Shown here: positions 1-64,000 of the stretch, in pieces
Numbering within the stretch: position 1 is the first letter of the stretch
Layout: every line of letters begins with the position of its first letter
Source of the DNA: a bacterium
GTDB taxonomy: Bacteria > Bacillota > Clostridia > Lachnospirales > Lachnospiraceae
Reading direction: 5' to 3'
DNA length: 64,000 bases
Assembly (NCBI GenBank): GCA_030535455.1
Contig: JAUNJY010000019.1
Span: 1-64,000, forward strand
Position numbers and translations under genes: made by a program
Notes under the pieces: generated by a model
Seen by the model: only the letters and a program-made list of their open reading frames with translations
Told to the model about the DNA's origin: nothing
The model's database searches: none

Positions 1-147
1 TTAGTGCGAATAGGTCCTTATTTTTAAGGACTTGCACGAGTGAGCACTAATCATTCCCTTCGGCACTGGATGAAAGCCTGATTTCATCCTCAGCTTGGCG
101 ACTTTGTCGACAAGCTGAGGATGCTCTTGGAGCAGTCTCTTTTTTTG
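1..147 (+). repeat. Structured intergenic repeat D, copy 1 (D1)
   Basis: The outer stem pairs TTAGTG (1-6) with CACTAA (45-50) and encloses a second hairpin, AGGTCCTT with AAGGACTT. It is followed by the hairpin GGATGAAA/TTTCATCC (68-89), a 10-bp stem CCTCAGCTTG/CAAGCTGAGG (88-120), and a small hairpin TGCTC-TTG-GAGCA (122-134) with eight Ts (140-147). The order and most of the sequence recur at 57774-57890. The element may begin left of the window. The final hairpin and T-run look like a plus-strand terminator. Function unknown. The rest of the gap, to 213, holds only a weak CTAGG/CCTAG dyad downstream of pepT. Confidence 0.7.
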
Positions 148-213
148 TGAAAAACAAATGCATTTCCTGCTAGGAATTCCCTAGAGGCTGCATCCGTCTT
201 TCTTTATGATCAA

Positions 214-1452
214 TTAGTCTGCTTGGCTGTCGCAGCTATATTTTTCCACTATCTTAATTAATAATTCAACAATCTTTTCCATGTCTTGTACTGGAATATA
301 CTCATATTTTCCGTGGAAGTTAAATCCACCTGTACAGATATTTGGGCAAGGTAATCCCATATAGGAAAGTCTGGCACCATCAGTACCACCGCGAATTGGA
401 ACGACAATTGGAGTGATTTCAAGTTCTTCCATTGCCGCTTTTGCATTTTCAATTAAATGCATATGTGGTTCAATCATGGATTTCATATTATAGTAAGAAT
501 CTTTGATTGTAGCAGTTACTGTGCCTTCACCATATTTGTCATTTAAATATTCTGCAATCTTTGCAAAACGTTCTTTCTTTTCTTCAAACTGATCCTTATC
601 ATGGTCACGGATAATATAATCCATTACTGTATCTTCCACGCCTCCACTCATAGAGTCAAGATGATAAAATCCCTCATACCCTTCTGTATTTGCAGGATCT
701 GCAAACTTTGGAAGCATAGCTTGGAATTCCATGCCGATATGAAGAGAATTTACCATCTTATTCTTTGCAGAACCTGGATGAATGTTGCTTCCTTTGATTG
801 CTACTTTTCCGGAAGCCGCATTAAAGTTTTCATACTCCAATTCCCCAATCTTGCCGCCATCTACAGTATAGGCAAAATCAGCACCAAATTGTTCTACATT
901 AAAGAAATCAACGCCACGTCCAACTTCTTCATCTGGAGTAAATCCGATTTTGATTGTTCCATGAGGAATTTCTGGATGAGATAATAAATATTCTGCCATT
1001 GTCATAATTTCAGCAATTCCTGCTTTATCATCCGCTCCAAGAAGTGTCGTACCATCGGTTACGATTAAATCTTTTCCTTTGGTTTCTTTTAATTCTGGAA
1101 ACTGTGCTGTCGATAACACTACGTTTAAAGCTTCATTTAACACAATATCATTTCCATCATAATTTTCCACAATCCTTGCTTTTACATTGGTACCGCTCAT
1201 AGATGGCGCTGTGTCCATATGAGATATAAATCCAATGGTCTTTAACCCTTCTTTGGTTGCCGGAATGGTTGCATAAATATAAGCATGTTCTTCATCTAGC
1301 ATTACATCCTTTGCACCAATCTGGATTAATTCTTCTTTCAGTAAATTTGCTAAATCAAACTGTTTCTTAGTACTTGGTAATTGTTCTACTTCTTCTTCCG
1401 ACTGAGTATCAATCGCGATATATTTCATAAAACGTTCTATTACTTTGCTCAT
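214..1452 (-). CDS. pepT: Peptidase T (tripeptide aminopeptidase)
   Basis: This is a cytosolic zinc aminopeptidase that removes the N-terminal residue from tripeptides, completing breakdown of imported peptides. The 412-residue length matches the M20B family. Visible motifs are the first metal-site segment SHMD (about residues 77-80), the bridging-Asp segment GADDKAG, the catalytic Glu segment PDEEVGRG, a dimerisation domain with [11 protein letters not shown], and the late [11 protein letters not shown] segment. The start at MSKVIERF is preceded by a GAAGGAGAAC ribosome binding site. It stands alone on the minus strand, with repeat D1 downstream. Two peptide transporters elsewhere in the window (5.1 and 47-54 kb) could supply substrates. 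Identification is firm. Confidence 0.96.
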
Positions 1453-1644
1453 TTCATTTGTTCTCCTTCTATCTAAAAACTTTATCTTTGTTAGACAGTT
1501 TACCCAATTATGTATGAAAACATAGATTGAAAACTCACCTTTGACACAATAAACTCTCTACTGTGCCGAAGATGAATTCCATGTAATATAACCGGTTTGT
1601 CTTTATAGAGTAATAGTACAATATTTCTAATGTTTTCGTCAAAT

Positions 1645-2304
1645 TTAATGTATTTCCCCGTTAAAATTCCATTCTGCATAAAATTCCTCTAAAAAGTCTT
1701 CTATCACTTTATGCCTTTTTTCTGCCAGTACTTTGGCTGTATCGGTGTTCATTAAATCTTTTAATTTCAATAATTTCTCATAAAAATGATTTATTGTATG
1801 ATTTTCGGCATTTTTCACTTGCTCCAAAGATTGAAACTCCATTGGCTTAATTGCCGGGTCATACATTAAACGATTTTTATTTCCACCGTATGCAAATGTT
1901 CTTGCTATCCCAATAGCTCCAATGGCATCCAGTCGGTCTGCATCCTGAACCACCTGTCCTTCAATGGTATCCTGAGAAGCATCTACCACGCCACCCTTAA
2001 ATGACATTGTCTTTATGATGGTAATTATCTTTTTGCTGGCCTCTGCATCTACCCCAATGGAGGATAGAAAGTTTTCCGTCACTGTCGTATTGGTTCTACT
2101 GTCGTCAGAAAACTTCCAATCATCAATATCATGTAAAAGCGCTGTCATTTCCACTATAAAAGTATCTGCATGTTCCTCTTCTGCTAAATATTTGGCCAAA
2201 TTATATACCCTTTCAATGTGAAACCAGTCATGCCCGCTTCCTTCTCCATATAATCTGTCTTTTACGAATTCCTTCGTCTTTTCAATCATTACATCTTTAT
2301 TCAT
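1645..2304 (-). CDS. HD-domain metal-dependent phosphohydrolase
   Basis: This 219-residue protein has the HD signature: an early His in GHDWFHIERVYN, the HD pair in ALLHDIDDW (about residues 58-59), and a later Asp in VVQDADRLDAIGA. The VQDADRLDAIGAIGIAR block is typical of the YedJ-like family of small HD hydrolases. These are predicted to cleave phosphate esters or nucleotides, but the substrate is unknown. The gene ends close to the pepT leader. Its start is preceded by AGAAGGAC. A degenerate A-type repeat lies about 50 bp upstream of the start. The domain call is firm; no specific function can be given. Confidence 0.85.
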   Translation of the reverse strand: MNKDVMIEKTKEFVKDRLYGEGSGHDWFHIERVYNLAKYLAEEEHADTFIVEMTALLHDIDDWKFSDDSRTNTTVTENFLSSIGVDAEASKKIITIIKTMSFKGGVVDASQDTIEGQVVQDADRLDAIGAIGIARTFAYGGNKNRLMYDPAIKPMEFQSLEQVKNAENHTINHFYEKLLKLKDLMNTDTAKVLAEKRHKVIEDFLEEFYAEWNFNGEIH

Positions 2305-2339
2305 CTTGTTTTGTCCTTCTAACGTTCTATATTATAATT

Positions 2340-2450
2340 GGTATGACTTAAGTATTCCCTTTTCGGTGAGTATGCATCTTGGCTTTCTGTTTTTTTTAGA
2401 AAACCTTTTTAATACATAGGAGGCTTCTCGAAAAGAAGTTTCCTATGCAC
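2340..2450 (+). repeat. Repeats A1 (degenerate) and B1
   Basis: Positions 2352-2410 match the 3' half of repeat A: CCCTTTTCGGTGAGTATGCATC, then a GGCTTTCT/AGAAAACC hairpin and five Ts. The 5' half is eroded. Positions 2411-2450 are a B hairpin with the core ATACATAGGAGGC facing TTTCCTATGCA. The order A, B, then the minus-strand terminator (2457-2479) is the same as at 43, 45 and 52 kb. Confidence 0.65.
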
Positions 2451-2479
2451 AAAAAAACGCCTCCCAAAATGGAAGACGC
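2451..2479 (-). terminator. Intrinsic terminator of tRNA-Gln
   Basis: Read on the minus strand, CGTCTTCC pairs with GGGAGGCG across the loop ATTTT and is followed by seven Ts (2451-2457). It lies 20 nt beyond the mature tRNA 3' end. Confidence 0.8.
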
Positions 2480-2498
2480 ATTCTTATCTTATGTAAAC

Positions 2499-2569
2499 AG
2501 GGCTAGCTGGATTCGAACCAGCGACTGCAGCAGTCAAAGTGCTGTGCCTTACCGCTTGGCGATAGCCCT
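2499..2569 (-). tRNA. tRNA-Gln (anticodon TTG)
   Basis: The 71-nt cloverleaf folds fully on the minus strand. The acceptor stem is AGGGCTA/TAGCCCT, the D arm is GCC/GGC, the anticodon stem is CAGCA/TGCTG with loop CTTTGAC (anticodon TTG), and the T arm is GCTGG-TTCGAAT-CCAGC. CCA is not encoded. It has its own promoter (2598-2626) and terminator (2451-2479), so it is probably a single-gene unit between tyrS and the HD gene. Confidence 0.97.
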
Positions 2570-2597
2570 ATCTTTGTTGTATCGCGACAACAAAGAT
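2570..2597 (-). other. 11-bp perfect dyad abutting the tRNA-Gln 5' end
   Basis: ATCTTTGTTGT (2570-2580) and its exact complement (2587-2597) flank a 6-nt centre. The dyad starts at the base next to the mature tRNA 5' end and ends next to the -10 box. The start site predicted from the promoter (about 2590) falls inside it. It could be a leader hairpin, an operator-like DNA dyad, or a tyrS terminator without a T-run. Confidence 0.6.
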
Positions 2598-2626
2598 ATT
2601 TTATTACATATTACGACATATGTCAA
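2598..2626 (-). promoter_or_regulatory. Sigma-A promoter of tRNA-Gln
   Basis: On the minus strand the -35 box is TTGACA (2621-2626) and the -10 box is TAAAAT (2598-2603), separated by exactly 17 bp. The predicted start near 2590 leaves a leader of about 20 nt before the tRNA. Confidence 0.75.
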
Positions 2627-2685
2627 CAATATTTTCGTACTTTTATTTTGTAATTTATTCCATTTTATCTTTTATTACTATACAC

Positions 2686-3918
2686 TTACTTTGCAATAAA
2701 TGCTTTATGGAATACTTTCTTTCCTTTTTTAATTCTGATACTTTCCTCTAACTGCTCTTTAGTCACCATGTAATCAATAATGCTTACGCGTTCCCCATCA
2801 ATGGAAAGACCTCCTTGGGTAATCAGCCTTCTTGCCTCACTCTTGCTGGCTACCAGGTTGCAAGCAAGCAATAAGTCCATGATTGGGATCTGTCCATCTG
2901 TTAATTGGTCCATGCTAATCTCAGTACTTGGCATATGGCTGTCATCCGTTCCTGATGCAAATAATGCTTGAGACGCCTGTCTTGCCTTATCTGCCTCTTC
3001 TTTTCCATGAACAAGAGAAGTAAGTTCATATGCAAGGATATCCTTAGCCTTATTTAATTCGCTGCCTTCCCAATTGCTCATTGCATCAATTTCCTCTAAT
3101 GGAATGAATGTAAGCATACGGATGCATCGTAATACATCATTGTCGCCAACATTACGCCAGTATTGGTAAAATTCAAAAGGTGACGTCTTGTTTGGATCTA
3201 ACCACACAGCTCCATTTGCAGTCTTGCCCATCTTCTTTCCTTCTGAGTTAAGAAGTAAGGTTATCGTCATGGCATATGCATCTTTTCCTAATTTACGACG
3301 GATCAGGTTGGTACCGCCAAGCATATTAGACCATTGATCATCTCCACCAAATTGCATATTGCAATTGTAGTTTTTGAATAAGTGATAGAAATCGTAAGAC
3401 TGCATTACCATGTAGTTAAATTCTAAGAATGTTAATCCCTTTTCCATTCTTTGTTTATAACACTCAGCACGGAGCATGTTATTTACAGAGAAGCAAGCAC
3501 CAACGTCTCTTAATAATTCCATGTAATTTAACTTTAGCAGCCAGTCTGCATTGTTTACTGCAATTGCACCACCTTCGCCAAAATCAATAAAGCGCTCCAT
3601 CTGATGTTTGAAGCATTCGCAGTTGTGGTTGATTGTCTCCGGTGTCATCATGGTACGCATATCTGTTCTTCCAGAAGGATCCCCAACATATCCGGTTCCT
3701 CCACCTAATAATACAACCGGCTTATTGCCAGCCATTTGAAGTCGCTTCATTAAGCATAAAGCCATAAAATGTCCTACATGCAAAGAATCTGCAGTTGGAT
3801 CAAATCCAATGTAAAACGTTGCCTTTCCGGTATTGATTAATTCTTTAACTTCTGCCTCATCGGTTACTTGTGCAATCAGTCCGCGGGCTACTAACTCATC
3901 ATAAATTGTCATATTCAT
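2686..3918 (-). CDS. tyrS: Tyrosyl-tRNA synthetase
   Basis: This cytosolic class I synthetase charges tRNA-Tyr. The 410-residue protein has the HIGH motif as HVGH (residues 47-50), preceded by GFDPTADSL. The KMSKS motif appears as KMGKT in GKKMGKTANGAVW. The central FGGDDQWSNM block belongs to the tyrosine-binding site. A C-terminal S4 RNA-binding domain is visible (SKSEARRLITQGGLSIDG). The gene is preceded by a T-box leader (4059-4364) with a Tyr specifier codon, so expression should rise when uncharged tRNA-Tyr accumulates. A B-type repeat lies in the leader between the T-box terminator and the start codon. Identification is firm. Confidence 0.97.
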   Translation of the reverse strand: MNMTIYDELVARGLIAQVTDEAEVKELINTGKATFYIGFDPTADSLHVGHFMALCLMKRLQMAGNKPVVLLGGGTGYVGDPSGRTDMRTMMTPETINHNCECFKHQMERFIDFGEGGAIAVNNADWLLKLNYMELLRDVGACFSVNNMLRAECYKQRMEKGLTFLEFNYMVMQSYDFYHLFKNYNCNMQFGGDDQWSNMLGGTNLIRRKLGKDAYAMTITLLLNSEGKKMGKTANGAVWLDPNKTSPFEFYQYWRNVGDNDVLRCIRMLTFIPLEEIDAMSNWEGSELNKAKDILAYELTSLVHGKEEADKARQASQALFASGTDDSHMPSTEISMDQLTDGQIPIMDLLLACNLVASKSEARRLITQGGLSIDGERVSIIDYMVTKEQLEESIRIKKGKKVFHKAFIAK

Positions 3919-3984
3919 TCTCCTTTTCTTACTAACTTTTTCACATAAGCTGCGTGGAGTGGAACGATCATATAAGGTATTGGC

Positions 3985-4058
3985 ACATCGTCTGTTCTAT
4001 CTTCTAGGATGCTTTTTAATGTATAGGAGGCTTCTAGAAGAGAAGTTTCCTATACATT
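3985..4058 (+). repeat. Repeat B (with A remnant) inside the tyrS leader
   Basis: AATGTATAGGAGGCTTCT (4018-4035) pairs with AGAAGTTTCCTATACATT (4041-4058) to form a long hairpin. The lower-coordinate flank, with CATCGTCTGTTCT followed by a T-run, looks like an eroded A repeat. It lies on the CDS side of the T-box terminator, so it is transcribed only when tyrS read-through occurs. Confidence 0.6.
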
Positions 4059-4364
4059 AAAAAAGCCCCCTGCAATAGACTTCTTACTATTGCAGAGGGC
4101 ATATATATGCGGTACCACCTCTAAATTAAAAACTCCTCACGGAATTTTCCTTATTGAGTACGTATTCTTCTATAAGAATAGTATACTTCCAACGCTGTAT
4201 CGGGCGTCCCCGGCATACCCTACTATTTTCAGGCTGCTGCTCCAAGATGTATTCATATCAGTATGTCTATATCCTCACACCATCCGGATACTCTCTGTTA
4301 AGACATGGTCTGTACTACTAATTCTCTTCTACGCTTTCTTTCGATATGATATTAAGTTTCGTAT
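4059..4364 (-). promoter_or_regulatory. T-box leader of tyrS (Tyr specifier)
   Basis: On the minus strand the T-box core AGAGGTGGTACCGC lies at 4109-4122, where the 3' end of uncharged tRNA pairs. The transcription terminator is GCCCTCTGCAATAG paired with CTATTGCAGGGGGC (4065-4100) with six Ts (4059-4064). In stem I, the stretch GAATACATCTTGGAGC carries the codon TAC (4249-4251), the expected tyrosine specifier. A candidate -10 box TATAAT lies at 4371-4376, placing the start near 4363. Known mechanism: uncharged tRNA-Tyr stabilises the antiterminator and allows tyrS transcription. Confidence 0.92.
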
Positions 4365-4399
4365 AACAAGATTATACCCAAATAGGACAAAAAATAAAA

Positions 4400-4423
4400 G
4401 TCACAAAATTAATAATCTGTGAC
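4400..4423 (-). terminator. Terminator of the TetR-family gene
   Basis: GTCACA/TGTGAC with an AT-rich loop, followed on the minus strand by TTTTATTTTTT. It lies 16 bp past the TetR stop codon and just upstream of the tyrS promoter, insulating the two units. T-runs on both sides could make it bidirectional. Confidence 0.7.
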
Positions 4424-4438
4424 ATTTTTGTTTTTTTC

Positions 4439-4969
4439 TTACTCAACCATGCACAAGATATCATTTGGCAACGTCCGCTTTAGTAACTCTACCAGCTTTT
4501 TCTTATCCATTTTCATCCCACCTTTAAGCCATTCAATGATCATATCAGTTCCACCTCGAGATGCAATATCAATAGCAAACCGAATATGCTCTGCCTGAAT
4601 ATCTACGCCCTTTTTCTCCAAATACTTTTCATAGGTTTTTACCGTAAGTGTAATATCATAATTTCGAAGGCCATTAATATCATGGCTTTCATATGCATGG
4701 AGCAGTACCATCTTTTTTTCTTCATAAATGGTAAGATACTTTATAAGCGCTTCCTCCCAAGTTGCCCCCTCTATGATCAGTCCAAAAGTAGCCTTATAAA
4801 ACTGTTCAAAGTACCAGCTTACTAAATCATATTTGTCTGTGAAATGTCGATAAAATGTTCTTCGTGAAAGATCGGTCAGTGTTACAATCTCGCTGACTGC
4901 AATTTCATCCAGTGCCTTTTTGCATAGCAGCTGTTCCAATGCATCTGCAAATCGTTTCTTGCTGTCCAT
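4439..4969 (-). CDS. TetR/AcrR-family transcriptional regulator
   Basis: The N-terminal helix-turn-helix is clear (IAVSEIVTLTDLSRRTFYRHFTDKYDLVSWYF, with the TFYRHF-type recognition helix). The C-terminal ligand domain resembles the TetR_C_8 / DhaS-like group. I place the start at MDSKKRFADALEQLL because GGGAG lies 7 nt upstream; a longer TTG-initiated form beginning at 5011 has no clear ribosome binding site. The protein is then 176 residues. It lies downstream of the OPT transporter on the same strand but beyond a terminator-like hairpin, so a regulatory link with that transporter is possible but unproven. The ligand is unknown. Confidence 0.85.
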   Translation of the reverse strand: MDSKKRFADALEQLLCKKALDEIAVSEIVTLTDLSRRTFYRHFTDKYDLVSWYFEQFYKATFGLIIEGATWEEALIKYLTIYEEKKMVLLHAYESHDINGLRNYDITLTVKTYEKYLEKKGVDIQAEHIRFAIDIASRGGTDMIIEWLKGGMKMDKKKLVELLKRTLPNDILCMVE

Positions 4970-5087
4970 GTCTTTTCTCCCATTAAACGTTCTAAGTTTA
5001 TATTTTTTCAATCACACTAGAGTATACCCTTGTTTTTTTCTTCTTTCAACCACCATTCCAAATCTATAAACGTCCCGAAAATAAAAC

Positions 5088-5125
5088 ATACGGCCTGCAA
5101 TCCACATTCGAATTGTAAGCCGTAT
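5088..5125 (-). terminator. Terminator of the OPT transporter gene
   Basis: ATACGGC/GCCGTAT with an extended inner stem (GCAAT/ATTGT), followed on the minus strand by GTTTTATTTTC. It lies 24 bp past the stop codon. Confidence 0.7.
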
Positions 5126-5148
5126 ATTTTGTTAGGTAAGCCTTATAA

Positions 5149-7080
5149 TTATTGACTCGAATTCTTCACTTTAGTCATAAGCAACGGCCAGATTGTAAAG
5201 ATTATTAGTGCCGCTAACAAGATATAGGCCATCGTATTACTTGCAAGGAAACCTGTTGGGGCAAATCCTTTGATGACACCTAATACTTGCAAGATAATTC
5301 CGACTAGTCCAATGATCGAACCACCTGCAACTAGTCCAGATGATAAACTGATACCATTTGCAACTTTTGCTTCTCTTTCTTGTGCATTCTTTGCAGTCTT
5401 CTCAATAAATAGACGTACAATGGCTCCCACCAAGATAATGGATGTTGTTGCAATAGGAAGGTAAAAACCAATTGCAACAGTCATGATTGGTAACTTCAAC
5501 ATAAATAATACGATACCCATTACGATACCAACAATAATCATATGCCAAGGGAGATCACCTGACATAATTCCTGCTGTCAATGTGGATATCAAGTTTGCTT
5601 GTGGTAATGCAAATGGTACATTGTCTCCTGTAAGAGAAAGCTGATTAGAAAGTAATCGAATAACTCCAACTACCACTACGACACCAACAATACCTGCGAT
5701 AGCAAAGTATTTATCCATCTCGCTTCGTTTTCCACCAATGATAAATGTAACCTTTTGAGATTGTGCGTATCCACCGGCCACAGAAATGGCAGTTACGATA
5801 AACGTTCCAAATAACAATAATGTCTTATTATTCTCCATACTAGTCCAGCGGAAGATTACGAAAATCAAAGTAACAATTACAAGAGAGGCAATTGTCATAC
5901 CAGATACAGGAAGGTTAGATGTACCAATAGTACCTGTCAAACGGCCGGAAACAATAACGAATAACAATGATAATAACAATGCTAAAAATGCTCCCACAAT
6001 TGCCATTACGATATTTCCACCGGAAACTAAAAATCCTGCTACAAAACCAATTACGATACCGACAATGAGCAATATGCTTGCTAAAGAAGATTCATTGGAG
6101 CCACCTTCTGATTTCTTGGCACCTAATGTCTCCTTAACAGCTACTACGATTGTAGGAATTAATTTGATTGCACCAATTAAGCCACCAGATAACATCATTC
6201 CTGCGCCGATATATTTAACATAACTGCTTGCAATATGATTTACCTGCATCGTACTAATTGGAACATCCGGAGCATTCCATATAGATGCACCAGGTCCTGC
6301 AAACTCAGCAAAATAACTGATTAATGGCATAATTGCAAAATTGGCTAAAATCGAACCTGCAAACATGGTTAACGAAACATCAATTCCAACGATAAATCCA
6401 ATTCCTAAAAGAAGGGGATTTACCTCTATTTCTAATTTCCATTTGTAAAATCTCTCATTCACGTAACTGATCAAGTTATTGGCAACATTTAAGAATGAGC
6501 CTGTGATTACAGTAATTACACCACTTACGGCAAATCCAATTCCCATATACTTCATGGAGTCTCCGGCACCTTCACTTGCCACAAGTGTCTCAGAAATAGC
6601 CATGGACTCAGGGAACATCAGATTCCCGTGCTCTTCTACAATTAAGTTCTTATAAACAAGGGAAGATACCCCCATACCAAACAATACGCCGCCAATTGCA
6701 ACGATTGCGCCTTCAATAAAAGTGACATCAGCACCAATTAGAAGGACTGCTGGCAATAAGAAAATAACACCACTGGCAATGGACTCACCGCCACTGGACA
6801 TACCTTGTACCAGGTTTTTTCCAAGAATGCCTTTTTGTTTTGCAAAAATGGCAATAAATCCGGAACCAATAATTGATCCTGGTATACCTGCTGCTACTGT
6901 TAATCCTGATTTCATTCCGGAATACGCAGTAGAGGCTGCAAATAATGCCGCAAGCAAAATACCAATGATTAAGATTGCAACATTACCGCCTGACCGCGAT
7001 CCTTCCGAAACATACGGAACATAGTCTTTTCCATGTACTCCGCCATAAGCATCTTTTGATAATGTTTTATGCATATGCAC
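5149..7080 (-). CDS. OPT-family oligopeptide transporter
   Basis: This 643-residue integral membrane protein has about 14-16 hydrophobic segments along its length. The N-terminal stretch, with SGMKSGLTVAAGIPGSIIG and the later SGGESIASGVIFLLPA, is typical of the bacterial OPT (oligopeptide transporter) family, proton-coupled importers of short peptides or metal chelates. FPESMAISETLVASEGAG is a second conserved block. The short charged N-terminus (MHMHKTLSKDAYGG) is cytoplasmic. It is a single-gene unit, divergent from the GH5 gene. Peptide uptake would feed peptidase T. The family call is firm; the exact substrate is not readable. Confidence 0.9.
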   Translation of the reverse strand: MHMHKTLSKDAYGGVHGKDYVPYVSEGSRSGGNVAILIIGILLAALFAASTAYSGMKSGLTVAAGIPGSIIGSGFIAIFAKQKGILGKNLVQGMSSGGESIASGVIFLLPAVLLIGADVTFIEGAIVAIGGVLFGMGVSSLVYKNLIVEEHGNLMFPESMAISETLVASEGAGDSMKYMGIGFAVSGVITVITGSFLNVANNLISYVNERFYKWKLEIEVNPLLLGIGFIVGIDVSLTMFAGSILANFAIMPLISYFAEFAGPGASIWNAPDVPISTMQVNHIASSYVKYIGAGMMLSGGLIGAIKLIPTIVVAVKETLGAKKSEGGSNESSLASILLIVGIVIGFVAGFLVSGGNIVMAIVGAFLALLLSLLFVIVSGRLTGTIGTSNLPVSGMTIASLVIVTLIFVIFRWTSMENNKTLLLFGTFIVTAISVAGGYAQSQKVTFIIGGKRSEMDKYFAIAGIVGVVVVVGVIRLLSNQLSLTGDNVPFALPQANLISTLTAGIMSGDLPWHMIIVGIVMGIVLFMLKLPIMTVAIGFYLPIATTSIILVGAIVRLFIEKTAKNAQEREAKVANGISLSSGLVAGGSIIGLVGIILQVLGVIKGFAPTGFLASNTMAYILLAALIIFTIWPLLMTKVKNSSQ

Positions 7081-7262
7081 CTATCCTTTTTGTATAATTT
7101 AGTTGTCATGTAACGCTTGATGAAAACCTACTATACATTGTCGGTCAATAAGCCCAATTTTATGTATTATGACTTTTCCATGTATTTTATATAATTTTTT
7201 CCACCTAATATGTGTTTTTTTATACTTTTGATACAGTATACTCTCCAATTCCCTTAGTAGCA

Positions 7263-7289
7263 TTGACATAATTCACTATATTTTATAGG
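7263..7289 (+). promoter_or_regulatory. Candidate promoter of the GH5 gene
   Basis: A consensus -35 TTGACA (7263-7268) is followed after a short 15-bp spacer by TATAGG (7284-7289). The spacing is suboptimal, so this is tentative. It lies in the 275-bp divergent gap between the OPT and GH5 genes, which is otherwise AT-rich without obvious structure. Confidence 0.3.
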
Positions 7290-7355
7290 CTAATAGTTAG
7301 AAATCTATATTTTTTTCTTAATTAATTAAATCACTGAACTAAAGGGAGGATTATT

Positions 7356-9212
7356 ATGAAAAAATCTAAGTTAGTAACTTTGATCTGCGCGATTGTACTT
7401 GTGATTGCTGTTGGTGCTTTGGCAGTAACTAAAATCGCCAGTGTGGGACCTTTCAAAGAGAAAACAAAAGAGGCATCCGAAGATACCATTGTTAAAGAAA
7501 ATACTCCACGTACTTCTGCAAATGGCATCGCAACAAATGATGACGGAAAGATGAGGGACGACCTAACTTCACTTGAAGTCGTAGACCTTATGGGAAATGG
7601 CATCAATCTCGGTAATACCATGGAAGCTTATGGACATGCAGAAAAAGGTATTACTGCCGATGTCTCCACTTATGAGACCTTATGGGGACAACCTGTAACA
7701 ACCCAGGCAATGATCGATGCAATGAAGAAAGCAGGATTTGATTCCTTACGTATTCCTGTTGCTTGGACAAATATGATGGATTTTGAAAATGGGGACTATA
7801 CCATCAATACAAAATATTTAGACCGTGTAGAAGAAATCATTAACTATGCCCTAAACAATAAGATGTATGTAGTTGTCAATGACCACTGGGATGGTGGCTG
7901 GTATGGCATGTTTGGTTCCTCTGATAGCAAAGTCCGTGACCAGGCAATGGAACTTTACAAATCCATGTGGACACAGATTGCAACCCGTTACAAAGACTAT
8001 TCCGACTACCTAATCTTTGAGGCTGCCAATGAAGAGCTTGGTACTTCTCTTAACAGCGACACTCTTTGCAAGACTTCCGGTTCATTATCTGAAGCTGAAT
8101 GTTATGAGGTTACCAATAAAATCAATCAGACCTTTGTAGATGTAGTAAGAGGCACCGGCGGCAATAATGAAAAACGTTTTCTTTTAATTGCCGGATTTAA
8201 TACCGACATTACAAACACCTGTGATGACCGTTTTAAAATGCCAACCGATACTGCAAAAGACAAACTGCTTCTTTCTGTTCACTACTACGTTCCAGACGGC
8301 TACTGCATTAATACAAGCCTTTCAAAATGGGGAACAAAGACAGATTATAAAAATCAAAATGAAGCACTTGCAAAAATGACTAAATTTACAGAACAGGGCT
8401 ATGGCGTTGTCATTGGAGAATACTCCGTAGCATTAAAATCTGATACTGAAGTAAAAGAGAATACTGCTGACTGGATTGGAAACTTCTTAAACAATTGTGA
8501 TCAATACGGTTACTGTCCAATGCTTTGGGACTGCAGCAGCCTATTTAAGAGAACCGAGCTTAGCTTCTTTGACAAAGATATCGCAGCATTATACACTGCT
8601 CATAGCCTAGAAACTCAGGCAAGTAAATCCAAGGAACAAATTGTTTCTGATGCAAAAGCAGAAATTGAAAAGGTAGCTGCAGCTGCTCCTGATGCTGAAG
8701 GCTCAGATATCGGTGATGATACAGCACTTGCATGGCTTATGTTTAACAGCAGCGACTGGGGCGTTTCCTACAGCGTAGGTGATAAATATGATCCTTCTAC
8801 CAAGACAGAAGGCATTAAGGCTACTGATGTAAAAATCAACGGAGCCGGTACCTATACTGTAAGCCTTGACTTTACTGAAACTGCTGCTAAATCAGCAAAC
8901 AGCATTATTTTCTCAGCTGTCGGCATCACCAACGGCGAGAAATTATATCCTGGCTACATACTTACCATTAAGGAAGTAACGATCAATGGTAAAAAGCAAA
9001 CGCTTACTGGCGCTTCTTATACAACAACTGACGACGATGTTTGTACACGTGCCAACATTTACAACAACTGGGTTACCTTAATTCCAAAGAATGCCCGTAC
9101 CATTGATGGCGATGTATCAAAGATTACTCCTAACCTTGTAGATCCTAAAAAGATTGGAGAAATCAAGACAATATCAGTAACCTTTGATTATAGCAAGCCA
9201 AAATCAAAATAG
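7356..9212 (+). CDS. GH5-family endo-glucanase, membrane-anchored or secreted
   Basis: An N-terminal hydrophobic segment (residues 6-28) is an uncleaved anchor or signal peptide; there is no lipobox Cys. The GH5 barrel follows (about 70-420). MGNGINLGNTMEA and GFDSLRIPVAW are typical early strands, VVNDHWDGGW follows, the acid/base Glu is in FEAANEELG (about residue 225), and the nucleophile Glu is in VIGEYSV (about 355). The C-terminal 160 residues are beta-rich with WLMFNSSDWGVSYSVGD and could be a carbohydrate-binding module. The expected reaction is hydrolysis of internal beta-1,4 bonds in cellulose or a related glucan outside the cell. An AAGGGAGG site supports the start. This is one of few plus-strand genes. 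The exact polysaccharide is unproven. Confidence 0.9.
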   Translation: MKKSKLVTLICAIVLVIAVGALAVTKIASVGPFKEKTKEASEDTIVKENTPRTSANGIATNDDGKMRDDLTSLEVVDLMGNGINLGNTMEAYGHAEKGITADVSTYETLWGQPVTTQAMIDAMKKAGFDSLRIPVAWTNMMDFENGDYTINTKYLDRVEEIINYALNNKMYVVVNDHWDGGWYGMFGSSDSKVRDQAMELYKSMWTQIATRYKDYSDYLIFEAANEELGTSLNSDTLCKTSGSLSEAECYEVTNKINQTFVDVVRGTGGNNEKRFLLIAGFNTDITNTCDDRFKMPTDTAKDKLLLSVHYYVPDGYCINTSLSKWGTKTDYKNQNEALAKMTKFTEQGYGVVIGEYSVALKSDTEVKENTADWIGNFLNNCDQYGYCPMLWDCSSLFKRTELSFFDKDIAALYTAHSLETQASKSKEQIVSDAKAEIEKVAAAAPDAEGSDIGDDTALAWLMFNSSDWGVSYSVGDKYDPSTKTEGIKATDVKINGAGTYTVSLDFTETAAKSANSIIFSAVGITNGEKLYPGYILTIKEVTINGKKQTLTGASYTTTDDDVCTRANIYNNWVTLIPKNARTIDGDVSKITPNLVDPKKIGEIKTISVTFDYSKPKSK

Positions 9213-9386
9213 AGTATAAGAACTAGGAGGCTGCTCGAAGAGGAGTTTCCTTATAAGATCAAATAGTCAACTTCCTCGGTCTTAAGGGAGTTGACTATTT
9301 GCCTGCGCCGAACCTGGTCGCCATAGGCGACATCTTCCTTTCAGGTGAGTGCGCATCCAACGCCCTGTCTTTCAGGGCGTTTTTTT
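9213..9386 (+). repeat. Repeats B2 and A2 between convergent genes
   Basis: B-like sequence at 9218-9257 (AGGAGGCTGCTC facing GTTTCCTTAT) is followed by a 12-bp perfect stem CAAATAGTCAAC/GTTGACTATTTG (9260-9301). Then comes a complete A element: outer GCGC/GCGC (9305-9308, 9351-9354), middle ACCTG/CAGGT, inner TCGCC/GGCGA. It ends in CGCCCTG-TCTTT-CAGGGCG (9361-9379) with seven Ts. The final hairpin can terminate plus-strand transcripts, including the GH5 message. The T-run overlaps the stop codon of the convergent hydrolase gene. This is the only locus where B precedes A. Confidence 0.75.
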
Positions 9387-10212
9387 AGTCACAGATTTTG
9401 CTTTCTATAAACGAGGTCAGCACATCGTTAAACTTATCCTTTTCCTCATAAAACAGTCCATGGCCGCTTTTTTCAAATGGAATTAGGATAGAATTGCGAA
9501 TTCCTTGCTGCTGCGCCTTTGCCAATGGAAAATAACAAACCTCATCATGGACTCCATGTAAGATCAAAGTTGGTGCACTTATCCGCCTAAGATCATCAAA
9601 CAAAGCTTCCTCTCCAAGCCAGGTTGATGCAATCTCTGCTGTTGCCCATCCTGCTGCCTCTAGCCCCAAAGTAAAGAACCAATCAGAAAATGCAACGCTT
9701 ACTGGCTGGTAAAAAAACTGTTTCCCAAAACCACGTAACATTTCTGGTCGGTCCTCATAAGTCTGTTTTATTATAGACAAGATATTTTCCTTCTTCTGTC
9801 CATATGGAAAATATGGCCGTCTGATCAGGCTTGGCGCAGCGGCTGCACAAAGTACCAGCTTTGATACCTGATACTGTTTATGCCTTGCCATATAACGGAT
9901 TGCAATTGCTCCTCCTGTTGAATGTCCCAACAATATAATATTTCTTAACTGTAGTGTCTCAATTACACAAAGGACGTCATCAGCCAGACGGTCATAGTCA
10001 TATCCAGTTGCTGGTTTGTCGGACTGTCCAAACCCTCTTTGATCAATTCCAACACAACGGTATCCCATTCGAGGAAGGTCATTAAACTGGTATTCAAACA
10101 GCTTATGGCTTCCTGGCCATCCATGCAAGAATACAATAGTATCCTCACAATCAGGATTTAGATCCTCTACAAATACTTTTACATCCGGTTGAACCTTGAT
10201 ATAATATCCCAT
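9385..10212 (-). CDS. Alpha/beta-fold hydrolase
   Basis: The catalytic triad of the fold is visible: nucleophile Ser in GHSTGG, Asp in HGVHDEVCYF, and His in KSGHGLFYEE. The oxyanion segment is FLHGWPGS, and GIDQRGFGQSDKP is the hallmark of the haloperoxidase/arylesterase branch. The likely start is MGYYIKV (10212), preceded by AGGTGGTAGG; a form with three extra residues beginning at 10221 is less likely. The protein is then 275 residues, cytosolic, with no signal peptide. The physiological ester or other substrate is unknown. It follows the arabinose operon on the same strand but after a 68-bp gap, and may be co-transcribed. Confidence 0.88.
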   Translation of the reverse strand: MGYYIKVQPDVKVFVEDLNPDCEDTIVFLHGWPGSHKLFEYQFNDLPRMGYRCVGIDQRGFGQSDKPATGYDYDRLADDVLCVIETLQLRNIILLGHSTGGAIAIRYMARHKQYQVSKLVLCAAAAPSLIRRPYFPYGQKKENILSIIKQTYEDRPEMLRGFGKQFFYQPVSVAFSDWFFTLGLEAAGWATAEIASTWLGEEALFDDLRRISAPTLILHGVHDEVCYFPLAKAQQQGIRNSILIPFEKSGHGLFYEEKDKFNDVLTSFIESKICD

Positions 10213-10280
10213 TCCTACCACCTAAAAAGTCTATTAACATCACTATATTCAACTCGTATTATTTCGTTCCGGAAGCTACC

Positions 10281-10985
10281 TTATTTTATTTTTGACTGGC
10301 CATAATAAGCATTTTTTCCATGCTTACGATAATAATGCTTGTCTTGCAGCTCATGTGGTGCCGGCTGTACTCTGACCTCAATCAGTTCAGAACGGAATGC
10401 CATCTTTGCTACTTCTTCTAATACAACTGCGTTATGTACAGCCTCCATTGCATCTTTTCCCCATGCAAATGGGCCATGGTTTTTGCAAAGGACTGCCGGT
10501 ACTGCTGCCGGATCCTTGCCAAGACGATGAAACTCATTTACAATCAAATGTCCCGTATTTTCCTCATACGCAGACTCTATCTCCTCTTTGCTTAAGCATC
10601 GAACACAAGGTACTTCCCCATAAATATAATCTGCATGGGTCGTTCCATAACATGGAATGCTTCTTCCTGCCTGCGCCCAGCTTGTTGCATAGGAAGAATG
10701 GGTATGTACGACTCCCCCCACTTCTAAAAATGCCTTATAAAGTTCCACATGAGTTGCCGTATCAGAAGAAGGATTATAATTTCCTTCAACCTTTCTTCCA
10801 TCCAAGTCAACTAATACCATATCTTCCGGTCTTAGCTTATCATAGTCCACACCGCTTGGCTTAATGGCAAAAATACCGGTTTCACGGTCAATCTCGCTTA
10901 CATTTCCCCATGTAAATGTAACTAGGCCGTATTTTGGAAGAAGCATGTTTGCTTCATATACTCTACGTTTCAGTTCTTCTAACAT
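10281..10985 (-). CDS. araD: L-ribulose-5-phosphate 4-epimerase
   Basis: This enzyme converts L-ribulose 5-phosphate to D-xylulose 5-phosphate, the last step of arabinose entry into the pentose phosphate pathway. It is a class II aldolase-fold zinc enzyme. Visible are the phosphate-binding TWGNVSEID, KPSGVDYDKL, the zinc ligands in VVHTHSSYATSWAQAG, and CKNHGPFAWG. The start is MLEELKRRVYE at 10985, with GGAGGAGAAC directly upstream; an in-frame extension to 11051 overlaps araB and is unlikely. The length is 234 residues, normal for AraD. It is the last of three genes in araA-araB-araD, 10 nt after araB. Confidence 0.95.
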   Translation of the reverse strand: MLEELKRRVYEANMLLPKYGLVTFTWGNVSEIDRETGIFAIKPSGVDYDKLRPEDMVLVDLDGRKVEGNYNPSSDTATHVELYKAFLEVGGVVHTHSSYATSWAQAGRSIPCYGTTHADYIYGEVPCVRCLSKEEIESAYEENTGHLIVNEFHRLGKDPAAVPAVLCKNHGPFAWGKDAMEAVHNAVVLEEVAKMAFRSELIEVRVQPAPHELQDKHYYRKHGKNAYYGQSKIK

Positions 10986-10995
10986 CGTTCTCCTC

Positions 10996-12600
10996 CTACA
11001 TTGCCTCGACTGCAACTTTCTCGATGGCAAGTCCTTTCTGGTATTGTTCAATAAATGCGTTAAATCCTTCTACATCTTGTTTCTCAGGAGCCATCTCTTC
11101 ACCAGTGTCCCCTTTAAATACCTTTTGTTCTAAGAAATCATCCAGGCTTTGATTTTCTTCACCACTTACCATATAGGATGCAAGTAAGGCCATTCCCCAT
11201 GCACCGCCTTCTCCTGCCGTTTCCATTACCGATACAGACGTGTTAAGTGCTGCTGCCAAAATACCTTGGCCTACCTTCTTTGTCTTAAATAATCCGCCAT
11301 GTCCATAGATTTTATCTATTTTTACCTGCTCCTGTTTTGTAAGCAAGTCAAATCCAATCTTTAAAACAGAAAGGGAGGAATAAAGGTTTGTCCTCATAAA
11401 GTTGGCCAGTGTAAACTTACTGTCTGGCTTTCTTACAAATAACGGACGTCCTTCTTTAAGATCCGTAATCGGCTCTCCTGAAAAATAGTTGTAAGAAATT
11501 AGGCCTCCACAGTCTTTATCACCCTCTAGTGCCTTTGTATATAATTTTTCAAATAGCTGATTTTTATCAATCTTCACACCTAATGTTTCTGTAAATTCAT
11601 CAAACATGCCTACCCACGCATTTAAGTCGGAGGTACAGTTGTTACAATGTGCCATGGCAACCAAATGTCCTGCAGGTGTTGTAACAAGATCAATTTCTTT
11701 ATGTACTTGTTTTAATTCTTTCTCTAATACGACCATTCCGAATACAGAAGTACCTGCGGATACATTTCCAGTACGTACCCTTACGCTGTTGGTTGCAGCC
11801 ATTCCGGTTCCTGCATCTCCTTCTGGTGGGCATAATAAGCATCCAGCCTGTAAATGTCCTGTTGGATCTAGTCGTCTTGCACCTTCCTTGGTCAGCTCAC
11901 CTGCTTGCTCACCTGCAACCAATACCTTAGGTAACACTTCTTCAATTTTCCATGGATACTTGTATTCATCAATTAACTCTCCAAACTGTTCTAACATGGA
12001 TGTATTATAATTCTTAGTCTTCGGATCGATTGGGAACATACCACTTGCCTCTCCAACACCAATCACTTTTTTCCCTGTTAACTGCCAGTGGATATATCCT
12101 GCTAAAGTTGTAAGATACTGAATGTCCTTTACATGGCTCTCTTTATTCAGAATAGCCTGATAAAGATGGGCGATGCTCCATCGTTGTGGAATATTATACT
12201 GGAATAATTCCGTTAATTCTTCCGATGCTTGTCCCGTAATCGTGTTACGCCAAGTACGGAAAGGCACTAATAAATGCTCTTCCTTGTCAAATGCCATATA
12301 TCCATGCATCATGCCGCTAAATCCAATAGCTGCAAGACGCTCTATTTCTACATCATAGGTTTCCTTTACATTGTCTGCCAAAGAACGATAGCACTCTGCA
12401 AGCCCATTCCAGATTTCATCCTCACCATACGTCCAGATTCCATTTTCCAGATGGTTCTCCCAATCGAAAGTTCCGGATGCAATCGGAGCATATGTCTCAT
12501 CCACTAATACTGCCTTGATTCTTGTAGATCCAAATTCAATTCCAAGGACTGCCTTTCCTAAACGTATCGTATCTTTTCCATGACTGTATGCTTCACTCAT
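10996..12600 (-). CDS. araB: L-ribulokinase (FGGY family)
   Basis: Phosphorylates L-ribulose with ATP to L-ribulose 5-phosphate in the cytosol. The 534-residue FGGY-kinase fold shows the N-terminal phosphate loop [15 protein letters not shown], the segment [25 protein letters not shown], and the C-terminal ATP-binding [20 protein letters not shown]. In this branch of the FGGY family the context assigns the substrate: it lies between araA (26 nt upstream) and araD (10 nt downstream). The ribosome binding site is TGGAGGAATAAG. Expected to be regulated with araA by AraR. Family firm; ribulose specificity from operon position. Confidence 0.92.
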
Positions 12601-12626
12601 ACTTATTCCTCCATTAAACCTTTTTC

Positions 12627-14129
12627 TTATTTCTCTTTATAAACAATGTCTCCAAGCATTAACTCTCTCTTAAAATTACGAATCGTCGTATCCTTATCAA
12701 TATAAACGGCCTCGATTCCCATTGCTGCTGCCCAGTCTCCCATCTGTTCTGCCGTCAGGTCATAAGTAAATGCCGTATGATGAGCGCCACCTGCCAAGAT
12801 CCAAGCCTCAGCACCTGTTCTTAAATTAGGCTGTGGCGTCCAAAATGCAGTTGCAACCGGAAGTTTAGGCATTGGCTTTTCAGTATGTCTGCAATCCACG
12901 TCATTTATGATCAGGCGGAAACGGTCACCTAAGTCAATTAAGGATGTGGCAATACCCTTTCCCTCTTTTGCCGTAAACACTAATCTTGCAGGATCCTCAC
13001 GATTTCCCATGGACAATGGCTGTTCCTTAATGCTGACCATGCCATCTGCAACTGTTGGGCAAATCTCTAACATATGGGCCTCTAAAATCCCTTCTTTTCC
13101 AGGTACAAGGTTATAGGTATAATCCTCCATCATAGAAGTTCCTTTTGCCTCTTTCATTCCCTGAGTCATAACCTTCATAAGACGAACCATGGCAGCCACT
13201 TTCCAGTCACCCTCTGCACCAAATCCATAGCCCTTTTCCATTAACCTTTGGATAGCAAGTCCAGGGAGCTGTTTTAATCCGCCCAAATCATCAAAATGAG
13301 TAACGATTGCCTGATAATTCTTTTCTTCCAGGAAACGTTCAAATCCCAGTTCAATCTGTGCCTGTACTGCTACATGGTCACGGAACTCTTTTGGATCCCT
13401 TCCCTCTAGCAAAATATTGTATTTCTCATAATATTCATCCACTAGTGCATTTACGTCTGACTTGCCAACTGCATCTACTGCCTTTACGATCTCATTTACT
13501 GGATAGGCATCTACTTCCCATCCAAACTTGATCTGTGCTTCCACTTTGTCACCTTCTGTTACAGCAACATTACGCATATTGTCTGCAACTCTCATAACGC
13601 GGATATGGCTGCTCTCGACAATACCAATTGCTGTTCTCATCCAAGAGGCAATATCCTTTTGCACTTCCTTGTCACTCCAATGGCCGACTACGACTTTTCG
13701 CTCAATCCCCATACGGGTGACCATATGACCAAACTCCCTGTCACCATGTGCGGACTGGTTTTCATTCATAAAATCCATATCCATAGTGTCATAAGGGATT
13801 TCCATATTAAATTGTGTATGTAAATGTAATAATGGCTTTCTAAACTCCTTTAAGCCAAGAATCCAAGATTTTGCCGGTGAAAATGTATGCATCCATGTAA
13901 TGATGCCTGCACACTCTGGATTGGTATTTGCTTCATTAAAGGTACGACGGATTAACTCATTGGTAATCAAGGTTGGTTTCCAAATTACCTCATATGGCAA
14001 TACGCCGGATTTATTTAGTTCGGCTACCATGATTTTTGCATGTTCAGCTACATGCTCTAGACACTCTTCCCCATATAAATCCTGTGACCCTGTACAAAAC
14101 CAAAACTTGTATTCTTTTTGTTTCATCAT
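12627..14129 (-). CDS. araA: L-arabinose isomerase
   Basis: Converts L-arabinose to L-ribulose using a divalent metal, usually manganese. The 500-residue length fits AraA. Conserved segments include [14 protein letters not shown] at the N-terminus, [12 protein letters not shown], the metal-binding Glu residues in GFGAEGDWK and SMMEDYTY, the His in EAHMLEICP, and the C-terminal GGAHHTAF with a further metal His. The start is at tandem ATG codons after GGGAGGAAATT. It is the first gene of araA-araB-araD. An AraR operator sits in its promoter (14169-14198). Identification is firm. Confidence 0.97.
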
Positions 14130-14168
14130 TCTAAATTTCCTCCCTAACTATTGTTCTTTATACTTTAT

Positions 14169-14198
14169 ATGCTATAACTTGTACGCACATGTAAACAA
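14169..14198 (-). promoter_or_regulatory. araA promoter with AraR operator
   Basis: On the minus strand, -35 TTGTTT (14193-14198) and -10 TAGCAT (14169-14174) are 18 bp apart. The spacer holds an imperfect palindrome, ACTTGTACGCACATGT (14177-14192, plus strand), which resembles the Bacillus AraR consensus ATTTGTACGTACAAAT. A repressor bound here would block polymerase directly. Confidence 0.75.
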
Positions 14199-14209
14199 GT
14201 TGTTTTTAA

Positions 14210-15328
14210 TTAGTTGGAAATACTTTCACTTTGACTCGACTCTCGAATGACAAGCTCCGGCTCAATCAATATGGTGGTACCCGCATCCCCCACCTTTAGC
14301 TCCTTGTTGATCAGCTTTAATAAAAGTTCTGCTGCCATTTCCCCCAGCTTATTTTGTGGATGGGCAATGGTAGTCAGTGGAATTCTTAACGAACTTCCAA
14401 GTTCAGAATTATCATACCCGGTAACTGCAACCTGCTTAGGTACCGAAATGCCCTTTTCCTCCAATGCATGGATGACTGCCATGGCAATCTGGTCATTGTA
14501 ACAGACCACCGCATCAAATGGCTCTTGTTCATACCGTTGGGACATTTGCTTCATCTGATGATATGGGTGGATCATGCGGTCCTCTGTATAGAACCAGACC
14601 ACCTTATCCGGGTCATACGCTATATTGGCCTCCTGCAATGCCATGACATAGCCTTTATGGCGTTTCTGCCCTTGCATGTCATCTGCTTTGAATACTCCAA
14701 CAATTGTTTTGTGTCCTAAAGAAATCAAATGCTTGGTCACAAGATATCCACCTTTGCAGTCGTCCATTAATACCTTAGGCTTGTCCGACATCTGGGAAAA
14801 GCATCCCTGAATAAACACATACGGTATTCTGCTTTCCTCTAATTGTTCATAAAGCTTTATATGCCGGCAAAAGATCTGGGTCTTGCTAGGCTCGATAATC
14901 AAACCGTCAATGTTCTTTTTTATTAATTCCTCTAGACAAGATGCCTCTGCTTGTCTGGAATTATTCGTATTTTTCAACAGGATGCTATAACCCTGTTTAT
15001 TTAAAACTGTATCAATTCCCTGTATTACACGGGGAAATATGTAATCTGACAAATAGGTCGTTACGACACCAATATTCTTTGTCGGGACCTTGCCTCTGCT
15101 TGGCTCTGCACAAAAAGTACCTATTCCATGCTTTGCTATAATGAGTCCTTTATTTTCAAGGATCTCTAATGCTTTACGTACTGTTTGCCTGCTGATCTCA
15201 AATTCTTTCGACAGTACATTCTCGGATGGCAGCTTATCTCCTGGTCTAATCTTACCTGATGAAATCTTTTGTTCTAATGCCTTCATAAGATTATAATATT
15301 TTAACTGTTTCTTCTTTTCCTGCTCCAC
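14210..15328 (-). CDS. araR: Arabinose operon repressor, GntR/LacI type
   Basis: This 372-residue chimeric regulator has an N-terminal GntR winged helix (KIRPGDKLPSENVLSKEFEISRQTVRKALEILENKGLI) and a C-terminal LacI/GalR sugar-binding domain (IGVVTTYLSDYIFPRVIQGI to GYDNSELGSSLRIPLTTI). This architecture is that of AraR, which leaves DNA when L-arabinose binds. The start is GTG at 15328 after AAGGAGGTGG. A perfect AraR half-site palindrome just upstream (15346-15357) implies autoregulation. It lies directly upstream of araA on the same strand. Assignment is well supported by architecture, neighbours and operators. Confidence 0.93.
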   Translation of the reverse strand: MEQEKKKQLKYYNLMKALEQKISSGKIRPGDKLPSENVLSKEFEISRQTVRKALEILENKGLIIAKHGIGTFCAEPSRGKVPTKNIGVVTTYLSDYIFPRVIQGIDTVLNKQGYSILLKNTNNSRQAEASCLEELIKKNIDGLIIEPSKTQIFCRHIKLYEQLEESRIPYVFIQGCFSQMSDKPKVLMDDCKGGYLVTKHLISLGHKTIVGVFKADDMQGQKRHKGYVMALQEANIAYDPDKVVWFYTEDRMIHPYHQMKQMSQRYEQEPFDAVVCYNDQIAMAVIHALEEKGISVPKQVAVTGYDNSELGSSLRIPLTTIAHPQNKLGEMAAELLLKLINKELKVGDAGTTILIEPELVIRESSQSESISN

Positions 15329-15345
15329 GAATCCACCTCCTTCGC

Positions 15346-15357
15346 TTGTACGTACAA
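15346..15357. promoter_or_regulatory. AraR operator upstream of araR
   Basis: TTGTACGTACAA is a perfect 12-bp palindrome matching the core of the known AraR box. It lies just upstream of the araR ribosome binding site, so AraR bound there would repress its own gene. Confidence 0.8.
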
Positions 15358-15405
15358 CTATCTTACCATAGTATTTCCAAATACTTCTAGCATAATATTA
15401 CACAA

Positions 15406-15461
15406 AAAGGAAGCCATTATTTTGACGACTAAATCAACTCCTCAAAATAATGGCTTCCTTT
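15406..15461 (-). terminator. Terminator of the debranching-enzyme gene
   Basis: A perfect 20-bp stem starts AAAGGAAGCC at 15406 and is completed at 15442-15461, with a 16-nt loop. On the minus strand it is followed by TTGTG after the AAAGG/CCTTT base of the stem. It separates the debranching gene (ending 15467) from araR and can act in both directions. Confidence 0.75.
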
Positions 15462-15466
15462 GTTCC

Positions 15467-18388
15467 TTACAGATAGTCTTGATTTTTAGAAACTGCTACA
15501 AACACCATGACTGTTCTAGGAGGAATGGTATTTGACCCTCCTACCGTTTCAAATCCATTTACTACATCATTTTCAGTATCTATGGATAAGGTCCACGCAT
15601 AATCCTCCGAAAGCTTTGGAAGGGTAAGCACTCTGGACTCCCAATAAGTATTTACTGCAATATAGATAAAATCATCCATCTGGTTAACTGCACGCCCTGC
15701 ATATAATATCCCAATGTAATGGTGATCGCTTTGGCTATCCACATACCATGGCTGTAACCCATGTACACTGGTCAATGGAAAACGAAGACTTGACTCCTCG
15801 GTGTTTTTCCTGATGATTGGATGATGTTTTCGAAACGTCAGTATAAACTTATAGAATTTAAGGATATCATGATTGGCAGTTAACAGATTCCAGTCGAGCC
15901 AGGAAATATCATTATCCTGACAGTAGGCATTATTATTGCCAAACTGGGTGTTTCCAAACTCATCTCCTGCCAAAATCATTGGTATCCCTCTGCTTGCCAG
16001 CAAGACTACACAAGCATTCTTCACAAGCTTTTTACGAAGCGCGATCACATCTTTTTGCTCGGTTTCTCCCTCGATTCCGCAGTTCCAGCTATTATTGTTA
16101 TCGTCTCCATCCTCATTGTTCCATCCATTTTCTTCATTATGCTTCACATTATAGGAATACAGATCCCATAGTGTAAATCCATCGTGACATGTAATAAAGT
16201 TTACACTTGCCCCATCCCCTCGTATCACTGGATCATATAAATCTAATGAGCCAAGTATACGATTTGCTGCTGTCTGCTCAAGCCCGTTATCCCCCTTTAA
16301 GAACCTTCGCAAATCATCTCGATACTTTCCATTCCACTCTGACCAGCGCTGCCAGGATGGAAAACTTCCTACCTGATACATTCCCCCAGCATCCCAAGCC
16401 TCTGCAATCAGCTTGACCTTTCCTAAAATCGGGTCATAGGCCAATGCCTGGAGTAATGGCGGATTTTCCATTGGAGTACCATCCTCATTTCGTCCAAGGA
16501 TTGATGCAAGATCGAACCGGAACCCATCCACTCGGTATTCCGTTACCCAATAACGCAAACAGTCTAAGATCATTCGCTGTACCACCGGATGATTGCAGTT
16601 TAATGTATTGCCACATCCGGAAAAATTATAGTAGTACCCATCAGGAGTCAGCATATAATATACGTTGTTATCGACTCCTTTATAAGAGATATAAGGACCA
16701 TACTCATTTCCTTCTGCCGTATGGTTAAACACTACGTCTAAGATTACTTCCATTCCATTTCTATTTAGTTCATAAATCATAGTTTTTAACTCATTGCCTT
16801 CATGATTGTATTCCATACTAGAGGCATAACTTGTATTTGGAGCAAAGAAGGACACTGGATTATAGCCCCACTAATCTATTAACTGCTTGCCATTTACCAT
16901 GCGGCAGTCCTTCATCTCATCAAATTCAAAAATAGGCATCAGCTCAACTGCATTAACCCCTAATTGTTTTAGATACGGTATCTTCTCCATTAGTCCTGCA
17001 AATGTGCCAGGACAGCTTACGCCAGATGAGTCATGCTTTGTAAATCCTCGCACATGCAATTCGTAAATCACTAAGTCTTCCATCGGGATTTCTGGCTGCT
17101 TACTGTCGTCCCAGTCAAATTGGTCTACCACGACCCTTGCATGATACAAGTTCCCATGCTCGTATTTTTCACCCCATGTACTTTGTCCTGTGACCGCCTT
17201 CGCATAAGGGTCTAGGACGATCTTATCCTTATTGAAAATCAGTCCTTTTTTAGGATTATAAGGTCCATCGAAGCGGTAGGCATACTCGAATTCACCAATG
17301 TCCAGATCAAATATGATCATTGAATATACATATCCTATTCGGAAGGTGTTGGGAAATGGGATAATTGCAAACGGTTCTCTCACCTTTCTTCGAAACAATA
17401 ACAGTTCACAAGACGTTGCATGTCTTGAATATATAGTAAAGTTCACACCTCCCGAAACAACCATTGCTCCATTTTCAGCAAAAAAGCCAGGTCTGATCTT
17501 ATATCCCTCATATGTGTCGGTCCACTGCAGTCTTCTGGATTTATACGGAGTATCCTCCACGTTTTTCTTCTTTTGAGAACTTCGCTGCAAGCTAGCACAC
17601 TCTCCTACAAGGTAAAACCCAAGCCGTTCCGCTTTATTTCCGACTAAGTTATCCTGATAACATAAGCCGATATACTGCTTGCCTTGGTTTAGTAACTCTT
17701 GGCACAACTTGTATGTAACAGCCCTGCCATATCCCCTCTTTTTATATTTTTCCTGCACACATACCCCAACAATCATTGCAGAGGTACTTCCCTTTCCAGA
17801 TGTTTCTGCAATTGCAGCCAGTTCTTTTCCTACAAATACGCCATATATCAGTTCTCCATGGTCCATATTGGCCTGTTCCTGCTGAATTCGGATGGTCTCT
17901 TTTCCTAGATAGGCATCTCTAAATTCTTTTATCTTACTGTAGAATGCAACCACCCTTGGGATATCTTCTTTCTCCAATCTTCGAATTGTTGCTTCATCCC
18001 CTAGTCCATCCTGAGACTCTTTTAGCTTGTCGCATCTACACAAATACATCTTTTGCATTATATATTCCGGGTAATACTGTTGCAGTCGCTTTACTAATTC
18101 AGCCTTTCCTGTAATGCAATCTATATCAAATTCCTTTAACTTAGAGACTACCTCCTGAACCTCAAACTGGCTGCTTTGGCTATATACTAAGGCCTGGTCA
18201 AAATACATTGCAAGCACGCTATCCCATCTTCCATCCTGCTCATTTACAAAGACGGACAACTGTTTTGATTCTAAGCCCAAGGTTTCTACCTGCCCAAGCA
18301 ATACTGTATTCATTTCCAAGTCTTTTTTTATATACTCGAATAGCCTGCTCCTATCTTCTTCTTTACATTTTCTCATACTGACTTTCAC
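15467..18388 (-). pseudogene. GNAT-glycogen debranching enzyme fusion, interrupted by in-frame TAG
   Basis: Two same-frame halves are separated only by a TAG codon at 16871-16873. The upstream half (505 codons) starts with a GNAT acetyltransferase-like region (about 1-270, with VQEKYKKRGYGRAVTYKL as the acetyl-CoA loop). It then enters the CBM48-like and early barrel region of a GlgX/isoamylase-type GH13 enzyme (YELHVRGFTKHDSSG). The downstream half has all four GH13 regions: DVVFNH, GFRFDLAS (nucleophile Asp), LIAEAWD (acid/base Glu) and ITCHDG. The TAG replaces the expected Tyr of the conserved YWGYNP motif; a single base change from TAT or TAC explains it. Intact, this would be a protein of about 970 residues that hydrolyses alpha-1,6 branches of glycogen. 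The GNAT fusion is unusual. Read-through or a sequencing error cannot be excluded. Confidence 0.85.
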
Positions 18389-18400
18389 CTGCTTTTCATC

Positions 18401-19498
18401 CTATAAATGGCGTTTGATATAGTAAATACCCACAGCAGCTGCAATACCCACGATTACGGTAAGGATAATCTTTGGAATCGATAATGGAGTCTTTCCGGAC
18501 ACCTTGCCGGTCTGCCCATTTACCATAAACTGATATACTTTGTCTTTATATTTAAAATTCGATATCCATATTGGAAGCATCAAATATTTATATGTAATAT
18601 TCTGAAACTCTGCATTTACCCGCACATCGCGAACATGGTCTGCATTGTGCTCCTCTCTGACTTTATCTGAGATATGGCTGGACAGCCTATTGATAATCTT
18701 GTTCTTTGCAACCTCCCACGCATCCTTTAGACCAATAGAATAGCGTTCTGAAATAAATCCTGCAACATATTCCGGCTTATATGCCTTGTTATCTTCTGTA
18801 TGAAAAGGTTCAAGTCCATCTAAAATTCTCTGGTCATGGTTCTTAGATGCCAGCACAATCTGATCATCGATAAATTCCTGATATCGTCCGCTGGTGTTGT
18901 GCCAGGAAGTCTCTGTCTGAATATTTCCGTCTTTATCCTTGGTAGTGTGGTCCTTACCATACTGTGCCGTATAAGTGGAATATGTATTGGTATCAAAGGT
19001 CCAGTATGGTAGATAAATCCCTTTAAATTGCTTTGGCTTGGCACTTTGTTTAGCAAGCTTTGGACAAAACCACTTTCTCTTAATCCATCCATGAAAATTC
19101 TCAGATGCCTGCTTGTCTGTAATTTGAAATGGTACTACTCCTCCCGGTGCAATGGTCTTCTCAGTACTTGCTTCCATTACCTGATTGGATCCACAAAATG
19201 GACATACGCCTGAGGTCTGCAGGGCATCGTAAATAATCTCTGCGGCGCAGGCTTTACAAATTACGGTTTTCTTTTCCACTCCCCAATCGCAGTTCTCTGT
19301 ATTTTCTGCTTCAAAGAAATCTAACTCCTCTGCTTTCTTAGGTGCTTCCTCCTCCACGGGAATTTGTTCGGTATGTCCACAATAAGGACAGCTCAATCCC
19401 CCCGTCTTTGGATCAAAGTCCATAACTCCATCACAGTCAGGACAATGCCTGTCCGTCTCATTTTTGGTCTTTACTACTGTCTCATTTAAATCATCCAT
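18401..19498 (-). CDS. TFIIB-type zinc-ribbon membrane protein (YdjG-like)
   Basis: Two N-terminal zinc ribbons are visible: HCPDCDG with SCPYCGH, and ICKACAA with VCPFCGS. An acidic linker lies between them. A conserved middle region follows, including FKGIYLPYWTFDTNTYSTY, and one C-terminal membrane helix (about 340-360, IILTVIVGIAAAVGIYYI) ends in KRHL. The 365-residue layout resembles proteins annotated as TFIIB-type zinc-ribbon or YdjG-like. In Bacillus these lie next to SPFH protein YdjI, and the next gene upstream here is an SPFH protein, 45 nt away. The pair probably forms a membrane-associated complex. The molecular role is unknown. Confidence 0.78.
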   Translation of the reverse strand: MDDLNETVVKTKNETDRHCPDCDGVMDFDPKTGGLSCPYCGHTEQIPVEEEAPKKAEELDFFEAENTENCDWGVEKKTVICKACAAEIIYDALQTSGVCPFCGSNQVMEASTEKTIAPGGVVPFQITDKQASENFHGWIKRKWFCPKLAKQSAKPKQFKGIYLPYWTFDTNTYSTYTAQYGKDHTTKDKDGNIQTETSWHNTSGRYQEFIDDQIVLASKNHDQRILDGLEPFHTEDNKAYKPEYVAGFISERYSIGLKDAWEVAKNKIINRLSSHISDKVREEHNADHVRDVRVNAEFQNITYKYLMLPIWISNFKYKDKVYQFMVNGQTGKVSGKTPLSIPKIILTVIVGIAAAVGIYYIKRHL

Positions 19499-19543
19499 AC
19501 TTTATTCCTACTCCATTCGCATGTTCTTTTTATGTTACGTCCC

Positions 19544-20887
19544 CTATTTCTTAATATCATTCTCATCAAAACGGTCTCCACACTCAGGACAGAATTTTGG
19601 TGGGTTCATAGGGTCTTCTGGTTCCCATCCACACTTATCACATTTATAAAGAGGTGCGCCCTCTGGTTTCTTTGCTCCACAGTTATGACAGAACTTTCCT
19701 GTGTTTACCGTGCCACAGGAGCATGTCCAACCTGCATCATCTGGTTTCTTGGCACCACATTCCTCACAGAACTTTCCTGTATTGTCTGCCTTCCCACAGG
19801 AACATGTCCAGCCTGCTATTGCCTTCTTTTGTACCGATGCCTGTTTTTTAGATTGCTGGTCAGCTTGTTGTTGCTGCCCCATCTGAAATAAGGTATTTGC
19901 ATTCAATCCACCTGCATTATTTGCCATATTCATACCTGCGAATGCCATCATTGGTCCTGTGGACTCGTTTTTTGCTGCTGACTTCATTGCTTCTGCCTGT
20001 GCTTCCACTAACGTTGCTCCTGCCATATTGGCATTACGGAGAACTGCTGTCTTTTGTAACTCCTTGATCATGGCTTCATCTTCTTCCGAAGCCTTAACTC
20101 CATTTACACCAAAGGAAACAATTTCAATTCCCCTTAACTGTCTCCATTTTTCCGATAAAATGGTCTTTAACACTTCAGCAAGGTCCATGGCATGTGCCGG
20201 TAATGCACTATAACGAATTCCCATCTCTGATATTTTCGCAAAGGCTGGCTGTAACGCCGTTAAAAGCTCTGCTCTCAGCATGCTGTCCATCCTGTCCTTT
20301 GTATATTCTTCCTCCACATTTCCACATACATTTGTATAGAATAAAATAGGATCTGCAATTCGATAGGAATATTCCCCGTTACATCGAATGGCAATATCTA
20401 CATCCAGCCCAATATTGTTATCCACTACACGAAATGGTACCGGTGCCGGTGTTCCATATAAATTCCTCATAATTTCCTTTGTATTAAAGAAATAGATCCT
20501 TTGATCTTTGGCTGTGTCACCACCAAAGGTAAATCGCTTACCGATGGTTGCAAAGGTTGCTTTGATGCTTTCTCCAAGATTGCCGTAAAAAATACTTGGC
20601 TCTGTGGAAGAGTCATATACGAACTCCCCTGCCTCTGCACAGATTTCAGATACTTTCCCCTGATCCACAAGAATCATGCATTGTCCCTCATTTACTGCAA
20701 TTACAGATCCATTTGTGATAATATTGTCTTCCCCTTTACGATTGCTGGTAAATGTCTTTTTATTTGTTTTCTTTCTTCCCTTTGTAACAAGTACCTCATT
20801 TTCTAAGGAGTCACAATAAAAATACTCCTTCCACTGATCTGCCATTGTTGAACCGGCTGCGTTTTTAATTGCTCTTATAAGTCCCAT
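19544..20887 (-). CDS. SPFH-domain protein with C-terminal zinc ribbons (YdjI-like)
   Basis: The N-terminal two thirds (about 1-300) is an SPFH/virion-core-like domain (IVSFGVNGVKASEEDEAMIKELQ near its end). An Ala/Met/Gln-rich stretch follows, then three zinc ribbons: WTCSCGK...FCEECGAKK, WTCSCGT...FCHNCGAKK, and YKCDKCGW...FCPECGDRF. The start is MGLIRAIKN (20887), since TTGGAGGAGACC lies just before this ATG; a TTG at 20902 is inside that site. Length 447 residues. SPFH proteins scaffold membrane domains. It is probably co-transcribed with the zinc-ribbon membrane protein downstream. No enzymatic motif is seen. Confidence 0.85.
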   Translation of the reverse strand: MGLIRAIKNAAGSTMADQWKEYFYCDSLENEVLVTKGRKKTNKKTFTSNRKGEDNIITNGSVIAVNEGQCMILVDQGKVSEICAEAGEFVYDSSTEPSIFYGNLGESIKATFATIGKRFTFGGDTAKDQRIYFFNTKEIMRNLYGTPAPVPFRVVDNNIGLDVDIAIRCNGEYSYRIADPILFYTNVCGNVEEEYTKDRMDSMLRAELLTALQPAFAKISEMGIRYSALPAHAMDLAEVLKTILSEKWRQLRGIEIVSFGVNGVKASEEDEAMIKELQKTAVLRNANMAGATLVEAQAEAMKSAAKNESTGPMMAFAGMNMANNAGGLNANTLFQMGQQQQADQQSKKQASVQKKAIAGWTCSCGKADNTGKFCEECGAKKPDDAGWTCSCGTVNTGKFCHNCGAKKPEGAPLYKCDKCGWEPEDPMNPPKFCPECGDRFDENDIKK

Positions 20888-21024
20888 TCTGGTCTCCTCC
20901 AACTTTACTCTCTTTATTTTCTGAATTTATGTATCTAATCCCATATAGAAAAATTATCGCACACTATCCATTATATGGAAAGTTTATTTTTTACGTATAA
21001 CAACGTGTATATTTCCGTCATCAA

Positions 21025-21327
21025 CAAAGTGTGTGGAACACACACTTTGTCCGCGCCGAGCCGGGTCGCGTCAGCGACAACTTCCTTTCCGGTAAGTGCG
21101 CATCGCACGCCCTGTCTTTTTAGGGCGTTTTTTTCATATCTAGGAAGCTGCTCAAAGAGTTGCTTCCTCTTCATCAAAAAAGTGTGTGGAACACACACTT
21201 TGCCCGCGCCGAGCCGGGTCGCGTCAGCGACAATTTCCTTTCCGGTAAGTGCGCATCGCACGCCCTGTCTTTTAGGGCGTTTTTTTCATATCTAGGAAGC
21301 TGCTCAAAGAGAAGCTTCCTAGATATG
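21025..21327 (+). repeat. Tandem repeats A3-B3-A4-B4 (period 153 bp)
   Basis: Unit 1 starts with an 11-bp hairpin CAAAGTGTGTG/CACACACTTTG (21025-21049). A3 follows (21053-21134) with outer GCGC/GCGC, inner TCGC-GTCA-GCGA, terminator CGCCCT/AGGGCG and seven Ts. B3 is a short hairpin GGAAGC/GCTTCC (21136-21169). Unit 2 repeats all of this 153 bp further on: A4 at 21206-21286 and B4 at 21287-21327, a 15-bp perfect stem CATATCTAGGAAGCT with its complement. The two A copies are nearly identical, indicating recent duplication. The whole 500-bp gap between the SPFH and DinG-like genes has no other content except the DinG-like terminator. Confidence 0.85.
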
Positions 21328-21331
21328 AAAA

Positions 21332-21370
21332 AAGCAACCACCTTCTAGTTTTCCTAAAAAGTGGTTGCTT
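21332..21370 (-). terminator. Terminator of the DinG-like helicase gene
   Basis: On the minus strand, AAGCAACCAC pairs with GTGGTTGCTT and is followed by a T-run ending next to the B4 hairpin. It lies 18 bp past the stop codon. Confidence 0.8.
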
Positions 21371-21388
21371 AAATTATTTATTTACTTT

Positions 21389-23326
21389 TTATTCACAAAC
21401 AAGATCCTTTTCCTCTATCTTCTTTGCACCTTCTGGCAATGCACCCATGACTATTTTTTCATAAGGCGTTCCCATAACTGCATCAAAGATAGCAATCTTT
21501 CCATGATCTTCTTCAGTTCGGATCAATCGACCACACCCCTGCTTCAACTTCAATCCCATTTCTGGATAATCTACCGTTTCCACCGGATTTAGACCTTGGG
21601 CTTTTGCTTCTTTTCGCTGTTCCTCAAGAAGGGGATCCATTGCTGGGAATGGAAGCTTCCAAATGACTACCAGTGTTAAGGACTCTCCAGGAACATCAAT
21701 ACCTTCCCAATAATTTGCCCCGATTAAGACAGAAGTCTCCTCCTCTTTAAACTTACGGGCAAGATAGCCACGGTCGGCCTGGTCTTCCCATAACAGTTCA
21801 AATGGGAACTCCTGTCCCTCCAGACTTTTTCGAATACTCTTTACTTCGTCCAAATTATTTACAAGAACGAGGGCACGCCCTCCATTCTCCTTTAAAAGCA
21901 AAGCAAGTCGTTCTATCTTTTCTTGCTGTTTCCAAGCACTCGTTGCCAATGTTACGACCACTTGATTCTCAATATCAAATGGGCTTCCAATGGTGGAAGT
22001 AGACGCTTTTGTAAGTCCCATGGAACGTTTAAAATAACTAAAGTCGCCTTCATTACTTAGCGTTGCTGAAGTAAATACCACTGGTAACTGTTTAGAAATT
22101 AAATGCTTATCAAGCATTGCAGTTAAATCCTTAGGTACCACCCAAAAGCTCTCGTCATTTTGGTCCACCCAAGGGATCATCTCCTTGCCCTTTCCACGAA
22201 TGAAGCGATATAGTGCACTGATTGCACGCTCAATCTGCCCCTCATATGCCTGGATCAGACTTGTCGGCAAGGACTCAAAATACAATTCCTGCTCAATCTG
22301 CATTTCTAATAACAACCCGTCAAGGGCCTTGCGGAACGTATCTGCTGCCTTAAACAAACTGTCATTTAATCGGATGGAACGTCTTTCGGAACTTTCTCCT
22401 GGAACTAACGAAGCATCTAATATTTTAAAGAAGTTTTCTGATGACACTTCTAATTTCATCGTAATATCTGCCAGCGACTCACGTGCTCCTTGGATCTCCT
22501 CTAAGGAAGAAATCATGGACTCGATATCATCTCTGCTGATTTGTCGTCCAGCCTGCATAGCAGCAGGTAACAAGATCTTGTGACCCTCATCAAAGATTAC
22601 GCCAGAATAGCTTGGCAGGATTGGTAGCTTTCCATCTGCAATTCGCTCTTCTCTTGTCCATAAATCCTTGAAAAATGTCTCATGGTCTACAATGATTAAA
22701 TCCGCTGTAGTCCTATAGTTCTCTCTTGCCTTAATTAACTTGCAATATCCACGGTTTAGACAAACTTCGCATCCCATGGACTCATCCCAGCTAATACGTT
22801 TCCAGATACGATCGGACACAGTTGGAATTTCTGCACGTTCACCTAATGTTGTGGTTGATAACCACTCCGTCACTTCGTCAGGCAGTCCATTTAACTCTCC
22901 ACTCAGTTCTTCGACTTTGACATCACAGATATACTGACTCGGATCCTTTGCCATACGGGCATCTACTTCCAGACCAAGAAGCTTAGAAAGGGTATGGATA
23001 TCTCCATCCTTGTTTGCTAACTGTTCCTGAAGTGCTGATGTGGCACAGGCAATTACCATTGGTTTCCCTGTAAATCTTGCATATGGAATTGCTGAGAGAA
23101 GGTAAGCAAATGTCTTACCAGTACCTAGACCTGCCTCTGCTAAATGAACTTCCTTCTTACAGATTGCATCGGCTACTTGAAATGCCGTAAAGATCTGTTC
23201 ATCACGAACCTCATATCCGTATTCAGGAAGGATGTCGTATAAAACGTCACCTACCCATTCGACTAACTTTGTATGAAAGTCTTGTCTATTTGTATAATCA
23301 AAGGGCTCTTTGATTCTTGCACACAT
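21389..23326 (-). CDS. DinG/XPD-family ATP-dependent DNA helicase
   Basis: This 645-residue superfamily 2 helicase has Walker A AEAGLGTGKTFAYL (about residues 65-75), a DEGH box in GVIFDEGHKIL, and the late motif QGCGRLIRTEEDHGKIAIFD. Between motifs Ia and II there are cysteines in QYICDVK and CEVCLNRGYCK, fitting the four-Cys iron-sulfur cluster of the XPD/DinG family. Such enzymes unwind DNA 5' to 3' and act in repair and R-loop removal. The start MCARIKEPF is supported by TATAGGAGAG. The gene has its own terminator and lies 34 bp downstream of the PC4-like gene. Paralogue choice (DinG versus YoaA-like) is uncertain. Confidence 0.9.
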   Translation of the reverse strand: MCARIKEPFDYTNRQDFHTKLVEWVGDVLYDILPEYGYEVRDEQIFTAFQVADAICKKEVHLAEAGLGTGKTFAYLLSAIPYARFTGKPMVIACATSALQEQLANKDGDIHTLSKLLGLEVDARMAKDPSQYICDVKVEELSGELNGLPDEVTEWLSTTTLGERAEIPTVSDRIWKRISWDESMGCEVCLNRGYCKLIKARENYRTTADLIIVDHETFFKDLWTREERIADGKLPILPSYSGVIFDEGHKILLPAAMQAGRQISRDDIESMISSLEEIQGARESLADITMKLEVSSENFFKILDASLVPGESSERRSIRLNDSLFKAADTFRKALDGLLLEMQIEQELYFESLPTSLIQAYEGQIERAISALYRFIRGKGKEMIPWVDQNDESFWVVPKDLTAMLDKHLISKQLPVVFTSATLSNEGDFSYFKRSMGLTKASTSTIGSPFDIENQVVVTLATSAWKQQEKIERLALLLKENGGRALVLVNNLDEVKSIRKSLEGQEFPFELLWEDQADRGYLARKFKEEETSVLIGANYWEGIDVPGESLTLVVIWKLPFPAMDPLLEEQRKEAKAQGLNPVETVDYPEMGLKLKQGCGRLIRTEEDHGKIAIFDAVMGTPYEKIVMGALPEGAKKIEEKDLVCE

Positions 23327-23360
23327 GTATTTTACTCTCCTATAATGCTTTTCTTTGCGT

Positions 23361-23573
23361 CTATCGATTTAATATTCTCTTTAGATTTTCAACTTCTTCT
23401 TTTGTCATGGTAACTCCCTTGCCCATCTTTTCGTGGTCAGGAGCCCATTCTCGAATATCGTATTTCGGTGCTGCACCATTCCAGCTGATCAAATTGATTT
23501 CTTTTCTCCATCCCTTGGAATTTTCCGAAAGGACACCTAATTCTTCTACGATATCATATTTAATATCTGCCAT
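23361..23573 (-). CDS. PC4/YdbC-like ssDNA-binding protein
   Basis: A 70-residue protein with the compact pattern of the YdbC family: GVLSENSKGWRKEINLISWNG, KYDIREWAPDHEKMGKG and VTMTKEEVENLKRIL. The family has the fold of the eukaryotic coactivator PC4 and binds single-stranded DNA or RNA as a dimer. It lies immediately upstream of a DinG-like helicase, so a shared transcript and a role in repair or transcription are plausible. Function in this organism is inferred from the family. Confidence 0.85.
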   Translation of the reverse strand: MADIKYDIVEELGVLSENSKGWRKEINLISWNGAAPKYDIREWAPDHEKMGKGVTMTKEEVENLKRILNR

Positions 23574-23677
23574 TGTCTCAACCTATCTTTCTCAATATTT
23601 ACTACAATCTCTATTAGTATTTACATTATAGCTGAAATAGTCGCAAATAAAAACATTATTTTAGAGCAATGTTTCTC

Positions 23678-25786
23678 TTATCCTCTTCTTCTTACCAGTC
23701 GGTTTCGAAGCATGTATAAAAGAGATTCCTTTTTCAGATTTAGTTCCAATACTCCCTGTGCCTGCCTTTGCGCTTCCTCACTAAAAATCTCCTGCGCGTT
23801 GATCAATGTTTTATGATTGTCCTTTTTTCGATAATTACAATCTGCAAACAGCTGCCTAGCCTTTACATTATCATAAGTCTGCACCTCTAAAATTCTCCTA
23901 ACCTTTTCCTTAACCTCTTCGTCATAGATTGGGCAAGCAACTTCTACACGATTTTCGGTATTACGTGTCATAAAATCTGCGGATGCTAAAAAGATCTGTT
24001 CCTCTTCACCTGTACCAAAATCATAAATACGTGCATGTTCCAAATAACGGCCTACAATGCTTGTCACCGTAATATTCTCAGTCTCATTCTTTACTCCCGG
24101 AACGATACAGCAGATACCTCTGACAACCATATTGATCTTTACACCGGCAACCGAAGCATCACGCAACTTATCAATCATATCAATGTCCGTAATGGAATTG
24201 ATCTTAAGCTGGATTGAGCCCTGTGCACCTTTTTTTATTTCTCTGTCCATCAGTTCTAATACCTTGCTCTTTAAGCTGACCGGAGCCACAAGCAGATGCT
24301 TATACTCTCCATATAGATTACCAATTGCCATATTTTTAAAGAACTCATTGGCATCTAGTCCAATTTCCTTTCTTCCTGTCATAAGACACACATCAGTATA
24401 GATCTTAGCTGTTTTCTCATTATAATTTCCGGTTCCCACTTGGGTAATATAGTTTATGTTATTTGCTTCTTTATATGTAATCAGGCAGATCTTTGAATGG
24501 ACTTTGTAACCTTCAAATCCATACATCACCTTGCATCCTGCTTCTTCTAACTGCTCCGACCAGTCAATATTATTCTGTTCATCAAATCTGGCACGTAATT
24601 CTATCAGTACCATGACATCCTTCCCATTTTCTGCAGCTTCACACAAATACTCTACCAGCTTTGCCTTAGAAGCTACCCGATATAAGGTAATCTTGATGGA
24701 AATTACTCGTTCATCCACAGAGGCCTCTTTCAAAAGCTTTAAAAATAAATCCATGCTGTCATAAGGATAAGATAACATGACGTCCTTTTTGCTAATGCTT
24801 CGAATGATGCTTGTATTGCTGTCAATCATAGGCTTGACCGGCTTAAATGGTTTATATACCAGATTTCGTTTCATCATTGCGTCTAACTTATTTTCCAGGG
24901 AAAATACATAGGTCAATTTAATCGGCGCCTTACAAACAATGATCTGATAAGACTCAATTTCAAATCTTTTGCAAAAATACTGTTCCAGCTCCTTGCTGAT
25001 ATAATCTGAAACTTCTAGACGTACCACTGCTAGACGGTTTCTCTTCTTTAGGAGAAGTTTCATCTTATTCCGATAATCCGTATCAAACGCAGAGGTATCG
25101 TCTTCCAGATTAATATCCGCATTTCTTGTAACAGAAAGCTTGGTGATCTCCAATACTTCATACATAGAAAAGATAGTCTTGGCAAATTCCTTAATGATGT
25201 CTTCCACCAAAATATATCTCATCTCGTTACCAGGTAAGACAAGGAGCTCGGGCAAATCCTTTGGCACCGGAATAATTCCAAATAACAAGCCTTTCTTTTT
25301 CTTTAACAATGCCCCAATATACATCCACTTATTATCCAGATGTGGAAATGGATGATGGGTGTCTACGATCTGGGGTGATAGAATTGGCTCGATTGCCGCC
25401 TTATAAAACTCCTTTACAAACTCCTTTTCTTCCTTTTGCAGCTCTTTGTACTTAAGACAGGAAATTCCACGCATACGCAACTGCTTTTCCACACCTGTAT
25501 ATACCATTTCTCGATATTCGTTTAACTGGCTTACGCTTTTATAAATCTGGAGCAGCTGTTGATTTGGTGTCATGCCAGAGCGCTTATCCTCACCGTTTGG
25601 ATCAACTTCCTTCATATCATATAAACTGCCTACACGAACCATAAAGAATTCATCCAGATTACTTGTAAAAATTGAAATGAATTTGAGTCGTTCCAATAAA
25701 GGAACAGTCTCATCCGTAGCCTCTTCTAGTACGCGCTCATTAAATTTCAACCATGATAGTTCTCTATTTTGCGTATAGTTTCTCAT
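23678..25786 (-). CDS. ppk1: Polyphosphate kinase 1
   Basis: Reversibly transfers the gamma-phosphate of ATP to polyphosphate. The 702-residue length and domain order fit PPK1: N-terminal ELSWLKFNERVLEEA, head domain, and two PLD-like catalytic domains. The catalytic His that is autophosphorylated lies in YKVHSKICLI; a second conserved region is IDMIDKLRDASVAGVKI. The C-terminal RLVRRRG is basic. The start (ATG, AAGGAGACG site) lies within the end of the exopolyphosphatase gene; the two overlap by 23 nt and are co-transcribed. Together they set polyphosphate levels. Identification is firm. Confidence 0.96.
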   Translation of the reverse strand: MRNYTQNRELSWLKFNERVLEEATDETVPLLERLKFISIFTSNLDEFFMVRVGSLYDMKEVDPNGEDKRSGMTPNQQLLQIYKSVSQLNEYREMVYTGVEKQLRMRGISCLKYKELQKEEKEFVKEFYKAAIEPILSPQIVDTHHPFPHLDNKWMYIGALLKKKKGLLFGIIPVPKDLPELLVLPGNEMRYILVEDIIKEFAKTIFSMYEVLEITKLSVTRNADINLEDDTSAFDTDYRNKMKLLLKKRNRLAVVRLEVSDYISKELEQYFCKRFEIESYQIIVCKAPIKLTYVFSLENKLDAMMKRNLVYKPFKPVKPMIDSNTSIIRSISKKDVMLSYPYDSMDLFLKLLKEASVDERVISIKITLYRVASKAKLVEYLCEAAENGKDVMVLIELRARFDEQNNIDWSEQLEEAGCKVMYGFEGYKVHSKICLITYKEANNINYITQVGTGNYNEKTAKIYTDVCLMTGRKEIGLDANEFFKNMAIGNLYGEYKHLLVAPVSLKSKVLELMDREIKKGAQGSIQLKINSITDIDMIDKLRDASVAGVKINMVVRGICCIVPGVKNETENITVTSIVGRYLEHARIYDFGTGEEEQIFLASADFMTRNTENRVEVACPIYDEEVKEKVRRILEVQTYDNVKARQLFADCNYRKKDNHKTLINAQEIFSEEAQRQAQGVLELNLKKESLLYMLRNRLVRRRG

Positions 25787-26723
25787 ATAAATCGTCTCCT
25801 TGTATTATACCTTTCTTTAGTAACTGATAATATAAATATCCCTCTCTGACTCCATAAGTGCTTACAATTACACTGCCTGCATTATAATTTGATGCAATCG
25901 TATTTAAGATTGTCATTCCCGGAAACAGCGTATGCACCCGTTCCGGAACTACTTTTAGTAAAATTCCGCTCATTTCTTTTTTGTCTTTCTGTAAATAAGC
26001 AATCATTGCATTTAGGTCTTCTATTTCCATCCTCACATTATCTTTCGCCAGCCCTAACATGGTATTGTTTAGCTTGCATGCAGCACGGACGGTTCCTCCT
26101 ACTCCGCAAATCGTCAAGTTATCAAACTTTAAATCCGGCAATTGAATATGGCTTAGATGTTTACCTGCGATCTCTCCGATCTTTTTGATTTCACTCTTTT
26201 TAGGAAGTATCTCCGCAACATGGCTGGTATACATGGTAAGAGAACCAATCGGTATGGACACAGCCTTTACGATTTCCTTATCCTTATAAAAGACCAGCTC
26301 CGTGCTGCCTCCACCAATGTCCACCAGAAGCCCATATTTTTCTGTCACCGTCTGTATGGAGCCAAAATGGTCGAACATTGCCTCTTCTTTTCCAGACAGG
26401 ACTCGAATATCAAACCCACAATGCCTTGATATGATTGCCGTTGCTTCAATTGAATTATGTACATTACGTAAGGATGCTGTTGCAAATACGAATACCTGTT
26501 CCAAATGGATCTGATCTAATACATTTCGATATTCCAATAACACATCGATGGCCTTTGCAATTCCTTCTTTTGTTAAATTCTTATGCTTGTCCACATAAGA
26601 TGCCAAGCCTGTCATTTCCTTTTTGTTTAGAATAAGCTTGATTTTATTTTCTACAATATTAAAAATAGACAATCGAATTGTATTCGAGCCTATATCGATT
26701 ACTGCATACATTTCTTTCTCCAT
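25764..26723 (-). CDS. ppx: Exopolyphosphatase / GppA-type phosphatase
   Basis: This 319-residue protein has the ASKHA-fold phosphate loops: YAVIDIGSNTIRLSIF at the N-terminus and GLLVDIGGGSTELVFY in the second subdomain, with GVGGTVRAACKL as the third. Ppx releases phosphate from polyphosphate ends; GppA acts on pppGpp. The short length without a C-terminal HD domain is typical of many clostridial Ppx proteins. It overlaps ppk1, which favours the polyphosphate role. A start at MEKEMYAVIDIG is preceded by a GGGA-type site. Confidence 0.9.
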   Translation of the reverse strand: MEKEMYAVIDIGSNTIRLSIFNIVENKIKLILNKKEMTGLASYVDKHKNLTKEGIAKAIDVLLEYRNVLDQIHLEQVFVFATASLRNVHNSIEATAIISRHCGFDIRVLSGKEEAMFDHFGSIQTVTEKYGLLVDIGGGSTELVFYKDKEIVKAVSIPIGSLTMYTSHVAEILPKKSEIKKIGEIAGKHLSHIQLPDLKFDNLTICGVGGTVRAACKLNNTMLGLAKDNVRMEIEDLNAMIAYLQKDKKEMSGILLKVVPERVHTLFPGMTILNTIASNYNAGSVIVSTYGVREGYLYYQLLKKGIIQGDDLYEKLYAK

Positions 26724-26827
26724 TTTTACATCCCGCTCTTTCTTATTTTCTCCTGATTTCTATTAATAATAATTTAACTGAAAGTGCTCTGCGTTAATAT
26801 TATGTAAAATCTATGTAAAAATTTAAT

Positions 26828-29800
26828 CTAATTTACAAGGCAGCTGTCTATTCTCTCTGGAAGCACTAGCTTTCCATCCTCATTTTGAATAACTCTTCCC
26901 TGTTCAACTGTCTTATAAAGCGCATGGGTAATGGTTGCTATAATTACATTTCCCGGCCTTCCATATCCAAATTTCTTGGCAGTCAGGCGGACCATATCAT
27001 GTTCCTTTATTCCAATCTGCTCCTCAAGTACTTCTTCTATGGCATTTGCAATTTCATAGGAGGATATGTCCTCCATGGCCCTTTTCACCCCAAACTGGTC
27101 CTCGACCCGATACTTATCATACTGTTTTGGCTCTTGATCAGGCAGCCAATAAAACAATGTCTCACCATCTTTTGTCACCCGTTTCTCTATTCCTGCCAAG
27201 GCAATATCAAAGGTCGTCTCCACCCGTTTTCCGTTCCTTGTGATCTCCCAGGTAGAAAGAAGCTTTTTAAGTAACAGCTTTCTACTGATTGGTGCCTCCT
27301 TCTTAAGAATTTCTGTGATTATACTTCGTATCCGCTCTAGATTTTTAGGATCATTAAATTCACTAGAGACTCCCTGTCTTTTGATTTCTGCGGTTTCATA
27401 TGTACTTCGTAAAGATTTAATTCCCTTGTGGACATCTAGCTTTTCAAACTGCATGGCTTTCATAGCCAGGGTCTTAGCCTCAGACTTTATCTCCACCCTT
27501 TTTTCCATGATATCTTCCATTTTCTCTTTGATCTGTCTCTTTATGTCTTCAGGATTGTCTATCCACTCTAAGACCCAGATACGCATCAGATTCCAGCCTA
27601 GTCCTTCTAATACCTCCGGCTGTAAAATAAACCGATCCTTTGCTGTAGACGCCTTTCTACAATTTTCACCATCCAAAAGGATGCCTAGAATGTATTGGTC
27701 AGAATTATTCGGATTAACAATAGCTAAGTCTAATTTATATTCTGAACAGCCAATGTTGTATTTTACGTTATATCCCATATTCGTAATTGCTGCTGCAATT
27801 TCTTGCTGGATTGCATCCTCTTTTATGGTTGTTCCAGTACTTTTTGATACCACTACATTTTTCCCACGCTCTGCAAATTCCAAAAATCCCTTAAGACCGG
27901 CAAGTCCCTCTGCCCTTGTTCTAGACAGCTCGATTTGTTCCGGACGTATGGTTGCAAAAACTAGCATCTGCTTTCTTGCCCTGGAAATGGCTACATTTAG
28001 TCTTCTCCAGCCTCCTTCACGGTTTAATGGACCAAAGTTCATAGAGACATTGCCATTCTTATCCGGACCATATCCAATGGAAAACAAGATGACGTCTCTC
28101 TCATCTCCTTGCACATTTTCCAGGTTTTTAATAAATACCGGCTCACTTGACTTGCTGTCAAATTCCTCAAGCTCTGGATTTTTAGCAAACTCATCCGCTA
28201 ACAGATCGTCAATCAGGTTTTGCTGTACTGAACTGAAGGTCACCACGCCTATACTGTCATTTCTTAAGTTCTGATCCTTTAACCTTCTAATAATCTCTGC
28301 AACGACTGCCTTTGCCTCCTGTTTATTCTGCTTAGTCTTTCCCTTGTCATAATAGCCATCCACATGGATTAACTTGACTTCGGAAACAAGATCGTTTGGT
28401 GATGGAAATGTAAATAGCCTGTTATCATAATATTTTCTATTACTAAATGCAATCAGGCTTTCGTGTCTTGACCGGTAATGCCATTTTAAATATTCCTGCG
28501 GCATGGAGATTGCCAGACAATCATCTAGCAGGCTCTCCAAGTCTTCTTTCTCGCAATTCTCTTCATCCATGCGGTTTGACATAAAGAAATATGTTGGAGG
28601 CAGCTGTTTTGGATCTCCCACTACCACCACGTTTTCTGCTCTCGCTATGGTTCCGATTGCCTCGCAAGTAGGAAGCTGAGATGCCTCATCAAAAATCACA
28701 AGATCAAACTTTGGAAAAGAGGGATCGATATACTGGGCCACAGAAATTGGACTCATCAGCATACATGGGCATAATCTTCGTAGTAAATTAGGAATTTGAT
28801 TAAACAGCCTGCGAATAGACATCATTCTTCCATTGCTCTTAATTGCATGCTTTAAAATTCCTAGCTCTGATGAGGAAATGCTCTCCATTCCAGATAACGG
28901 GATTTTTTCTGACAGCCTTGCCACCAATTCCTGACTGGTCAGCTGTTCAAACTTGGTAATCAACTCTTTATACTGTATAATCCAGTCCTCGTATTGCTTT
29001 CCCCTAAAACTTTGAAGCCTTTGATCCGCCTGTATGGTATGTAACAATAATCGATAATACAGGTTGGCTGTAAATGCAGAGGTAATCTGAGTTGCCTCGA
29101 TATCTCCCTTACGAAAGGCTGCCGCTACACAGGATAAGCCACATTTATAAAGCTGCTCCTCTTTCTGATTATAGGTGACCCAAGATCTTAACTGGGATAA
29201 ATTGCTTTGATAACGAAGCAATACCTCCTTTACTTCCTGAATCCAGTTTTCTCCCTTTCTCTCCCCACTAAGAAATGTAACATGGTAGACAGACTTAAAC
29301 GTTTCCAATCGTTCTAAAAACTGCTGTATATTAAGCCGCCTCTCCTGCACCTCTTTTTTATGATCCTGGTCCATGGATGCCTTAATAAATCTATCTTTTT
29401 CTTCCTCAGAAAGCCCTTTGGTCATCCTCCGAATGGACTCTGCCTTATTAAGTGCCTCACTTACTTCCTTCCAATTGGTCTGAACCCCTTGATACAAGCC
29501 ATCTAAATAGCCGTTAAGCTCATTTACAAGGGCTGATACTTGTGCTTTCCTTTTTGTGGTTAAGGCTAGTTGTTGATAATACTGTACCATTGACTGCTGT
29601 TCTAACCTCTTAGGATCCTTTGCATAAGCCATCAGCTCCTTTTGCAGACGTCTCTTCTCCCTAAATTTTCGAAGAAACCACGAAGTCTCTGCTCGCTTCC
29701 AACGAAGTAACGCATCACTTGTATTATATTCAAGGACTTGTGGCAAAAAGCTTTCCATTACTTCGTTATATCGCTTGGTATACTCCTGTCCGGCTTCTAT

Positions 29801-32632
29801 TAACTGTATGTACTTTTGTTTTAATTCTTCAAAATTACTATCCTTGATCAAGCGTTCTAACGTTACCGCTGGATTTGCTACCTCACTGCATAAATATAAC
29901 AACAGCTGCATATCCGTACGCGACTGTTTTCCTTTTAGCCCGCTCCATTCCTCTAGCCATTTAATCCATTCACTGATCTGATCACAGAAATGAAGTAAGT
30001 GATTTAACTCTGTTTCCAATTGATCCCGTATCTCCATGGAATATTCTTTTCCTTCATATCCTACAAATGGATGCAAGCTATATTTTTTAATCTCTGCCGC
30101 TGCAATCACATACTGCCTGATTTCCTCCATCCACTGTTCAATCTGCAATCCATCAATGTCTGCAACTTGTAGGTTATCAAAACAAATCTTATCCTTTTGC
30201 TGCTTATTCTGTTCAAAAAGTTCAATGGCTTCATATAACGATTTCCCATAATCTCGCTTACAGTGTATCGCTTCCATTATGTAATTTAGCTCATTTCTTA
30301 TTACGTCTAGTCGCTTCGCTGTCTTTTCATACTCCTCAGGAGCCTTAATTCTTCCGACCTCCAGTGCCTGATCAAGCTGACCTAATACGGAGCCCTTACT
30401 TGTCTTATTGGAATGAAGCTCCAGACAAAACGGCTCTAATCCGATGCTTACTAACCGCTTTTTTACTACATTTAATGCGGCCATCTTTTCTGCCACAAAT
30501 AGCACTGATTTTCCTTGGTTTAACGTATTGGCAATCATATTGGTAATGGTCTGAGACTTTCCCGTGCCAGGGGCTCCATGAAGCACAAAGCTGGTCCCAT
30601 TTGCTGCTGCCGCAATTGCCACCATCTGCGAAGAGTCCGCACTCAATGGAATTGCCATGGAAAGCGGGCTGACCTTCTGATCTAATGCTTCTGCAGTAAC
30701 AAGCTGGCTCTCATTCTTCCAAGTCACCTTTCCCTCCATCAAGCTTTTTACCACTTTGTTGGTCTCTAACTCCTTAGAACGGTTACGAAGGTCATTCCAC
30801 ATTACAAACTGGCCAAATGAAAATACGCCCATAAATGTCATTTCTTCAATATTCCACCGCTTCTTTCCCATAATCGCCTGCCTTATCGTATGAAATACCA
30901 ATGGCAGGTCTATTCCATTGTCGTCCATTGGTAGCGGATCAAGTCCCGATACAAGGATATTAAAATCCTGTCGCAAGTACTCTAATAAAGTAATATTTAT
31001 TTGTGCCTCTTCCTGACGGCTTCGGATGATATATCCGTTACTATGCCGATTACGCACAAGCTCAATTGGCAGCAATATGATTGGCGCATACCTAGCCTTC
31101 TCAGAAACATCACTTTCAAACCAGCGTAAAAATCCTAATGCCAGAAATAATGTGTTGGTCCCATTCTCCTCCATGCTAACTTTTGCCGTTCTATGTAAGC
31201 TCTTTAAATTCTTATTAAGTTCCTCTGCCTCCAAAAACGTCCGAATACGATTGCTTTTAAATTCATTGGTTGCAATGGTCTGAATTAATCCCTTTTCATT
31301 TTCAATCTCAAACATCCTTCCATCCCGCATGGATGTCTTTAATTCTACCGGAACTTCCATAATGCAGAAATCTTTTCCTTCTGATAATTGGTCTTCTAGC
31401 TGGCATAAATCTACCGTCATAAATTGGATTGCATTCTTAGTCACTCTGAAATTCAGCAATGTATTGCGAAGGCTAAAATCTAATAACTTGCGCTCCCATA
31501 ACTTTTGTTTCGTAAGCTCTGTCTCCTCTTTTATTTCCTTTTGTTTTAAAGAAACATCCATTTCCTTAGGTGCCAGTGTATGTTCCTTAATTGCGTTGAT
31601 ATCACCACTTACCTCTTCGTTGTCAACAGAAGGATTTTTTAATGGAATTGGCCGTATGCCACTTCCCCTGGAACGTTTTACATCTATGGCATAAATAAAA
31701 TCTTCCCCCTTCTTCAAGTGATCTTTGCCATGCTTAATGGCCAGTTCAAAGGAAAGGTGATTGCTTATCACAAAATCAGTACATTCTACCAAAAGAAGCT
31801 CTTCTCCACCTTCTACGGTTCTCTTATCCAGTGCCGACACATCATCAACTGCACAGTCCGCAAAAGTCTGTTCCTCCAGCCAGCACCCTGCATAGGCATG
31901 GTCTTTTACAAAGATAAGAAGCGGATATAGCCCTGCTGCCTCTAGGCAAGCACAATACAAAACAGCCAAATCCAAGCAAGTGCCCTGCTTGCATTGCAGC
32001 ACCATATAAGGCAACCGTATCCGTTGTCCACTTTCCTCATAACTGGCGATTGGGGCTGTATACGCAATGCCCTCAGACAGGAGCGCAGCATAGATTGCGG
32101 CCATCTGCTGCTTCACACAATCTGGATTTTTCGTCTGATATCCGGTAAACTCCGGTCGCCCTGTCCATTGCTTTAATATATTAATCGCTTTATTTAGGAG
32201 TTCCGTTACCCTTGGATGATTGGGCGTGATAAATGCAGTCACAAGCTCGGGCATGACATGTAACCCGCTCCACTGATCCAAACTAAGTAACTCTATCTCT
32301 TTTCTCTCGCTATATAGGGTTTCCCCTTCCTGATATAATTCAATGTGACAGCATCCTACTACTTTCTCTGTTAATGAAAATAAATATTCCGTAGATAGTA
32401 CAATGCGAACAGGCTGTATCTCTTGCGACTCTTTTGGCAGTATTTTTCTGATTTTGTAGATATAATCCTTTGCGAATTCTGGCTCAAAGGAGATCTTTAG
32501 TGTAAGGTCTTCTATTACTTTTTCAGTATGATTTATAACAATCAGGCTTCGAATTACAGGAACATAATTCTGTTGCATGGCAAAATTGATTGAGCTAGCA
32601 AACTGCCCTTCCACTGTAACAATCTCTTGCAT
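26828..32632 (-). CDS. Giant DUF4011-type superfamily 1 helicase with C-terminal nuclease
   Basis: At about 1934 residues this is the largest gene here. In order: a beta-sandwich-like N-terminus; a transglutaminase-like domain (KQGTCLDLAVLYCACLEAAG and DHAYAGCW, about 210-250); the DUF4011 helix (LWERKLLDFSLRNTLLNFR); Walker A GAPGTGKSQTITN (about 690); coiled-coil-rich middle; Walker B FDEASQLPTCEA with GDPKQLPPT; late helicase motif RRLNVAISRARKQM; a Vsr/MTES_1575-like nuclease (YKLDLAIV, ILLDGENCRKAS, LGWNLMRIWVLEW); and a DUF3320-like C-terminus. The start MQEIVTVEG (32632) follows TTGGAGGATTG. Probable nucleic-acid translocase and nuclease; defence or repair is inference. It stands alone. 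Confidence 0.85.
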   Translation of the reverse strand: MQEIVTVEGQFASSINFAMQQNYVPVIRSLIVINHTEKVIEDLTLKISFEPEFAKDYIYKIRKILPKESQEIQPVRIVLSTEYLFSLTEKVVGCCHIELYQEGETLYSERKEIELLSLDQWSGLHVMPELVTAFITPNHPRVTELLNKAINILKQWTGRPEFTGYQTKNPDCVKQQMAAIYAALLSEGIAYTAPIASYEESGQRIRLPYMVLQCKQGTCLDLAVLYCACLEAAGLYPLLIFVKDHAYAGCWLEEQTFADCAVDDVSALDKRTVEGGEELLLVECTDFVISNHLSFELAIKHGKDHLKKGEDFIYAIDVKRSRGSGIRPIPLKNPSVDNEEVSGDINAIKEHTLAPKEMDVSLKQKEIKEETELTKQKLWERKLLDFSLRNTLLNFRVTKNAIQFMTVDLCQLEDQLSEGKDFCIMEVPVELKTSMRDGRMFEIENEKGLIQTIATNEFKSNRIRTFLEAEELNKNLKSLHRTAKVSMEENGTNTLFLALGFLRWFESDVSEKARYAPIILLPIELVRNRHSNGYIIRSRQEEAQINITLLEYLRQDFNILVSGLDPLPMDDNGIDLPLVFHTIRQAIMGKKRWNIEEMTFMGVFSFGQFVMWNDLRNRSKELETNKVVKSLMEGKVTWKNESQLVTAEALDQKVSPLSMAIPLSADSSQMVAIAAAANGTSFVLHGAPGTGKSQTITNMIANTLNQGKSVLFVAEKMAALNVVKKRLVSIGLEPFCLELHSNKTSKGSVLGQLDQALEVGRIKAPEEYEKTAKRLDVIRNELNYIMEAIHCKRDYGKSLYEAIELFEQNKQQKDKICFDNLQVADIDGLQIEQWMEEIRQYVIAAAEIKKYSLHPFVGYEGKEYSMEIRDQLETELNHLLHFCDQISEWIKWLEEWSGLKGKQSRTDMQLLLYLCSEVANPAVTLERLIKDSNFEELKQKYIQLIEAGQEYTKRYNEVMESFLPQVLEYNTSDALLRWKRAETSWFLRKFREKRRLQKELMAYAKDPKRLEQQSMVQYYQQLALTTKRKAQVSALVNELNGYLDGLYQGVQTNWKEVSEALNKAESIRRMTKGLSEEEKDRFIKASMDQDHKKEVQERRLNIQQFLERLETFKSVYHVTFLSGERKGENWIQEVKEVLLRYQSNLSQLRSWVTYNQKEEQLYKCGLSCVAAAFRKGDIEATQITSAFTANLYYRLLLHTIQADQRLQSFRGKQYEDWIIQYKELITKFEQLTSQELVARLSEKIPLSGMESISSSELGILKHAIKSNGRMMSIRRLFNQIPNLLRRLCPCMLMSPISVAQYIDPSFPKFDLVIFDEASQLPTCEAIGTIARAENVVVVGDPKQLPPTYFFMSNRMDEENCEKEDLESLLDDCLAISMPQEYLKWHYRSRHESLIAFSNRKYYDNRLFTFPSPNDLVSEVKLIHVDGYYDKGKTKQNKQEAKAVVAEIIRRLKDQNLRNDSIGVVTFSSVQQNLIDDLLADEFAKNPELEEFDSKSSEPVFIKNLENVQGDERDVILFSIGYGPDKNGNVSMNFGPLNREGGWRRLNVAISRARKQMLVFATIRPEQIELSRTRAEGLAGLKGFLEFAERGKNVVVSKSTGTTIKEDAIQQEIAAAITNMGYNVKYNIGCSEYKLDLAIVNPNNSDQYILGILLDGENCRKASTAKDRFILQPEVLEGLGWNLMRIWVLEWIDNPEDIKRQIKEKMEDIMEKRVEIKSEAKTLAMKAMQFEKLDVHKGIKSLRSTYETAEIKRQGVSSEFNDPKNLERIRSIITEILKKEAPISRKLLLKKLLSTWEITRNGKRVETTFDIALAGIEKRVTKDGETLFYWLPDQEPKQYDKYRVEDQFGVKRAMEDISSYEIANAIEEVLEEQIGIKEHDMVRLTAKKFGYGRPGNVIIATITHALYKTVEQGRVIQNEDGKLVLPERIDSCLVN

Positions 32633-32680
32633 ATACACAATCCTCCAATTTATGGAATAATAATACATTTAGTATAACAC

Positions 32681-32712
32681 AAAAAGGAGTGGTTTGCTAA
32701 ACCACTCCTTTT
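32681..32712 (-). terminator. Terminator of the SGNH hydrolase gene
   Basis: AAAAAGGAGTGGTTT pairs with AACCACTCCTTTTT across a short loop; T-runs on both strands make it bidirectional. It closes the carbohydrate operon (38342-32719) and insulates the helicase gene. Confidence 0.85.
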
Positions 32713-32718
32713 TGGGAA

Positions 32719-33825
32719 TTAATCTGTGATTATGGAAACCAAATAAAATGGTCCTTTATCATCCTTGTGAGCTTCGATGATTCGGATTACCAGTTCATGT
32801 GACTTCTTTTTTTCTTGATTTATTACGGTTTCTAGATACAGACAATCGCCCCAGGTCTCTTCAAAGTTGGCATCTAAGCGAATTGGATGCTCTTTGTCTC
32901 CATCTATGATTGCCTCCGCAACTGGCCTTGGTTTTACGACAGATTTCAAATATTGAATGGAGATTGAGGATGCCTCCACTTGAAAGGTAATGGTATCTCC
33001 CTCTTTCTTTCCGATCCATCCATTCTTATACAGGTCTAGCATCCCTGTCTTTTCTCTTGTATCTACTTGAAATCCATCTAACAAAGGCATACAGTTTTGA
33101 ATTTGATAAAGCTTAGCATGTTCAAAACGATTATTTGTCAAGGACTGTTTGGAAACTGACTCTTCAATCTCCTCTTCTTGCAGTCCCTTATAAGCCTCTT
33201 CTAATAAGTTTATAATCTGTTCTGCCACAAGACCATGTCCAAAATCATTGGGATGAAGATTATCTTGCGTAATAGAGCTGCGCACTAAATTCCCATCTAA
33301 AATCTGGGCATATAAGCTTTCCTTCATGCTTACACAAGGAATTTGATAATAAGAGGCCACTTTATTGTGATACTCCTGTGCATTTACCCCTGTGTCATAA
33401 CAGACATTATTTAAGACAACAAGGGCTGGAGATTTCTTTGCCTTATACAATTGGCTAATTACGCCTTCAAAAGACTCCTGAAACAATTCATTTGCATCAT
33501 CATTTACAGTAAAGTCTATAACCACAAAGTCCGGCTGATACATCAAAAGATCTTTCCATGCCCTTGCAGAACCATATAATGAAGTGGTGCCACCAATTCC
33601 TGCATTTACAAAAGAAAAAACAGCACTTGGAAATTTCTTTTTCCACCATTCATATACAAGATAGGCATAGCATCCTTCCGGTGTGGTTGCAAGGCTCCCC
33701 TGGGTAATCGATCCACCTAAGAAACCAATGGTGTATTCACCGCCAGCATTTGCAGCCTTCATAAGGCTCTTTATTCTATGTAAACTTCCTTTTTCCACAA
33801 TTCCTGAATACTCTTTTCTTTCCAA
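32719..33825 (-). CDS. SGNH/GDSL-family hydrolase (probable carbohydrate esterase)
   Basis: SGNH blocks are visible: block I GFLGGSITQGS (Ser nucleophile), the Gly block NAGIGGTTSLYGS, the Asn block DFTVNDDAN, and block V DNLHPNDFGHGLVAEQI with Asp and His. A C-terminal beta-rich region of about 150 residues follows. No signal peptide, so it should act in the cytosol on imported sugars, most likely removing acetyl groups. I place the start at TTG 33825 (ERKEYSG follows) because AGGAGG lies 7 nt upstream; an in-frame GTG at 33843 lies before that site. It is last in the operon after the CE2-like gene. Confidence 0.85.
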   Translation of the reverse strand: MERKEYSGIVEKGSLHRIKSLMKAANAGGEYTIGFLGGSITQGSLATTPEGCYAYLVYEWWKKKFPSAVFSFVNAGIGGTTSLYGSARAWKDLLMYQPDFVVIDFTVNDDANELFQESFEGVISQLYKAKKSPALVVLNNVCYDTGVNAQEYHNKVASYYQIPCVSMKESLYAQILDGNLVRSSITQDNLHPNDFGHGLVAEQIINLLEEAYKGLQEEEIEESVSKQSLTNNRFEHAKLYQIQNCMPLLDGFQVDTREKTGMLDLYKNGWIGKKEGDTITFQVEASSISIQYLKSVVKPRPVAEAIIDGDKEHPIRLDANFEETWGDCLYLETVINQEKKKSHELVIRIIEAHKDDKGPFYLVSIITD

Positions 33826-33868
33826 AGCTATTCCTCCTAGCACATCTATCGCTTTAGCCTTTATATTG

Positions 33869-34945
33869 CTAAGCTTCTTTTATTGCTTCCTTTACGATCT
33901 CATCTTCCCAAATTGCCTCACCAAATGACTCAATATATGCACTTAGCTCATCTGACATCTCGTCAGCTTCAGGAATACGGATATGACCAGGTGTTCCACA
34001 GCCATTTCTTGTATAAAGAAAATGATGTAACTTGGAGTCTCCAATGCTTTGACACACCTCTTCAATGGCATCATCCCAGGCAGAGTCATGACAAAGGATT
34101 GTAGTAGCCGTAATAATTAGGGCTTCTGGATACTTCTCTCTTAACGCTTCAAGGAAGCTCTTATAATGTTCCTTCCAATTTTTCGCCTTTTCTCCCTCAG
34201 GTTCTTCTGCCATATAATCCACTGGATGGCTGTCATTTTGTCCAATTGCAACAATGACTACATGAGGACGATACAAAGAGAAATCCCATGGTTTAAGTTC
34301 GCTTAAGGCTGGATTATATTCTATCTTATCATACGTATCTTCCAGTCCGATATATTCCGGCTGACCAAACCATCCTGTTTTCTCAAGTAAGGCAATTCCT
34401 CCTTGTGAGACATTATGTAATTGGGCATTTAACTTACGGGCAGTCATCCAGGAATAAGAATACCAGCTATTCGAATATTGGCCATTATGTTCAGGATCTT
34501 CCTTTCCAACATAAGAAACTGCTTCTGAAACTTCTCCTGCTGATACACTATCACCATAGACTTCAATACGCCTTTCCGGCTTCTTTGCTAACTTATACAG
34601 ACATCCTGCATCATCTATTATAAATCCATAAAAATTAAAGATATGGCAGGAGTCCTGTCTTTTAAACAATAGTAGTTCATGAGCCACTTTTTTATTTGGG
34701 ATGGGAATTTCAATTTCTGCTCTCCCTTTCTCAGGAAGGAGAATTCTTCCCTGTTCTCCGTCTAAAAAATAGCCCAAATAATTATTCCAGCAATCTCTAT
34801 GGTTTTCCACCACTACTTTTAACGTATTCGATGTAAAGTTCATTTTTACATAACTGCTAGGATATATAAATACAGGTGCTTTAGGATTGTCAAAATCAAT
34901 TCGACCGCTATATTGCAGCAGCTTATGATCCGGTTGTATTAACAT
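33869..34945 (-). CDS. CE2-like SGNH acetyl-esterase
   Basis: A 358-residue protein with an N-terminal jelly-roll-like domain (about 1-125) and a C-terminal SGNH domain. Block I is IEVYGDSVSAGEV, the Asn block IVAIGQNDSHP, and the late His lies in CGTPGHIRIPEAD. This two-domain order fits carbohydrate esterase family 2, which deacetylates xylan- or mannan-derived sugars. No signal peptide is present, unlike many secreted CE2 enzymes, so the substrate is probably an imported acetylated oligosaccharide. It lies 12 nt downstream of the permease gene and upstream of a second SGNH hydrolase. Confidence 0.85.
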   Translation of the reverse strand: MLIQPDHKLLQYSGRIDFDNPKAPVFIYPSSYVKMNFTSNTLKVVVENHRDCWNNYLGYFLDGEQGRILLPEKGRAEIEIPIPNKKVAHELLLFKRQDSCHIFNFYGFIIDDAGCLYKLAKKPERRIEVYGDSVSAGEVSEAVSYVGKEDPEHNGQYSNSWYSYSWMTARKLNAQLHNVSQGGIALLEKTGWFGQPEYIGLEDTYDKIEYNPALSELKPWDFSLYRPHVVIVAIGQNDSHPVDYMAEEPEGEKAKNWKEHYKSFLEALREKYPEALIITATTILCHDSAWDDAIEEVCQSIGDSKLHHFLYTRNGCGTPGHIRIPEADEMSDELSAYIESFGEAIWEDEIVKEAIKEA

Positions 34946-34957
34946 ATTCCTTTCCTC

Positions 34958-35842
34958 CTATTCTTTTACTGCTCCCGCTGCAATTCCATTATAGATTTGC
35001 TTCTGGCAAAGCAAGAATACAATCAACGCTGGAAGCAATGAAATAATGACGCCGGCACAAATCATATCATATCGGCTTCCCAATGGTCCGGTAAATCGAT
35101 ATAAGGCAGTTGCCATGGTTGATAATCTTGCCTTATCTTGCAAATAAAGATTTGCATTGTAATATTCGTTGTAGATACCAACGCCCTTTAAGATCAGACT
35201 GGTTACAATTGCCGGTTTCATTAATGGCAATAAGATTTTGCGATATATTGTAAAATAGGATGCCCCATCGATAATGGCTGACTCATCCAGAGAAACCGGT
35301 ATATTTTCTATAAACTGAATGAAGATATAAATGGATATGACATCGGTACCCATACTCATTATGATATAACCATATAGCGTATTTACAAATCCAAGCTTTG
35401 TCATAATCTCATAAACGGAAACCTGCATTGCAATTCCTGGCAGCAATGCTGCAAATGTAAACAGGTTTCTAATCAATGAATTGCCGACAAACTTGAAACG
35501 GCTAAGTACATAGGCAAGCTGTGTTCCAATGATTACGGAACCAAGCAGTACAAATACTAAGATTATGATGGAGTTACGAAAAGCAATTCCCATATTGGCC
35601 TGATTAAAGGCATCAACAAAGTTATCAAAATTCAGCCAATTAGAAGGCAAGGTCATAACGCTTGTACTTTGATATTCCTTTTCATTCTTAAATGCCGTGA
35701 TTACACAGGATACGACTGGTATTAAGGCACAAAATGAGAAAAACAGGAGTGAGAAATATTTAATAAATCCCCAAAGGATCGTAGATGGACTATATCTTTT
35801 TCTTCTTTTTTTCTTCGTATTTTTCTTTGCATCTGTCATCAT
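34958..35842 (-). CDS. Carbohydrate ABC transporter permease (MalG/LplC type)
   Basis: A 294-residue inner permease with six hydrophobic segments. The cytoplasmic EAA-type loop is ESAIIDGASYFTIYRKILLPLMKPAIVT, the contact site for the ATPase. The basic N-terminus KKNTKKKRRKRYSP is cytoplasmic. It overlaps the preceding permease by 4 nt, so translation is coupled. Together with 35839-36843 and the lipoprotein 36936-38342 it forms a CUT1-family sugar importer. No ATPase gene is present in the locus; a shared MsmK/MsmX-type ATPase elsewhere is the usual solution. The substrate is inferred from the neighbouring esterases to be a decorated oligosaccharide. Confidence 0.9.
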   Translation of the reverse strand: MMTDAKKNTKKKRRKRYSPSTILWGFIKYFSLLFFSFCALIPVVSCVITAFKNEKEYQSTSVMTLPSNWLNFDNFVDAFNQANMGIAFRNSIIILVFVLLGSVIIGTQLAYVLSRFKFVGNSLIRNLFTFAALLPGIAMQVSVYEIMTKLGFVNTLYGYIIMSMGTDVISIYIFIQFIENIPVSLDESAIIDGASYFTIYRKILLPLMKPAIVTSLILKGVGIYNEYYNANLYLQDKARLSTMATALYRFTGPLGSRYDMICAGVIISLLPALIVFLLCQKQIYNGIAAGAVKE

Positions 35843-36843
35843 ACTGCGGCACTTCCTTTCCGATTAAAAAACTTTCTGTTCTTTACTGGAGTAAGCGTAC
35901 TGTCCTTGCTTCCGTATTCATCGTCCGATTTACGGAACAAATACTTAAAGAGTATCTTCTGCAAAACGGTACAGATGATGATAATGAATAACAGGAAGAT
36001 TGCCATAGCCGATGCCAAACCAACTTTTTGATTCGTATGTGCGATTGTATTCATGACAACAAAATACGTTCCTGTTCCATTAGCACCGTTGGTAATAACG
36101 TATGGAGCCTCAAATGCACTTAAAGAACCTGTAATGGAAAGGATAATGTTCAAGGTTACGATCGTCTTAATGCTTGGTAAGATAATATATCTAAACTGGT
36201 GAAATTTATTTGCACCATCGATTTCTGCTGCTTCATATAAGGTGGAGTCTACGGACATCATGGCTCCGATAAATAAGATCATGTTCTGGCCAAAGTATCT
36301 CCATACGGAACTTCCTACCAAAGACCAGTTGTTAATGGACTGGTCTTTCAGCCAATAAGGCAAGTTATCTAACTGGAAGCCGCACCATTGTAATACGGTA
36401 TCGAATACATAACCTCTTGTGAAGAAAAACTTAAAGATAAATCCGATTGCAATACCATTAATCAAATAAGGGAAAAACATTGCCCCTTTAAAGAAATTAC
36501 CTGCTTTTACTTTAAAACTTAGGATCGTTGCAAGATATAACGCTAACATAATCTGCAAAACAGCACCTACCATATAATACAAACTTAGCTTTAATGCCCC
36601 CACGATATCGTCTCTTTTGAAAAGTGCCTTGTAGTTGTCTAAGCCGACAAACACCCTGGTACCGATATATTTCATTTTATAGAAACTGTACTTTATCATC
36701 TCACAAAAAGGAAGATAGGTAAATGTGATAAGCAAAATCATGGGTATTATTGTAAATAATAAGATTATTGTTGCCTGCTGCCCTTTTCTGCTTCTTAACC
36801 ATTGACCAAATGTTTTCTTTTTTGCTACCTTTACTTGTGCCAT
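35839..36843 (-). CDS. Carbohydrate ABC transporter permease (MalF/LplB type)
   Basis: A 334-residue permease with six hydrophobic segments and the EAA loop YEAAEIDGANKFHQFRYIILPSIKTIV. The N-terminus is basic (KVAKKKTFGQWLRSRKGQQ). It is the partner of the overlapping permease gene downstream. Upstream, a 14-bp stem-loop separates it from the binding-protein gene. Part of a CUT1-type importer for oligosaccharides. Confidence 0.9.
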   Translation of the reverse strand: MAQVKVAKKKTFGQWLRSRKGQQATIILLFTIIPMILLITFTYLPFCEMIKYSFYKMKYIGTRVFVGLDNYKALFKRDDIVGALKLSLYYMVGAVLQIMLALYLATILSFKVKAGNFFKGAMFFPYLINGIAIGFIFKFFFTRGYVFDTVLQWCGFQLDNLPYWLKDQSINNWSLVGSSVWRYFGQNMILFIGAMMSVDSTLYEAAEIDGANKFHQFRYIILPSIKTIVTLNIILSITGSLSAFEAPYVITNGANGTGTYFVVMNTIAHTNQKVGLASAMAIFLLFIIIICTVLQKILFKYLFRKSDDEYGSKDSTLTPVKNRKFFNRKGSAAV

Positions 36844-36876
36844 AGACTGTCCCCCCGTTTTTTATTATCCTTAACG

Positions 36877-36915
36877 TAAACGAGTGAAACCAGCTTCGTC
36901 AGTTTCACTCGTTTA
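36877..36915 (-). other. Intercistronic stem-loop between binding protein and permeases
   Basis: A perfect 14-bp stem, TAAACGAGTGAAAC with its complement, around an 11-nt loop. There is no strong T-run on the minus strand (ACGTTAAGG follows). Such hairpins commonly protect the binding-protein mRNA 3' end or attenuate downstream genes, giving more binding protein than permease. Confidence 0.7.
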
Positions 36916-36935
36916 ACCATTACACATTTGGTCAA

Positions 36936-38342
36936 TTATTTCTGTTCAATATCATTTTGTTTTTGTGCTTCTGACCATTTCTTATTCCAGTCGTTCATGA
37001 TATCGTCAAAGCTTTGATCCTTATTAGATGCATGCTCAACAATTGAAAGAACTTTATCATTACCACCGTTGTTTACCATTAACTCTGAATCTGCATTTAA
37101 TGTATTTAATACATCTTCTTCACCACTTACTGCAGGTTCATCTTCGATAAATTCAACATTACCAAATTCAGAATATGTTTCAGGAAGTGTTGTATTCTTC
37201 TTATCTACTGACATTGCGCCTTCATTGTTTGCCCAGTTAGAGTTCTCTGTTAACCATTTTACAAATAACATAGCAGCTTTTTGATTATCAGAAGAAGATT
37301 TCACATTGATTGCATAGCTGTAATCACCAGCAGATGCTGTATACTGTTTGCCGTTTACTGTAATTGGGAATGGCATATAACCTACATCTTCAGGATGGTC
37401 TCCAGCAGATTTCATTTGAGAATAAGCCCATGAACCAAGTGCCATACATCCAATCTTGCCACTGTTTAACATTCCCTTGCTACCTTCCCAGTCAGTTGTG
37501 GAATAATCCTCTTCTGTTAATCCATTTGCTACTGCATCGTATAAAATCTTATATACGTTGTAAGGGCCTGTTCCATCGCCAGGATCAGAAAATGGTGTTG
37601 CAGAATGAAGTAATGTCTGATTCATAAATTTAGCATCGCCTGTAGCCGTTCCGCCAATGTAAGCATCCCATGCACCCATGGTCCATTTAGCTGCGTAGTT
37701 GGTGTATAATGGAATGGCATCCGTCTTATCTTTAATTAACTGAAGGTCTTTCATAAATTCTTCTGGAGTAGTAGGAAGCTTATCAATGCCAGCTTGTTTA
37801 AAGATTGCTTTATTATAAACAAGTCCTAAAGCATTTCCCATACAAGGAACGCCATATTCCTGACCTTGATACTCCCATGCAGTTGCATATTTAATTTGAG
37901 TTTTCATGGTTTCTGTGTCACCATAAGATAAAAAGTATGTACTTAACTCTTTCTTATCAATTGCTGGGATATACATAATGTCGCCCCAGTCACCACCTTG
38001 CAAACGAACTAATGCATTATTTGCAAAATCAGTATCGGACTGAATATCTACTTTGATATCTGGATACAGCTTATTAAATTCTGTAACATAATAGTTCCAG
38101 TTCTTTCCTGGATAATCTTCCTTATCCATATCAGTTCTACAATTGTAAAAACTGATCGTAGTCTTAATGTCCTTAAAGTCTTCCCCTACTTTAATGTCAG
38201 CATAATTAAGTGTTTTTTCATCAGATGCCTTTGCCTGCTCCTTCTCCACCGTTTGTGTTTCGGATTTGCTGCCACAGCCTGTTAATGCGGATGCAGCCAT
38301 AACGACTGCTAACATAGTACCTAAAATCTTTCTGCTCCTCAA
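36936..38342 (-). CDS. Sugar ABC transporter substrate-binding lipoprotein
   Basis: Extracytoplasmic family 1 solute-binding protein of 468 residues. The signal peptide ends in a lipobox ALTGCGS (Cys about residue 23). The body shows IPLYTNYAAKWTMGAW and GDYSYAINVKSSSDNQKAAMLFVKWL, typical of the sugar-binding fold. The start is TTG with GAAGGAGGAG upstream. It is the first gene of the ABC-esterase operon; its promoter lies in the 186-bp gap to the divergent AraC gene (a TATAAT box is visible on the minus strand, without a well-spaced -35). Function as the importer's receptor is well supported; the exact sugar is not. Confidence 0.92.
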   Translation of the reverse strand: MRSRKILGTMLAVVMAASALTGCGSKSETQTVEKEQAKASDEKTLNYADIKVGEDFKDIKTTISFYNCRTDMDKEDYPGKNWNYYVTEFNKLYPDIKVDIQSDTDFANNALVRLQGGDWGDIMYIPAIDKKELSTYFLSYGDTETMKTQIKYATAWEYQGQEYGVPCMGNALGLVYNKAIFKQAGIDKLPTTPEEFMKDLQLIKDKTDAIPLYTNYAAKWTMGAWDAYIGGTATGDAKFMNQTLLHSATPFSDPGDGTGPYNVYKILYDAVANGLTEEDYSTTDWEGSKGMLNSGKIGCMALGSWAYSQMKSAGDHPEDVGYMPFPITVNGKQYTASAGDYSYAINVKSSSDNQKAAMLFVKWLTENSNWANNEGAMSVDKKNTTLPETYSEFGNVEFIEDEPAVSGEEDVLNTLNADSELMVNNGGNDKVLSIVEHASNKDQSFDDIMNDWNKKWSEAQKQNDIEQK

Positions 38343-38475
38343 AATAACTCCTCCTTCAAAAAACTAAGATTGATTAATTAACTTAATTACATTATAATCT
38401 AATAAGTAATTTAATCATCAAACGTTCTTGCTATTAATCTATCATTCTTGCTAACATTTGTAACTTTTATATATT

Positions 38476-38504
38476 TTGACGGTTTTGGAACTTGTTTTTT
38501 ATAT
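38476..38504 (+). promoter_or_regulatory. Candidate promoter of the AraC-family gene
   Basis: TTGACG (38476-38481) and TTATAT (38499-38504), 17 bp apart, 24 bp before the start codon region. The rest of the 186-bp divergent gap is very AT-rich. Confidence 0.45.
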
Positions 38505-38528
38505 ATCATGTACATATAGGAGGCTATT

Positions 38529-39470
38529 ATGAACTTTGAAGAGCAATTAAATCAATCTGTTTCAGGTAAAAAAACAATTAATAAAATGATTAATAAGAAT
38601 ACTGAACTAAGTACTTTAATACCTAACCTATACCAATGCCAAACTTCAGTTCCTAAGGATTTTTTAAAGCTTTTAGCCGGTGGGACTGTTCCAATCAATT
38701 ATCCTTTCTCGTTCTCTTTCACTTCACTTGACTGCAATCTGTTACTATATACCCTGACCGGAAGCTGTAAACTTACCTCAAAACAATTTACAGGCACTAT
38801 TGGCAAACAAAATGGACTTCTTTTAAACTGCAAGGACGGCTTTTCCTTACAGACCTCCGTACTTCCATGGAAGTTTAAGCTGTTTTTTATCGATGGCACC
38901 GATCTTGCCTCTTTTAACCTGCTGACCCCACATTCCATAAAGCCATTTATCGTAGCCGATCATTCCTCGCTACAACAGTACATATCCAAGCTTTCCGGAA
39001 TTCCTTCCAATTACTCTGGCACAGATGCATTGCTGATGCATAAGACATTGACCGACCTCTTCTGTGAACTCTATGAACACTACCTTCCAGCTACAGATCC
39101 CCTAACCTTTACTTCCATTCCCCCATACTTAACGGAACTTAAGAATTATCTGGATTATAACTATCAGGCTAACTTTCTGCTTAGTGATTTTGAAGAGACC
39201 CTTAAAGTAAACAAATACCGCCTATGCCGTGAGTTTTCTAAAGCTTATGGCGCTCCTCCCTTACGCTACTTAAAGCAAAGACGTATAGAAGTGGCAAAAG
39301 AAATGCTGCTTACCACGGATTATAATATCCATGAAATAAGCAGCATCGTTGGCTATGAAAATACAAATCACTTTATTAACTTGTTTAAAAAGGCTACCGG
39401 CCTTACTCCCAATGTATTTAAACAAACGGTACTGGAGAAGCAGTCCGCGTTGCGCTCTCCCGCTCAATAA
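38529..39470 (+). CDS. AraC-family transcriptional regulator
   Basis: A 313-residue regulator with an N-terminal cupin-like sugar-sensing region and two C-terminal HTH motifs (about 215-305): FLLSDFEETLKVNKYRLCREFSKAYGAPP and IHEISSIVGYENTNHFINLFKKATGLTP. The start is preceded by AGGAGG. It is divergent from the sugar-binding lipoprotein gene, so it probably activates that operon in response to a sugar. Its last 53 nt overlap the 3' end of the convergent LacI-family gene, so antisense interference is possible. Confidence 0.9.
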   Translation: MNFEEQLNQSVSGKKTINKMINKNTELSTLIPNLYQCQTSVPKDFLKLLAGGTVPINYPFSFSFTSLDCNLLLYTLTGSCKLTSKQFTGTIGKQNGLLLNCKDGFSLQTSVLPWKFKLFFIDGTDLASFNLLTPHSIKPFIVADHSSLQQYISKLSGIPSNYSGTDALLMHKTLTDLFCELYEHYLPATDPLTFTSIPPYLTELKNYLDYNYQANFLLSDFEETLKVNKYRLCREFSKAYGAPPLRYLKQRRIEVAKEMLLTTDYNIHEISSIVGYENTNHFINLFKKATGLTPNVFKQTVLEKQSALRSPAQ

Positions 39471-40458
39471 GCTTGCCGGCAACTACGACCCTTCCGGTCG
39501 TATAATTCTGGTTTTTCACTTTATGTAACAGGATATGTAACGCATGTTTCGCCATTTCTCCCATATCAATGGCATATGTGGTAAGGCCGATTGTCGTAAA
39601 CCCATCCGCTATAAAGTCATCAAACCCTACAACCGAAATATCATCTGGGACCACATATCCTGCTTCGGTTAATTTCCGTATCATATAGCTGGCAGATAAA
39701 TCACAGTTACAAAAGAATGCCGTTGGCATCTCCTTAGGAAGCTGGAATTTATTCTCCTCATCTAATATGCTGGAATTCTGATCACGATCGTCAATAAACC
39801 ATTCCTCTTTCCATTCGACTCCATGTTCCATCAATGACTTTAGATACCCTAAAAAACGTTCATCAATACTTGCCGTAACCAACCTTGTACCAACAAATCC
39901 TATTTTCTTATGTCCTAAGGAAAACAGATAATTGGTCATCTGGTATCCGCCATGCAAATTATCAAATACGACTGAATCAAAACTGCAGTCCATATTGGAT
40001 GTATCCAGTTCTACAAATGGAAGTCGTAAATTCCCGGTTAAAAAATCATCGTATTTTTTCTTGAAAGTTCCCATGATGATCAGTCCGTCAATCTTATCTT
40101 CAGTTACAATCTGAGGCATCTTACAGGAAATTTCGTCCTCTGCATTGATTACTTCCAGAATAACAAAGCTTTTTTTCTTTCTGGCTTTTTGCACGATATC
40201 CTGATAAACTTTCCAATAAAACGACTGATTTTCGGATAAATATTTTTCCGCTACGATAATCCCAAGTACGTAACTGTCTTTGATTTCTGTCACTTTTGCC
40301 TTTGTCTTTTTTTCATACCCCATTTCTGCTGCAGAATCTAAAATCTTATTTCGTAGTTCTTCACTTACCCCCTTCTGTCCGGATAAAGCTTTTGATACTG
40401 TTACAATACTAACACCCATCTTATTCGCGATATCTGCCATTTTTACTGTTCTGCTCAT
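39418..40458 (-). CDS. LacI-family transcriptional regulator
   Basis: A 346-residue regulator. The N-terminal HTH is KMADIANKMGVSIVTVSKALSGQKGVSEELR, with the hinge after it. The C-terminal periplasmic-binding-like domain carries DGLIIMGTF, SLGHKKIGFVGT and VVGFDDFIADGFTTIGLTTYAID. Likely represses carbohydrate genes in the neighbourhood. It is convergent with and overlaps the AraC-family gene by 53 nt. The locus thus has two regulators of different families. The target operator was not identified. Confidence 0.93.
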   Translation of the reverse strand: MSRTVKMADIANKMGVSIVTVSKALSGQKGVSEELRNKILDSAAEMGYEKKTKAKVTEIKDSYVLGIIVAEKYLSENQSFYWKVYQDIVQKARKKKSFVILEVINAEDEISCKMPQIVTEDKIDGLIIMGTFKKKYDDFLTGNLRLPFVELDTSNMDCSFDSVVFDNLHGGYQMTNYLFSLGHKKIGFVGTRLVTASIDERFLGYLKSLMEHGVEWKEEWFIDDRDQNSSILDEENKFQLPKEMPTAFFCNCDLSASYMIRKLTEAGYVVPDDISVVGFDDFIADGFTTIGLTTYAIDMGEMAKHALHILLHKVKNQNYTTGRVVVAGKLIERESATRTASPVPFV

Positions 40459-40498
40459 TCCTTACCACCTTGGCTCTCATTCAATTATTTCGTGTATT

Positions 40499-41161
40499 TC
40501 AGTTAATCATCAATTCCAAAATCTTTTTCGCATTTTTACTTTGTTTTGTATTTGCGGTACATCCAATGATTGGATGTTCAAGCTTTCCAGCCAGTTCTTT
40601 ATATTTTGCCTGGTCCTGAATTGCAATTCCATAGGGAAGGATCTCTCCCTGCCCAGTCTCCTGGTCTTCAAAGGAAATATCGTCTGTCTCCTTATAGCCT
40701 GCGGTATAAAGAAGGATTTTCTTATTTTCGTCCAGTTCCTTTGCATCCATCACATGATTTAAGTCCTGCATAAATCCAAAGGATGCCAATTGCTTATATG
40801 TCTCTTCCTCTGCAACTATAAGATCCACCTGGCTGCTGCTTAAGTACACCTCTAGCTTATGTATTCCGTCCTCTGACGTATAAAAAGTATCATCGACCAT
40901 GACCGTAGTATTGGTTCCGTCACATCCTAGTTCCTCGTTAAGCCTGCGTTCTAAGTCTTTTAGTTCATTTTCCTCTAGCACGTCATCAATACAAGCCACA
41001 TAAAGAACTATTTCGGTCTTATGAAAAATGCTAAAACAAAAGTATCCTATCATTGCAAGTACTGCCAGGATAACGATCACTTGAACTAAATAATAATCTT
41101 TAAAGTAAACTAGTTTTTGCTTTCCGTTTAGTGTCTTCCAATTATTCTCTCGTGCTTTCAT
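40499..41161 (-). CDS. Single-pass membrane protein of unknown function
   Basis: Starts best at MKARENNWKTLNGKQ (41161), after GAGAGGAAAT; an in-frame upstream ATG at 41179 is less likely. One membrane helix (about 28-48, VIVILAVLAMIGYFCFS) follows a basic N-terminus. The outside part is soluble, with VDLIVAEEETYKQLASFGFMQDLNHVMD, a pattern like the hinge region of solute-binding proteins. No catalytic motif is seen. It precedes the LacI gene on the same strand by 40 nt and may be co-transcribed with it. Function unknown. Confidence 0.7.
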   Translation of the reverse strand: MKARENNWKTLNGKQKLVYFKDYYLVQVIVILAVLAMIGYFCFSIFHKTEIVLYVACIDDVLEENELKDLERRLNEELGCDGTNTTVMVDDTFYTSEDGIHKLEVYLSSSQVDLIVAEEETYKQLASFGFMQDLNHVMDAKELDENKKILLYTAGYKETDDISFEDQETGQGEILPYGIAIQDQAKYKELAGKLEHPIIGCTANTKQSKNAKKILELMIN

Positions 41162-41341
41162 ATTTCCTCTCTTTTCCATTTTTTATTTATGATAAAAGTA
41201 TAGTCATTTCAAAAATTCATGTCAATGCATTTACCTAAATGAATTATTTTTTAGCATATTTTTTACTTAAATTGTTTCGAATTGGTTTCTGTCAGCATTA
41301 GAAAAAAACTCCCTGTCTATAAAAAAAGTTAAAACTCTCTC

Positions 41342-41372
41342 TTGACCTTCTGTCTGTGTCAAGGTTTATGAT
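41342..41372 (+). promoter_or_regulatory. MerR-type promoter with 19-bp spacer
   Basis: -35 TTGACC (41342-41347) and -10 TATGAT (41367-41372) are 19 bp apart, the over-long spacing typical of MerR-regulated promoters. CTTGAC and GTCAAG form an inverted repeat (41341-41363) placed as a MerR operator. It lies upstream of the MerR remnant. Confidence 0.75.
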
Positions 41373-41378
41373 ACCTTT

Positions 41379-41390
41379 AGAACCGGTTCT
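41379..41390. promoter_or_regulatory. Perfect 12-bp palindrome AGAACCGGTTCT
   Basis: Perfect palindrome just downstream of the MerR-type -10 box, within the predicted leader. It may bind a second regulator. No protein can be assigned. Confidence 0.4.
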
Positions 41391-41415
41391 TAGAAAATGA
41401 ATAAGGAGGGATTAC

Positions 41416-41679
41416 ATGTTTACCATAGGTGAATTTTCAAGATTATGCTGTATCTCTGCACGCATGCTGCGTCATTATGATGCGATTGGCCTGCTTAAGC
41501 CCAAAATGTCAGGCGTGGATAATGGATATCGTTACTATGACAGTTCCCAACAAGCTGAAATCCTTAAAATTGAGAAGCTGAAGAGCTATGATTTTACATT
41601 AGAAGAGATTAAAGTGCTGATCACACTTTCCGATGAAGAGCTGGAAACTGCTGTATTATTTCCGATTGAAGCTATGTAA
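41416..41679 (+). pseudogene. MerR-family regulator, truncated
   Basis: The 87-residue product has an intact MerR winged helix (FTIGEFSRLCCISARMLRHYDAIGLLKP, NGYRYYDSSQQAEILKIEKLK) but ends at EAM soon after the dimerisation helix begins. Family members with effector domains are usually 120-280 residues. AGGAGGG lies before the start and its MerR-type promoter is intact, so the DNA-binding domain may still be made. The sequence after the stop gives no recognisable continuation up to the next gene (41784). Probable deletion remnant; a natural short regulator is possible. Confidence 0.65.
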
Positions 41680-41783
41680 GTAATGCTAAAAGTAAGGTAA
41701 TGAAACAAGAGTTTGCACATATATTAGTAATAGAAGCACATCGTTTGTATTCGAGCCATCTCGTAATTAAAGGAGGGGGTTGC

Positions 41784-42179
41784 ATGGCTGGAATCGGGTT
41801 TATTATTTTTGGAGCCTTTGTTAGTTTGTTTGGTTATGTTTTGATCACATGTACCATGGTTGGCAACAAGCACTGCACCAATCGGGCATTGGCAGAAATT
41901 ATTGACATTAAGCAGCTGACACATCTGGAAGAAATCCAGAATTTCTTTCAAATCACAGTAACTTACATTATAAATGGAATGCCATTTACTTCAACTTTTA
42001 TTACCCATTCTGCGGAACTGTATGAGATAAATAAGAAAGTTGAAGTATTCTGCAATCCTGATCACCCATCCCATATTATTTCAAGAAATGAGCCTGTACG
42101 TGTTTCCCCATTGTTTATCCTGATTACTATCCTTGGTGCCGGCTGTCTGCTATTCGGTATCCTTTTAGTACTATTTTGA
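41784..42179 (+). CDS. DUF3592-like small membrane protein
   Basis: The start is ATG at 41784 (MAGIGFIIFGAFVSLFGY), directly after AAGGAGGGGG; an in-frame start at 41700 has no ribosome binding site. The 131-residue protein has two membrane helices (about 2-24 and 110-130) flanking a beta-rich domain with VTYIINGMPFTS and CNPDHPSHIIS, the layout of DUF3592 proteins. Function unknown. It follows the MerR remnant on the same strand. Confidence 0.7.
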   Translation: MAGIGFIIFGAFVSLFGYVLITCTMVGNKHCTNRALAEIIDIKQLTHLEEIQNFFQITVTYIINGMPFTSTFITHSAELYEINKKVEVFCNPDHPSHIISRNEPVRVSPLFILITILGAGCLLFGILLVLF

Positions 42180-42195
42180 TACTCCTGTTTCTTCC

Positions 42196-42233
42196 GGCAC
42201 TAGGGGGTATGGCCCTTGCCTTCTCCTAGTGTC
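42196..42233. terminator. Shared hairpin between convergent genes
   Basis: CACTAGG/CCTAGTG with a 20-nt GC-rich loop, between the DUF3592-like and GNAT genes. It overlaps the GNAT stop codon. There is no clear T-run, so terminator function is tentative. Confidence 0.35.
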
Positions 42234-43209
42234 GTCTTAGTACACCTTCCATATATCCCTGATAGCCAATACAGCGTTCGTCAAGCCTTCTATGATAACT
42301 ATAGGTATACGCTTCAAACTGTTTTCTCCAGAAACGAAGTGCGGTTGGATTTAGTGTTTCACAGTCCACACCTAAGTAAGTATTTCCTTCCTTCTCACAT
42401 ACCAAGCAGACATATTCAAGTAATGCTTTGGCAATACCGGTTCCACGGTACTCTTCTTCTACATATGTTCCACATATGTTCGGCATACCTTCCACTTCTG
42501 TAATAAAGTTTTCTCCTTCATCTGTTATAGAGATAAACCCAATTGGCTTTTCCCCATCAAATGCGGCAAATACTCTAATATCATCCTGTTTAAACCAGTC
42601 ATAGAAACTGCTTAGGTCACATGGAAAGAAAATCGGTCCTGCCAGCAAATGCTTTGTTAATCCAATTCGTAAGCCTACGATTTTTTCTTTTTCTTCGTTT
42701 ATCAGTTCCCGATATGTAATGTTATTGTTGCCTTGTATGTCTTTTTTCCTATTCTTCAGGTTTATAATGGCATCACTGCATCGAATTCCAAATCCATTTA
42801 ACACAAATGACTTCCCCACTTCTTCATCATGGGCATAACGGCTGACTGCGTAACTGCATACTTCTTCTTTTATCAGGTCTTCTGCTGTTTTGGCAAATAA
42901 TATGGATGCTGCCTTAGCTCTGTCCCTTCCCACAAATCCACTTCCTCCTAGTGGTGAAAATACACCTTTTGTATTGCCGAAGAAACCGTCAAATGGCTTC
43001 CAGTAAGCTAGGTAACCAATTAGCTTGTTCTCTTCCACCAAAACCTTACCGCATCCTTGTGAAAATACATTTCTAAGATGCTTTTTAAGGCTTTCCGTAA
43101 AGTCCACTCTTACTAATTCTTGGCAAGCCTTACACTCCTGGTCATACTCCCATTTTGCAATGGTTACGGCTTCCTCAAGGTAACTCTCATTAATCTGTTT
43201 GATTTCCAT
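42226..43209 (-). CDS. GNAT-family N-acetyltransferase, two tandem domains
   Basis: A 327-residue protein with a degenerate N-terminal GNAT-like half (KVLVEENKLIGYLAYWKP) and a C-terminal GNAT domain (about 180-300). The latter contains FAAFDGEKPIGFISI, the acetyl-CoA loop GTYVEEEYRGTGIAKALLEYV, and NPTALRFWRKQFEAYTYSYHRR. It transfers acetyl groups to an unknown amine. A single gene with repeats A5/B5 upstream of its start. Confidence 0.88.
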   Translation of the reverse strand: MEIKQINESYLEEAVTIAKWEYDQECKACQELVRVDFTESLKKHLRNVFSQGCGKVLVEENKLIGYLAYWKPFDGFFGNTKGVFSPLGGSGFVGRDRAKAASILFAKTAEDLIKEEVCSYAVSRYAHDEEVGKSFVLNGFGIRCSDAIINLKNRKKDIQGNNNITYRELINEEKEKIVGLRIGLTKHLLAGPIFFPCDLSSFYDWFKQDDIRVFAAFDGEKPIGFISITDEGENFITEVEGMPNICGTYVEEEYRGTGIAKALLEYVCLVCEKEGNTYLGVDCETLNPTALRFWRKQFEAYTYSYHRRLDERCIGYQGYMEGVLRRH

Positions 43210-43252
43210 TGTTTATGATCCACCCCTTATTTTTTTGTACTACTTCTATCTT

Positions 43253-43387
43253 ACCACACTTTGGCCGCACTGAGCCAGGTCGCGTTAGCGACATACTCCT
43301 TTCCGGTAAGTGTGCATCTTGGCTTTCTGTTCTTTAGAAAGCCTTTTAAGTGATAGGAGGCTGCTCTAAGATAAGCTTCCTATCACT
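43253..43387 (+). repeat. Repeats A5 and B5
   Basis: A5 (43267-43345): the outer stem is GCAC/GTGC here (43267-43270, 43312-43315), against GCGC/GCGC in other copies, a compensating change. The inner hairpin is TCGC-GTTA-GCGA. The terminator hairpin is GGCTTTCT/AGAAAGCC with four Ts. B5 (43349-43387) is AGTGATAGGAGGC facing GCTTCCTATCACT, directly next to the T-run of the neighbouring terminator. It occupies the 240-bp gap upstream of the GNAT gene. Confidence 0.8.
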
Positions 43388-43391
43388 AAAA

Positions 43392-43421
43392 AAAGTGCTA
43401 CCTCCCCCCAGATAGCACTTT
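43392..43421 (-). terminator. Terminator of the sigma/anti-sigma operon
   Basis: AAAGTGCTA/TAGCACTTT with a 12-nt loop, followed on the minus strand by seven Ts. It lies 29 bp past the stop codon. Confidence 0.85.
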
Positions 43422-43449
43422 TCACATATACTCAATTACTCTTATTTGA

Positions 43450-44406
43450 TTATTTTAACAAACTGTATTGGAAAGAATCTGCTAGTTTTTCTAACACTTC
43501 TTCGGAGCTTTTTGTTTCGTTATCTATAAATCCTTCGTCTGTTCCTGCCAATACATTTATAGAAACAAATGATTGGTCTCTTTCTGTAATAATTAATGAT
43601 TTCATACTGCCAAGAGCAAGAAGTACCTCAGTACCATCTTTTGTCTTATAAGACCATTGCTTGTACTCTTTGGCATCGCCAATGGTCAAAGTCACATCAT
43701 TAAATGTACCTTTTTTACAATTGGAAAACTGATAGTCTAAGCTTTCATCATCTCCAAGGTTATACACTCCATCATAATGGAAGCCTCCGTCTTCGTACAT
43801 ATATCCGCCCTCGACAGAATTCATTTCTCCTACAAAATCAATGCCTAATAATTTGACCAAATCCTTATTATCAGCAAAATCTGTTATAGACTTATGTAGC
43901 TTTAGGTCATATTTTTTAATAATCGTTTCTAACTTATCTGCCATTTCCTGAGAATATATGCTGTACATACCATATTTCTTATCAAACTTAGTTGGGGCAT
44001 CTCCTACTTGATCAAGAATTTTTCCATCTTGGTCATAATTATTTATAAATGTCTGCCATTCTGTAAGAGCCTTTGCTTCTGGACTATCCTCCCATCCTTG
44101 CAAAGAAATCCTGTCCTGCTGTTTTTTTTCAGTACTCTCTGGCTTTTTTGCAGTATCTGTATCAGGTGATGTGGTAGCATTTATTTCCGTCTTAATTACT
44201 AACTTATTTAAGCCAAACATATTGGTTGCATATGCTGTTGCACTGACTCCTAATACAATTGTAAGTGATGCTGCCAGTACTGCTACTTTTTTTACTGCAC
44301 GCTTATTTGATTTATACTTTTTACTCCTCATTTCAAACTCCTCCTCATTTACTTCTGCTGAGGAATGAATTTGTGAAAATATCTCAGTATATAAGTCCTG
44401 TCTCAT
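43450..44406 (-). CDS. Putative anti-sigma factor, single-pass membrane protein
   Basis: A 318-residue protein: a short cytoplasmic N-terminal domain (about 1-38), one membrane helix (about 40-62, VAVLAASLTIVLGVSATAYA), a Ser/Thr/Lys-rich linker, and an extracytoplasmic domain with repeated Gly/Tyr stretches (GGYMYEDGGFHYDGVYNLGDD). It overlaps the 3' end of the ECF sigma gene by 23 nt, the usual arrangement for a cognate anti-sigma factor, and starts ATG after GGGAGAAC. The signal sensed is unknown. The role is inferred from position and topology. Confidence 0.7.
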   Translation of the reverse strand: MRQDLYTEIFSQIHSSAEVNEEEFEMRSKKYKSNKRAVKKVAVLAASLTIVLGVSATAYATNMFGLNKLVIKTEINATTSPDTDTAKKPESTEKKQQDRISLQGWEDSPEAKALTEWQTFINNYDQDGKILDQVGDAPTKFDKKYGMYSIYSQEMADKLETIIKKYDLKLHKSITDFADNKDLVKLLGIDFVGEMNSVEGGYMYEDGGFHYDGVYNLGDDESLDYQFSNCKKGTFNDVTLTIGDAKEYKQWSYKTKDGTEVLLALGSMKSLIITERDQSFVSINVLAGTDEGFIDNETKSSEEVLEKLADSFQYSLLK

Positions 44407-44887
44407 TTTCAGTTCTCCCTTCCCCCAATAATCTTGATTTTAGTTTTTGTCTTGCTCGGGACAACCTAGTTGTCACCGCTGACTCTTTCATATGAAGCAT
44501 GTCCCCAATTTCCTTCACCGATAGCTCTTCATAATAAAACAGATATAATACCACACGATATTTTTCCGGTAATTCCATCAGCATAACAAATAGTTCGCTT
44601 TGTTCATTGGTCTTAAATGGAATAGAAGCCGTCACTTCATCCAATGTAGCATGTTTACTAAACCAGGAACATTTCAAAATATTTTTACACTTATTGATGG
44701 TGACGCGAATAATCCAGAACCGTATGTGCTCCTCGCTGTCAAATTCTGTTTCTGTTATGTATAACTTCATTAACACATCTTGTACGATATCCTCCGCATC
44801 ATATACATTGCCAAAATAATTCAATGCAATGCGAAAGATCATATCCTTGTACTGATCTGCTGATCTCTTAAACTGTTGTTTCTCCAC
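44384..44887 (-). CDS. ECF-type RNA polymerase sigma factor
   Basis: Region 2 is visible (YKDMIFRIALNYFGNVYDAEDIVQDVLMKLYI) and region 4 (LPEKYRVVLYLFYYEELSVKEIGDMLHMKESAVTTRLSRARQKLKSRL). I place the start at GTG 44887 (EKQQFKRSADQ follows) because GGGGGAACGAG precedes it; a TTG-initiated form to 44944 lacks a site. Length 167 residues, normal for ECF sigmas. It is followed by its overlapping putative anti-sigma gene. The regulon is unknown. Confidence 0.92.
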   Translation of the reverse strand: MEKQQFKRSADQYKDMIFRIALNYFGNVYDAEDIVQDVLMKLYITETEFDSEEHIRFWIIRVTINKCKNILKCSWFSKHATLDEVTASIPFKTNEQSELFVMLMELPEKYRVVLYLFYYEELSVKEIGDMLHMKESAVTTRLSRARQKLKSRLLGEGRTENETGLIY

Positions 44888-45003
44888 CTCGTTCCCCCAT
44901 TTCTGATTGAAAGCTTTCTGAAATATTTCGTATACTATAATCAATACAATTGATGATTACAATATGTCACAGGTTTTCACTATTTTTTTATTTTATTTAA
45001 ACT

Positions 45004-45142
45004 TCCACCCACTTTGTCTGCGCCGAACCCGGTCGCGTAAGCGACATCTTGCCATCGGGTAAGTGTGCCATCTGCCTTTCTGTTTTTCGAACGCCTTTTT
45101 TTACTCTATAGGGAAGGACTCGGAGAGAACTTTCCTATGGAG
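45004..45142 (+). repeat. Repeats A6 and B6
   Basis: A6 (45020-45102): outer GCGC/GTGC with one G-U pair, middle ACCCG/CGGGT (45027-45031, 45056-45060), inner TCGC-GTAA-GCGA. The middle stem differs from ACCTG/CAGGT and ACGTG/CACGT in other copies while staying paired. The terminator hairpin is degenerate but the T-run is kept. B6 (45103-45142) is ACTCTATAGGGAAG facing CTTTCCTATGGAGT. The 376-bp gap upstream of the sigma gene contains A6/B6, the VOC terminator and repeat C1. Confidence 0.78.
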
Positions 45143-45149
45143 TAAAAAA

Positions 45150-45171
45150 GGCCCCATCTTATGATGGTGCC
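45150..45171 (-). terminator. Terminator of the VOC-family gene
   Basis: GGCCCCATC/GATGGTGCC hairpin followed on the minus strand by six Ts. It lies 92 bp past the stop codon, with repeat C1 between them. Confidence 0.75.
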
Positions 45172-45173
45172 TT

Positions 45174-45245
45174 AGACTGTAGGTAGATAAAATTTTTATA
45201 TTCCCTTCAGCGCACTGCTTGCAGGAAGGTTTAAAACTCCAGACT
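45174..45245 (+). repeat. Repeat C, copy 1
   Basis: Begins AGACTGTA and contains CTTCAGCGCACTGCTTGCAGG then GGTTTAAAAC. The same series recurs at 57659-57723 with few changes in the core. It lies in the 3' untranslated region of the VOC gene, before its terminator. Confidence 0.6.
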
Positions 45246-45263
45246 TAGATGAGTAAGTAGTAA

Positions 45264-45653
45264 TTATTTCACAAAGGATCCAATCTCAATCAGATTTCCT
45301 TCTGGATCTGCCACATAACAGGTGCGTTGTCCCCATTCTTCTGTCTTTGGTTCCATAATTGGCTCTGCTCCCTTTGCCACAACGTCTTGGAATGCCTGGT
45401 CCACTGCAGCAAAATTTTCTGCACTTAGTGCAATTTCATAATGACCATTTACATTGTCTGCATATGTATACGAACGACTTGTCATGTTTTCAAAATCGCT
45501 TCTCCGATATAATAAAAATAAGGTGCCATCCTTTTCTAGAAACACATTGGATGTGTTTTCGTCTTCCTTGATTTCAAAGCCTAACACGTCTCGATAAAAC
45601 CTTACCATGGTAGGCATGTCTTTTACAAAAATCCCAAAACCATCTAATTTCAT
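45264..45653 (-). CDS. VOC-superfamily protein (glyoxalase/bleomycin-resistance fold)
   Basis: The 129-residue single-module protein has two beta-alpha-beta-beta-beta repeats: FGIFVKDMPTMVRFYRDVLGFEI...NVFLEKDGTLFLLYRRS and YEIALSAENFAAVDQAFQDVVAKGAEPI...QRTCYVADPEGNLIEIGSF. The terminal Glu in NLIEIGS matches the metal-ligand position. Members include lyases, dioxygenases and drug-binding proteins; the substrate cannot be predicted. Confidence 0.9.
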   Translation of the reverse strand: MKLDGFGIFVKDMPTMVRFYRDVLGFEIKEDENTSNVFLEKDGTLFLLYRRSDFENMTSRSYTYADNVNGHYEIALSAENFAAVDQAFQDVVAKGAEPIMEPKTEEWGQRTCYVADPEGNLIEIGSFVK

Positions 45654-46034
45654 TTACTTATACTCCCTTTCTTTTTCCCATTTATTTCATTATAAGGCAT
45701 TGAATTGGCGATTTCTAGTAAAACAAACGATGTATTCGGTGGCAATCTTTCTGTGCTTTTGCTTGGAATAGTCCCCGTTTGGGCATATAGAAATTTTCTA
45801 TCGTATTTTAGATGCGTGAATGTCCACGGCTCTTGTCGTTTCACGGGTATATCGATAATATACTCCCTCTATTTACCCAAATCACCCATTTCCCTTTTAT
45901 TTCAAGCCATGTTTTGGGTTTCTAGATGAGTATTTTTTTAATATGCCCAATCGGTCACAATTTGTCTGCACTAAAGATGTCTGCCTATGCGGTCATTGCG
46001 TATATATTGGCCCCAATAAAACATTTTCTTCCTA
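45654..46034. other. 381-bp gap without a convincing gene
   Basis: No repeat A-D, tRNA or strong hairpin is seen. A 64-codon minus-strand frame (45650-45844) with EPWTFTHLKYDRKFLYAQTG overlaps the VOC start and has no good ribosome binding site. I do not recognise it and do not call it a gene. Confidence 0.5.
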
Positions 46035-46757
46035 TTAGGACAATGGAAGGAAGGCCCATGCTACTGCAAATACAATGGTTGGAAGCATATTTGCCACTTT
46101 TATTTTCTTGCCCCAGACTAAATTCACGCCTACACAAAAAATTAACATAGAGCCTGTAAGCGATAAATTGGATAAGGCTTTGGTTGTCATAAGCGGCGCA
46201 ATTACTGTGGATAGTAGCGTTATGCTACCTTGAAAAATCCCTACTGGCACTGCAGAAAAGATACAGCCTTTTCCCATTGAGGCCGTCATAATTAATACAA
46301 TAATCAAATCCAGTACCGCTTTTGCTGCAAGCAGTGAATAATCTCCGTAAATGCCATCCTGAATGGAGCCAACCACTGCCATGGCACCAATGCAGACTGT
46401 GAGAGATGTGGTTACAAATCCATCAATAAACGTTGTGTCTCCTTCACTTTTTGTCTTCACCTTAAGCCAGGCTCCAAACTGCTCCATCCTCCGTTCAATG
46501 TCAATCCATTCCCCTAGCAATGAGCCCAATACAAAGCAGCCAATCATCATCATGCTTCCGCTTACTTCTAACTTACCCTGATTGATGATTAACATCTCTT
46601 GCAAGGCACCTCCAATTCCTAAAAACAGTACGCACACGCCTGAGGCCATCATCAAGATATCCTGCATTGACTTTTTTAGTGCTTTTTTAAATAGCTTTCC
46701 TAGCAATCCGCCAAAAAGAATTGCACTAACATTTATTATGGTTCCAAGACCTATCAT
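46035..46757 (-). CDS. DUF554-family membrane protein
   Basis: A 240-residue protein with about seven hydrophobic segments and the family pattern GLGTIINVSAILFGGLLGKLFKKAL at the N-terminus, GSLLGEWIDIERRMEQFG in the middle and FCVGVNLVWGKKIKVANMLP near the end. The family (YdfK/YqgA-like) is predicted to be a transporter or channel; no substrate is known. It lies downstream of the opp operon terminator on the same strand. Confidence 0.85.
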   Translation of the reverse strand: MIGLGTIINVSAILFGGLLGKLFKKALKKSMQDILMMASGVCVLFLGIGGALQEMLIINQGKLEVSGSMMMIGCFVLGSLLGEWIDIERRMEQFGAWLKVKTKSEGDTTFIDGFVTTSLTVCIGAMAVVGSIQDGIYGDYSLLAAKAVLDLIIVLIMTASMGKGCIFSAVPVGIFQGSITLLSTVIAPLMTTKALSNLSLTGSMLIFCVGVNLVWGKKIKVANMLPTIVFAVAWAFLPLS

Positions 46758-46831
46758 TCTCTTTCCCTCTCTCTTTTGTTTTCTCTATTTCATTTATCCT
46801 ACACCAAAAGGATGTTTATGAAAAGGAAAAA

Positions 46832-46888
46832 GACTCCCTTCAAGGAAGCAAGCCATTGTTTGCGCTTGCTACGGTTTGAAGAGAGCCT
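46832..46888 (-). terminator. Terminator of the opp operon
   Basis: A long hairpin with stem segments GGCTCTCTTCAAA and TTGAAGGGAGTC and inner AGCAAGC/GCTTGCT, followed on the minus strand by TTTTTCC. It lies 17 bp past oppF. Confidence 0.8.
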
Positions 46889-46904
46889 TTCCCATTGGAA
46901 ACGC

Positions 46905-47873
46905 CTATTTATATAAATGGCATTTTACAATATGGTTGTTGCCCATATCGACTTCTGGTGGAACTTCTTTCGTACAGACTTCCATACATTCCTTACATCT
47001 TGTATGGAACTTACATCCTTTTGGAGGATTTGCCGGTGAAGGAATGCTTCCTTCCAAGATGACACGTTCTTTCTTAATGGTTGGATCTGGCATTGGAATT
47101 GCACTGAACAATGCCTTTGTATAAGGGTGAAGAGGATTTTCAAAGATATCCTCTGTTGCTCCTGTTTCTACAAGACCACCAAGATACATAACGCCAACGG
47201 TATCCGAAATATGTTCTACTACAGATAAATCATGGGAAATGAATAAGTAAGTTAACTTAAACTCTTCCTGTAAATCTGCTAATAAGTTAATGATCTGTGC
47301 CTGAATGGAAACGTCCAATGCAGATACCGCTTCATCACAAACAATAAATTCTGGATTTAATGCAATTGCTCTGGCAATACAGATTCTTTGTCTTTGTCCA
47401 CCAGAGAATTCATGTGGGTATCGGTTCTTATGGTATGGCTGAAGGCCACAGGATTCCATAATTCTATCTACATATGCATCTAACTCATTTTTAGGAACTA
47501 GCTTATGTTCTCTTACTGCTTCTCCGATAATCTCGCCAACTGGAAGTCTTGGAGAAAGACTGGAGTATGGATCCTGGAAAATGATCTGCATCTTTGTACG
47601 AAGGGCGCGTAAATCCTTTTTATTATAAGCGTAGATATCTTCTCCATTAAAAAGAACTTCCCCGTCTGTCTTGTCAATCAGGCGTAAAAGGGTTCTACCT
47701 GTAGTGGATTTACCACAGCCGGATTCTCCTACCAGACCCATTGTTGTTCCTCTTTCAATGGCAAAGCTGACATCGTCTACCGCTTTTACTGCGCCGCCGC
47801 TTTTACCAAAAGTACTACTTTTAATGGGAAAGTATTTCTTAAGATGTTTTACTTCTAAAATATTATCTGCCAT
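46905..47873 (-). CDS. oppF: Oligopeptide ABC transporter ATPase OppF
   Basis: A 322-residue ATPase with Walker [22 protein letters not shown]-loop, signature HEFSGGQRQRICIARAIAL, Walker B FIVCDEAVSALDVS, and the C-terminal oligopeptide/dipeptide extension with Cys residues in KGCKFHTRCKECMEVCTKEVP. These resemble the iron-sulfur or metal-binding Cys cluster of Opp/Dpp ATPases. It powers peptide uptake with OppD, 12 nt upstream. Last gene of oppABCDF. Confidence 0.94.
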   Translation of the reverse strand: MADNILEVKHLKKYFPIKSSTFGKSGGAVKAVDDVSFAIERGTTMGLVGESGCGKSTTGRTLLRLIDKTDGEVLFNGEDIYAYNKKDLRALRTKMQIIFQDPYSSLSPRLPVGEIIGEAVREHKLVPKNELDAYVDRIMESCGLQPYHKNRYPHEFSGGQRQRICIARAIALNPEFIVCDEAVSALDVSIQAQIINLLADLQEEFKLTYLFISHDLSVVEHISDTVGVMYLGGLVETGATEDIFENPLHPYTKALFSAIPMPDPTIKKERVILEGSIPSPANPPKGCKFHTRCKECMEVCTKEVPPEVDMGNNHIVKCHLYK

Positions 47874-47885
47874 TGTTTCTTCCCC

Positions 47886-49040
47886 CTATCTTTCCTTGTC
47901 TGCATATAAGTAGCAGCTTACAGAATGTGTTTCACTAAGCTTGATTTCTTCTGGATATAATCCGTTACAACAATCAATACATTTATCACATCTATCTTTA
48001 AAATAGCAGTAGTCTGGCATATTGATTGGGTTTGGAACCTTACCAGGAATACTGTATAAACGATCTACTTTCTTACCAACAACTGGCTTACTGTTCATAA
48101 GGCCAATGGTATATGGATGACATGGATTTGCAAAAATTTCTTCTGCCGTTCCTTTTTCCACTACCTTGCCAGCATACATAACGACAATGTAATCTGCCAT
48201 TTCTGCGATAACACCAAGGTCATGGGTAATTAACATGATACTTGTGTTAAGACGGTCTTTCAGGTCACGAAGAAGATCAAGGATCTGTGCCTGAATGGTT
48301 ACGTCTAATGCAGTTGTTGGTTCATCTGCAATGATTAACTCTGGATCACAAGCAAGACCCATGGCAATCATAATTCTTTGTCGCATACCACCGGATAATT
48401 CATGAGGGTACATGTTATACACCCCTTGACTATTGGCAATACCAACAAGCTCAAGCATTTCAATGGTTCTAGCCTTGACTTCTTCCTTTGTCTTATCAGG
48501 ATAGTGAAGTGCTACAACTTCATCTACCTGGTCACCAATTCTAAATACTGGATTTAAGCTTGTCATTGGCTCTTGGAAGATCATTGAAAGCTTGTTACCA
48601 CGTAACTTTTGCATTTCTTTTAGTGGCATCTTGGTAACATCCACCACTTCTTCACCTGTATTAAATCGGATGCCGCCTTCTACTACTTGTCCTTGAGGAC
48701 GTTGTACTAGCTGCATTAAGGAGAGGCTGGTAACAGACTTACCACAGCCTGATTCACCAACGATCCCTACTGTCTTTCCTCTTGGTACGTCAAAGGAAAC
48801 ACCATTTACTGATTTTACGATACCTGTATCTGAAAAGAAGTAAGTATGTAAGTTATCGAATTCTACTACATTCTCACTATTATTCATTTCCGTAACGTAT
48901 TCCTCTTTCGGAATTACCTTACGTTCTCTCATTTTTTCAAACTTTCTAATTGTCTGTCTATTTTCTTTCGCAATTTTTCTTGCTTCTGCAGTAGAGATAT
49001 AATTCTCATCTTTGCTATCTTTTTTCTTAAATAATGACAT
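47886..49040 (-). CDS. oppD: Oligopeptide ABC transporter ATPase OppD
   Basis: Walker [21 protein letters not shown], signature [19 protein letters not shown], Walker [15 protein letters not shown], and a C-terminal Cys-containing extension ([20 protein letters not shown]). It carries a charged N-terminal extension of about 55 residues before the ATPase domain. I place the start at [12 protein letters not shown] (49040), after AGGTAGGTG; a form with three more residues begins at 49049. Together with OppF it hydrolyses ATP on the cytoplasmic side. The gene follows oppC with almost no gap. Confidence 0.93.
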
Positions 49041-49049
49041 ACTAAACAC

Positions 49050-50732
49050 CTACCTCTTCATCTTAGGATCAAATGCATCTCTAAGTCCATCACCTACAAA
49101 GTTAAATCCTAATACAGTTAATAAGATTAATATACCGGCTGGAACCCATACAAATAAATATTTTGTCATGATGTAAATATCATTTACGGCATTGATGATA
49201 TTTCCCCAGGAAGCATATGGGAACTTAACACCTAAGCCTAAGAAACTTAATGCAGCTTCTTGTAAGATAACATTACCAAGACCCATGGTTGCAATTACGA
49301 TTAACTGTGGAATAACGTTTGGTATTAAATGCTTAAAGATTCTTCTTGAAGTACGGATACCCGTAGCTTCTGTTGCGATCATGAATTCCTGTTCTCTTAA
49401 AGAAAGGATCTGACCTCTTACCATACGTGCAACTTGTGGCCAGCTAAGTACGGCTAAGATGACACATAATAAATAGATACGTACGCTTGGATCTATTTTT
49501 AAGAAGTCCATGATTGCTCCTAGGATAATGTAAAGTGGCATGGAAGGAATACAGTTAAAGATATCTACAATTCTCATACAGATACTGTCAACCCAGCCGC
49601 CAAAATATCCGGATAATCCACCGACAATGACACCAAGAATGATTTCAAAGATTACAACGATAAAACCGATCATTAAAGAAATACGTCCACCATACATAAG
49701 ACGGGTAAGCATATCCATACCATTACCGTCAGTTCCCATCCAGTGGGCTTTTGAAGGTGCCTGGTAAGTCGCATTTACTTGTACTTCTTTTTTATTTTTT
49801 ATAATATATTCACCATTTTTTTGTGTTACTTCATATGTTTCTGTGGTTCCATCTTCCTCTGTATAGTCAAACTTTTTCTGTTCGGAAGCAATTGCCTCTT
49901 CTACTGCTTTTTTAAACGGAACAGTGAGGAAGACACCATTATTGATTGCACGTACATTAAAACGGGACGCACTTGCATATTCTTTTTCATCCGCTTTAAA
50001 TACCGCTGAATTGTTTTCTTTGTTTAATTCTACTTGGTATGTTTTTTTGTCTGCTACAAAGCTAGTTTGTTCTGTTACCATGGCAAGCTCTGCCTGAGTT
50101 TTAAACTCAAAGGATAACTTAGTATCTTCTGCAAATGTATTAAATAATAACTTAGAAGCTGTAGCTAATGCATTTGTTTCAGAAACGGTACTCTTTCTGC
50201 CATCCTTACTGATATAGTATGTTTTTTCATTTACTCGGAATGTCGTATTTCCGGCTGCATCAGCTTCTGTAAATGCTGCTGTGAACTCATCGGTAATATT
50301 CGTATCCCCTTTTTGTGTCACGGATACGATACCCTTTATACTAATGACTTCTGCTACTTCTGTAAGCTCGGCTACTTCATAAAAATCTTCACCCAGCTTG
50401 ATTAAGTTGTAGGATTTTCCACCTGAGGTAAAGGAATCGTCTCCTTTGTTGATTGCTAAGATCATATCTGCCTTAACAAGTGCGGAAAGGTTAGCCCCCT
50501 CCTTTTGTGTGTAAATATAATCCTCGTTATGTTTTACTCCTGCATAATCTTTGTATGTTATCTCAGTCGTACGGAATACTTCTGTCTCACCATATGGAGA
50601 TATTACTCCTCCTAAAAAGGAAAAGATAAACATGGCAACAATGATAACTGCACCGATTACTGCCAGACGATTTCTTGTAAATCGCTTGATTACCAGCATG
50701 CTAGGAGATAATACTTTCGTTTCTTTTTCCAT
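49050..50732 (-). CDS. oppC: Oligopeptide ABC permease OppC with large extracytoplasmic insert
   Basis: A 560-residue permease, against about 300 in most OppC proteins. After the first helix (RLAVIGAVIIVAMFIFSFLGG, about 20-42) comes a soluble stretch of about 260 residues before MGTDGNGMDMLTRLMYGGRISL. The remaining helices and the EAA loop EQEFMIATEATGIRTSRRIFKHLIPNVIPQL are normal. The insert is rich in Lys, Thr and Glu and should lie outside the cell. OppA here also has an insert, so the two may interact. It lies 14 nt after oppB. Confidence 0.92.
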   Translation of the reverse strand: MEKETKVLSPSMLVIKRFTRNRLAVIGAVIIVAMFIFSFLGGVISPYGETEVFRTTEITYKDYAGVKHNEDYIYTQKEGANLSALVKADMILAINKGDDSFTSGGKSYNLIKLGEDFYEVAELTEVAEVISIKGIVSVTQKGDTNITDEFTAAFTEADAAGNTTFRVNEKTYYISKDGRKSTVSETNALATASKLLFNTFAEDTKLSFEFKTQAELAMVTEQTSFVADKKTYQVELNKENNSAVFKADEKEYASASRFNVRAINNGVFLTVPFKKAVEEAIASEQKKFDYTEEDGTTETYEVTQKNGEYIIKNKKEVQVNATYQAPSKAHWMGTDGNGMDMLTRLMYGGRISLMIGFIVVIFEIILGVIVGGLSGYFGGWVDSICMRIVDIFNCIPSMPLYIILGAIMDFLKIDPSVRIYLLCVILAVLSWPQVARMVRGQILSLREQEFMIATEATGIRTSRRIFKHLIPNVIPQLIVIATMGLGNVILQEAALSFLGLGVKFPYASWGNIINAVNDIYIMTKYLFVWVPAGILILLTVLGFNFVGDGLRDAFDPKMKR

Positions 50733-50746
50733 TTCTTCTTACCTCC

Positions 50747-51739
50747 TTAATGAACTCTTACTCTAGGGTCAACCACTGCATATAAAATATCGGCAATGAT
50801 GGTTCCTAATAATGTTAACACTGCTAAAAATACCATATAGAACATTGTAAATGGGATATCCCCTTGCACCATACTCTGGTATGCCGTATATCCAATACCA
50901 GGGATCTGGAAGATTGTTTCTGTGATCAATGCACCAGAGAATAATCCAGGAAGGGAACTTCCAAGTAATGTGATGATTGGAATCAATGTGTTACGGAATG
51001 CGTGATGTCCAACTACTCTCTTTTCAGATACCCCTTTTGCTCTTGCAGTACGGATAAAGTCAGAATTCATTACTTCTAACATATTGGTTCTTACATATCT
51101 CATCATGGTACCCATGCTGACTGCTGTTAATGTAAATACTGGAAGTACGTAATGTTTTGCAATATCAAGCATCTGACCCATTGGGGAGAGCTGCTCATGC
51201 ATTCTTCCTACAACACCAAATAAATCAAACCATCCTAACTTTACTGAGAACAGCCATTTTAAAATGGTTGCAAGGAAGAAGGTTGGTATGGAAATACCAA
51301 GTAATGCAAAGATCGTTGCCGCATAATCGGTCTTACTGTATTGTTTCTTGGCTGAAATGATTCCTAGCGGAATTGCAATTACTAATTCTAATATCAAGGA
51401 TAACAATCCAAGGATAAAGGAGTACCAGATTACTCGTCCAAACTTTGTAAGAACTGGTACGTTCCAAGCCCAAGAGTCACCGAAATCTAAACGTACTGCT
51501 TTACTAAGCCATTTACAATATCCCTGTACCACTCCTGTATCTAGCCCATAGGATTGATTGAGCTGAGCTACCCATTCCTCATAAGGCTTGGCACCCGGCT
51601 GGGTGGCTAATTGTCTTGCTTGTGTCTCTACATAACTAGTTGGCATGCATCGCATAATTCCATAAATTATAAAGGACACAAAGAAAAGAATCACTACACT
51701 TTGTAACAATCTCTTTGTGATAAACTTTCTCATCTTCAT
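50747..51739 (-). CDS. oppB: Oligopeptide ABC permease OppB
   Basis: A 330-residue permease with six helices, the N-terminal RRLLQSVVILFFVSFIIYGIMRCMP-like stretch (here KRLLQSVVILFFVSF), and the EAA loop NSDFIRTARAKGVSEKRVVGHHAFRNTLIP. It pairs with OppC to form the channel. A start at ATG 51739 or 51733 follows AGGAGAATG. It is separated from oppA by 343 bp holding the oppA terminator and repeats A7/A8. Confidence 0.94.
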   Translation of the reverse strand: MKMRKFITKRLLQSVVILFFVSFIIYGIMRCMPTSYVETQARQLATQPGAKPYEEWVAQLNQSYGLDTGVVQGYCKWLSKAVRLDFGDSWAWNVPVLTKFGRVIWYSFILGLLSLILELVIAIPLGIISAKKQYSKTDYAATIFALLGISIPTFFLATILKWLFSVKLGWFDLFGVVGRMHEQLSPMGQMLDIAKHYVLPVFTLTAVSMGTMMRYVRTNMLEVMNSDFIRTARAKGVSEKRVVGHHAFRNTLIPIITLLGSSLPGLFSGALITETIFQIPGIGYTAYQSMVQGDIPFTMFYMVFLAVLTLLGTIIADILYAVVDPRVRVH

Positions 51740-51817
51740 TCTCCTATTCCTTAAATATCGCGACCGTCAACACAGTCATGAATCAGCATGACCTAGGCTA
51801 TAAAGTACGCGTAAAAA

Positions 51818-52035
51818 AGTATTTTGCTTGCAAAACACTCCGCGCCGAACGTGGTTACGAAGTAATATACTCCTTTCACGTGAGTGCGCATCTTGGCTTT
51901 CTGTTTTTGAGAAAGCCTTAGCGCCGAACGTGATTACGAAGTAATATACTCCTTTCACGTAAGTGCGCATCTTGGCTTTCTGTTTTTAAGAAAGCTTTTT
52001 ATACTAGCTGGGGGGCTCCCCCAGCTAGTATAAAA
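51818..52035 (+). repeat. Tandem repeats A7, A8 and a B-like palindrome
   Basis: A leading hairpin AGTATTTTGC/GCAAAACACT (51818-51839) is followed by A7 (51842-51917) and A8 (51921-51996), 79 bp apart. Both have outer GCGC/GCGC, middle ACGTG/CACGT and inner TTAC-GAA-GTAA. These paired bases differ from other loci. Each ends in a GGCTTTC/GAAAGC-type hairpin; only A8 has a T-run. A B-position palindrome (51997-52035) begins TTTTATACTAGCTGGGGG and is completed by its complement. Together with the oppA terminator they fill the 343-bp gap between oppB and oppA. Confidence 0.85.
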
Positions 52036-52042
52036 GAATACC

Positions 52043-52072
52043 GGAAAAAGCCGCATCACGCGGCTATTTTCC
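52043..52072 (-). terminator. Terminator after oppA
   Basis: AGCCGC/GCGGCT hairpin followed on the minus strand by TTTTTCC. It lies 11 bp past the oppA stop and should lower expression of oppBCDF relative to oppA. Confidence 0.8.
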
Positions 52073-52082
52073 ATGTATTAAA

Positions 52083-54413
52083 TTATTTCATTTCAATTTT
52101 TTCAATTTCTTTGAACCATTCATAGAATGGGGAAATACCAGGTGTCATAGTTTCGCTGTTTACTCGTTCTGGACTGTAAGCGATACAGTTTAATCTTTGG
52201 TAAACAGGAATTTCAACTGCCCAGTCAAGGATCGTATTAAGACATTCTTTGTAAACTGTCTTTCTGTATTCTTGATCATCACTCTTTCTTGCTGCAAGGA
52301 TTAATTCATCTAATGTCTTATCATTGATTTCATAACGGTTATCTGTTCCTGCACCATTACCTCTGATATTATCGCTGTGGTACACTTGGTACATATCTGG
52401 ATCTGGAGTTGCTTGCCATGCTGCAACCCAAATATCTTGTTTTCCACCATCAAGTGTTGTCCATAATTGGCTTGTATCAGAGAAGTCCGTGATTGTAAGA
52501 TCAATACCGATTTCTTTTAATGCAGCTTTTGCATCTGTTAATACTGCGAATGTTGGATGGTCACCAGTACCATCTGCACCGATTAATACTTCATATTTTA
52601 ATCTAGCGCCTTTTGGTGCTGCTGTTACTTTACCGTCTTTTACTGTATAACCAGCTGCTTCTAAGTAGCCTAATGCTGCTTTTTTCGCTGCTGCGTATTT
52701 TTCATCTGCAGACATGCTGTCAGTATAGATATCAGCTCCATTTACATCTTTAGAGAATGCAGTTTGATAATCAGAATCTGATTTCTTTGGTGCAGCCCAA
52801 GAAGTATTAGAGATTGGATAGTTAATAACGCTTGCTGCATCACCATAGTACGTATCAATTGCTACGTCACGGTATACAGAGAAAATAGTTGCTAATGCTT
52901 TTCTTAAGTTCTTAGATTCTGTTGAAGAAGAATCATCACCAACACATACGTTTGTAGCATTGATACCCATATAGCCATAACCTAAGTTATCTACTGAATC
53001 AACTGCTATTTTATCTCCAGTAAGTTCGCCATTGCTGTTTTCTTGCTTGATTTGTTGGAATGTAGTCTTACTTGCAGTTGGATCTGTTAAATCGATAGTA
53101 CCTTGTACTAAGCCTGTTGTCTTATCCGCACTTGTTGCTTCTTTAAACTGTACAGACTTAATCTTAGGAGCACCTAAGTAATAGTTTTCATTTGCTTCAA
53201 AGTAAACAATTTTGTTTTCGTATTTCACAAATTTATAAGGACCTGCACCCATTGGTTTCGTTGTCTTTTCTTTTACTTTAGAAAGATCTCCTCTTGTGAA
53301 ACCGAATTTGTTGTTGTCATAATCGTATTGAGATTTGTCCCCATAGTAATGCATTGGAGCAACTTCAAGATCAAATTGATATACCATGGAAGCATCAAAA
53401 CCATTAGTTGTGATTTCTACTTCAGTATCACTAATTTTCTTAATACCTTCAATATTCTTAACGTCTTCGCCTTCGCCTGCTGCTTTCTTCTTTTCTACAA
53501 GATAAGCTTGAGCAAGTTCTGTTACTTTAGCATCAAAATATGTGTTATCTCCTTGGTATGTCTTAGCAAGGCTTTGATAATCAACACCGTATTGTTCTAC
53601 AATGTCAGCGATTACTTGTTTGTCATCCTTTACTTTTGTAGAGTCATATTTTTTATCTACGCTATAGAAGAATGCAAATAAATCTTTTGTCTTCTTATAT
53701 TGATCCGTGTATTGTTTGTAGGAAGCATCATTATATAAAGTGCCAGCCCATTCAAATTCACTTTCTAATGTAGGTTTGATAATTTCAGATTTAATGCTTT
53801 CTTTTAATTCTTTTGGCATTTCTTTTACAACTTTTGCAACTTCTTCAGCAGTAATGCTTTCAGCAGCTGTAGAGTTTGCACGGTAGTTCTTTAAGCCGAC
53901 GATTGGGCGAGAACCTAATGTAAGAGAACCATCATAAGCTGGATCACATGCTACATAAAAAGTAAAGATGATATCATCTGCTGTTAACTTTTCGCCGTCA
54001 CTAAATGTTACATCATCACGGATTTTAAGGTTATATGTAGTGATATCTTTCTCCTTATCGTAGTTTACTGCAAGGTTAGATAACCCATTGTACGTATAAT
54101 CTTTTCCATTATAAGATACTGTCTGTCCGTCCTTTGCATTTGGAACAAGTTGACCGTCACGGCCAAAGGTTGCCATTTTCACCTGTGTAATTGTCTGTGC
54201 TTGTTGATCAGGTACAGAGTTATGGAAAAATGGACTGAATTTTTCACTAAATGGATTGTAACCTACTACTAATGGAGTTGTGCTTCCAGAAGTCTGTTGA
54301 CTCGATGGAGTAGCATTGCTATTGTTTTCTTCTTTCTTAGAACCGCTACATCCGGATAAAGAAGCTACAACCATGGATGCTGCTAGTATACTTGCGATTA
54401 ATTTCTTTCTCAT
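52083..54413 (-). CDS. oppA: Oligopeptide-binding lipoprotein OppA, enlarged
   Basis: Family 5 solute-binding protein. The signal peptide ends in the lipobox VASLSGCSG (Cys about 22). Typical strands are KIRDDVTFSDGEKLTADDIIFTF and GAGPYKFVKYENKIVYFEANENYYLGAPKIKSVQF. The length is 776 residues against about 540-600 usually. The extra part is an insert of about 130 residues (about 170-310, Lys/Glu-rich, KEMPKELKESIKSEIIKP) and an enlarged C-terminal lobe. It captures peptides outside the membrane for OppBCDF. The gene lies 55 bp after the M3 peptidase gene. Confidence 0.93.
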   Translation of the reverse strand: MRKKLIASILAASMVVASLSGCSGSKKEENNSNATPSSQQTSGSTTPLVVGYNPFSEKFSPFFHNSVPDQQAQTITQVKMATFGRDGQLVPNAKDGQTVSYNGKDYTYNGLSNLAVNYDKEKDITTYNLKIRDDVTFSDGEKLTADDIIFTFYVACDPAYDGSLTLGSRPIVGLKNYRANSTAAESITAEEVAKVVKEMPKELKESIKSEIIKPTLESEFEWAGTLYNDASYKQYTDQYKKTKDLFAFFYSVDKKYDSTKVKDDKQVIADIVEQYGVDYQSLAKTYQGDNTYFDAKVTELAQAYLVEKKKAAGEGEDVKNIEGIKKISDTEVEITTNGFDASMVYQFDLEVAPMHYYGDKSQYDYDNNKFGFTRGDLSKVKEKTTKPMGAGPYKFVKYENKIVYFEANENYYLGAPKIKSVQFKEATSADKTTGLVQGTIDLTDPTASKTTFQQIKQENSNGELTGDKIAVDSVDNLGYGYMGINATNVCVGDDSSSTESKNLRKALATIFSVYRDVAIDTYYGDAASVINYPISNTSWAAPKKSDSDYQTAFSKDVNGADIYTDSMSADEKYAAAKKAALGYLEAAGYTVKDGKVTAAPKGARLKYEVLIGADGTGDHPTFAVLTDAKAALKEIGIDLTITDFSDTSQLWTTLDGGKQDIWVAAWQATPDPDMYQVYHSDNIRGNGAGTDNRYEINDKTLDELILAARKSDDQEYRKTVYKECLNTILDWAVEIPVYQRLNCIAYSPERVNSETMTPGISPFYEWFKEIEKIEMK

Positions 54414-54443
54414 AAAATTCCTCCTTTTTTTTATCTATTGTAA

Positions 54444-54463
54444 ATGCCAACAAATATTGGCAT
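54444..54463 (-). other. Hairpin between M3 peptidase and oppA
   Basis: ATGCCAA/TTGGCAT around a 6-nt loop, followed by TTTACAATAG on the minus strand. It is a weak terminator or processing hairpin between the two genes. Confidence 0.5.
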
Positions 54464-54468
54464 ATTAC

Positions 54469-56148
54469 TTACTTAATGACTTGTTTCTCTAGTTTTTCAA
54501 CCAACTGTTTCATACAGCCGTCTTCAAATGGATTTAATAATCCTGCCTCTTTGATCAGATTTACAAAGAAATCACTGGCAGAGCGATTACAAAGTGTTAC
54601 ATAGCTTTCCCAAGCCTTCTTGTAATCTTCATCCATCATGATTTTATATTGGAACGCACATGTTTGTGCAATACAATAATCGATATAATAAAATGGATAG
54701 TTGTAAATATGGAGTTGTTTCTGCCAAAACGTTCCCTGTTCGAAATAAGGACTTTCCTCATAACTAAGGTGTGGCATATATTCTTTTTCAAGTTTTCTCC
54801 ATGCTGCATGTCGCTCCATTGGGGATAACTCTGGATTACCATAAACGATATGTTGGAATTCATCCACCATACAGCCGTATGGGATAAATGTAATTGCATC
54901 TTCTAGCTGCATTTCTAAATATTCTTCTGTACGTTCGCCAAAGAACAAGTGCATCCAAGGGCGAGTGAAGAATTCCATTGACATGGAATGTGTTTCCGCA
55001 GTTTCCATGGTAACTTGTGTGGAATGTTCTTTTATTGGATCCTTTGCTGCTACATATCCTTGGAATGCATGTCCACACTCATGTGTAATTACATTGATGT
55101 CATCTGCCGTTCCATTAAAGTTAGCAAAGATAAATGGAGCTTCGTAGTTTGGAAGGAATGTCATATAGCCGCCGGCTTGTTTCGATTTTCTTCCTAGTAC
55201 GTCAAACAACTCATTCTCCGTCATAAAGTCAAAGAACTCTTTTGTCTCTTCCGATAACTCTGCATACATCTTAGAGCCAAGCTTCATAATCTCATCCGGT
55301 GTTCCTGTTGGTTCCGGATTTCCATTTGGGAAATTCACATCACGGTCGATAAAGGATAACTTCTCTACGCCTAAACGTACTCTGCGGTTTTCATGGATCT
55401 TTTCTGCAAGAGGAACTAAGTACTCTTTTACCTGTCTTCTGAATTCTCCTACCATAGCCTGGTCATAACAGTTACGATTCATTCGGTAATAACCAAGTTC
55501 CGTATAAGTCTCGTACCCCATGGTCTGTGCCTGTTTCGTACGGTTCTTCACTAACTTGTCGTAAATATCATCAAGTTCCTTGCTGTTTGCTTCAAAGAAT
55601 GCACTATACTTCTCGTATGCCTTTCTTCGAACCTCACGATCTGTATGGGTTAAATATTTTCTTAAAAGAGATAAGTTTAATACGTCTCCCTCCCAATCAA
55701 TCTTTGCACTGGCAATTAACTTGTTATACTCCGTAACCAATGCATTTTCTTCCTGCATCATTGGAATTAACGCTTCACTAAATGCCTTTTTACCGATTTC
55801 AATGTTCTTAAATGCAACCTTGCCAATCTTTTCTTCTAAATAATCTCTAAATTCTGATGTATATAATGCATCTTCATACTCGTGTTCTAACTGTTCAATT
55901 AATGGTGCAATCTCATCACAAAATGCTTGCTCTTTTTCATAAAATGGATCTGTCGTATCAATACTATGACGGATTTCCACTAAAACGATCATTGTCGTAA
56001 TATCATCAAATAACTTATATTTCTTTTTATGTACTTCAAATTGTTCTTCTGGACTTTTTGCTTCTTTAAACTCAGCAAGGATTTTATAAAACTCTTCCTT
56101 AACCTGTTCTAAATCCAGTCTTTTATACTGCATATCTTTAAACTTCAT
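54469..56148 (-). CDS. M3-family metallopeptidase (oligoendopeptidase F-like)
   Basis: A 559-residue cytosolic zinc peptidase with the HExxH signature in ITHECGHAFQGY (about 353-357) and the third zinc ligand Glu in MTMETAETHSMSMEFF-like context (AETHSMSMEFF). The size fits the PZ-peptidase/oligoendopeptidase F group that cuts peptides of about 5-20 residues. The start is MKFKDMQYKRLD (56148), after GAGGAGGAAACC; a longer form to 56163 is less likely. It overlaps the upstream regulator by 11 nt and precedes oppA, so imported peptides are probably its substrates. Confidence 0.92.
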   Translation of the reverse strand: MKFKDMQYKRLDLEQVKEEFYKILAEFKEAKSPEEQFEVHKKKYKLFDDITTMIVLVEIRHSIDTTDPFYEKEQAFCDEIAPLIEQLEHEYEDALYTSEFRDYLEEKIGKVAFKNIEIGKKAFSEALIPMMQEENALVTEYNKLIASAKIDWEGDVLNLSLLRKYLTHTDREVRRKAYEKYSAFFEANSKELDDIYDKLVKNRTKQAQTMGYETYTELGYYRMNRNCYDQAMVGEFRRQVKEYLVPLAEKIHENRRVRLGVEKLSFIDRDVNFPNGNPEPTGTPDEIMKLGSKMYAELSEETKEFFDFMTENELFDVLGRKSKQAGGYMTFLPNYEAPFIFANFNGTADDINVITHECGHAFQGYVAAKDPIKEHSTQVTMETAETHSMSMEFFTRPWMHLFFGERTEEYLEMQLEDAITFIPYGCMVDEFQHIVYGNPELSPMERHAAWRKLEKEYMPHLSYEESPYFEQGTFWQKQLHIYNYPFYYIDYCIAQTCAFQYKIMMDEDYKKAWESYVTLCNRSASDFFVNLIKEAGLLNPFEDGCMKQLVEKLEKQVIK

Positions 56149-57265
56149 TGGTTTCCTCCTCAACTAACACTTCTACTGTCGTCATCAGAAATTCCCTAAT
56201 GGCTTTTTGATTCATAGAATAAAACACTTTATTGTCTGCTTTTTCAATAGTAATAAATCCAAAACTCATCAATGTATTCATATGATGGGAAATTGTTGCG
56301 GTGGTCAGGTTGGTCTTTTGGGCTAACTCCTGTCCATATGCCTTCTTCCCATTGATACGCTTTAATATCTCAAATTTGCTAGGATCCGATAAAATCTTTA
56401 AGCCATTGCAAATCTGTTCATTGGTTGGACGCTTCTTTGCAGCATTAAAATCCTTATCAAAGGTAATCCCAACCTCGAGTATATGGTAGTCTCCCATGGT
56501 CTCATCATTTCCAACGAAAATCACATGGTCGCAATCCATAATCTGTGGCCGAATATAAGCCGTCATTTCCTTGTAGCTGTTTTCCTCTAATCCGTAAAAC
56601 TTATTAATTAGAAGAAGCAGTCTTTCTGTCTTAAAATACTCCTCCCAATAATCGCAGCAATTATTTAACAACGTCTCAAGCACGGTCTTATGTTTCATTA
56701 ATCGCTTGGACAAAGGTTCCAACACTCGAAATAAATCCTCAATATAGTCTTCCACATTCTTCAGTAAATATAGAAGCTCCCATTTTCTAGCACTGTCACA
56801 TTCCAGGTGATCAATCCGTTCTAAAAATGGATGTTCGCTTCCATCCTCATAAGGACTGGCCGTAAGCTCATTCTTAGCTAAGGAAAGTTCTAACGAATTG
56901 TCTTCCATCATCCTCTTAATGTACTTAGCCAATGCTTTCTTCTTCTGCTCTATATCACTTTGTACTTTTATGTACGACACTCCTTGATAAAGAAGCTTTG
57001 CAACACACAATTCCTCTCCAAGAAACTCTTTGAAATAAAACTGTATCTTTTTATTTTCAACGTCTATGTATCGTCTCATATCTTTTTCTATTTTGCTTAA
57101 CTGATCTAGCAACTTAGAAATTGATTTATGTTCTTTCTGGTCTAATCTCTTTAGCATGTCTATCTTTAACTGCTCATAAGATTTGCCATTTACAATACGG
57201 AAAACAAGTTCAATTGTTTCTTTCAAATCATCAATATTTCGCTCAACAATATATTGTTTCGCCAT
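56138..57265 (-). CDS. ArsR-family regulator with long N-terminal domain
   Basis: The C-terminal 85 residues are an ArsR-type winged helix (NEQICNGLKILSDPSKFEILKRINGKKAYGQELAQKTNLTTATISHHMNTLMSFGFI). The N-terminal part of about 270 residues is all-helical with no recognised domain. No metal-binding Cys pair is seen, so this is not a typical metal sensor. The start is MAKQYIVERN (57265), after AGGAGGAG; a form beginning 57316 is upstream of that site. First gene before the M3 peptidase and opp genes, so it probably controls peptide uptake and breakdown. Confidence 0.85.
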   Translation of the reverse strand: MAKQYIVERNIDDLKETIELVFRIVNGKSYEQLKIDMLKRLDQKEHKSISKLLDQLSKIEKDMRRYIDVENKKIQFYFKEFLGEELCVAKLLYQGVSYIKVQSDIEQKKKALAKYIKRMMEDNSLELSLAKNELTASPYEDGSEHPFLERIDHLECDSARKWELLYLLKNVEDYIEDLFRVLEPLSKRLMKHKTVLETLLNNCCDYWEEYFKTERLLLLINKFYGLEENSYKEMTAYIRPQIMDCDHVIFVGNDETMGDYHILEVGITFDKDFNAAKKRPTNEQICNGLKILSDPSKFEILKRINGKKAYGQELAQKTNLTTATISHHMNTLMSFGFITIEKADNKVFYSMNQKAIREFLMTTVEVLVEEETNEV

Positions 57266-57634
57266 TTTCTCCTCCTTTAATAAGAAGTGATGAATTTCTT
57301 TTCTTAAATTTCTCACATTATACCCGCATAATTAGACGAATGTCAACACCGTAGTTAGATGTCCATCAAACACTGGATTAAGTTTTTGTTGCATTTTGCT
57401 TTACTTTATTAGGCTAAACCATTAAAATGTCTTTCTCACACGCACAGATGTCGTTTTACTTTAGATTTATTAGCTCTCAGAAGAACATTCTTATAATTCG
57501 ACTTAATTTTCTTAATATTTTAAATTTTCGATTTTTATCGTAATTTAAAGAGATAAAGTGGACGAAACGTGACGTATTATTGTGGATGTGATTCCTTATA
57601 TATAAGAAGAGATGGAATAAACGTCAACTAGAAA
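57266..57634. other. AT-rich promoter-side region, no gene seen
   Basis: About 370 bp upstream of the ArsR-family gene. It is AT-rich and contains no ORF with a ribosome binding site, no tRNA and no strong hairpin. It probably holds the promoter of that gene, but no box pair is convincing. Confidence 0.5.
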
Positions 57635-57915
57635 AGGCCAGTCAAAATGACCGGCCCGCAGACTGTAAACATTCAACCTCTTACATTCACTTCAGCGCAT
57701 TGCTTAGAGGAAAGTTTGAAAACCATAGGTTTTCATTGGAATCGCTATCCGGAAACCACGCTTTTCGGATAGCGATTAGTGTGAATAGGTCCTGTTTCAT
57801 AAGGACTTGCACGAATGAGCACTAATCATTTCCGTCGACACTGGATGAAATCCTGATTTCATCCAAAGCTTGTCAACTTTGTTAACAAGCGGAGGCCAGT
57901 CAAAATGACCGGCCC
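57635..57915 (+). repeat. Composite repeat C2 + D2 between 23-bp direct repeats
   Basis: The same 23 bp, itself a hairpin (GGCCAGTCA-AAA-TGACCGGCC core), occurs at 57635-57657 and 57893-57915. Between them lie C2 (57659-57734, with AGACTGTA, CTTCAGCGCATTGCTTAGAGG and hairpin GAAAACC/GGTTTTC), a perfect 12-bp stem AATCGCTATCCG/CGGATAGCGATT (57740-57777), and D2 (57774-57890). D2 has outer stem GATTAGTG/CACTAATC, hairpin GGATGAAATC/GATTTCATCC (57843-57864), and GCTTGT/ACAAGC. On the minus strand the 23-bp hairpin next to 57926 is placed as that gene's terminator, while its second copy has the T-run. Confidence 0.8.
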
Positions 57916-57925
57916 TTCTTATTCT

Positions 57926-59044
57926 CTATACTTCGCCCCAGACTTCTTCAGCGATTTCTTTTACCAGTGCAAGCTTTGCAAATTGCTCCTCTTCGGTCAG
58001 CTTGTTTCCAATCTCACAAGAAGCAAATCCGCATTGTGGACTCAAATATAATCGTTCTAACGGTATGTACTTGCTTGCTTCTTCAATTCTCTTCTTGATT
58101 GTTTCCTTGTCCTCCAGTACCGGCGATTTCGTGGTAATCAAGCCCAGTACCACCTTCTTATTCTCAGACACATACTGTAACGGCTCAAAGTCTCCCGAAC
58201 GTTCATCATCAAACTCCAGATAATAGGCATCTACATTTTCATTTGCAAATAAATATGGCGCAACCGTTGCATAACCTCCTGAGGATGCCCAAGTGGAGTG
58301 ATAGTTTCCACGGCAGACATGAGTCGTAATCACAAGATCCTCCGGCTTATCTTCTAGCGCCAGATTGTTTAGTCGAAGATACTTCTCCATATCCTCTTCC
58401 ACACTGCCACCCACTGCCTTTCTAGCCTCCTGGTATCTTGCATCGCAGAACATTCCCCATGTACAGTCATCCAATTGTATATTTCTACACCCTGCCTTAT
58501 ACAACTCCTTTATTACCGTTCGGTATGCCGCTGCAATATCCTGAATTAACTGTTCCTGGTCCGGATAAATGCCATCTGTCTGCAACCCGTTCTCCTCTCT
58601 GTACAGCTCAAGAAATAACTGCGCCGGTGCTGGAATGGTCTGTCTTGCCACCACTCCTTCCTCTTCAAATAGCTTTACATATTTAAAATGCTCCACAAAT
58701 GGGTGGTTTTCGCCTGTGATCTTCCCTGTCAGCTTAATGGAGCCTTTGGTGGTCTCTTCTCCATGAAAGAAATATCCATGATCCAGTTCTACTTTCTCAA
58801 TTCCCTTCAGTCCCCACATAAAGTCTAAGTGCCAGTAGCTTCTTCGAAATTCTCCATCGGTAATGACAGGTAGGCCTGCTTGTTTCTGTTTTGCAATTAA
58901 GTGGTCGATCTCTTTATCTTCAATTCTTGTTAATTCTTCGTGATTAAGCTCTTTTGCTTCGAAAGATGTTCTTGCCTTTTTGATTTCCTCGGTTCTTAAA
59001 AAGCTTCCTACGATGTCGAAGCGAAATGGTGCGTTCTTTGTCAT
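57926..59044 (-). CDS. MetE-C-like methyltransferase (YxjG/YxjH type)
   Basis: A 372-residue protein similar to the catalytic half of cobalamin-independent methionine synthase. Zinc ligands appear as His and Cys in ITTHVCRGNYH, Glu in YYLEFDDER, and Cys in LSPQCGFASCE. The N-terminus FRFDIVGSFLRTEEI and the ITDGEFRRSYWHLDFMW block mark the YxjG/YxjH branch, which lacks the MetE N-terminal half. It probably transfers a methyl group to homocysteine or a related thiol; donor unknown. No SAM riboswitch is visible upstream. Single-gene unit. Confidence 0.9.
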   Translation of the reverse strand: MTKNAPFRFDIVGSFLRTEEIKKARTSFEAKELNHEELTRIEDKEIDHLIAKQKQAGLPVITDGEFRRSYWHLDFMWGLKGIEKVELDHGYFFHGEETTKGSIKLTGKITGENHPFVEHFKYVKLFEEEGVVARQTIPAPAQLFLELYREENGLQTDGIYPDQEQLIQDIAAAYRTVIKELYKAGCRNIQLDDCTWGMFCDARYQEARKAVGGSVEEDMEKYLRLNNLALEDKPEDLVITTHVCRGNYHSTWASSGGYATVAPYLFANENVDAYYLEFDDERSGDFEPLQYVSENKKVVLGLITTKSPVLEDKETIKKRIEEASKYIPLERLYLSPQCGFASCEIGNKLTEEEQFAKLALVKEIAEEVWGEV

Positions 59045-59131
59045 ATATTTGTCCTCCCAGTGTTTTCTTGGTGCTTTCTTGTTAGGGCTATTATATATGG
59101 GGCGGGGGGATTTGTATAATTGATATAAAAT

Positions 59132-59166
59132 ATGCCCTGGTATAGGGATTAGCTATAACAGGGCAT
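59132..59166 (-). terminator. Terminator of the small methyltransferase gene
   Basis: ATGCCCTG/CAGGGCAT hairpin followed on the minus strand by ATTTTATATC; 9 bp past the stop codon. Confidence 0.7.
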
Positions 59167-59175
59167 GTTCTAGAT

Positions 59176-59781
59176 TTATATTTTCTTTTGCAATATTATA
59201 TTTAACCAGCGTTCATCATCACGTCCTGGTCGAACATCTGTAGAAACCTGTAGGTCTGTCACTTGGAACTGATTTACTTCTTGTAATAGTTTCGTCAGCT
59301 TTTCTTCTGTCATATCAGTAAAATATCGTCCGTTGCGTTCTCCTTCAAAGTCTCCATATTTAAAAGAGGTATAGACATATCCACCTGATTTTAAAGCTGT
59401 CGCCATTAATCCGAACACCATAATTAATTCTTTATATGGCAGATGAAGAATGGAAGAACATGCCCAGATTCCATCATAACGTGAGACCTCCTTCAGTTCC
59501 TGAAACAACATATGCTTTACTTTTACGTTGGCAAACGCCTCTGTTGTTTTACACATTTCTAAAGAACCATCCATTGCCTCAACAAGGTAGCCCTTTTCTT
59601 GAAATCTCTTAGAGTCCCTTCCTGCACCACACCCATAATCCAATATAAGTGCATGCTCTGGCAAAAATTCAAGAAAATGATCCTGTATTTTTGAAAAATC
59701 CACAGTCTGTGTTGCTTCTGCAAACGCTTTTGCATTGACATCATAAAAACTAAGTGTCGAATTATTGTTTTGCTCGTTCAT
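59176..59781 (-). CDS. Class I SAM-dependent methyltransferase
   Basis: A 201-residue protein with the SAM-binding motif I ILDYGCGAGRDSKRF (about 47-61), motif post-I LVEAMDGS, and the later IWACSSILHLPY. The tail is consistent with a small-molecule methyltransferase, including the C-terminal LQVSTDVRPGRDDERWLNIIL. The substrate is unknown. It follows the PLD-helicase cassette by 86 bp on the same strand and could be part of it, but such genes are common and the link is weak. Confidence 0.9.
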   Translation of the reverse strand: MNEQNNNSTLSFYDVNAKAFAEATQTVDFSKIQDHFLEFLPEHALILDYGCGAGRDSKRFQEKGYLVEAMDGSLEMCKTTEAFANVKVKHMLFQELKEVSRYDGIWACSSILHLPYKELIMVFGLMATALKSGGYVYTSFKYGDFEGERNGRYFTDMTEEKLTKLLQEVNQFQVTDLQVSTDVRPGRDDERWLNIILQKKI

Positions 59782-59867
59782 TGTTATTTAGCTCCCCTCG
59801 TAATTTTCAACTGATACTAGTATAGCAAACGACTATACAATTATAAAGTCACTCCTACTATAATAAA

Positions 59868-62378
59868 CTAATCAAAAAAACGGCTTCGATAATATCTCAT
59901 TACTCTTAGATCAATGGCATCCTTCATTTCCGCTGCAAAACCGGGTGTATGGATTACATCTCTTAACTCTTCTTTCAGACTAAGTATAAAACCATCTCTT
60001 TGAACAAAGAATCCCTGTCCACTTTTTAGTAAAAACTTAACTGGATTTTTCTTTGCTTCACTAATATATTTAGCTCGCTTCCAATCCTCACAGCCATTAG
60101 GATTTGTATCACTCAATAAGTCTCTATTATTTAATCCTTCATGATAAAAACGGTAATAACTTTGATAAATATCTTCTTCGGTTAAATCCATCTTTACTTT
60201 ACCATCATTGTAAAACGCTAATAAAATTGGCATCTTATACGACTTCGACATACTTGTTGTCTCGATTATATGAATAAACTCTTTTCCAATATCATTTGTA
60301 AGTGCTAATTTCTCTCCTGTGAGCTCATTTAAACTCGATAAATACTCTAAGTAATCAGTAAAAGGACTAATTGATGCATTCTTAAAACAAAGTTCCAGTA
60401 CTTCATCTTCCATATAAGTGAAAAGGTCCATTCTTGTTGGTACCTTACCATTCAGTTCCTCTTTGATTCTGAAATACTCTTCTTTAATTAATTCTTGCTT
60501 CTTAACGCCACGTTTTGCCATGGCTTTAAATAAATCCACAAGTCTCATATCAAAGTCAACGATACAATCATCTGGAAACTCATAATCTTGTTGATTATTC
60601 TTTTCAGCCTCACTTCTGGAATATTGCTTTCCGCTAAGTAGAAACGGAGCATTGCTTGCCTTTTTATAATTTCCTATAAAATCAAGTACATTTAAATACT
60701 CCTTACCTTTCTCCTTTCGAAGTCCACGACCAAGTTGTTGTAAGAAAATTGTTGGGGACTCGGTTGGACGCAAAAACATAACCATGTCTACCCCTGGAAC
60801 ATCCAGCCCTTCATTAAACATATCCACACAAAATAGAATATTTAATTCACCATTTTTAAGCTTTTTAATTGCCTCGGCACGCTCCATGCCGTATTCCCCC
60901 ATCGTTCCACTATATACTGCCGCTGCTGAAACACCTCTTTTCACAAATGCTTTTGCCATGGCTTCTGCATGAGTTCTTGAGCAACAGAAACCAATCGCAC
61001 AACGAGAACGATATTTCATGTAATGCTTATAAATCAGCTCATATCGTTTTTCGTCCATTAACTTTTCGTTAAGCTCTGCTTCCACATAATGACCTCTTAC
61101 CATTTTGATCGTATCGTAATCTACGGTATCATCATAAATTCCATAATATCGAAATGGCACTAAAATTCCCTTATTAATCGCCTGCTTAAGTGTAATCTGA
61201 TATGGAACGATATAATCGCAGAGTTCATAAATATTACGTCCATCCAAACGTTCCGGAGTTGCTGTAAGACCAAGCATATACTTCGGTGTAAAATACTCAA
61301 TAATTCGTTTATACTGATCATTCACGGCATGATGAAACTCATCAATTACGATATAATCAAAATAATCTCTTGCAAAATAAGTATCATTTAGATACTCTTC
61401 TCTTCCAAGCGTTGCAACAGATGCAAATATAATGGATTTGTCTGTATCTTTCTGTTTTCCAAAAAAGAAACCATAATCCTCACTTTGTCTAACATTTCTA
61501 AAACTATCTGCTGCTTGATATAATATCTCTTCCAGATGTGCAACGAACAGTACTCGATCATAGTTAGCAGAGTCAAATGCTGCAAGATAAGTCTTTCCAA
61601 TTCCTGTTGCGGCATGAACAAGTCCTTTATTGGCTCCTTCTGCCCTACTTGCCTTCAGTGCATATAATGCTTCAATCTGAGCGCCTCTAGGTTCATAAAG
61701 TCTAGTTACCTTGGAATCTTTGTCCACAACATCCTTACTTGCGCTTTGCTCATAAACATCTAAATCCTTCTGAACAGCAGGCTTCTTCCAACTTTTCGAA
61801 TAGGAATCCAAAACTTCTTCGTCAATGATAATGGCATGATGATAAAATAGTTCTTCAAATGTGGAATAGAATTTCTCGTAATTCACAGTATCAAAACTAC
61901 TGGAAAACCGATAATTCCATTCAATCCCAGAGGTTAACGCACTTCTAGAAATATTAGACGACCCAATATATAGTTCGCTATTCTCTTCATAATGAAAAAT
62001 ATATGCTTTCGGGTGAAAGGATCGATCTTTCTCATTATAAAATCTTAGATCAATTCTATTATCCAACTCATTTTTCAACATATATAATGCTGATGGTTGG
62101 GTTATTCCAAGATAATTTCCTGTTAACAGACGAATCTCAACTCCACGATCAAGTGCACGTTTTAAATCTTCAAGAAGCAGTTTCACACCTGATTCCATTA
62201 AGAATGAAACTACAATATCAATCCTTTTCGCCTTTAGCATGCTCATCTTAAGTTGGTATAATAGGAATTTTTTATGTTCTGGGCCTCCTGTGGATACGGC
62301 GTTTTTTTCGACATCGTAAAATTCACAGATGGATTGTTCTGTGGTTAATTGTTTGTGTTGGTTGTTTTCTTTTAGCAT
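59868..62378 (-). CDS. PLD-domain superfamily 2 helicase
   Basis: An 836-residue protein. The N-terminal phospholipase D-like domain (about 30-165) has the HxK motif in SFHPKAYIFHY (His122, Lys124) and GSSNIS (139-144). The helicase core follows: Walker A HAATGIGKTYLAAF (about 255), DEFHH box in YIVIDEFHHAVND, TATPERLDG, and late motif FLQQLGRGLRKEKGKEYLNV. The C-terminal 270 residues have no domain I can name. PLD-helicase fusions or pairs occur in restriction and anti-phage systems, so a DNA-processing nuclease-helicase is plausible. Only one HxK is seen, so active sites may form by dimerisation. It is 40 nt downstream of the unknown gene 62419-63186. Confidence 0.9.
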   Translation of the reverse strand: MLKENNQHKQLTTEQSICEFYDVEKNAVSTGGPEHKKFLLYQLKMSMLKAKRIDIVVSFLMESGVKLLLEDLKRALDRGVEIRLLTGNYLGITQPSALYMLKNELDNRIDLRFYNEKDRSFHPKAYIFHYEENSELYIGSSNISRSALTSGIEWNYRFSSSFDTVNYEKFYSTFEELFYHHAIIIDEEVLDSYSKSWKKPAVQKDLDVYEQSASKDVVDKDSKVTRLYEPRGAQIEALYALKASRAEGANKGLVHAATGIGKTYLAAFDSANYDRVLFVAHLEEILYQAADSFRNVRQSEDYGFFFGKQKDTDKSIIFASVATLGREEYLNDTYFARDYFDYIVIDEFHHAVNDQYKRIIEYFTPKYMLGLTATPERLDGRNIYELCDYIVPYQITLKQAINKGILVPFRYYGIYDDTVDYDTIKMVRGHYVEAELNEKLMDEKRYELIYKHYMKYRSRCAIGFCCSRTHAEAMAKAFVKRGVSAAAVYSGTMGEYGMERAEAIKKLKNGELNILFCVDMFNEGLDVPGVDMVMFLRPTESPTIFLQQLGRGLRKEKGKEYLNVLDFIGNYKKASNAPFLLSGKQYSRSEAEKNNQQDYEFPDDCIVDFDMRLVDLFKAMAKRGVKKQELIKEEYFRIKEELNGKVPTRMDLFTYMEDEVLELCFKNASISPFTDYLEYLSSLNELTGEKLALTNDIGKEFIHIIETTSMSKSYKMPILLAFYNDGKVKMDLTEEDIYQSYYRFYHEGLNNRDLLSDTNPNGCEDWKRAKYISEAKKNPVKFLLKSGQGFFVQRDGFILSLKEELRDVIHTPGFAAEMKDAIDLRVMRYYRSRFFD

Positions 62379-62418
62379 TTGTTTTTTTCTCTCCCTAGTG
62401 TGTTGCTTAACTACACCA

Positions 62419-63186
62419 CTAACTTAAAACTAACTTCTTTCTTATATCTGAAGTATCCCTGTAATAGCCTAAATACTCAATAAAGTATTCCTGCAACTCT
62501 TCCTTCTCTAACATTGGTGACATCACAATCGGATAACTTTTGTTAAATTCAAAGATAACACGACGTCCATATCGTTCATCTGCTCCCAGATCATCACGAC
62601 CTTTAATCTTAGCCTTCAAAATATCGGAAAGTTCTAGATCACCGATAATGGAAAGTATATTAATTAAGAACTTATCATTTCTAAAGATACTATATTTAAT
62701 GATATAATTATATAAATCCAGATTATCTAAGATCAGATTATAATATTTTTCTTTTTCATCGCTAGAAACATTGTCTTCCACATATTGCGCTCCAAGTACA
62801 CATTTATAGATATAATTCTCCCAGTCAAATTTCTTAATTACAATATTCTGAAAATCACTATAACTCTCTTTTACCTTTGGATAATTAGAAAGAATATAGT
62901 CTCTCTTCTTTGTACAAAGAAGTGAATGCCAAAAGATTTCCTCCATCATCTGCTCACGATCAATATGAATATAGGATTTCTCAATTACTTGGAATGCTTC
63001 CTCAAACTGCGCACGCTTTTCTTCTTCGCTACCACGTCCCATATAGATTGGAAAATTAGGGGCTTCCTCAATATACACTCTTTCCTCTGAGAAATACTCT
63101 TCCTTGTCATTTAGCGTTCCATCTAGAAAGTCTAGGTAAAACTGTTCATTATTCTTATATCCTGGCTTTAGTAATCTAATTTCCAC
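62419..63186 (-). CDS. Unknown protein of the PLD-helicase cassette (possibly DUF6339-like)
   Basis: A 255-residue, acidic, mostly helical protein starting MEIRLLKPGY. Conserved-looking segments are EEIFWHSLLCTKKRDYIL and DDLGADERYGRRVIFEFNKSYPIVMSP. I recall this pattern from proteins annotated DUF6339, but this is from memory and not certain. No catalytic motif, membrane helix or signal peptide is seen. It overlaps the upstream gene by 11 nt and lies 40 nt before the helicase gene, so the three are one operon. Function unknown. Confidence 0.75.
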   Translation of the reverse strand: MEIRLLKPGYKNNEQFYLDFLDGTLNDKEEYFSEERVYIEEAPNFPIYMGRGSEEEKRAQFEEAFQVIEKSYIHIDREQMMEEIFWHSLLCTKKRDYILSNYPKVKESYSDFQNIVIKKFDWENYIYKCVLGAQYVEDNVSSDEKEKYYNLILDNLDLYNYIIKYSIFRNDKFLINILSIIGDLELSDILKAKIKGRDDLGADERYGRRVIFEFNKSYPIVMSPMLEKEELQEYFIEYLGYYRDTSDIRKKLVLS

Positions 63187-64000
63187 TTTGGTATAACCTC
63201 CTTACCGCATTTGCATACTTCTCTAATATCTTATCTGAAATTGTATAAATCACCTCATCGATATTATCAAAGGCCAATTCATCTACCATCTTTGCATTCA
63301 TAAGATTATATAATTTGAAATCAAGTCCATCTTCGGGAATACTAATTTCTGCAAGTGTCACAACTCCATCTTCCCCATAGGTTAAAATAAATCGATATAA
63401 TGCTTTCTGCATGCCCATATAAACATAAGTATTGTTTAATGCACCACTGTGGCTAGAGTCACTAAACTGAAGACTTTCATTTTTATAGTTAATAATAATA
63501 GTTTCACTACTTAAATCAATTCTAATGTCAGAGGATAAACTAGGATTTAATTTCTTTTCAAATAAATCCATTGGCTTTTCATTACTACCTTCAAAGATCA
63601 CCAAGTTTGAGAATCCAACAATACCATGTTTCGGTATAGAAAGCTCGTCTTTTAATAACGTGTAGAATGGGCTTAACTCTTCATTTTCAGAAAGCGAAAT
63701 CTCTTCTTTCGCCTGAATTAATAGCTGAATTGTTGTTCGTTTATTTAATGAAATTCTAGATCGATTGATTTCGACTTTACTTTCTCCGTAGTTTAGTTCA
63801 AAGAATCGATTGTCTTTGGATTGAATAACTAGAATCAGCTTCGCCTTATTACGTTCTAACATCTGTTTTACAAATTCCGAGTCAATTGTATAATCAATTG
63901 TAAATAAATAGCTGTTTGTATTTTCCTGTAGCTGTACATCAAGTGTAAATTCACAGTTTTCATAACTGTTAGATGTGTTCGTTAATAATGGATATGGAAA
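63176..64000 (-). CDS. Unknown beta-rich protein, 5'-truncated by the window edge
   Basis: The frame stays open to position 64000 (46 codons upstream of the first internal ATG at 63862), so the true gene extends beyond the window and MLERNKAKL is not its start. At least 274 residues are coded. The visible part is rich in beta strands (FTLDVQLQENTNSYLFTIDYT, KLILVIQSKDNRFFELNYG) and ends in a helical segment (EVIYTISDKILEKYANAVRRLYQSGN). I do not recognise the family. It overlaps the next gene by 11 nt, suggesting translational coupling within the PLD-helicase cassette. Confidence 0.75.
   Translation of the reverse strand, partial: FPYPLLTNTSNSYENCEFTLDVQLQENTNSYLFTIDYTIDSEFVKQMLERNKAKLILVIQSKDNRFFELNYGESKVEINRSRISLNKRTTIQLLIQAKEEISLSENEELSPFYTLLKDELSIPKHGIVGFSNLVIFEGSNEKPMDLFEKKLNPSLSSDIRIDLSSETIIINYKNESLQFSDSSHSGALNNTYVYMGMQKALYRFILTYGEDGVVTLAEISIPEDGLDFKLYNLMNAKMVDELAFDNIDEVIYTISDKILEKYANAVRRLYQSGN

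Follow-up and report, generated by a model that had tools for sequence, protein, structure and literature searches.

Bacterial genomes commonly contain short structured repeats, and how most of them move is, to our knowledge, unknown. Eukaryotic SINEs are short, non-autonomous, folded RNA-like elements that carry a 3′ A-tract, insert at T-tracts and are frequently truncated at the 5′ end. Elements of the IS200/IS605 type are moved by Y1 transposases; they have subterminal hairpins and no inverted repeats, insert 3′ of a short fixed target, and fold in whichever strand serves as the lagging-strand template. Group IIC introns are co-oriented with the terminator. As retroelements they recognise a stem-loop in the DNA next to the point where they insert; they have no endonuclease and exploit lagging strands at replication forks (PMC10190682).

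Repeat A, found in a 64,000-nucleotide stretch of Lachnospiraceae DNA (the window), is the conserved centre of a short, folded, non-autonomous mobile element. Like REP sequences with their RAYT (Y1) transposases (PMC3733652; see also PMC2817692), it is a high-copy, intergenic, palindromic repeat; the tetranucleotide tags GTAG/CGTC that stand at the foot of REP palindromes (PMC3733652, in part) were not seen by eye in the unit consensus of A. Like bcr1 of the Bacillus cereus group, it is a structured mobile repeat without coding capacity; the portions of PMC3733652, PMC2267715 and PMC3446304 that concern bcr1 list it among MITEs or liken it to them, and its size is given as 147–167 bp in PMC2267715. 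In the relevant text of PMC3049150, the interspersed repeats BOX, RUP and SPRITE of Streptococcus pneumoniae are, as A is, short and non-coding and are predicted to fold as RNA, and BOX resembles A in being modular and SPRITE in being enriched near gene 3′ ends.

A folded unit and its mobility

The earlier note placed repeat A at eight sites in the window, and all eight carry it, each on the plus strand. The repeat that it delimited is real but is not the whole element: A forms the middle of a unit of ~150 bp, with a hairpin upstream and a palindrome downstream, and the order in full copies is 5′ hairpin, core, second hairpin and palindrome. A unit of this length is too short to hold a gene and encodes no protein. 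The copies in the window are listed here with the evidence for each (nhmmer unit profile, covariance model R1, fold).

2358..2460, plus: 5′-truncated copy covering profile positions 64–164 (core end, second hairpin, palindrome); adjoins the terminator-like hairpin of tRNA-Gln (2497–2570, minus).
3993..4067, plus: palindrome-only copy, absent from the earlier note, covering profile positions 89–164; directly past the T-run of the hairpin ending a T-box leader (Rfam match 4092–4340, minus).
9260..9393, plus: rearranged copy (R1, fold, unit profile) with 5′ hairpin and core 9305–9357; its hairpin and T-run lie directly at the end of gene 9385–10221 (minus), and a palindrome-like stretch (9218–9262) is on the left side instead of the right.
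21023..21185, plus: full unit, left member of a tandem pair (nhmmer unit profile, R1, fold); 5′ hairpin CAAAGTGTGTG/CACACACTTTG, core 21053–21104, hairpin CGCCCT/AGGGCG with T-run, then the palindrome, whose right outer arm is decayed.
21183..21336, plus: full unit, right member of the tandem pair (R1, fold, unit profile); core 21206–21257, palindrome arms 21281–21305/21309–21333; abuts the terminator-like hairpin of gene 21389–23326 (minus).
43250..43398, plus: full unit (R1, fold, unit profile); core 43267–43318 and palindrome, then the terminator-like hairpin of gene 43450–44406 (minus).
45005..45153, plus: full unit (R1, fold, unit profile); core 45020–45072, palindrome intact, second hairpin degenerate.
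51819..51918, plus: first of a close pair (R1, unit profile); 5′ hairpin, core 51842–51892 and second hairpin, without its own palindrome.
51921..52040, plus: second of the close pair (R1, fold, unit profile); core 51921–51971, second hairpin and a palindrome of different sequence (ACTAGCTGGGGGG/CCCCAGCTAGT), without its own 5′ hairpin; then the terminator-like hairpin of gene 52083–54413 (minus).

The site at 2352, previously called degenerate, does belong to repeat A and is now read as a 5′-shortened copy. Copies were said to lie opposite to their flanking genes, which holds for the right-hand gene or tRNA of every window copy but not for the left gene at 9305, which is on the plus strand. 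Allowing up to two mismatches, the core motif GGTNAGTGYGCATC matches the window eight times, versus 1.41 expected, and none of 100 shuffles reached eight; one of these matches (30443, minus) is no copy, and the motif does not pick up the copy at 45020. Without mismatches, the motif is present 39 times across the genome and never when read backwards.

Searching the genome with a covariance model, as the earlier note had proposed, brought many further copies. R1 gave 144 matches in the genome (G000) at E≤0.1, and all but three of these, 141, also pass E≤0.001; with 150 of 1027 first-look candidates scored, this means at least 144 copies. The family was found in 89 of 299 sampled Lachnospiraceae genomes, and its copy number differs between genera, from none found to at least 144. 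Compared with Rfam at the gathering threshold, the whole window matched only T-box and tRNA. When the threshold was lowered around 21206, Rfam gave only chance matches to models of long hairpins, microRNAs for example. Within the open-access literature and terms searched, no paper title named the repeat A family or a bacterial SINE.

The 52-nt core covaries, with 98.1% of pair cells intact and both sides changed in 13 of 15 pairs. The changes first noticed in the middle, inner and outer stems and the final hairpin are compensatory, and comparison with shuffles and slid pairings found covariation. Neither outcome that the earlier note had named as refuting its proposal, a lack of covariation or of more copies in the genome, came about. 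G-U pairs outnumber A-C mismatches in the core (51 vs 15 and 47 vs 5) and in the palindrome (98 vs 49), and the folded strand is therefore the one in A orientation. For this strand, the proposal of selection on structure is supported by both the covariation and the G-U excess.

Mobility is evident from copy number, shared ends and an empty site. Eleven near-identical copies, chosen by eye among the 47 in the complete genome G003, have sharp common ends, with 93% identity inside, 30% in the left flank and an abrupt edge; they occupy unlinked loci beside unrelated genes. One empty site was found: at a terminator T-run, G001 is without the copy that G000 carries. Of eight filled/unfilled pairs compared, one (L045/L190) was informative. 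Comparison of the window with G001 gave no empty site for the 9305 copy, where G001 lacks the stretch 7205–9386 (a plus-strand gene and the copy), nor for the 21206 copy, where one G001 contig begins right at that site. Copies also occur in tandem or head-to-tail arrays. The suggestion of a mobile REP/MITE-like element thus stands as regards a mobile repeat family, but a REP or MITE in the narrow meaning of these terms is not supported.

An element of the classic MITE type, with a terminator-preferring DDE transposase to move it, would likewise be short, non-coding and of high copy number, and the A-tracts on both sides could be a target duplication; A/T-tracts flank the unit on both sides, and a homopolymer cannot reveal such a duplication. 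Yet the ends are not mutual inverted repeats: by eye, the left end of the consensus (AAGAGTTTCGC.../AAAAAAGAGTTTGG...) is unlike the right end read inward (TTTTTTT-ATTACATAGG.../TTTTTTT-AATTTATAGG...), and no terminal inverted repeats were seen, which separates A from bcr1 and MITEs. One-sided truncation and an orientation fixed relative to the terminator (see below) also speak against this explanation, which we consider highly improbable.

Orientation at terminators

At its 3′ (palindrome) end the unit meets an intrinsic terminator, lying on the terminator's T-tract, which reads as an A-tract in the A strand, and the unit runs antiparallel to the terminator. In G003, 39 of the 47 copies abut a facing terminator-like hairpin, versus 17 of 600 control stretches, and the orientation of copies is fixed relative to the terminator that they abut. 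The RNA-like strand of A is thereby placed unlike that of group IIC introns, from which A also differs in its ~150 nt, its lack of a protein and the absence of a group II Rfam match at the gathering threshold.

All 47 copies in G003 read against the replication fork. The baseline taken was the transcription-unit ends of this genome, 77.5% of which have the leading orientation, and the copies exceed that prediction (P 6e-6, n=47; P 3e-5 with 41 copies counted as independent). A crude hairpin scan of G003, not used as baseline, gave 100 leading and 69 lagging terminator-like sites, many of them probably two-way. The corresponding figures are 115 of 117 within G000 contigs with two or more matches and 23 of 25 in sampled G095; strands are mixed in G006, with 41 of 55 copies agreeing with the contig majority and 9 of 15 by GC skew. 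Replication polarity as the sole orientation rule holds in G003, G000 and G095 and fails in G006, and because of this failure we tie orientation first to the terminator. BOX, RUP and SPRITE, as that same text of PMC3049150 describes them, only mirror the coding bias, with 60.8–63.3% on the leading strand; by this description A is set apart, in its fixed relation to the abutted terminator and its complete polarity in G003.

It is conceivable that no dedicated enzyme is involved, and that pieces of the unit pass from one hairpin or T-tract site to another through gene conversion, or through template switching coupled to replication. The T/A-tracts at both ends, the strong hairpins, the arrays and the polarity with replication in G003 would fit such a process, as would the fact that no partner gene was seen near copies. 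However, same-ended full-length copies at 11 unlinked loci and a conserved, covarying core call for specific recognition, and we judge the process improbable.

Partial copies and a proposed route of copying

Evenly spaced stretches of the complete genome G095 (1.10 Mb) hold 16 full copies, 9 that start inside the core or stem, 9 that consist of the palindrome only and none without the 3′ end; those of G003 (0.68 Mb) hold 4 full copies, 2 that are 5′-short and none without the 3′ end. The SINE-type trait of 5′ truncation with a constant 3′ end is thus seen in 18 of 34 G095 copies and 2 of 6 G003 copies, with exceptions in the window, where the unit profile finds no match to its 3′ end in the copies at 9305, 51842 and 51921. 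One further copy (G000:C62:52709) is reversed and lacks the hairpin and palindrome. As a control on detection, 5′ pieces were planted in sets of 16: the search found 15 of those 50 nt long and all of those of 75 nt and of 95 nt, and had 0 hits in reversed sequence. The palindrome-only copies could be a separate repeat; leaving them aside, the asymmetry is 9 to 0 (P 0.004). Among short copies, L345 has one difference from the consensus across about 66 nt. Inspection by eye showed that L232, one of the 18 in G095, has lost an internal part, and that L245 and L247 have degenerated.

We propose, with confidence and doubt in balance, that repeat A moves non-autonomously through copying of a single strand with A polarity, which begins at the 3′ end and for which RNA is perhaps the template. 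The signs of mobility, the terminator target, the folded strand, the partial copies anchored at the 3′ end, the arrays and the G003 polarity speak for this route; the window exceptions, the reversed copy, the deleted or degenerate short copies and the mixed strands of G006 speak against it. A 3′-OH at the T-tract of the terminator-bearing strand would pair with the A-tract that ends the A strand, and extension from it would proceed through the palindrome and then the core. The target would be rejoined via the element's own 5′ A-tract, which is a T-tract in the new strand. Early stops of copying would leave 5′-truncated copies, and an enzyme supplied in trans probably engages the unit by its folded core. 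Because the unit ends in a terminator-like hairpin and T-tract of its own, each copy would offer a new target for further insertions, which would explain the head-to-tail arrays.

Our first choice of template is RNA, by SINE-like retroposition, although we hold it only tentatively; the shortened copies suggest a possible spread by copying from RNA, in the manner of human Alu elements. With SINEs, A shares a 3′ A-tract on the RNA-like strand and insertion at a T-tract. It differs in being bacterial, in that no promoter was seen and in that the reverse transcriptase and Y1 genes examined had no neighbouring element sharing its 3′ end. Also contrary to an RNA template, transcription should stop at the hairpin and U-run of A itself, ahead of the palindrome, and RNA that reaches the A-tract would therefore need read-through. 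Possibly, then, though we lean towards doubting it, A would be the first bacterial SINE-like retroposon, a folded noncoding RNA of ~150 nt that is reverse transcribed in trans.

The clues in repeat A are unusually sharp: one target structure, one folded strand and one constant end. If copying is RNA-templated, the family would represent SINE-like parasitism of reverse transcription outside eukaryotes, new for bacteria, and would point to an unrecognised enzyme; the retroposon family would span many Lachnospiraceae genera, with self-propagating arrays. Even if copying is not RNA-templated, a widespread element (the 89 of 299 genomes above) is reshaping transcription-unit ends, and it can insert behind attenuator terminators such as that of the window's T-box.

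Promoters, enzymes and neighbouring genes

A sigma-70-like score of at least 9 was found upstream of 16% of 183 units, compared with 19% of block shuffles. This lack of a promoter excess bears on the earlier idea that A might be a family of stand-alone or antisense RNAs, that is, host-encoded small RNAs or antisense terminators halting transcription into gene 3′ ends. Such a role would account for a covarying structure, a terminator-like hairpin with U-run and a position antisense to gene 3′ ends. It is disfavoured by the promoter result, by near-identical copies beside unrelated genes, by the range of copy number between genera, by 5′-short copies and by tandem arrays, and we regard it as very improbable.

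RVT_1 (PF00078) had no match in the carriers G000 (144 copies; 93.6% complete) or G011, which, together with the missing promoter signal, runs contrary to an RNA template. Reverse transcriptases of differing types, judged by eye, are present in G001, G003, G005, G006 and G095, and no enzyme of either kind, reverse transcriptase or Y1 transposase, was found in every carrier examined.

The earlier note had also proposed a search for a REP-associated transposase, and this gave no Y1 match (PF01797) in the complete carrier G003 with its 47 copies; A is unlike REP/RAYT systems in this and in its multi-hairpin unit of ~150 bp. PF01797 has three matches in G000, none with an A copy within 1.5 kb. It had no match in G005 either, and in G001 it matched just one fragment, 31 positions long and containing a stop. 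The results in G003, G005 and G001 weigh against a rival route in which an enzyme of HUH/Y1 type, or another that works on ssDNA, transposes the unit in trans, as in REP or palindrome-ended IS200/IS605 relatives, and inserts it into the lagging-strand template, 3′ of a short T-rich target. By eye, A does have the end traits of IS200/IS605 elements, namely hairpins near both unit ends, a T-tract target (at the left flank and right end) and no inverted repeats, and the strand bias in G003 and G095 would suit such an enzyme. However, the G003 polarity predicts that the enzyme would act on the terminator-bearing strand, whereas the folded strand is its complement, and two-ended excision does not predict one-sided truncation. 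We consider this route unlikely.

Copying of a single A-polarity strand, as we propose, would probably involve an enzyme supplied in trans. No partner gene beside copies was seen among 651 clustered ORFs, and a search for a partner element with A's 3′ end beside the reverse transcriptase and Y1 genes examined returned only the already-known G001 copy. Ten ORF families recur in at least three genomes; by eye they resemble ordinary cellular genes, including transporters, tRNA synthetases and regulators.

Fold and strand of repeat A

The window comes from contig C10 of the source genome (G000; 4.35 Mb, 126 contigs), and all eight copies of repeat A that the earlier note had claimed for it are real. 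The core, about 52 nt long (GCGCCGAACCTGGTCGC..GCGACAT..TCCTTTCAGGTGAGTGYGCATC), is a stack of three stems. Between the outer and middle stems lie a bulged T and a conserved tandem G.A, and the 3' side carries a pyrimidine-rich bulge. A plain MAFFT alignment of 26 copies (A4) gave 96.4% standard pairs and double-sided change in 6 of 15 pairs. Three later alignments, fitted to the structure and to that extent biased in its favour, gave 97.2% of cells paired for the genus (81 distinct rows; double-sided change in 10 of 15 pairs), 98.9% for other loci (83 distinct rows, two genus loci being shared with the former set; 12 of 15) and 98.1% for a broad set (94 distinct rows; 13 of 15), in line with the structural covariation originally proposed. 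Slid pairings reached at most 62.9% and 58.7% in the 81- and 83-row sets.

Where one strand has a G-U pair, its complement has an A-C mismatch. On the A strand, that is, the strand in the orientation of the repeat, G-U exceeded A-C in core pairs by 51 to 15 and 47 to 5 in two sets (P 1e-5 and 1e-9 on the assumption of independent cells, which does not hold), and by 98 to 49 in the downstream palindrome, which is present in 120 of 183 units. Because of this excess in both core and palindrome, the A strand is the single strand under selection, as RNA or as DNA. The suggestion that A is a family of small RNAs fared less well: a host small-RNA family is unlikely, since sigma-70-like sites are not enriched (16% versus 19%).

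Architecture, target and mobility of the unit

The core lies within a unit that runs from an A-tract through a 5' hairpin, the core, a second hairpin and a T-run to a palindrome (median arm 21 nt), the two outer arms of which merge into the T-run and into an A-tract, respectively. The second hairpin is terminator-like in many copies. It occurs in several unrelated sequences (GGCTTTC/GAAAGCC, CGCCCT/AGGGCG and a short GCGGAGCG form, at G000 loci and in arrays), as if the module had been swapped among copies.

Eleven near-identical copies, chosen by eye among 47 in the complete genome G003, are 93% identical over 134 nt and 30% identical in their left flanks, with identity breaking sharply at the A-tract. 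They are recent insertions with fixed ends. At the one empty site found, in G001, which provides the sole informative filled/unfilled pair, an orthologous gene's terminator, the T-tract and the downstream flank are directly continuous; in G000 the unit lies between T-tract and flank, and its own end consists of a hairpin and T-tract.

In G003, 39 of 47 copies adjoin a terminator-like hairpin and T-run in gene direction, as against 17 of 600 random stretches, a control that also takes in DNA outside intergenic regions; three of the remaining eight are array members with another copy after them. Units often occur in arrays of two or three, and in one array (L215) every unit comes after its neighbour's terminator-like 5' end. 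Window targets also include hairpins 3' of tRNA-Gln and of a T-box:

3918-4345, minus strand: T-box leader (RF00230), with a palindrome-only copy between its terminator-like hairpin and the putative target gene.

By eye, a T-box-like motif (GGTGGTACCGCG) also adjoins a palindrome-only copy in the complete genome G095 (L247, near 14195).

Orientation, truncation and a proposed route of copying

All 47 G003 matches (E<=0.01, from 150 of 943 candidates scored) point against the replication fork, lying on the plus strand at 1.16 to 3.40 Mb and on the minus strand outside; dnaA is at 3.50 Mb, and GC skew changes sign between samples at 1.13/1.23 Mb and at 3.48/3.70 Mb. A two-block pattern, with blocks defined by GC skew, holds in G095 for 18 of 20 matches and for 23 of 25 core-bearing copies on evenly spaced stretches. 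Within G000 contigs that have at least two matches, strands agree in 115 of 117. Crude ORF calls make 77.5% of transcription-unit ends leading-oriented in G003 and 72.1% in G095; polarity exceeds this expectation in G003 (P 6e-6 for 47 copies; P 3e-5 for 41 treated as independent, with arrays collapsed giving 42) and in G095 (P 0.016). In G006, strands are mixed both contig by contig (41 of 55 matches with the majority) and relative to local GC skew (9 of 15 negative), yet among 15 of 68 loci examined, 14 have a called right gene and 12 of these copies face it. We therefore take orientation to be set by the terminator, with replication contributing in some genomes. Pneumococcal repeats are reported to do no more than mirror coding bias (PMC3049150), and group IIC introns to use lagging strands and DNA stem-loop recognition (PMC10190682).

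Truncation was surveyed with whole-unit profiles on evenly spaced stretches selected irrespective of A. The 34 copies in 1.10 Mb of G095 comprised 16 full copies, 9 starting in the core or stem and 9 that were palindrome-only, and 0 of 34 lacked the 3' end by these profiles; 0.68 Mb of unmasked G003 held 4 full and 2 5'-short copies, none without the 3' end. Reversed G095 sequence gave 0 matches; when 5' pieces were planted in random sequence, the profiles recovered 15 of 16 (50 nt), 16 of 16 (75 nt) and 16 of 16 (95 nt). By eye, short copy L345 looks young because only one consensus difference follows its abrupt edge in about 66 nt, G095 short copy L232 is an internal deletion, and copies L245 and L247 are degenerate. 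Of the window copies, 2358 and 3993 are 5'-short, and three others (9305, 51842 and 51921) show no match to the profile 3' end; copy G000:C62:52709 has neither second hairpin nor palindrome.

Based on the T-tract target, the constant 3' end, the 5' truncation, the folded A strand and the lack of inverted repeats, we propose that copying would use a single A strand and begin from its 3' end. If the template were RNA and copying target-primed, all five features would be explained; this does not explain why G000 has no reverse transcriptase match, or how a transcript would pass through A's U-run. Single-strand DNA transposition or enzyme-free template switching may instead spread the unit. In the carriers G000 and G011 RVT_1 had no match, and Y1_Tnp had none in G003 and G005 (only a fragment in G001); reverse transcriptase types, labelled by eye as group II, retron-like or RT-nitrilase, vary among carriers, and the only recurrent families beside copies are apparently ordinary cellular genes. 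As neither domain is common to carriers and no partner gene recurs, the unit seems non-autonomous. Two reverse transcriptase loci were noted by eye:

L393 (G001:C121), 1655-4639: 994-aa protein, apparent reverse transcriptase-nitrilase fusion of defence type; a copy of A follows about 0.4 kb downstream, where the contig ends.
L395 (G003), 799-3017: adjacent genes for an apparent retron-type reverse transcriptase and partner.

Distribution and other window features

No title on the repeat A family was found in a title-level literature search. An exact-pattern scan yielded 40 stretches of public genomes, the majority in metagenome-assembled genomes labelled Lachnospiraceae, Clostridiales or Eubacterium, which places the source genome probably in the Lachnospiraceae. 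Matches to repeat A were found in 19 of 98 relatives (G000 counted), in 89 of 299 sampled family genomes, in 1 of the 38 genomes that represent other families in the order (G095) and in 2 of 299 in a phylum sample (G000 and one genome of the same family); the family- and phylum-wide searches used stricter filters, and their per-genome counts are minima. Some genomes yielded no copy, and the highest count per genome is at least 144.

The window holds further repeats and a long reading frame:

1-120 and 57776-57895: second repeat, 120 nt, 86% identity, unlike A by eye.
57623-57657 and 57881-57915: further repeated piece that accompanies the second repeat (GGCCAGTCAAAATGACCGGCC).
47289-47420 and 48279-48410: 132-nt repeat shared by two adjacent genes at a spacing of 990 nt, 72% identity.
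26828-32668, minus strand: 1946-aa ORF, the longest listed.
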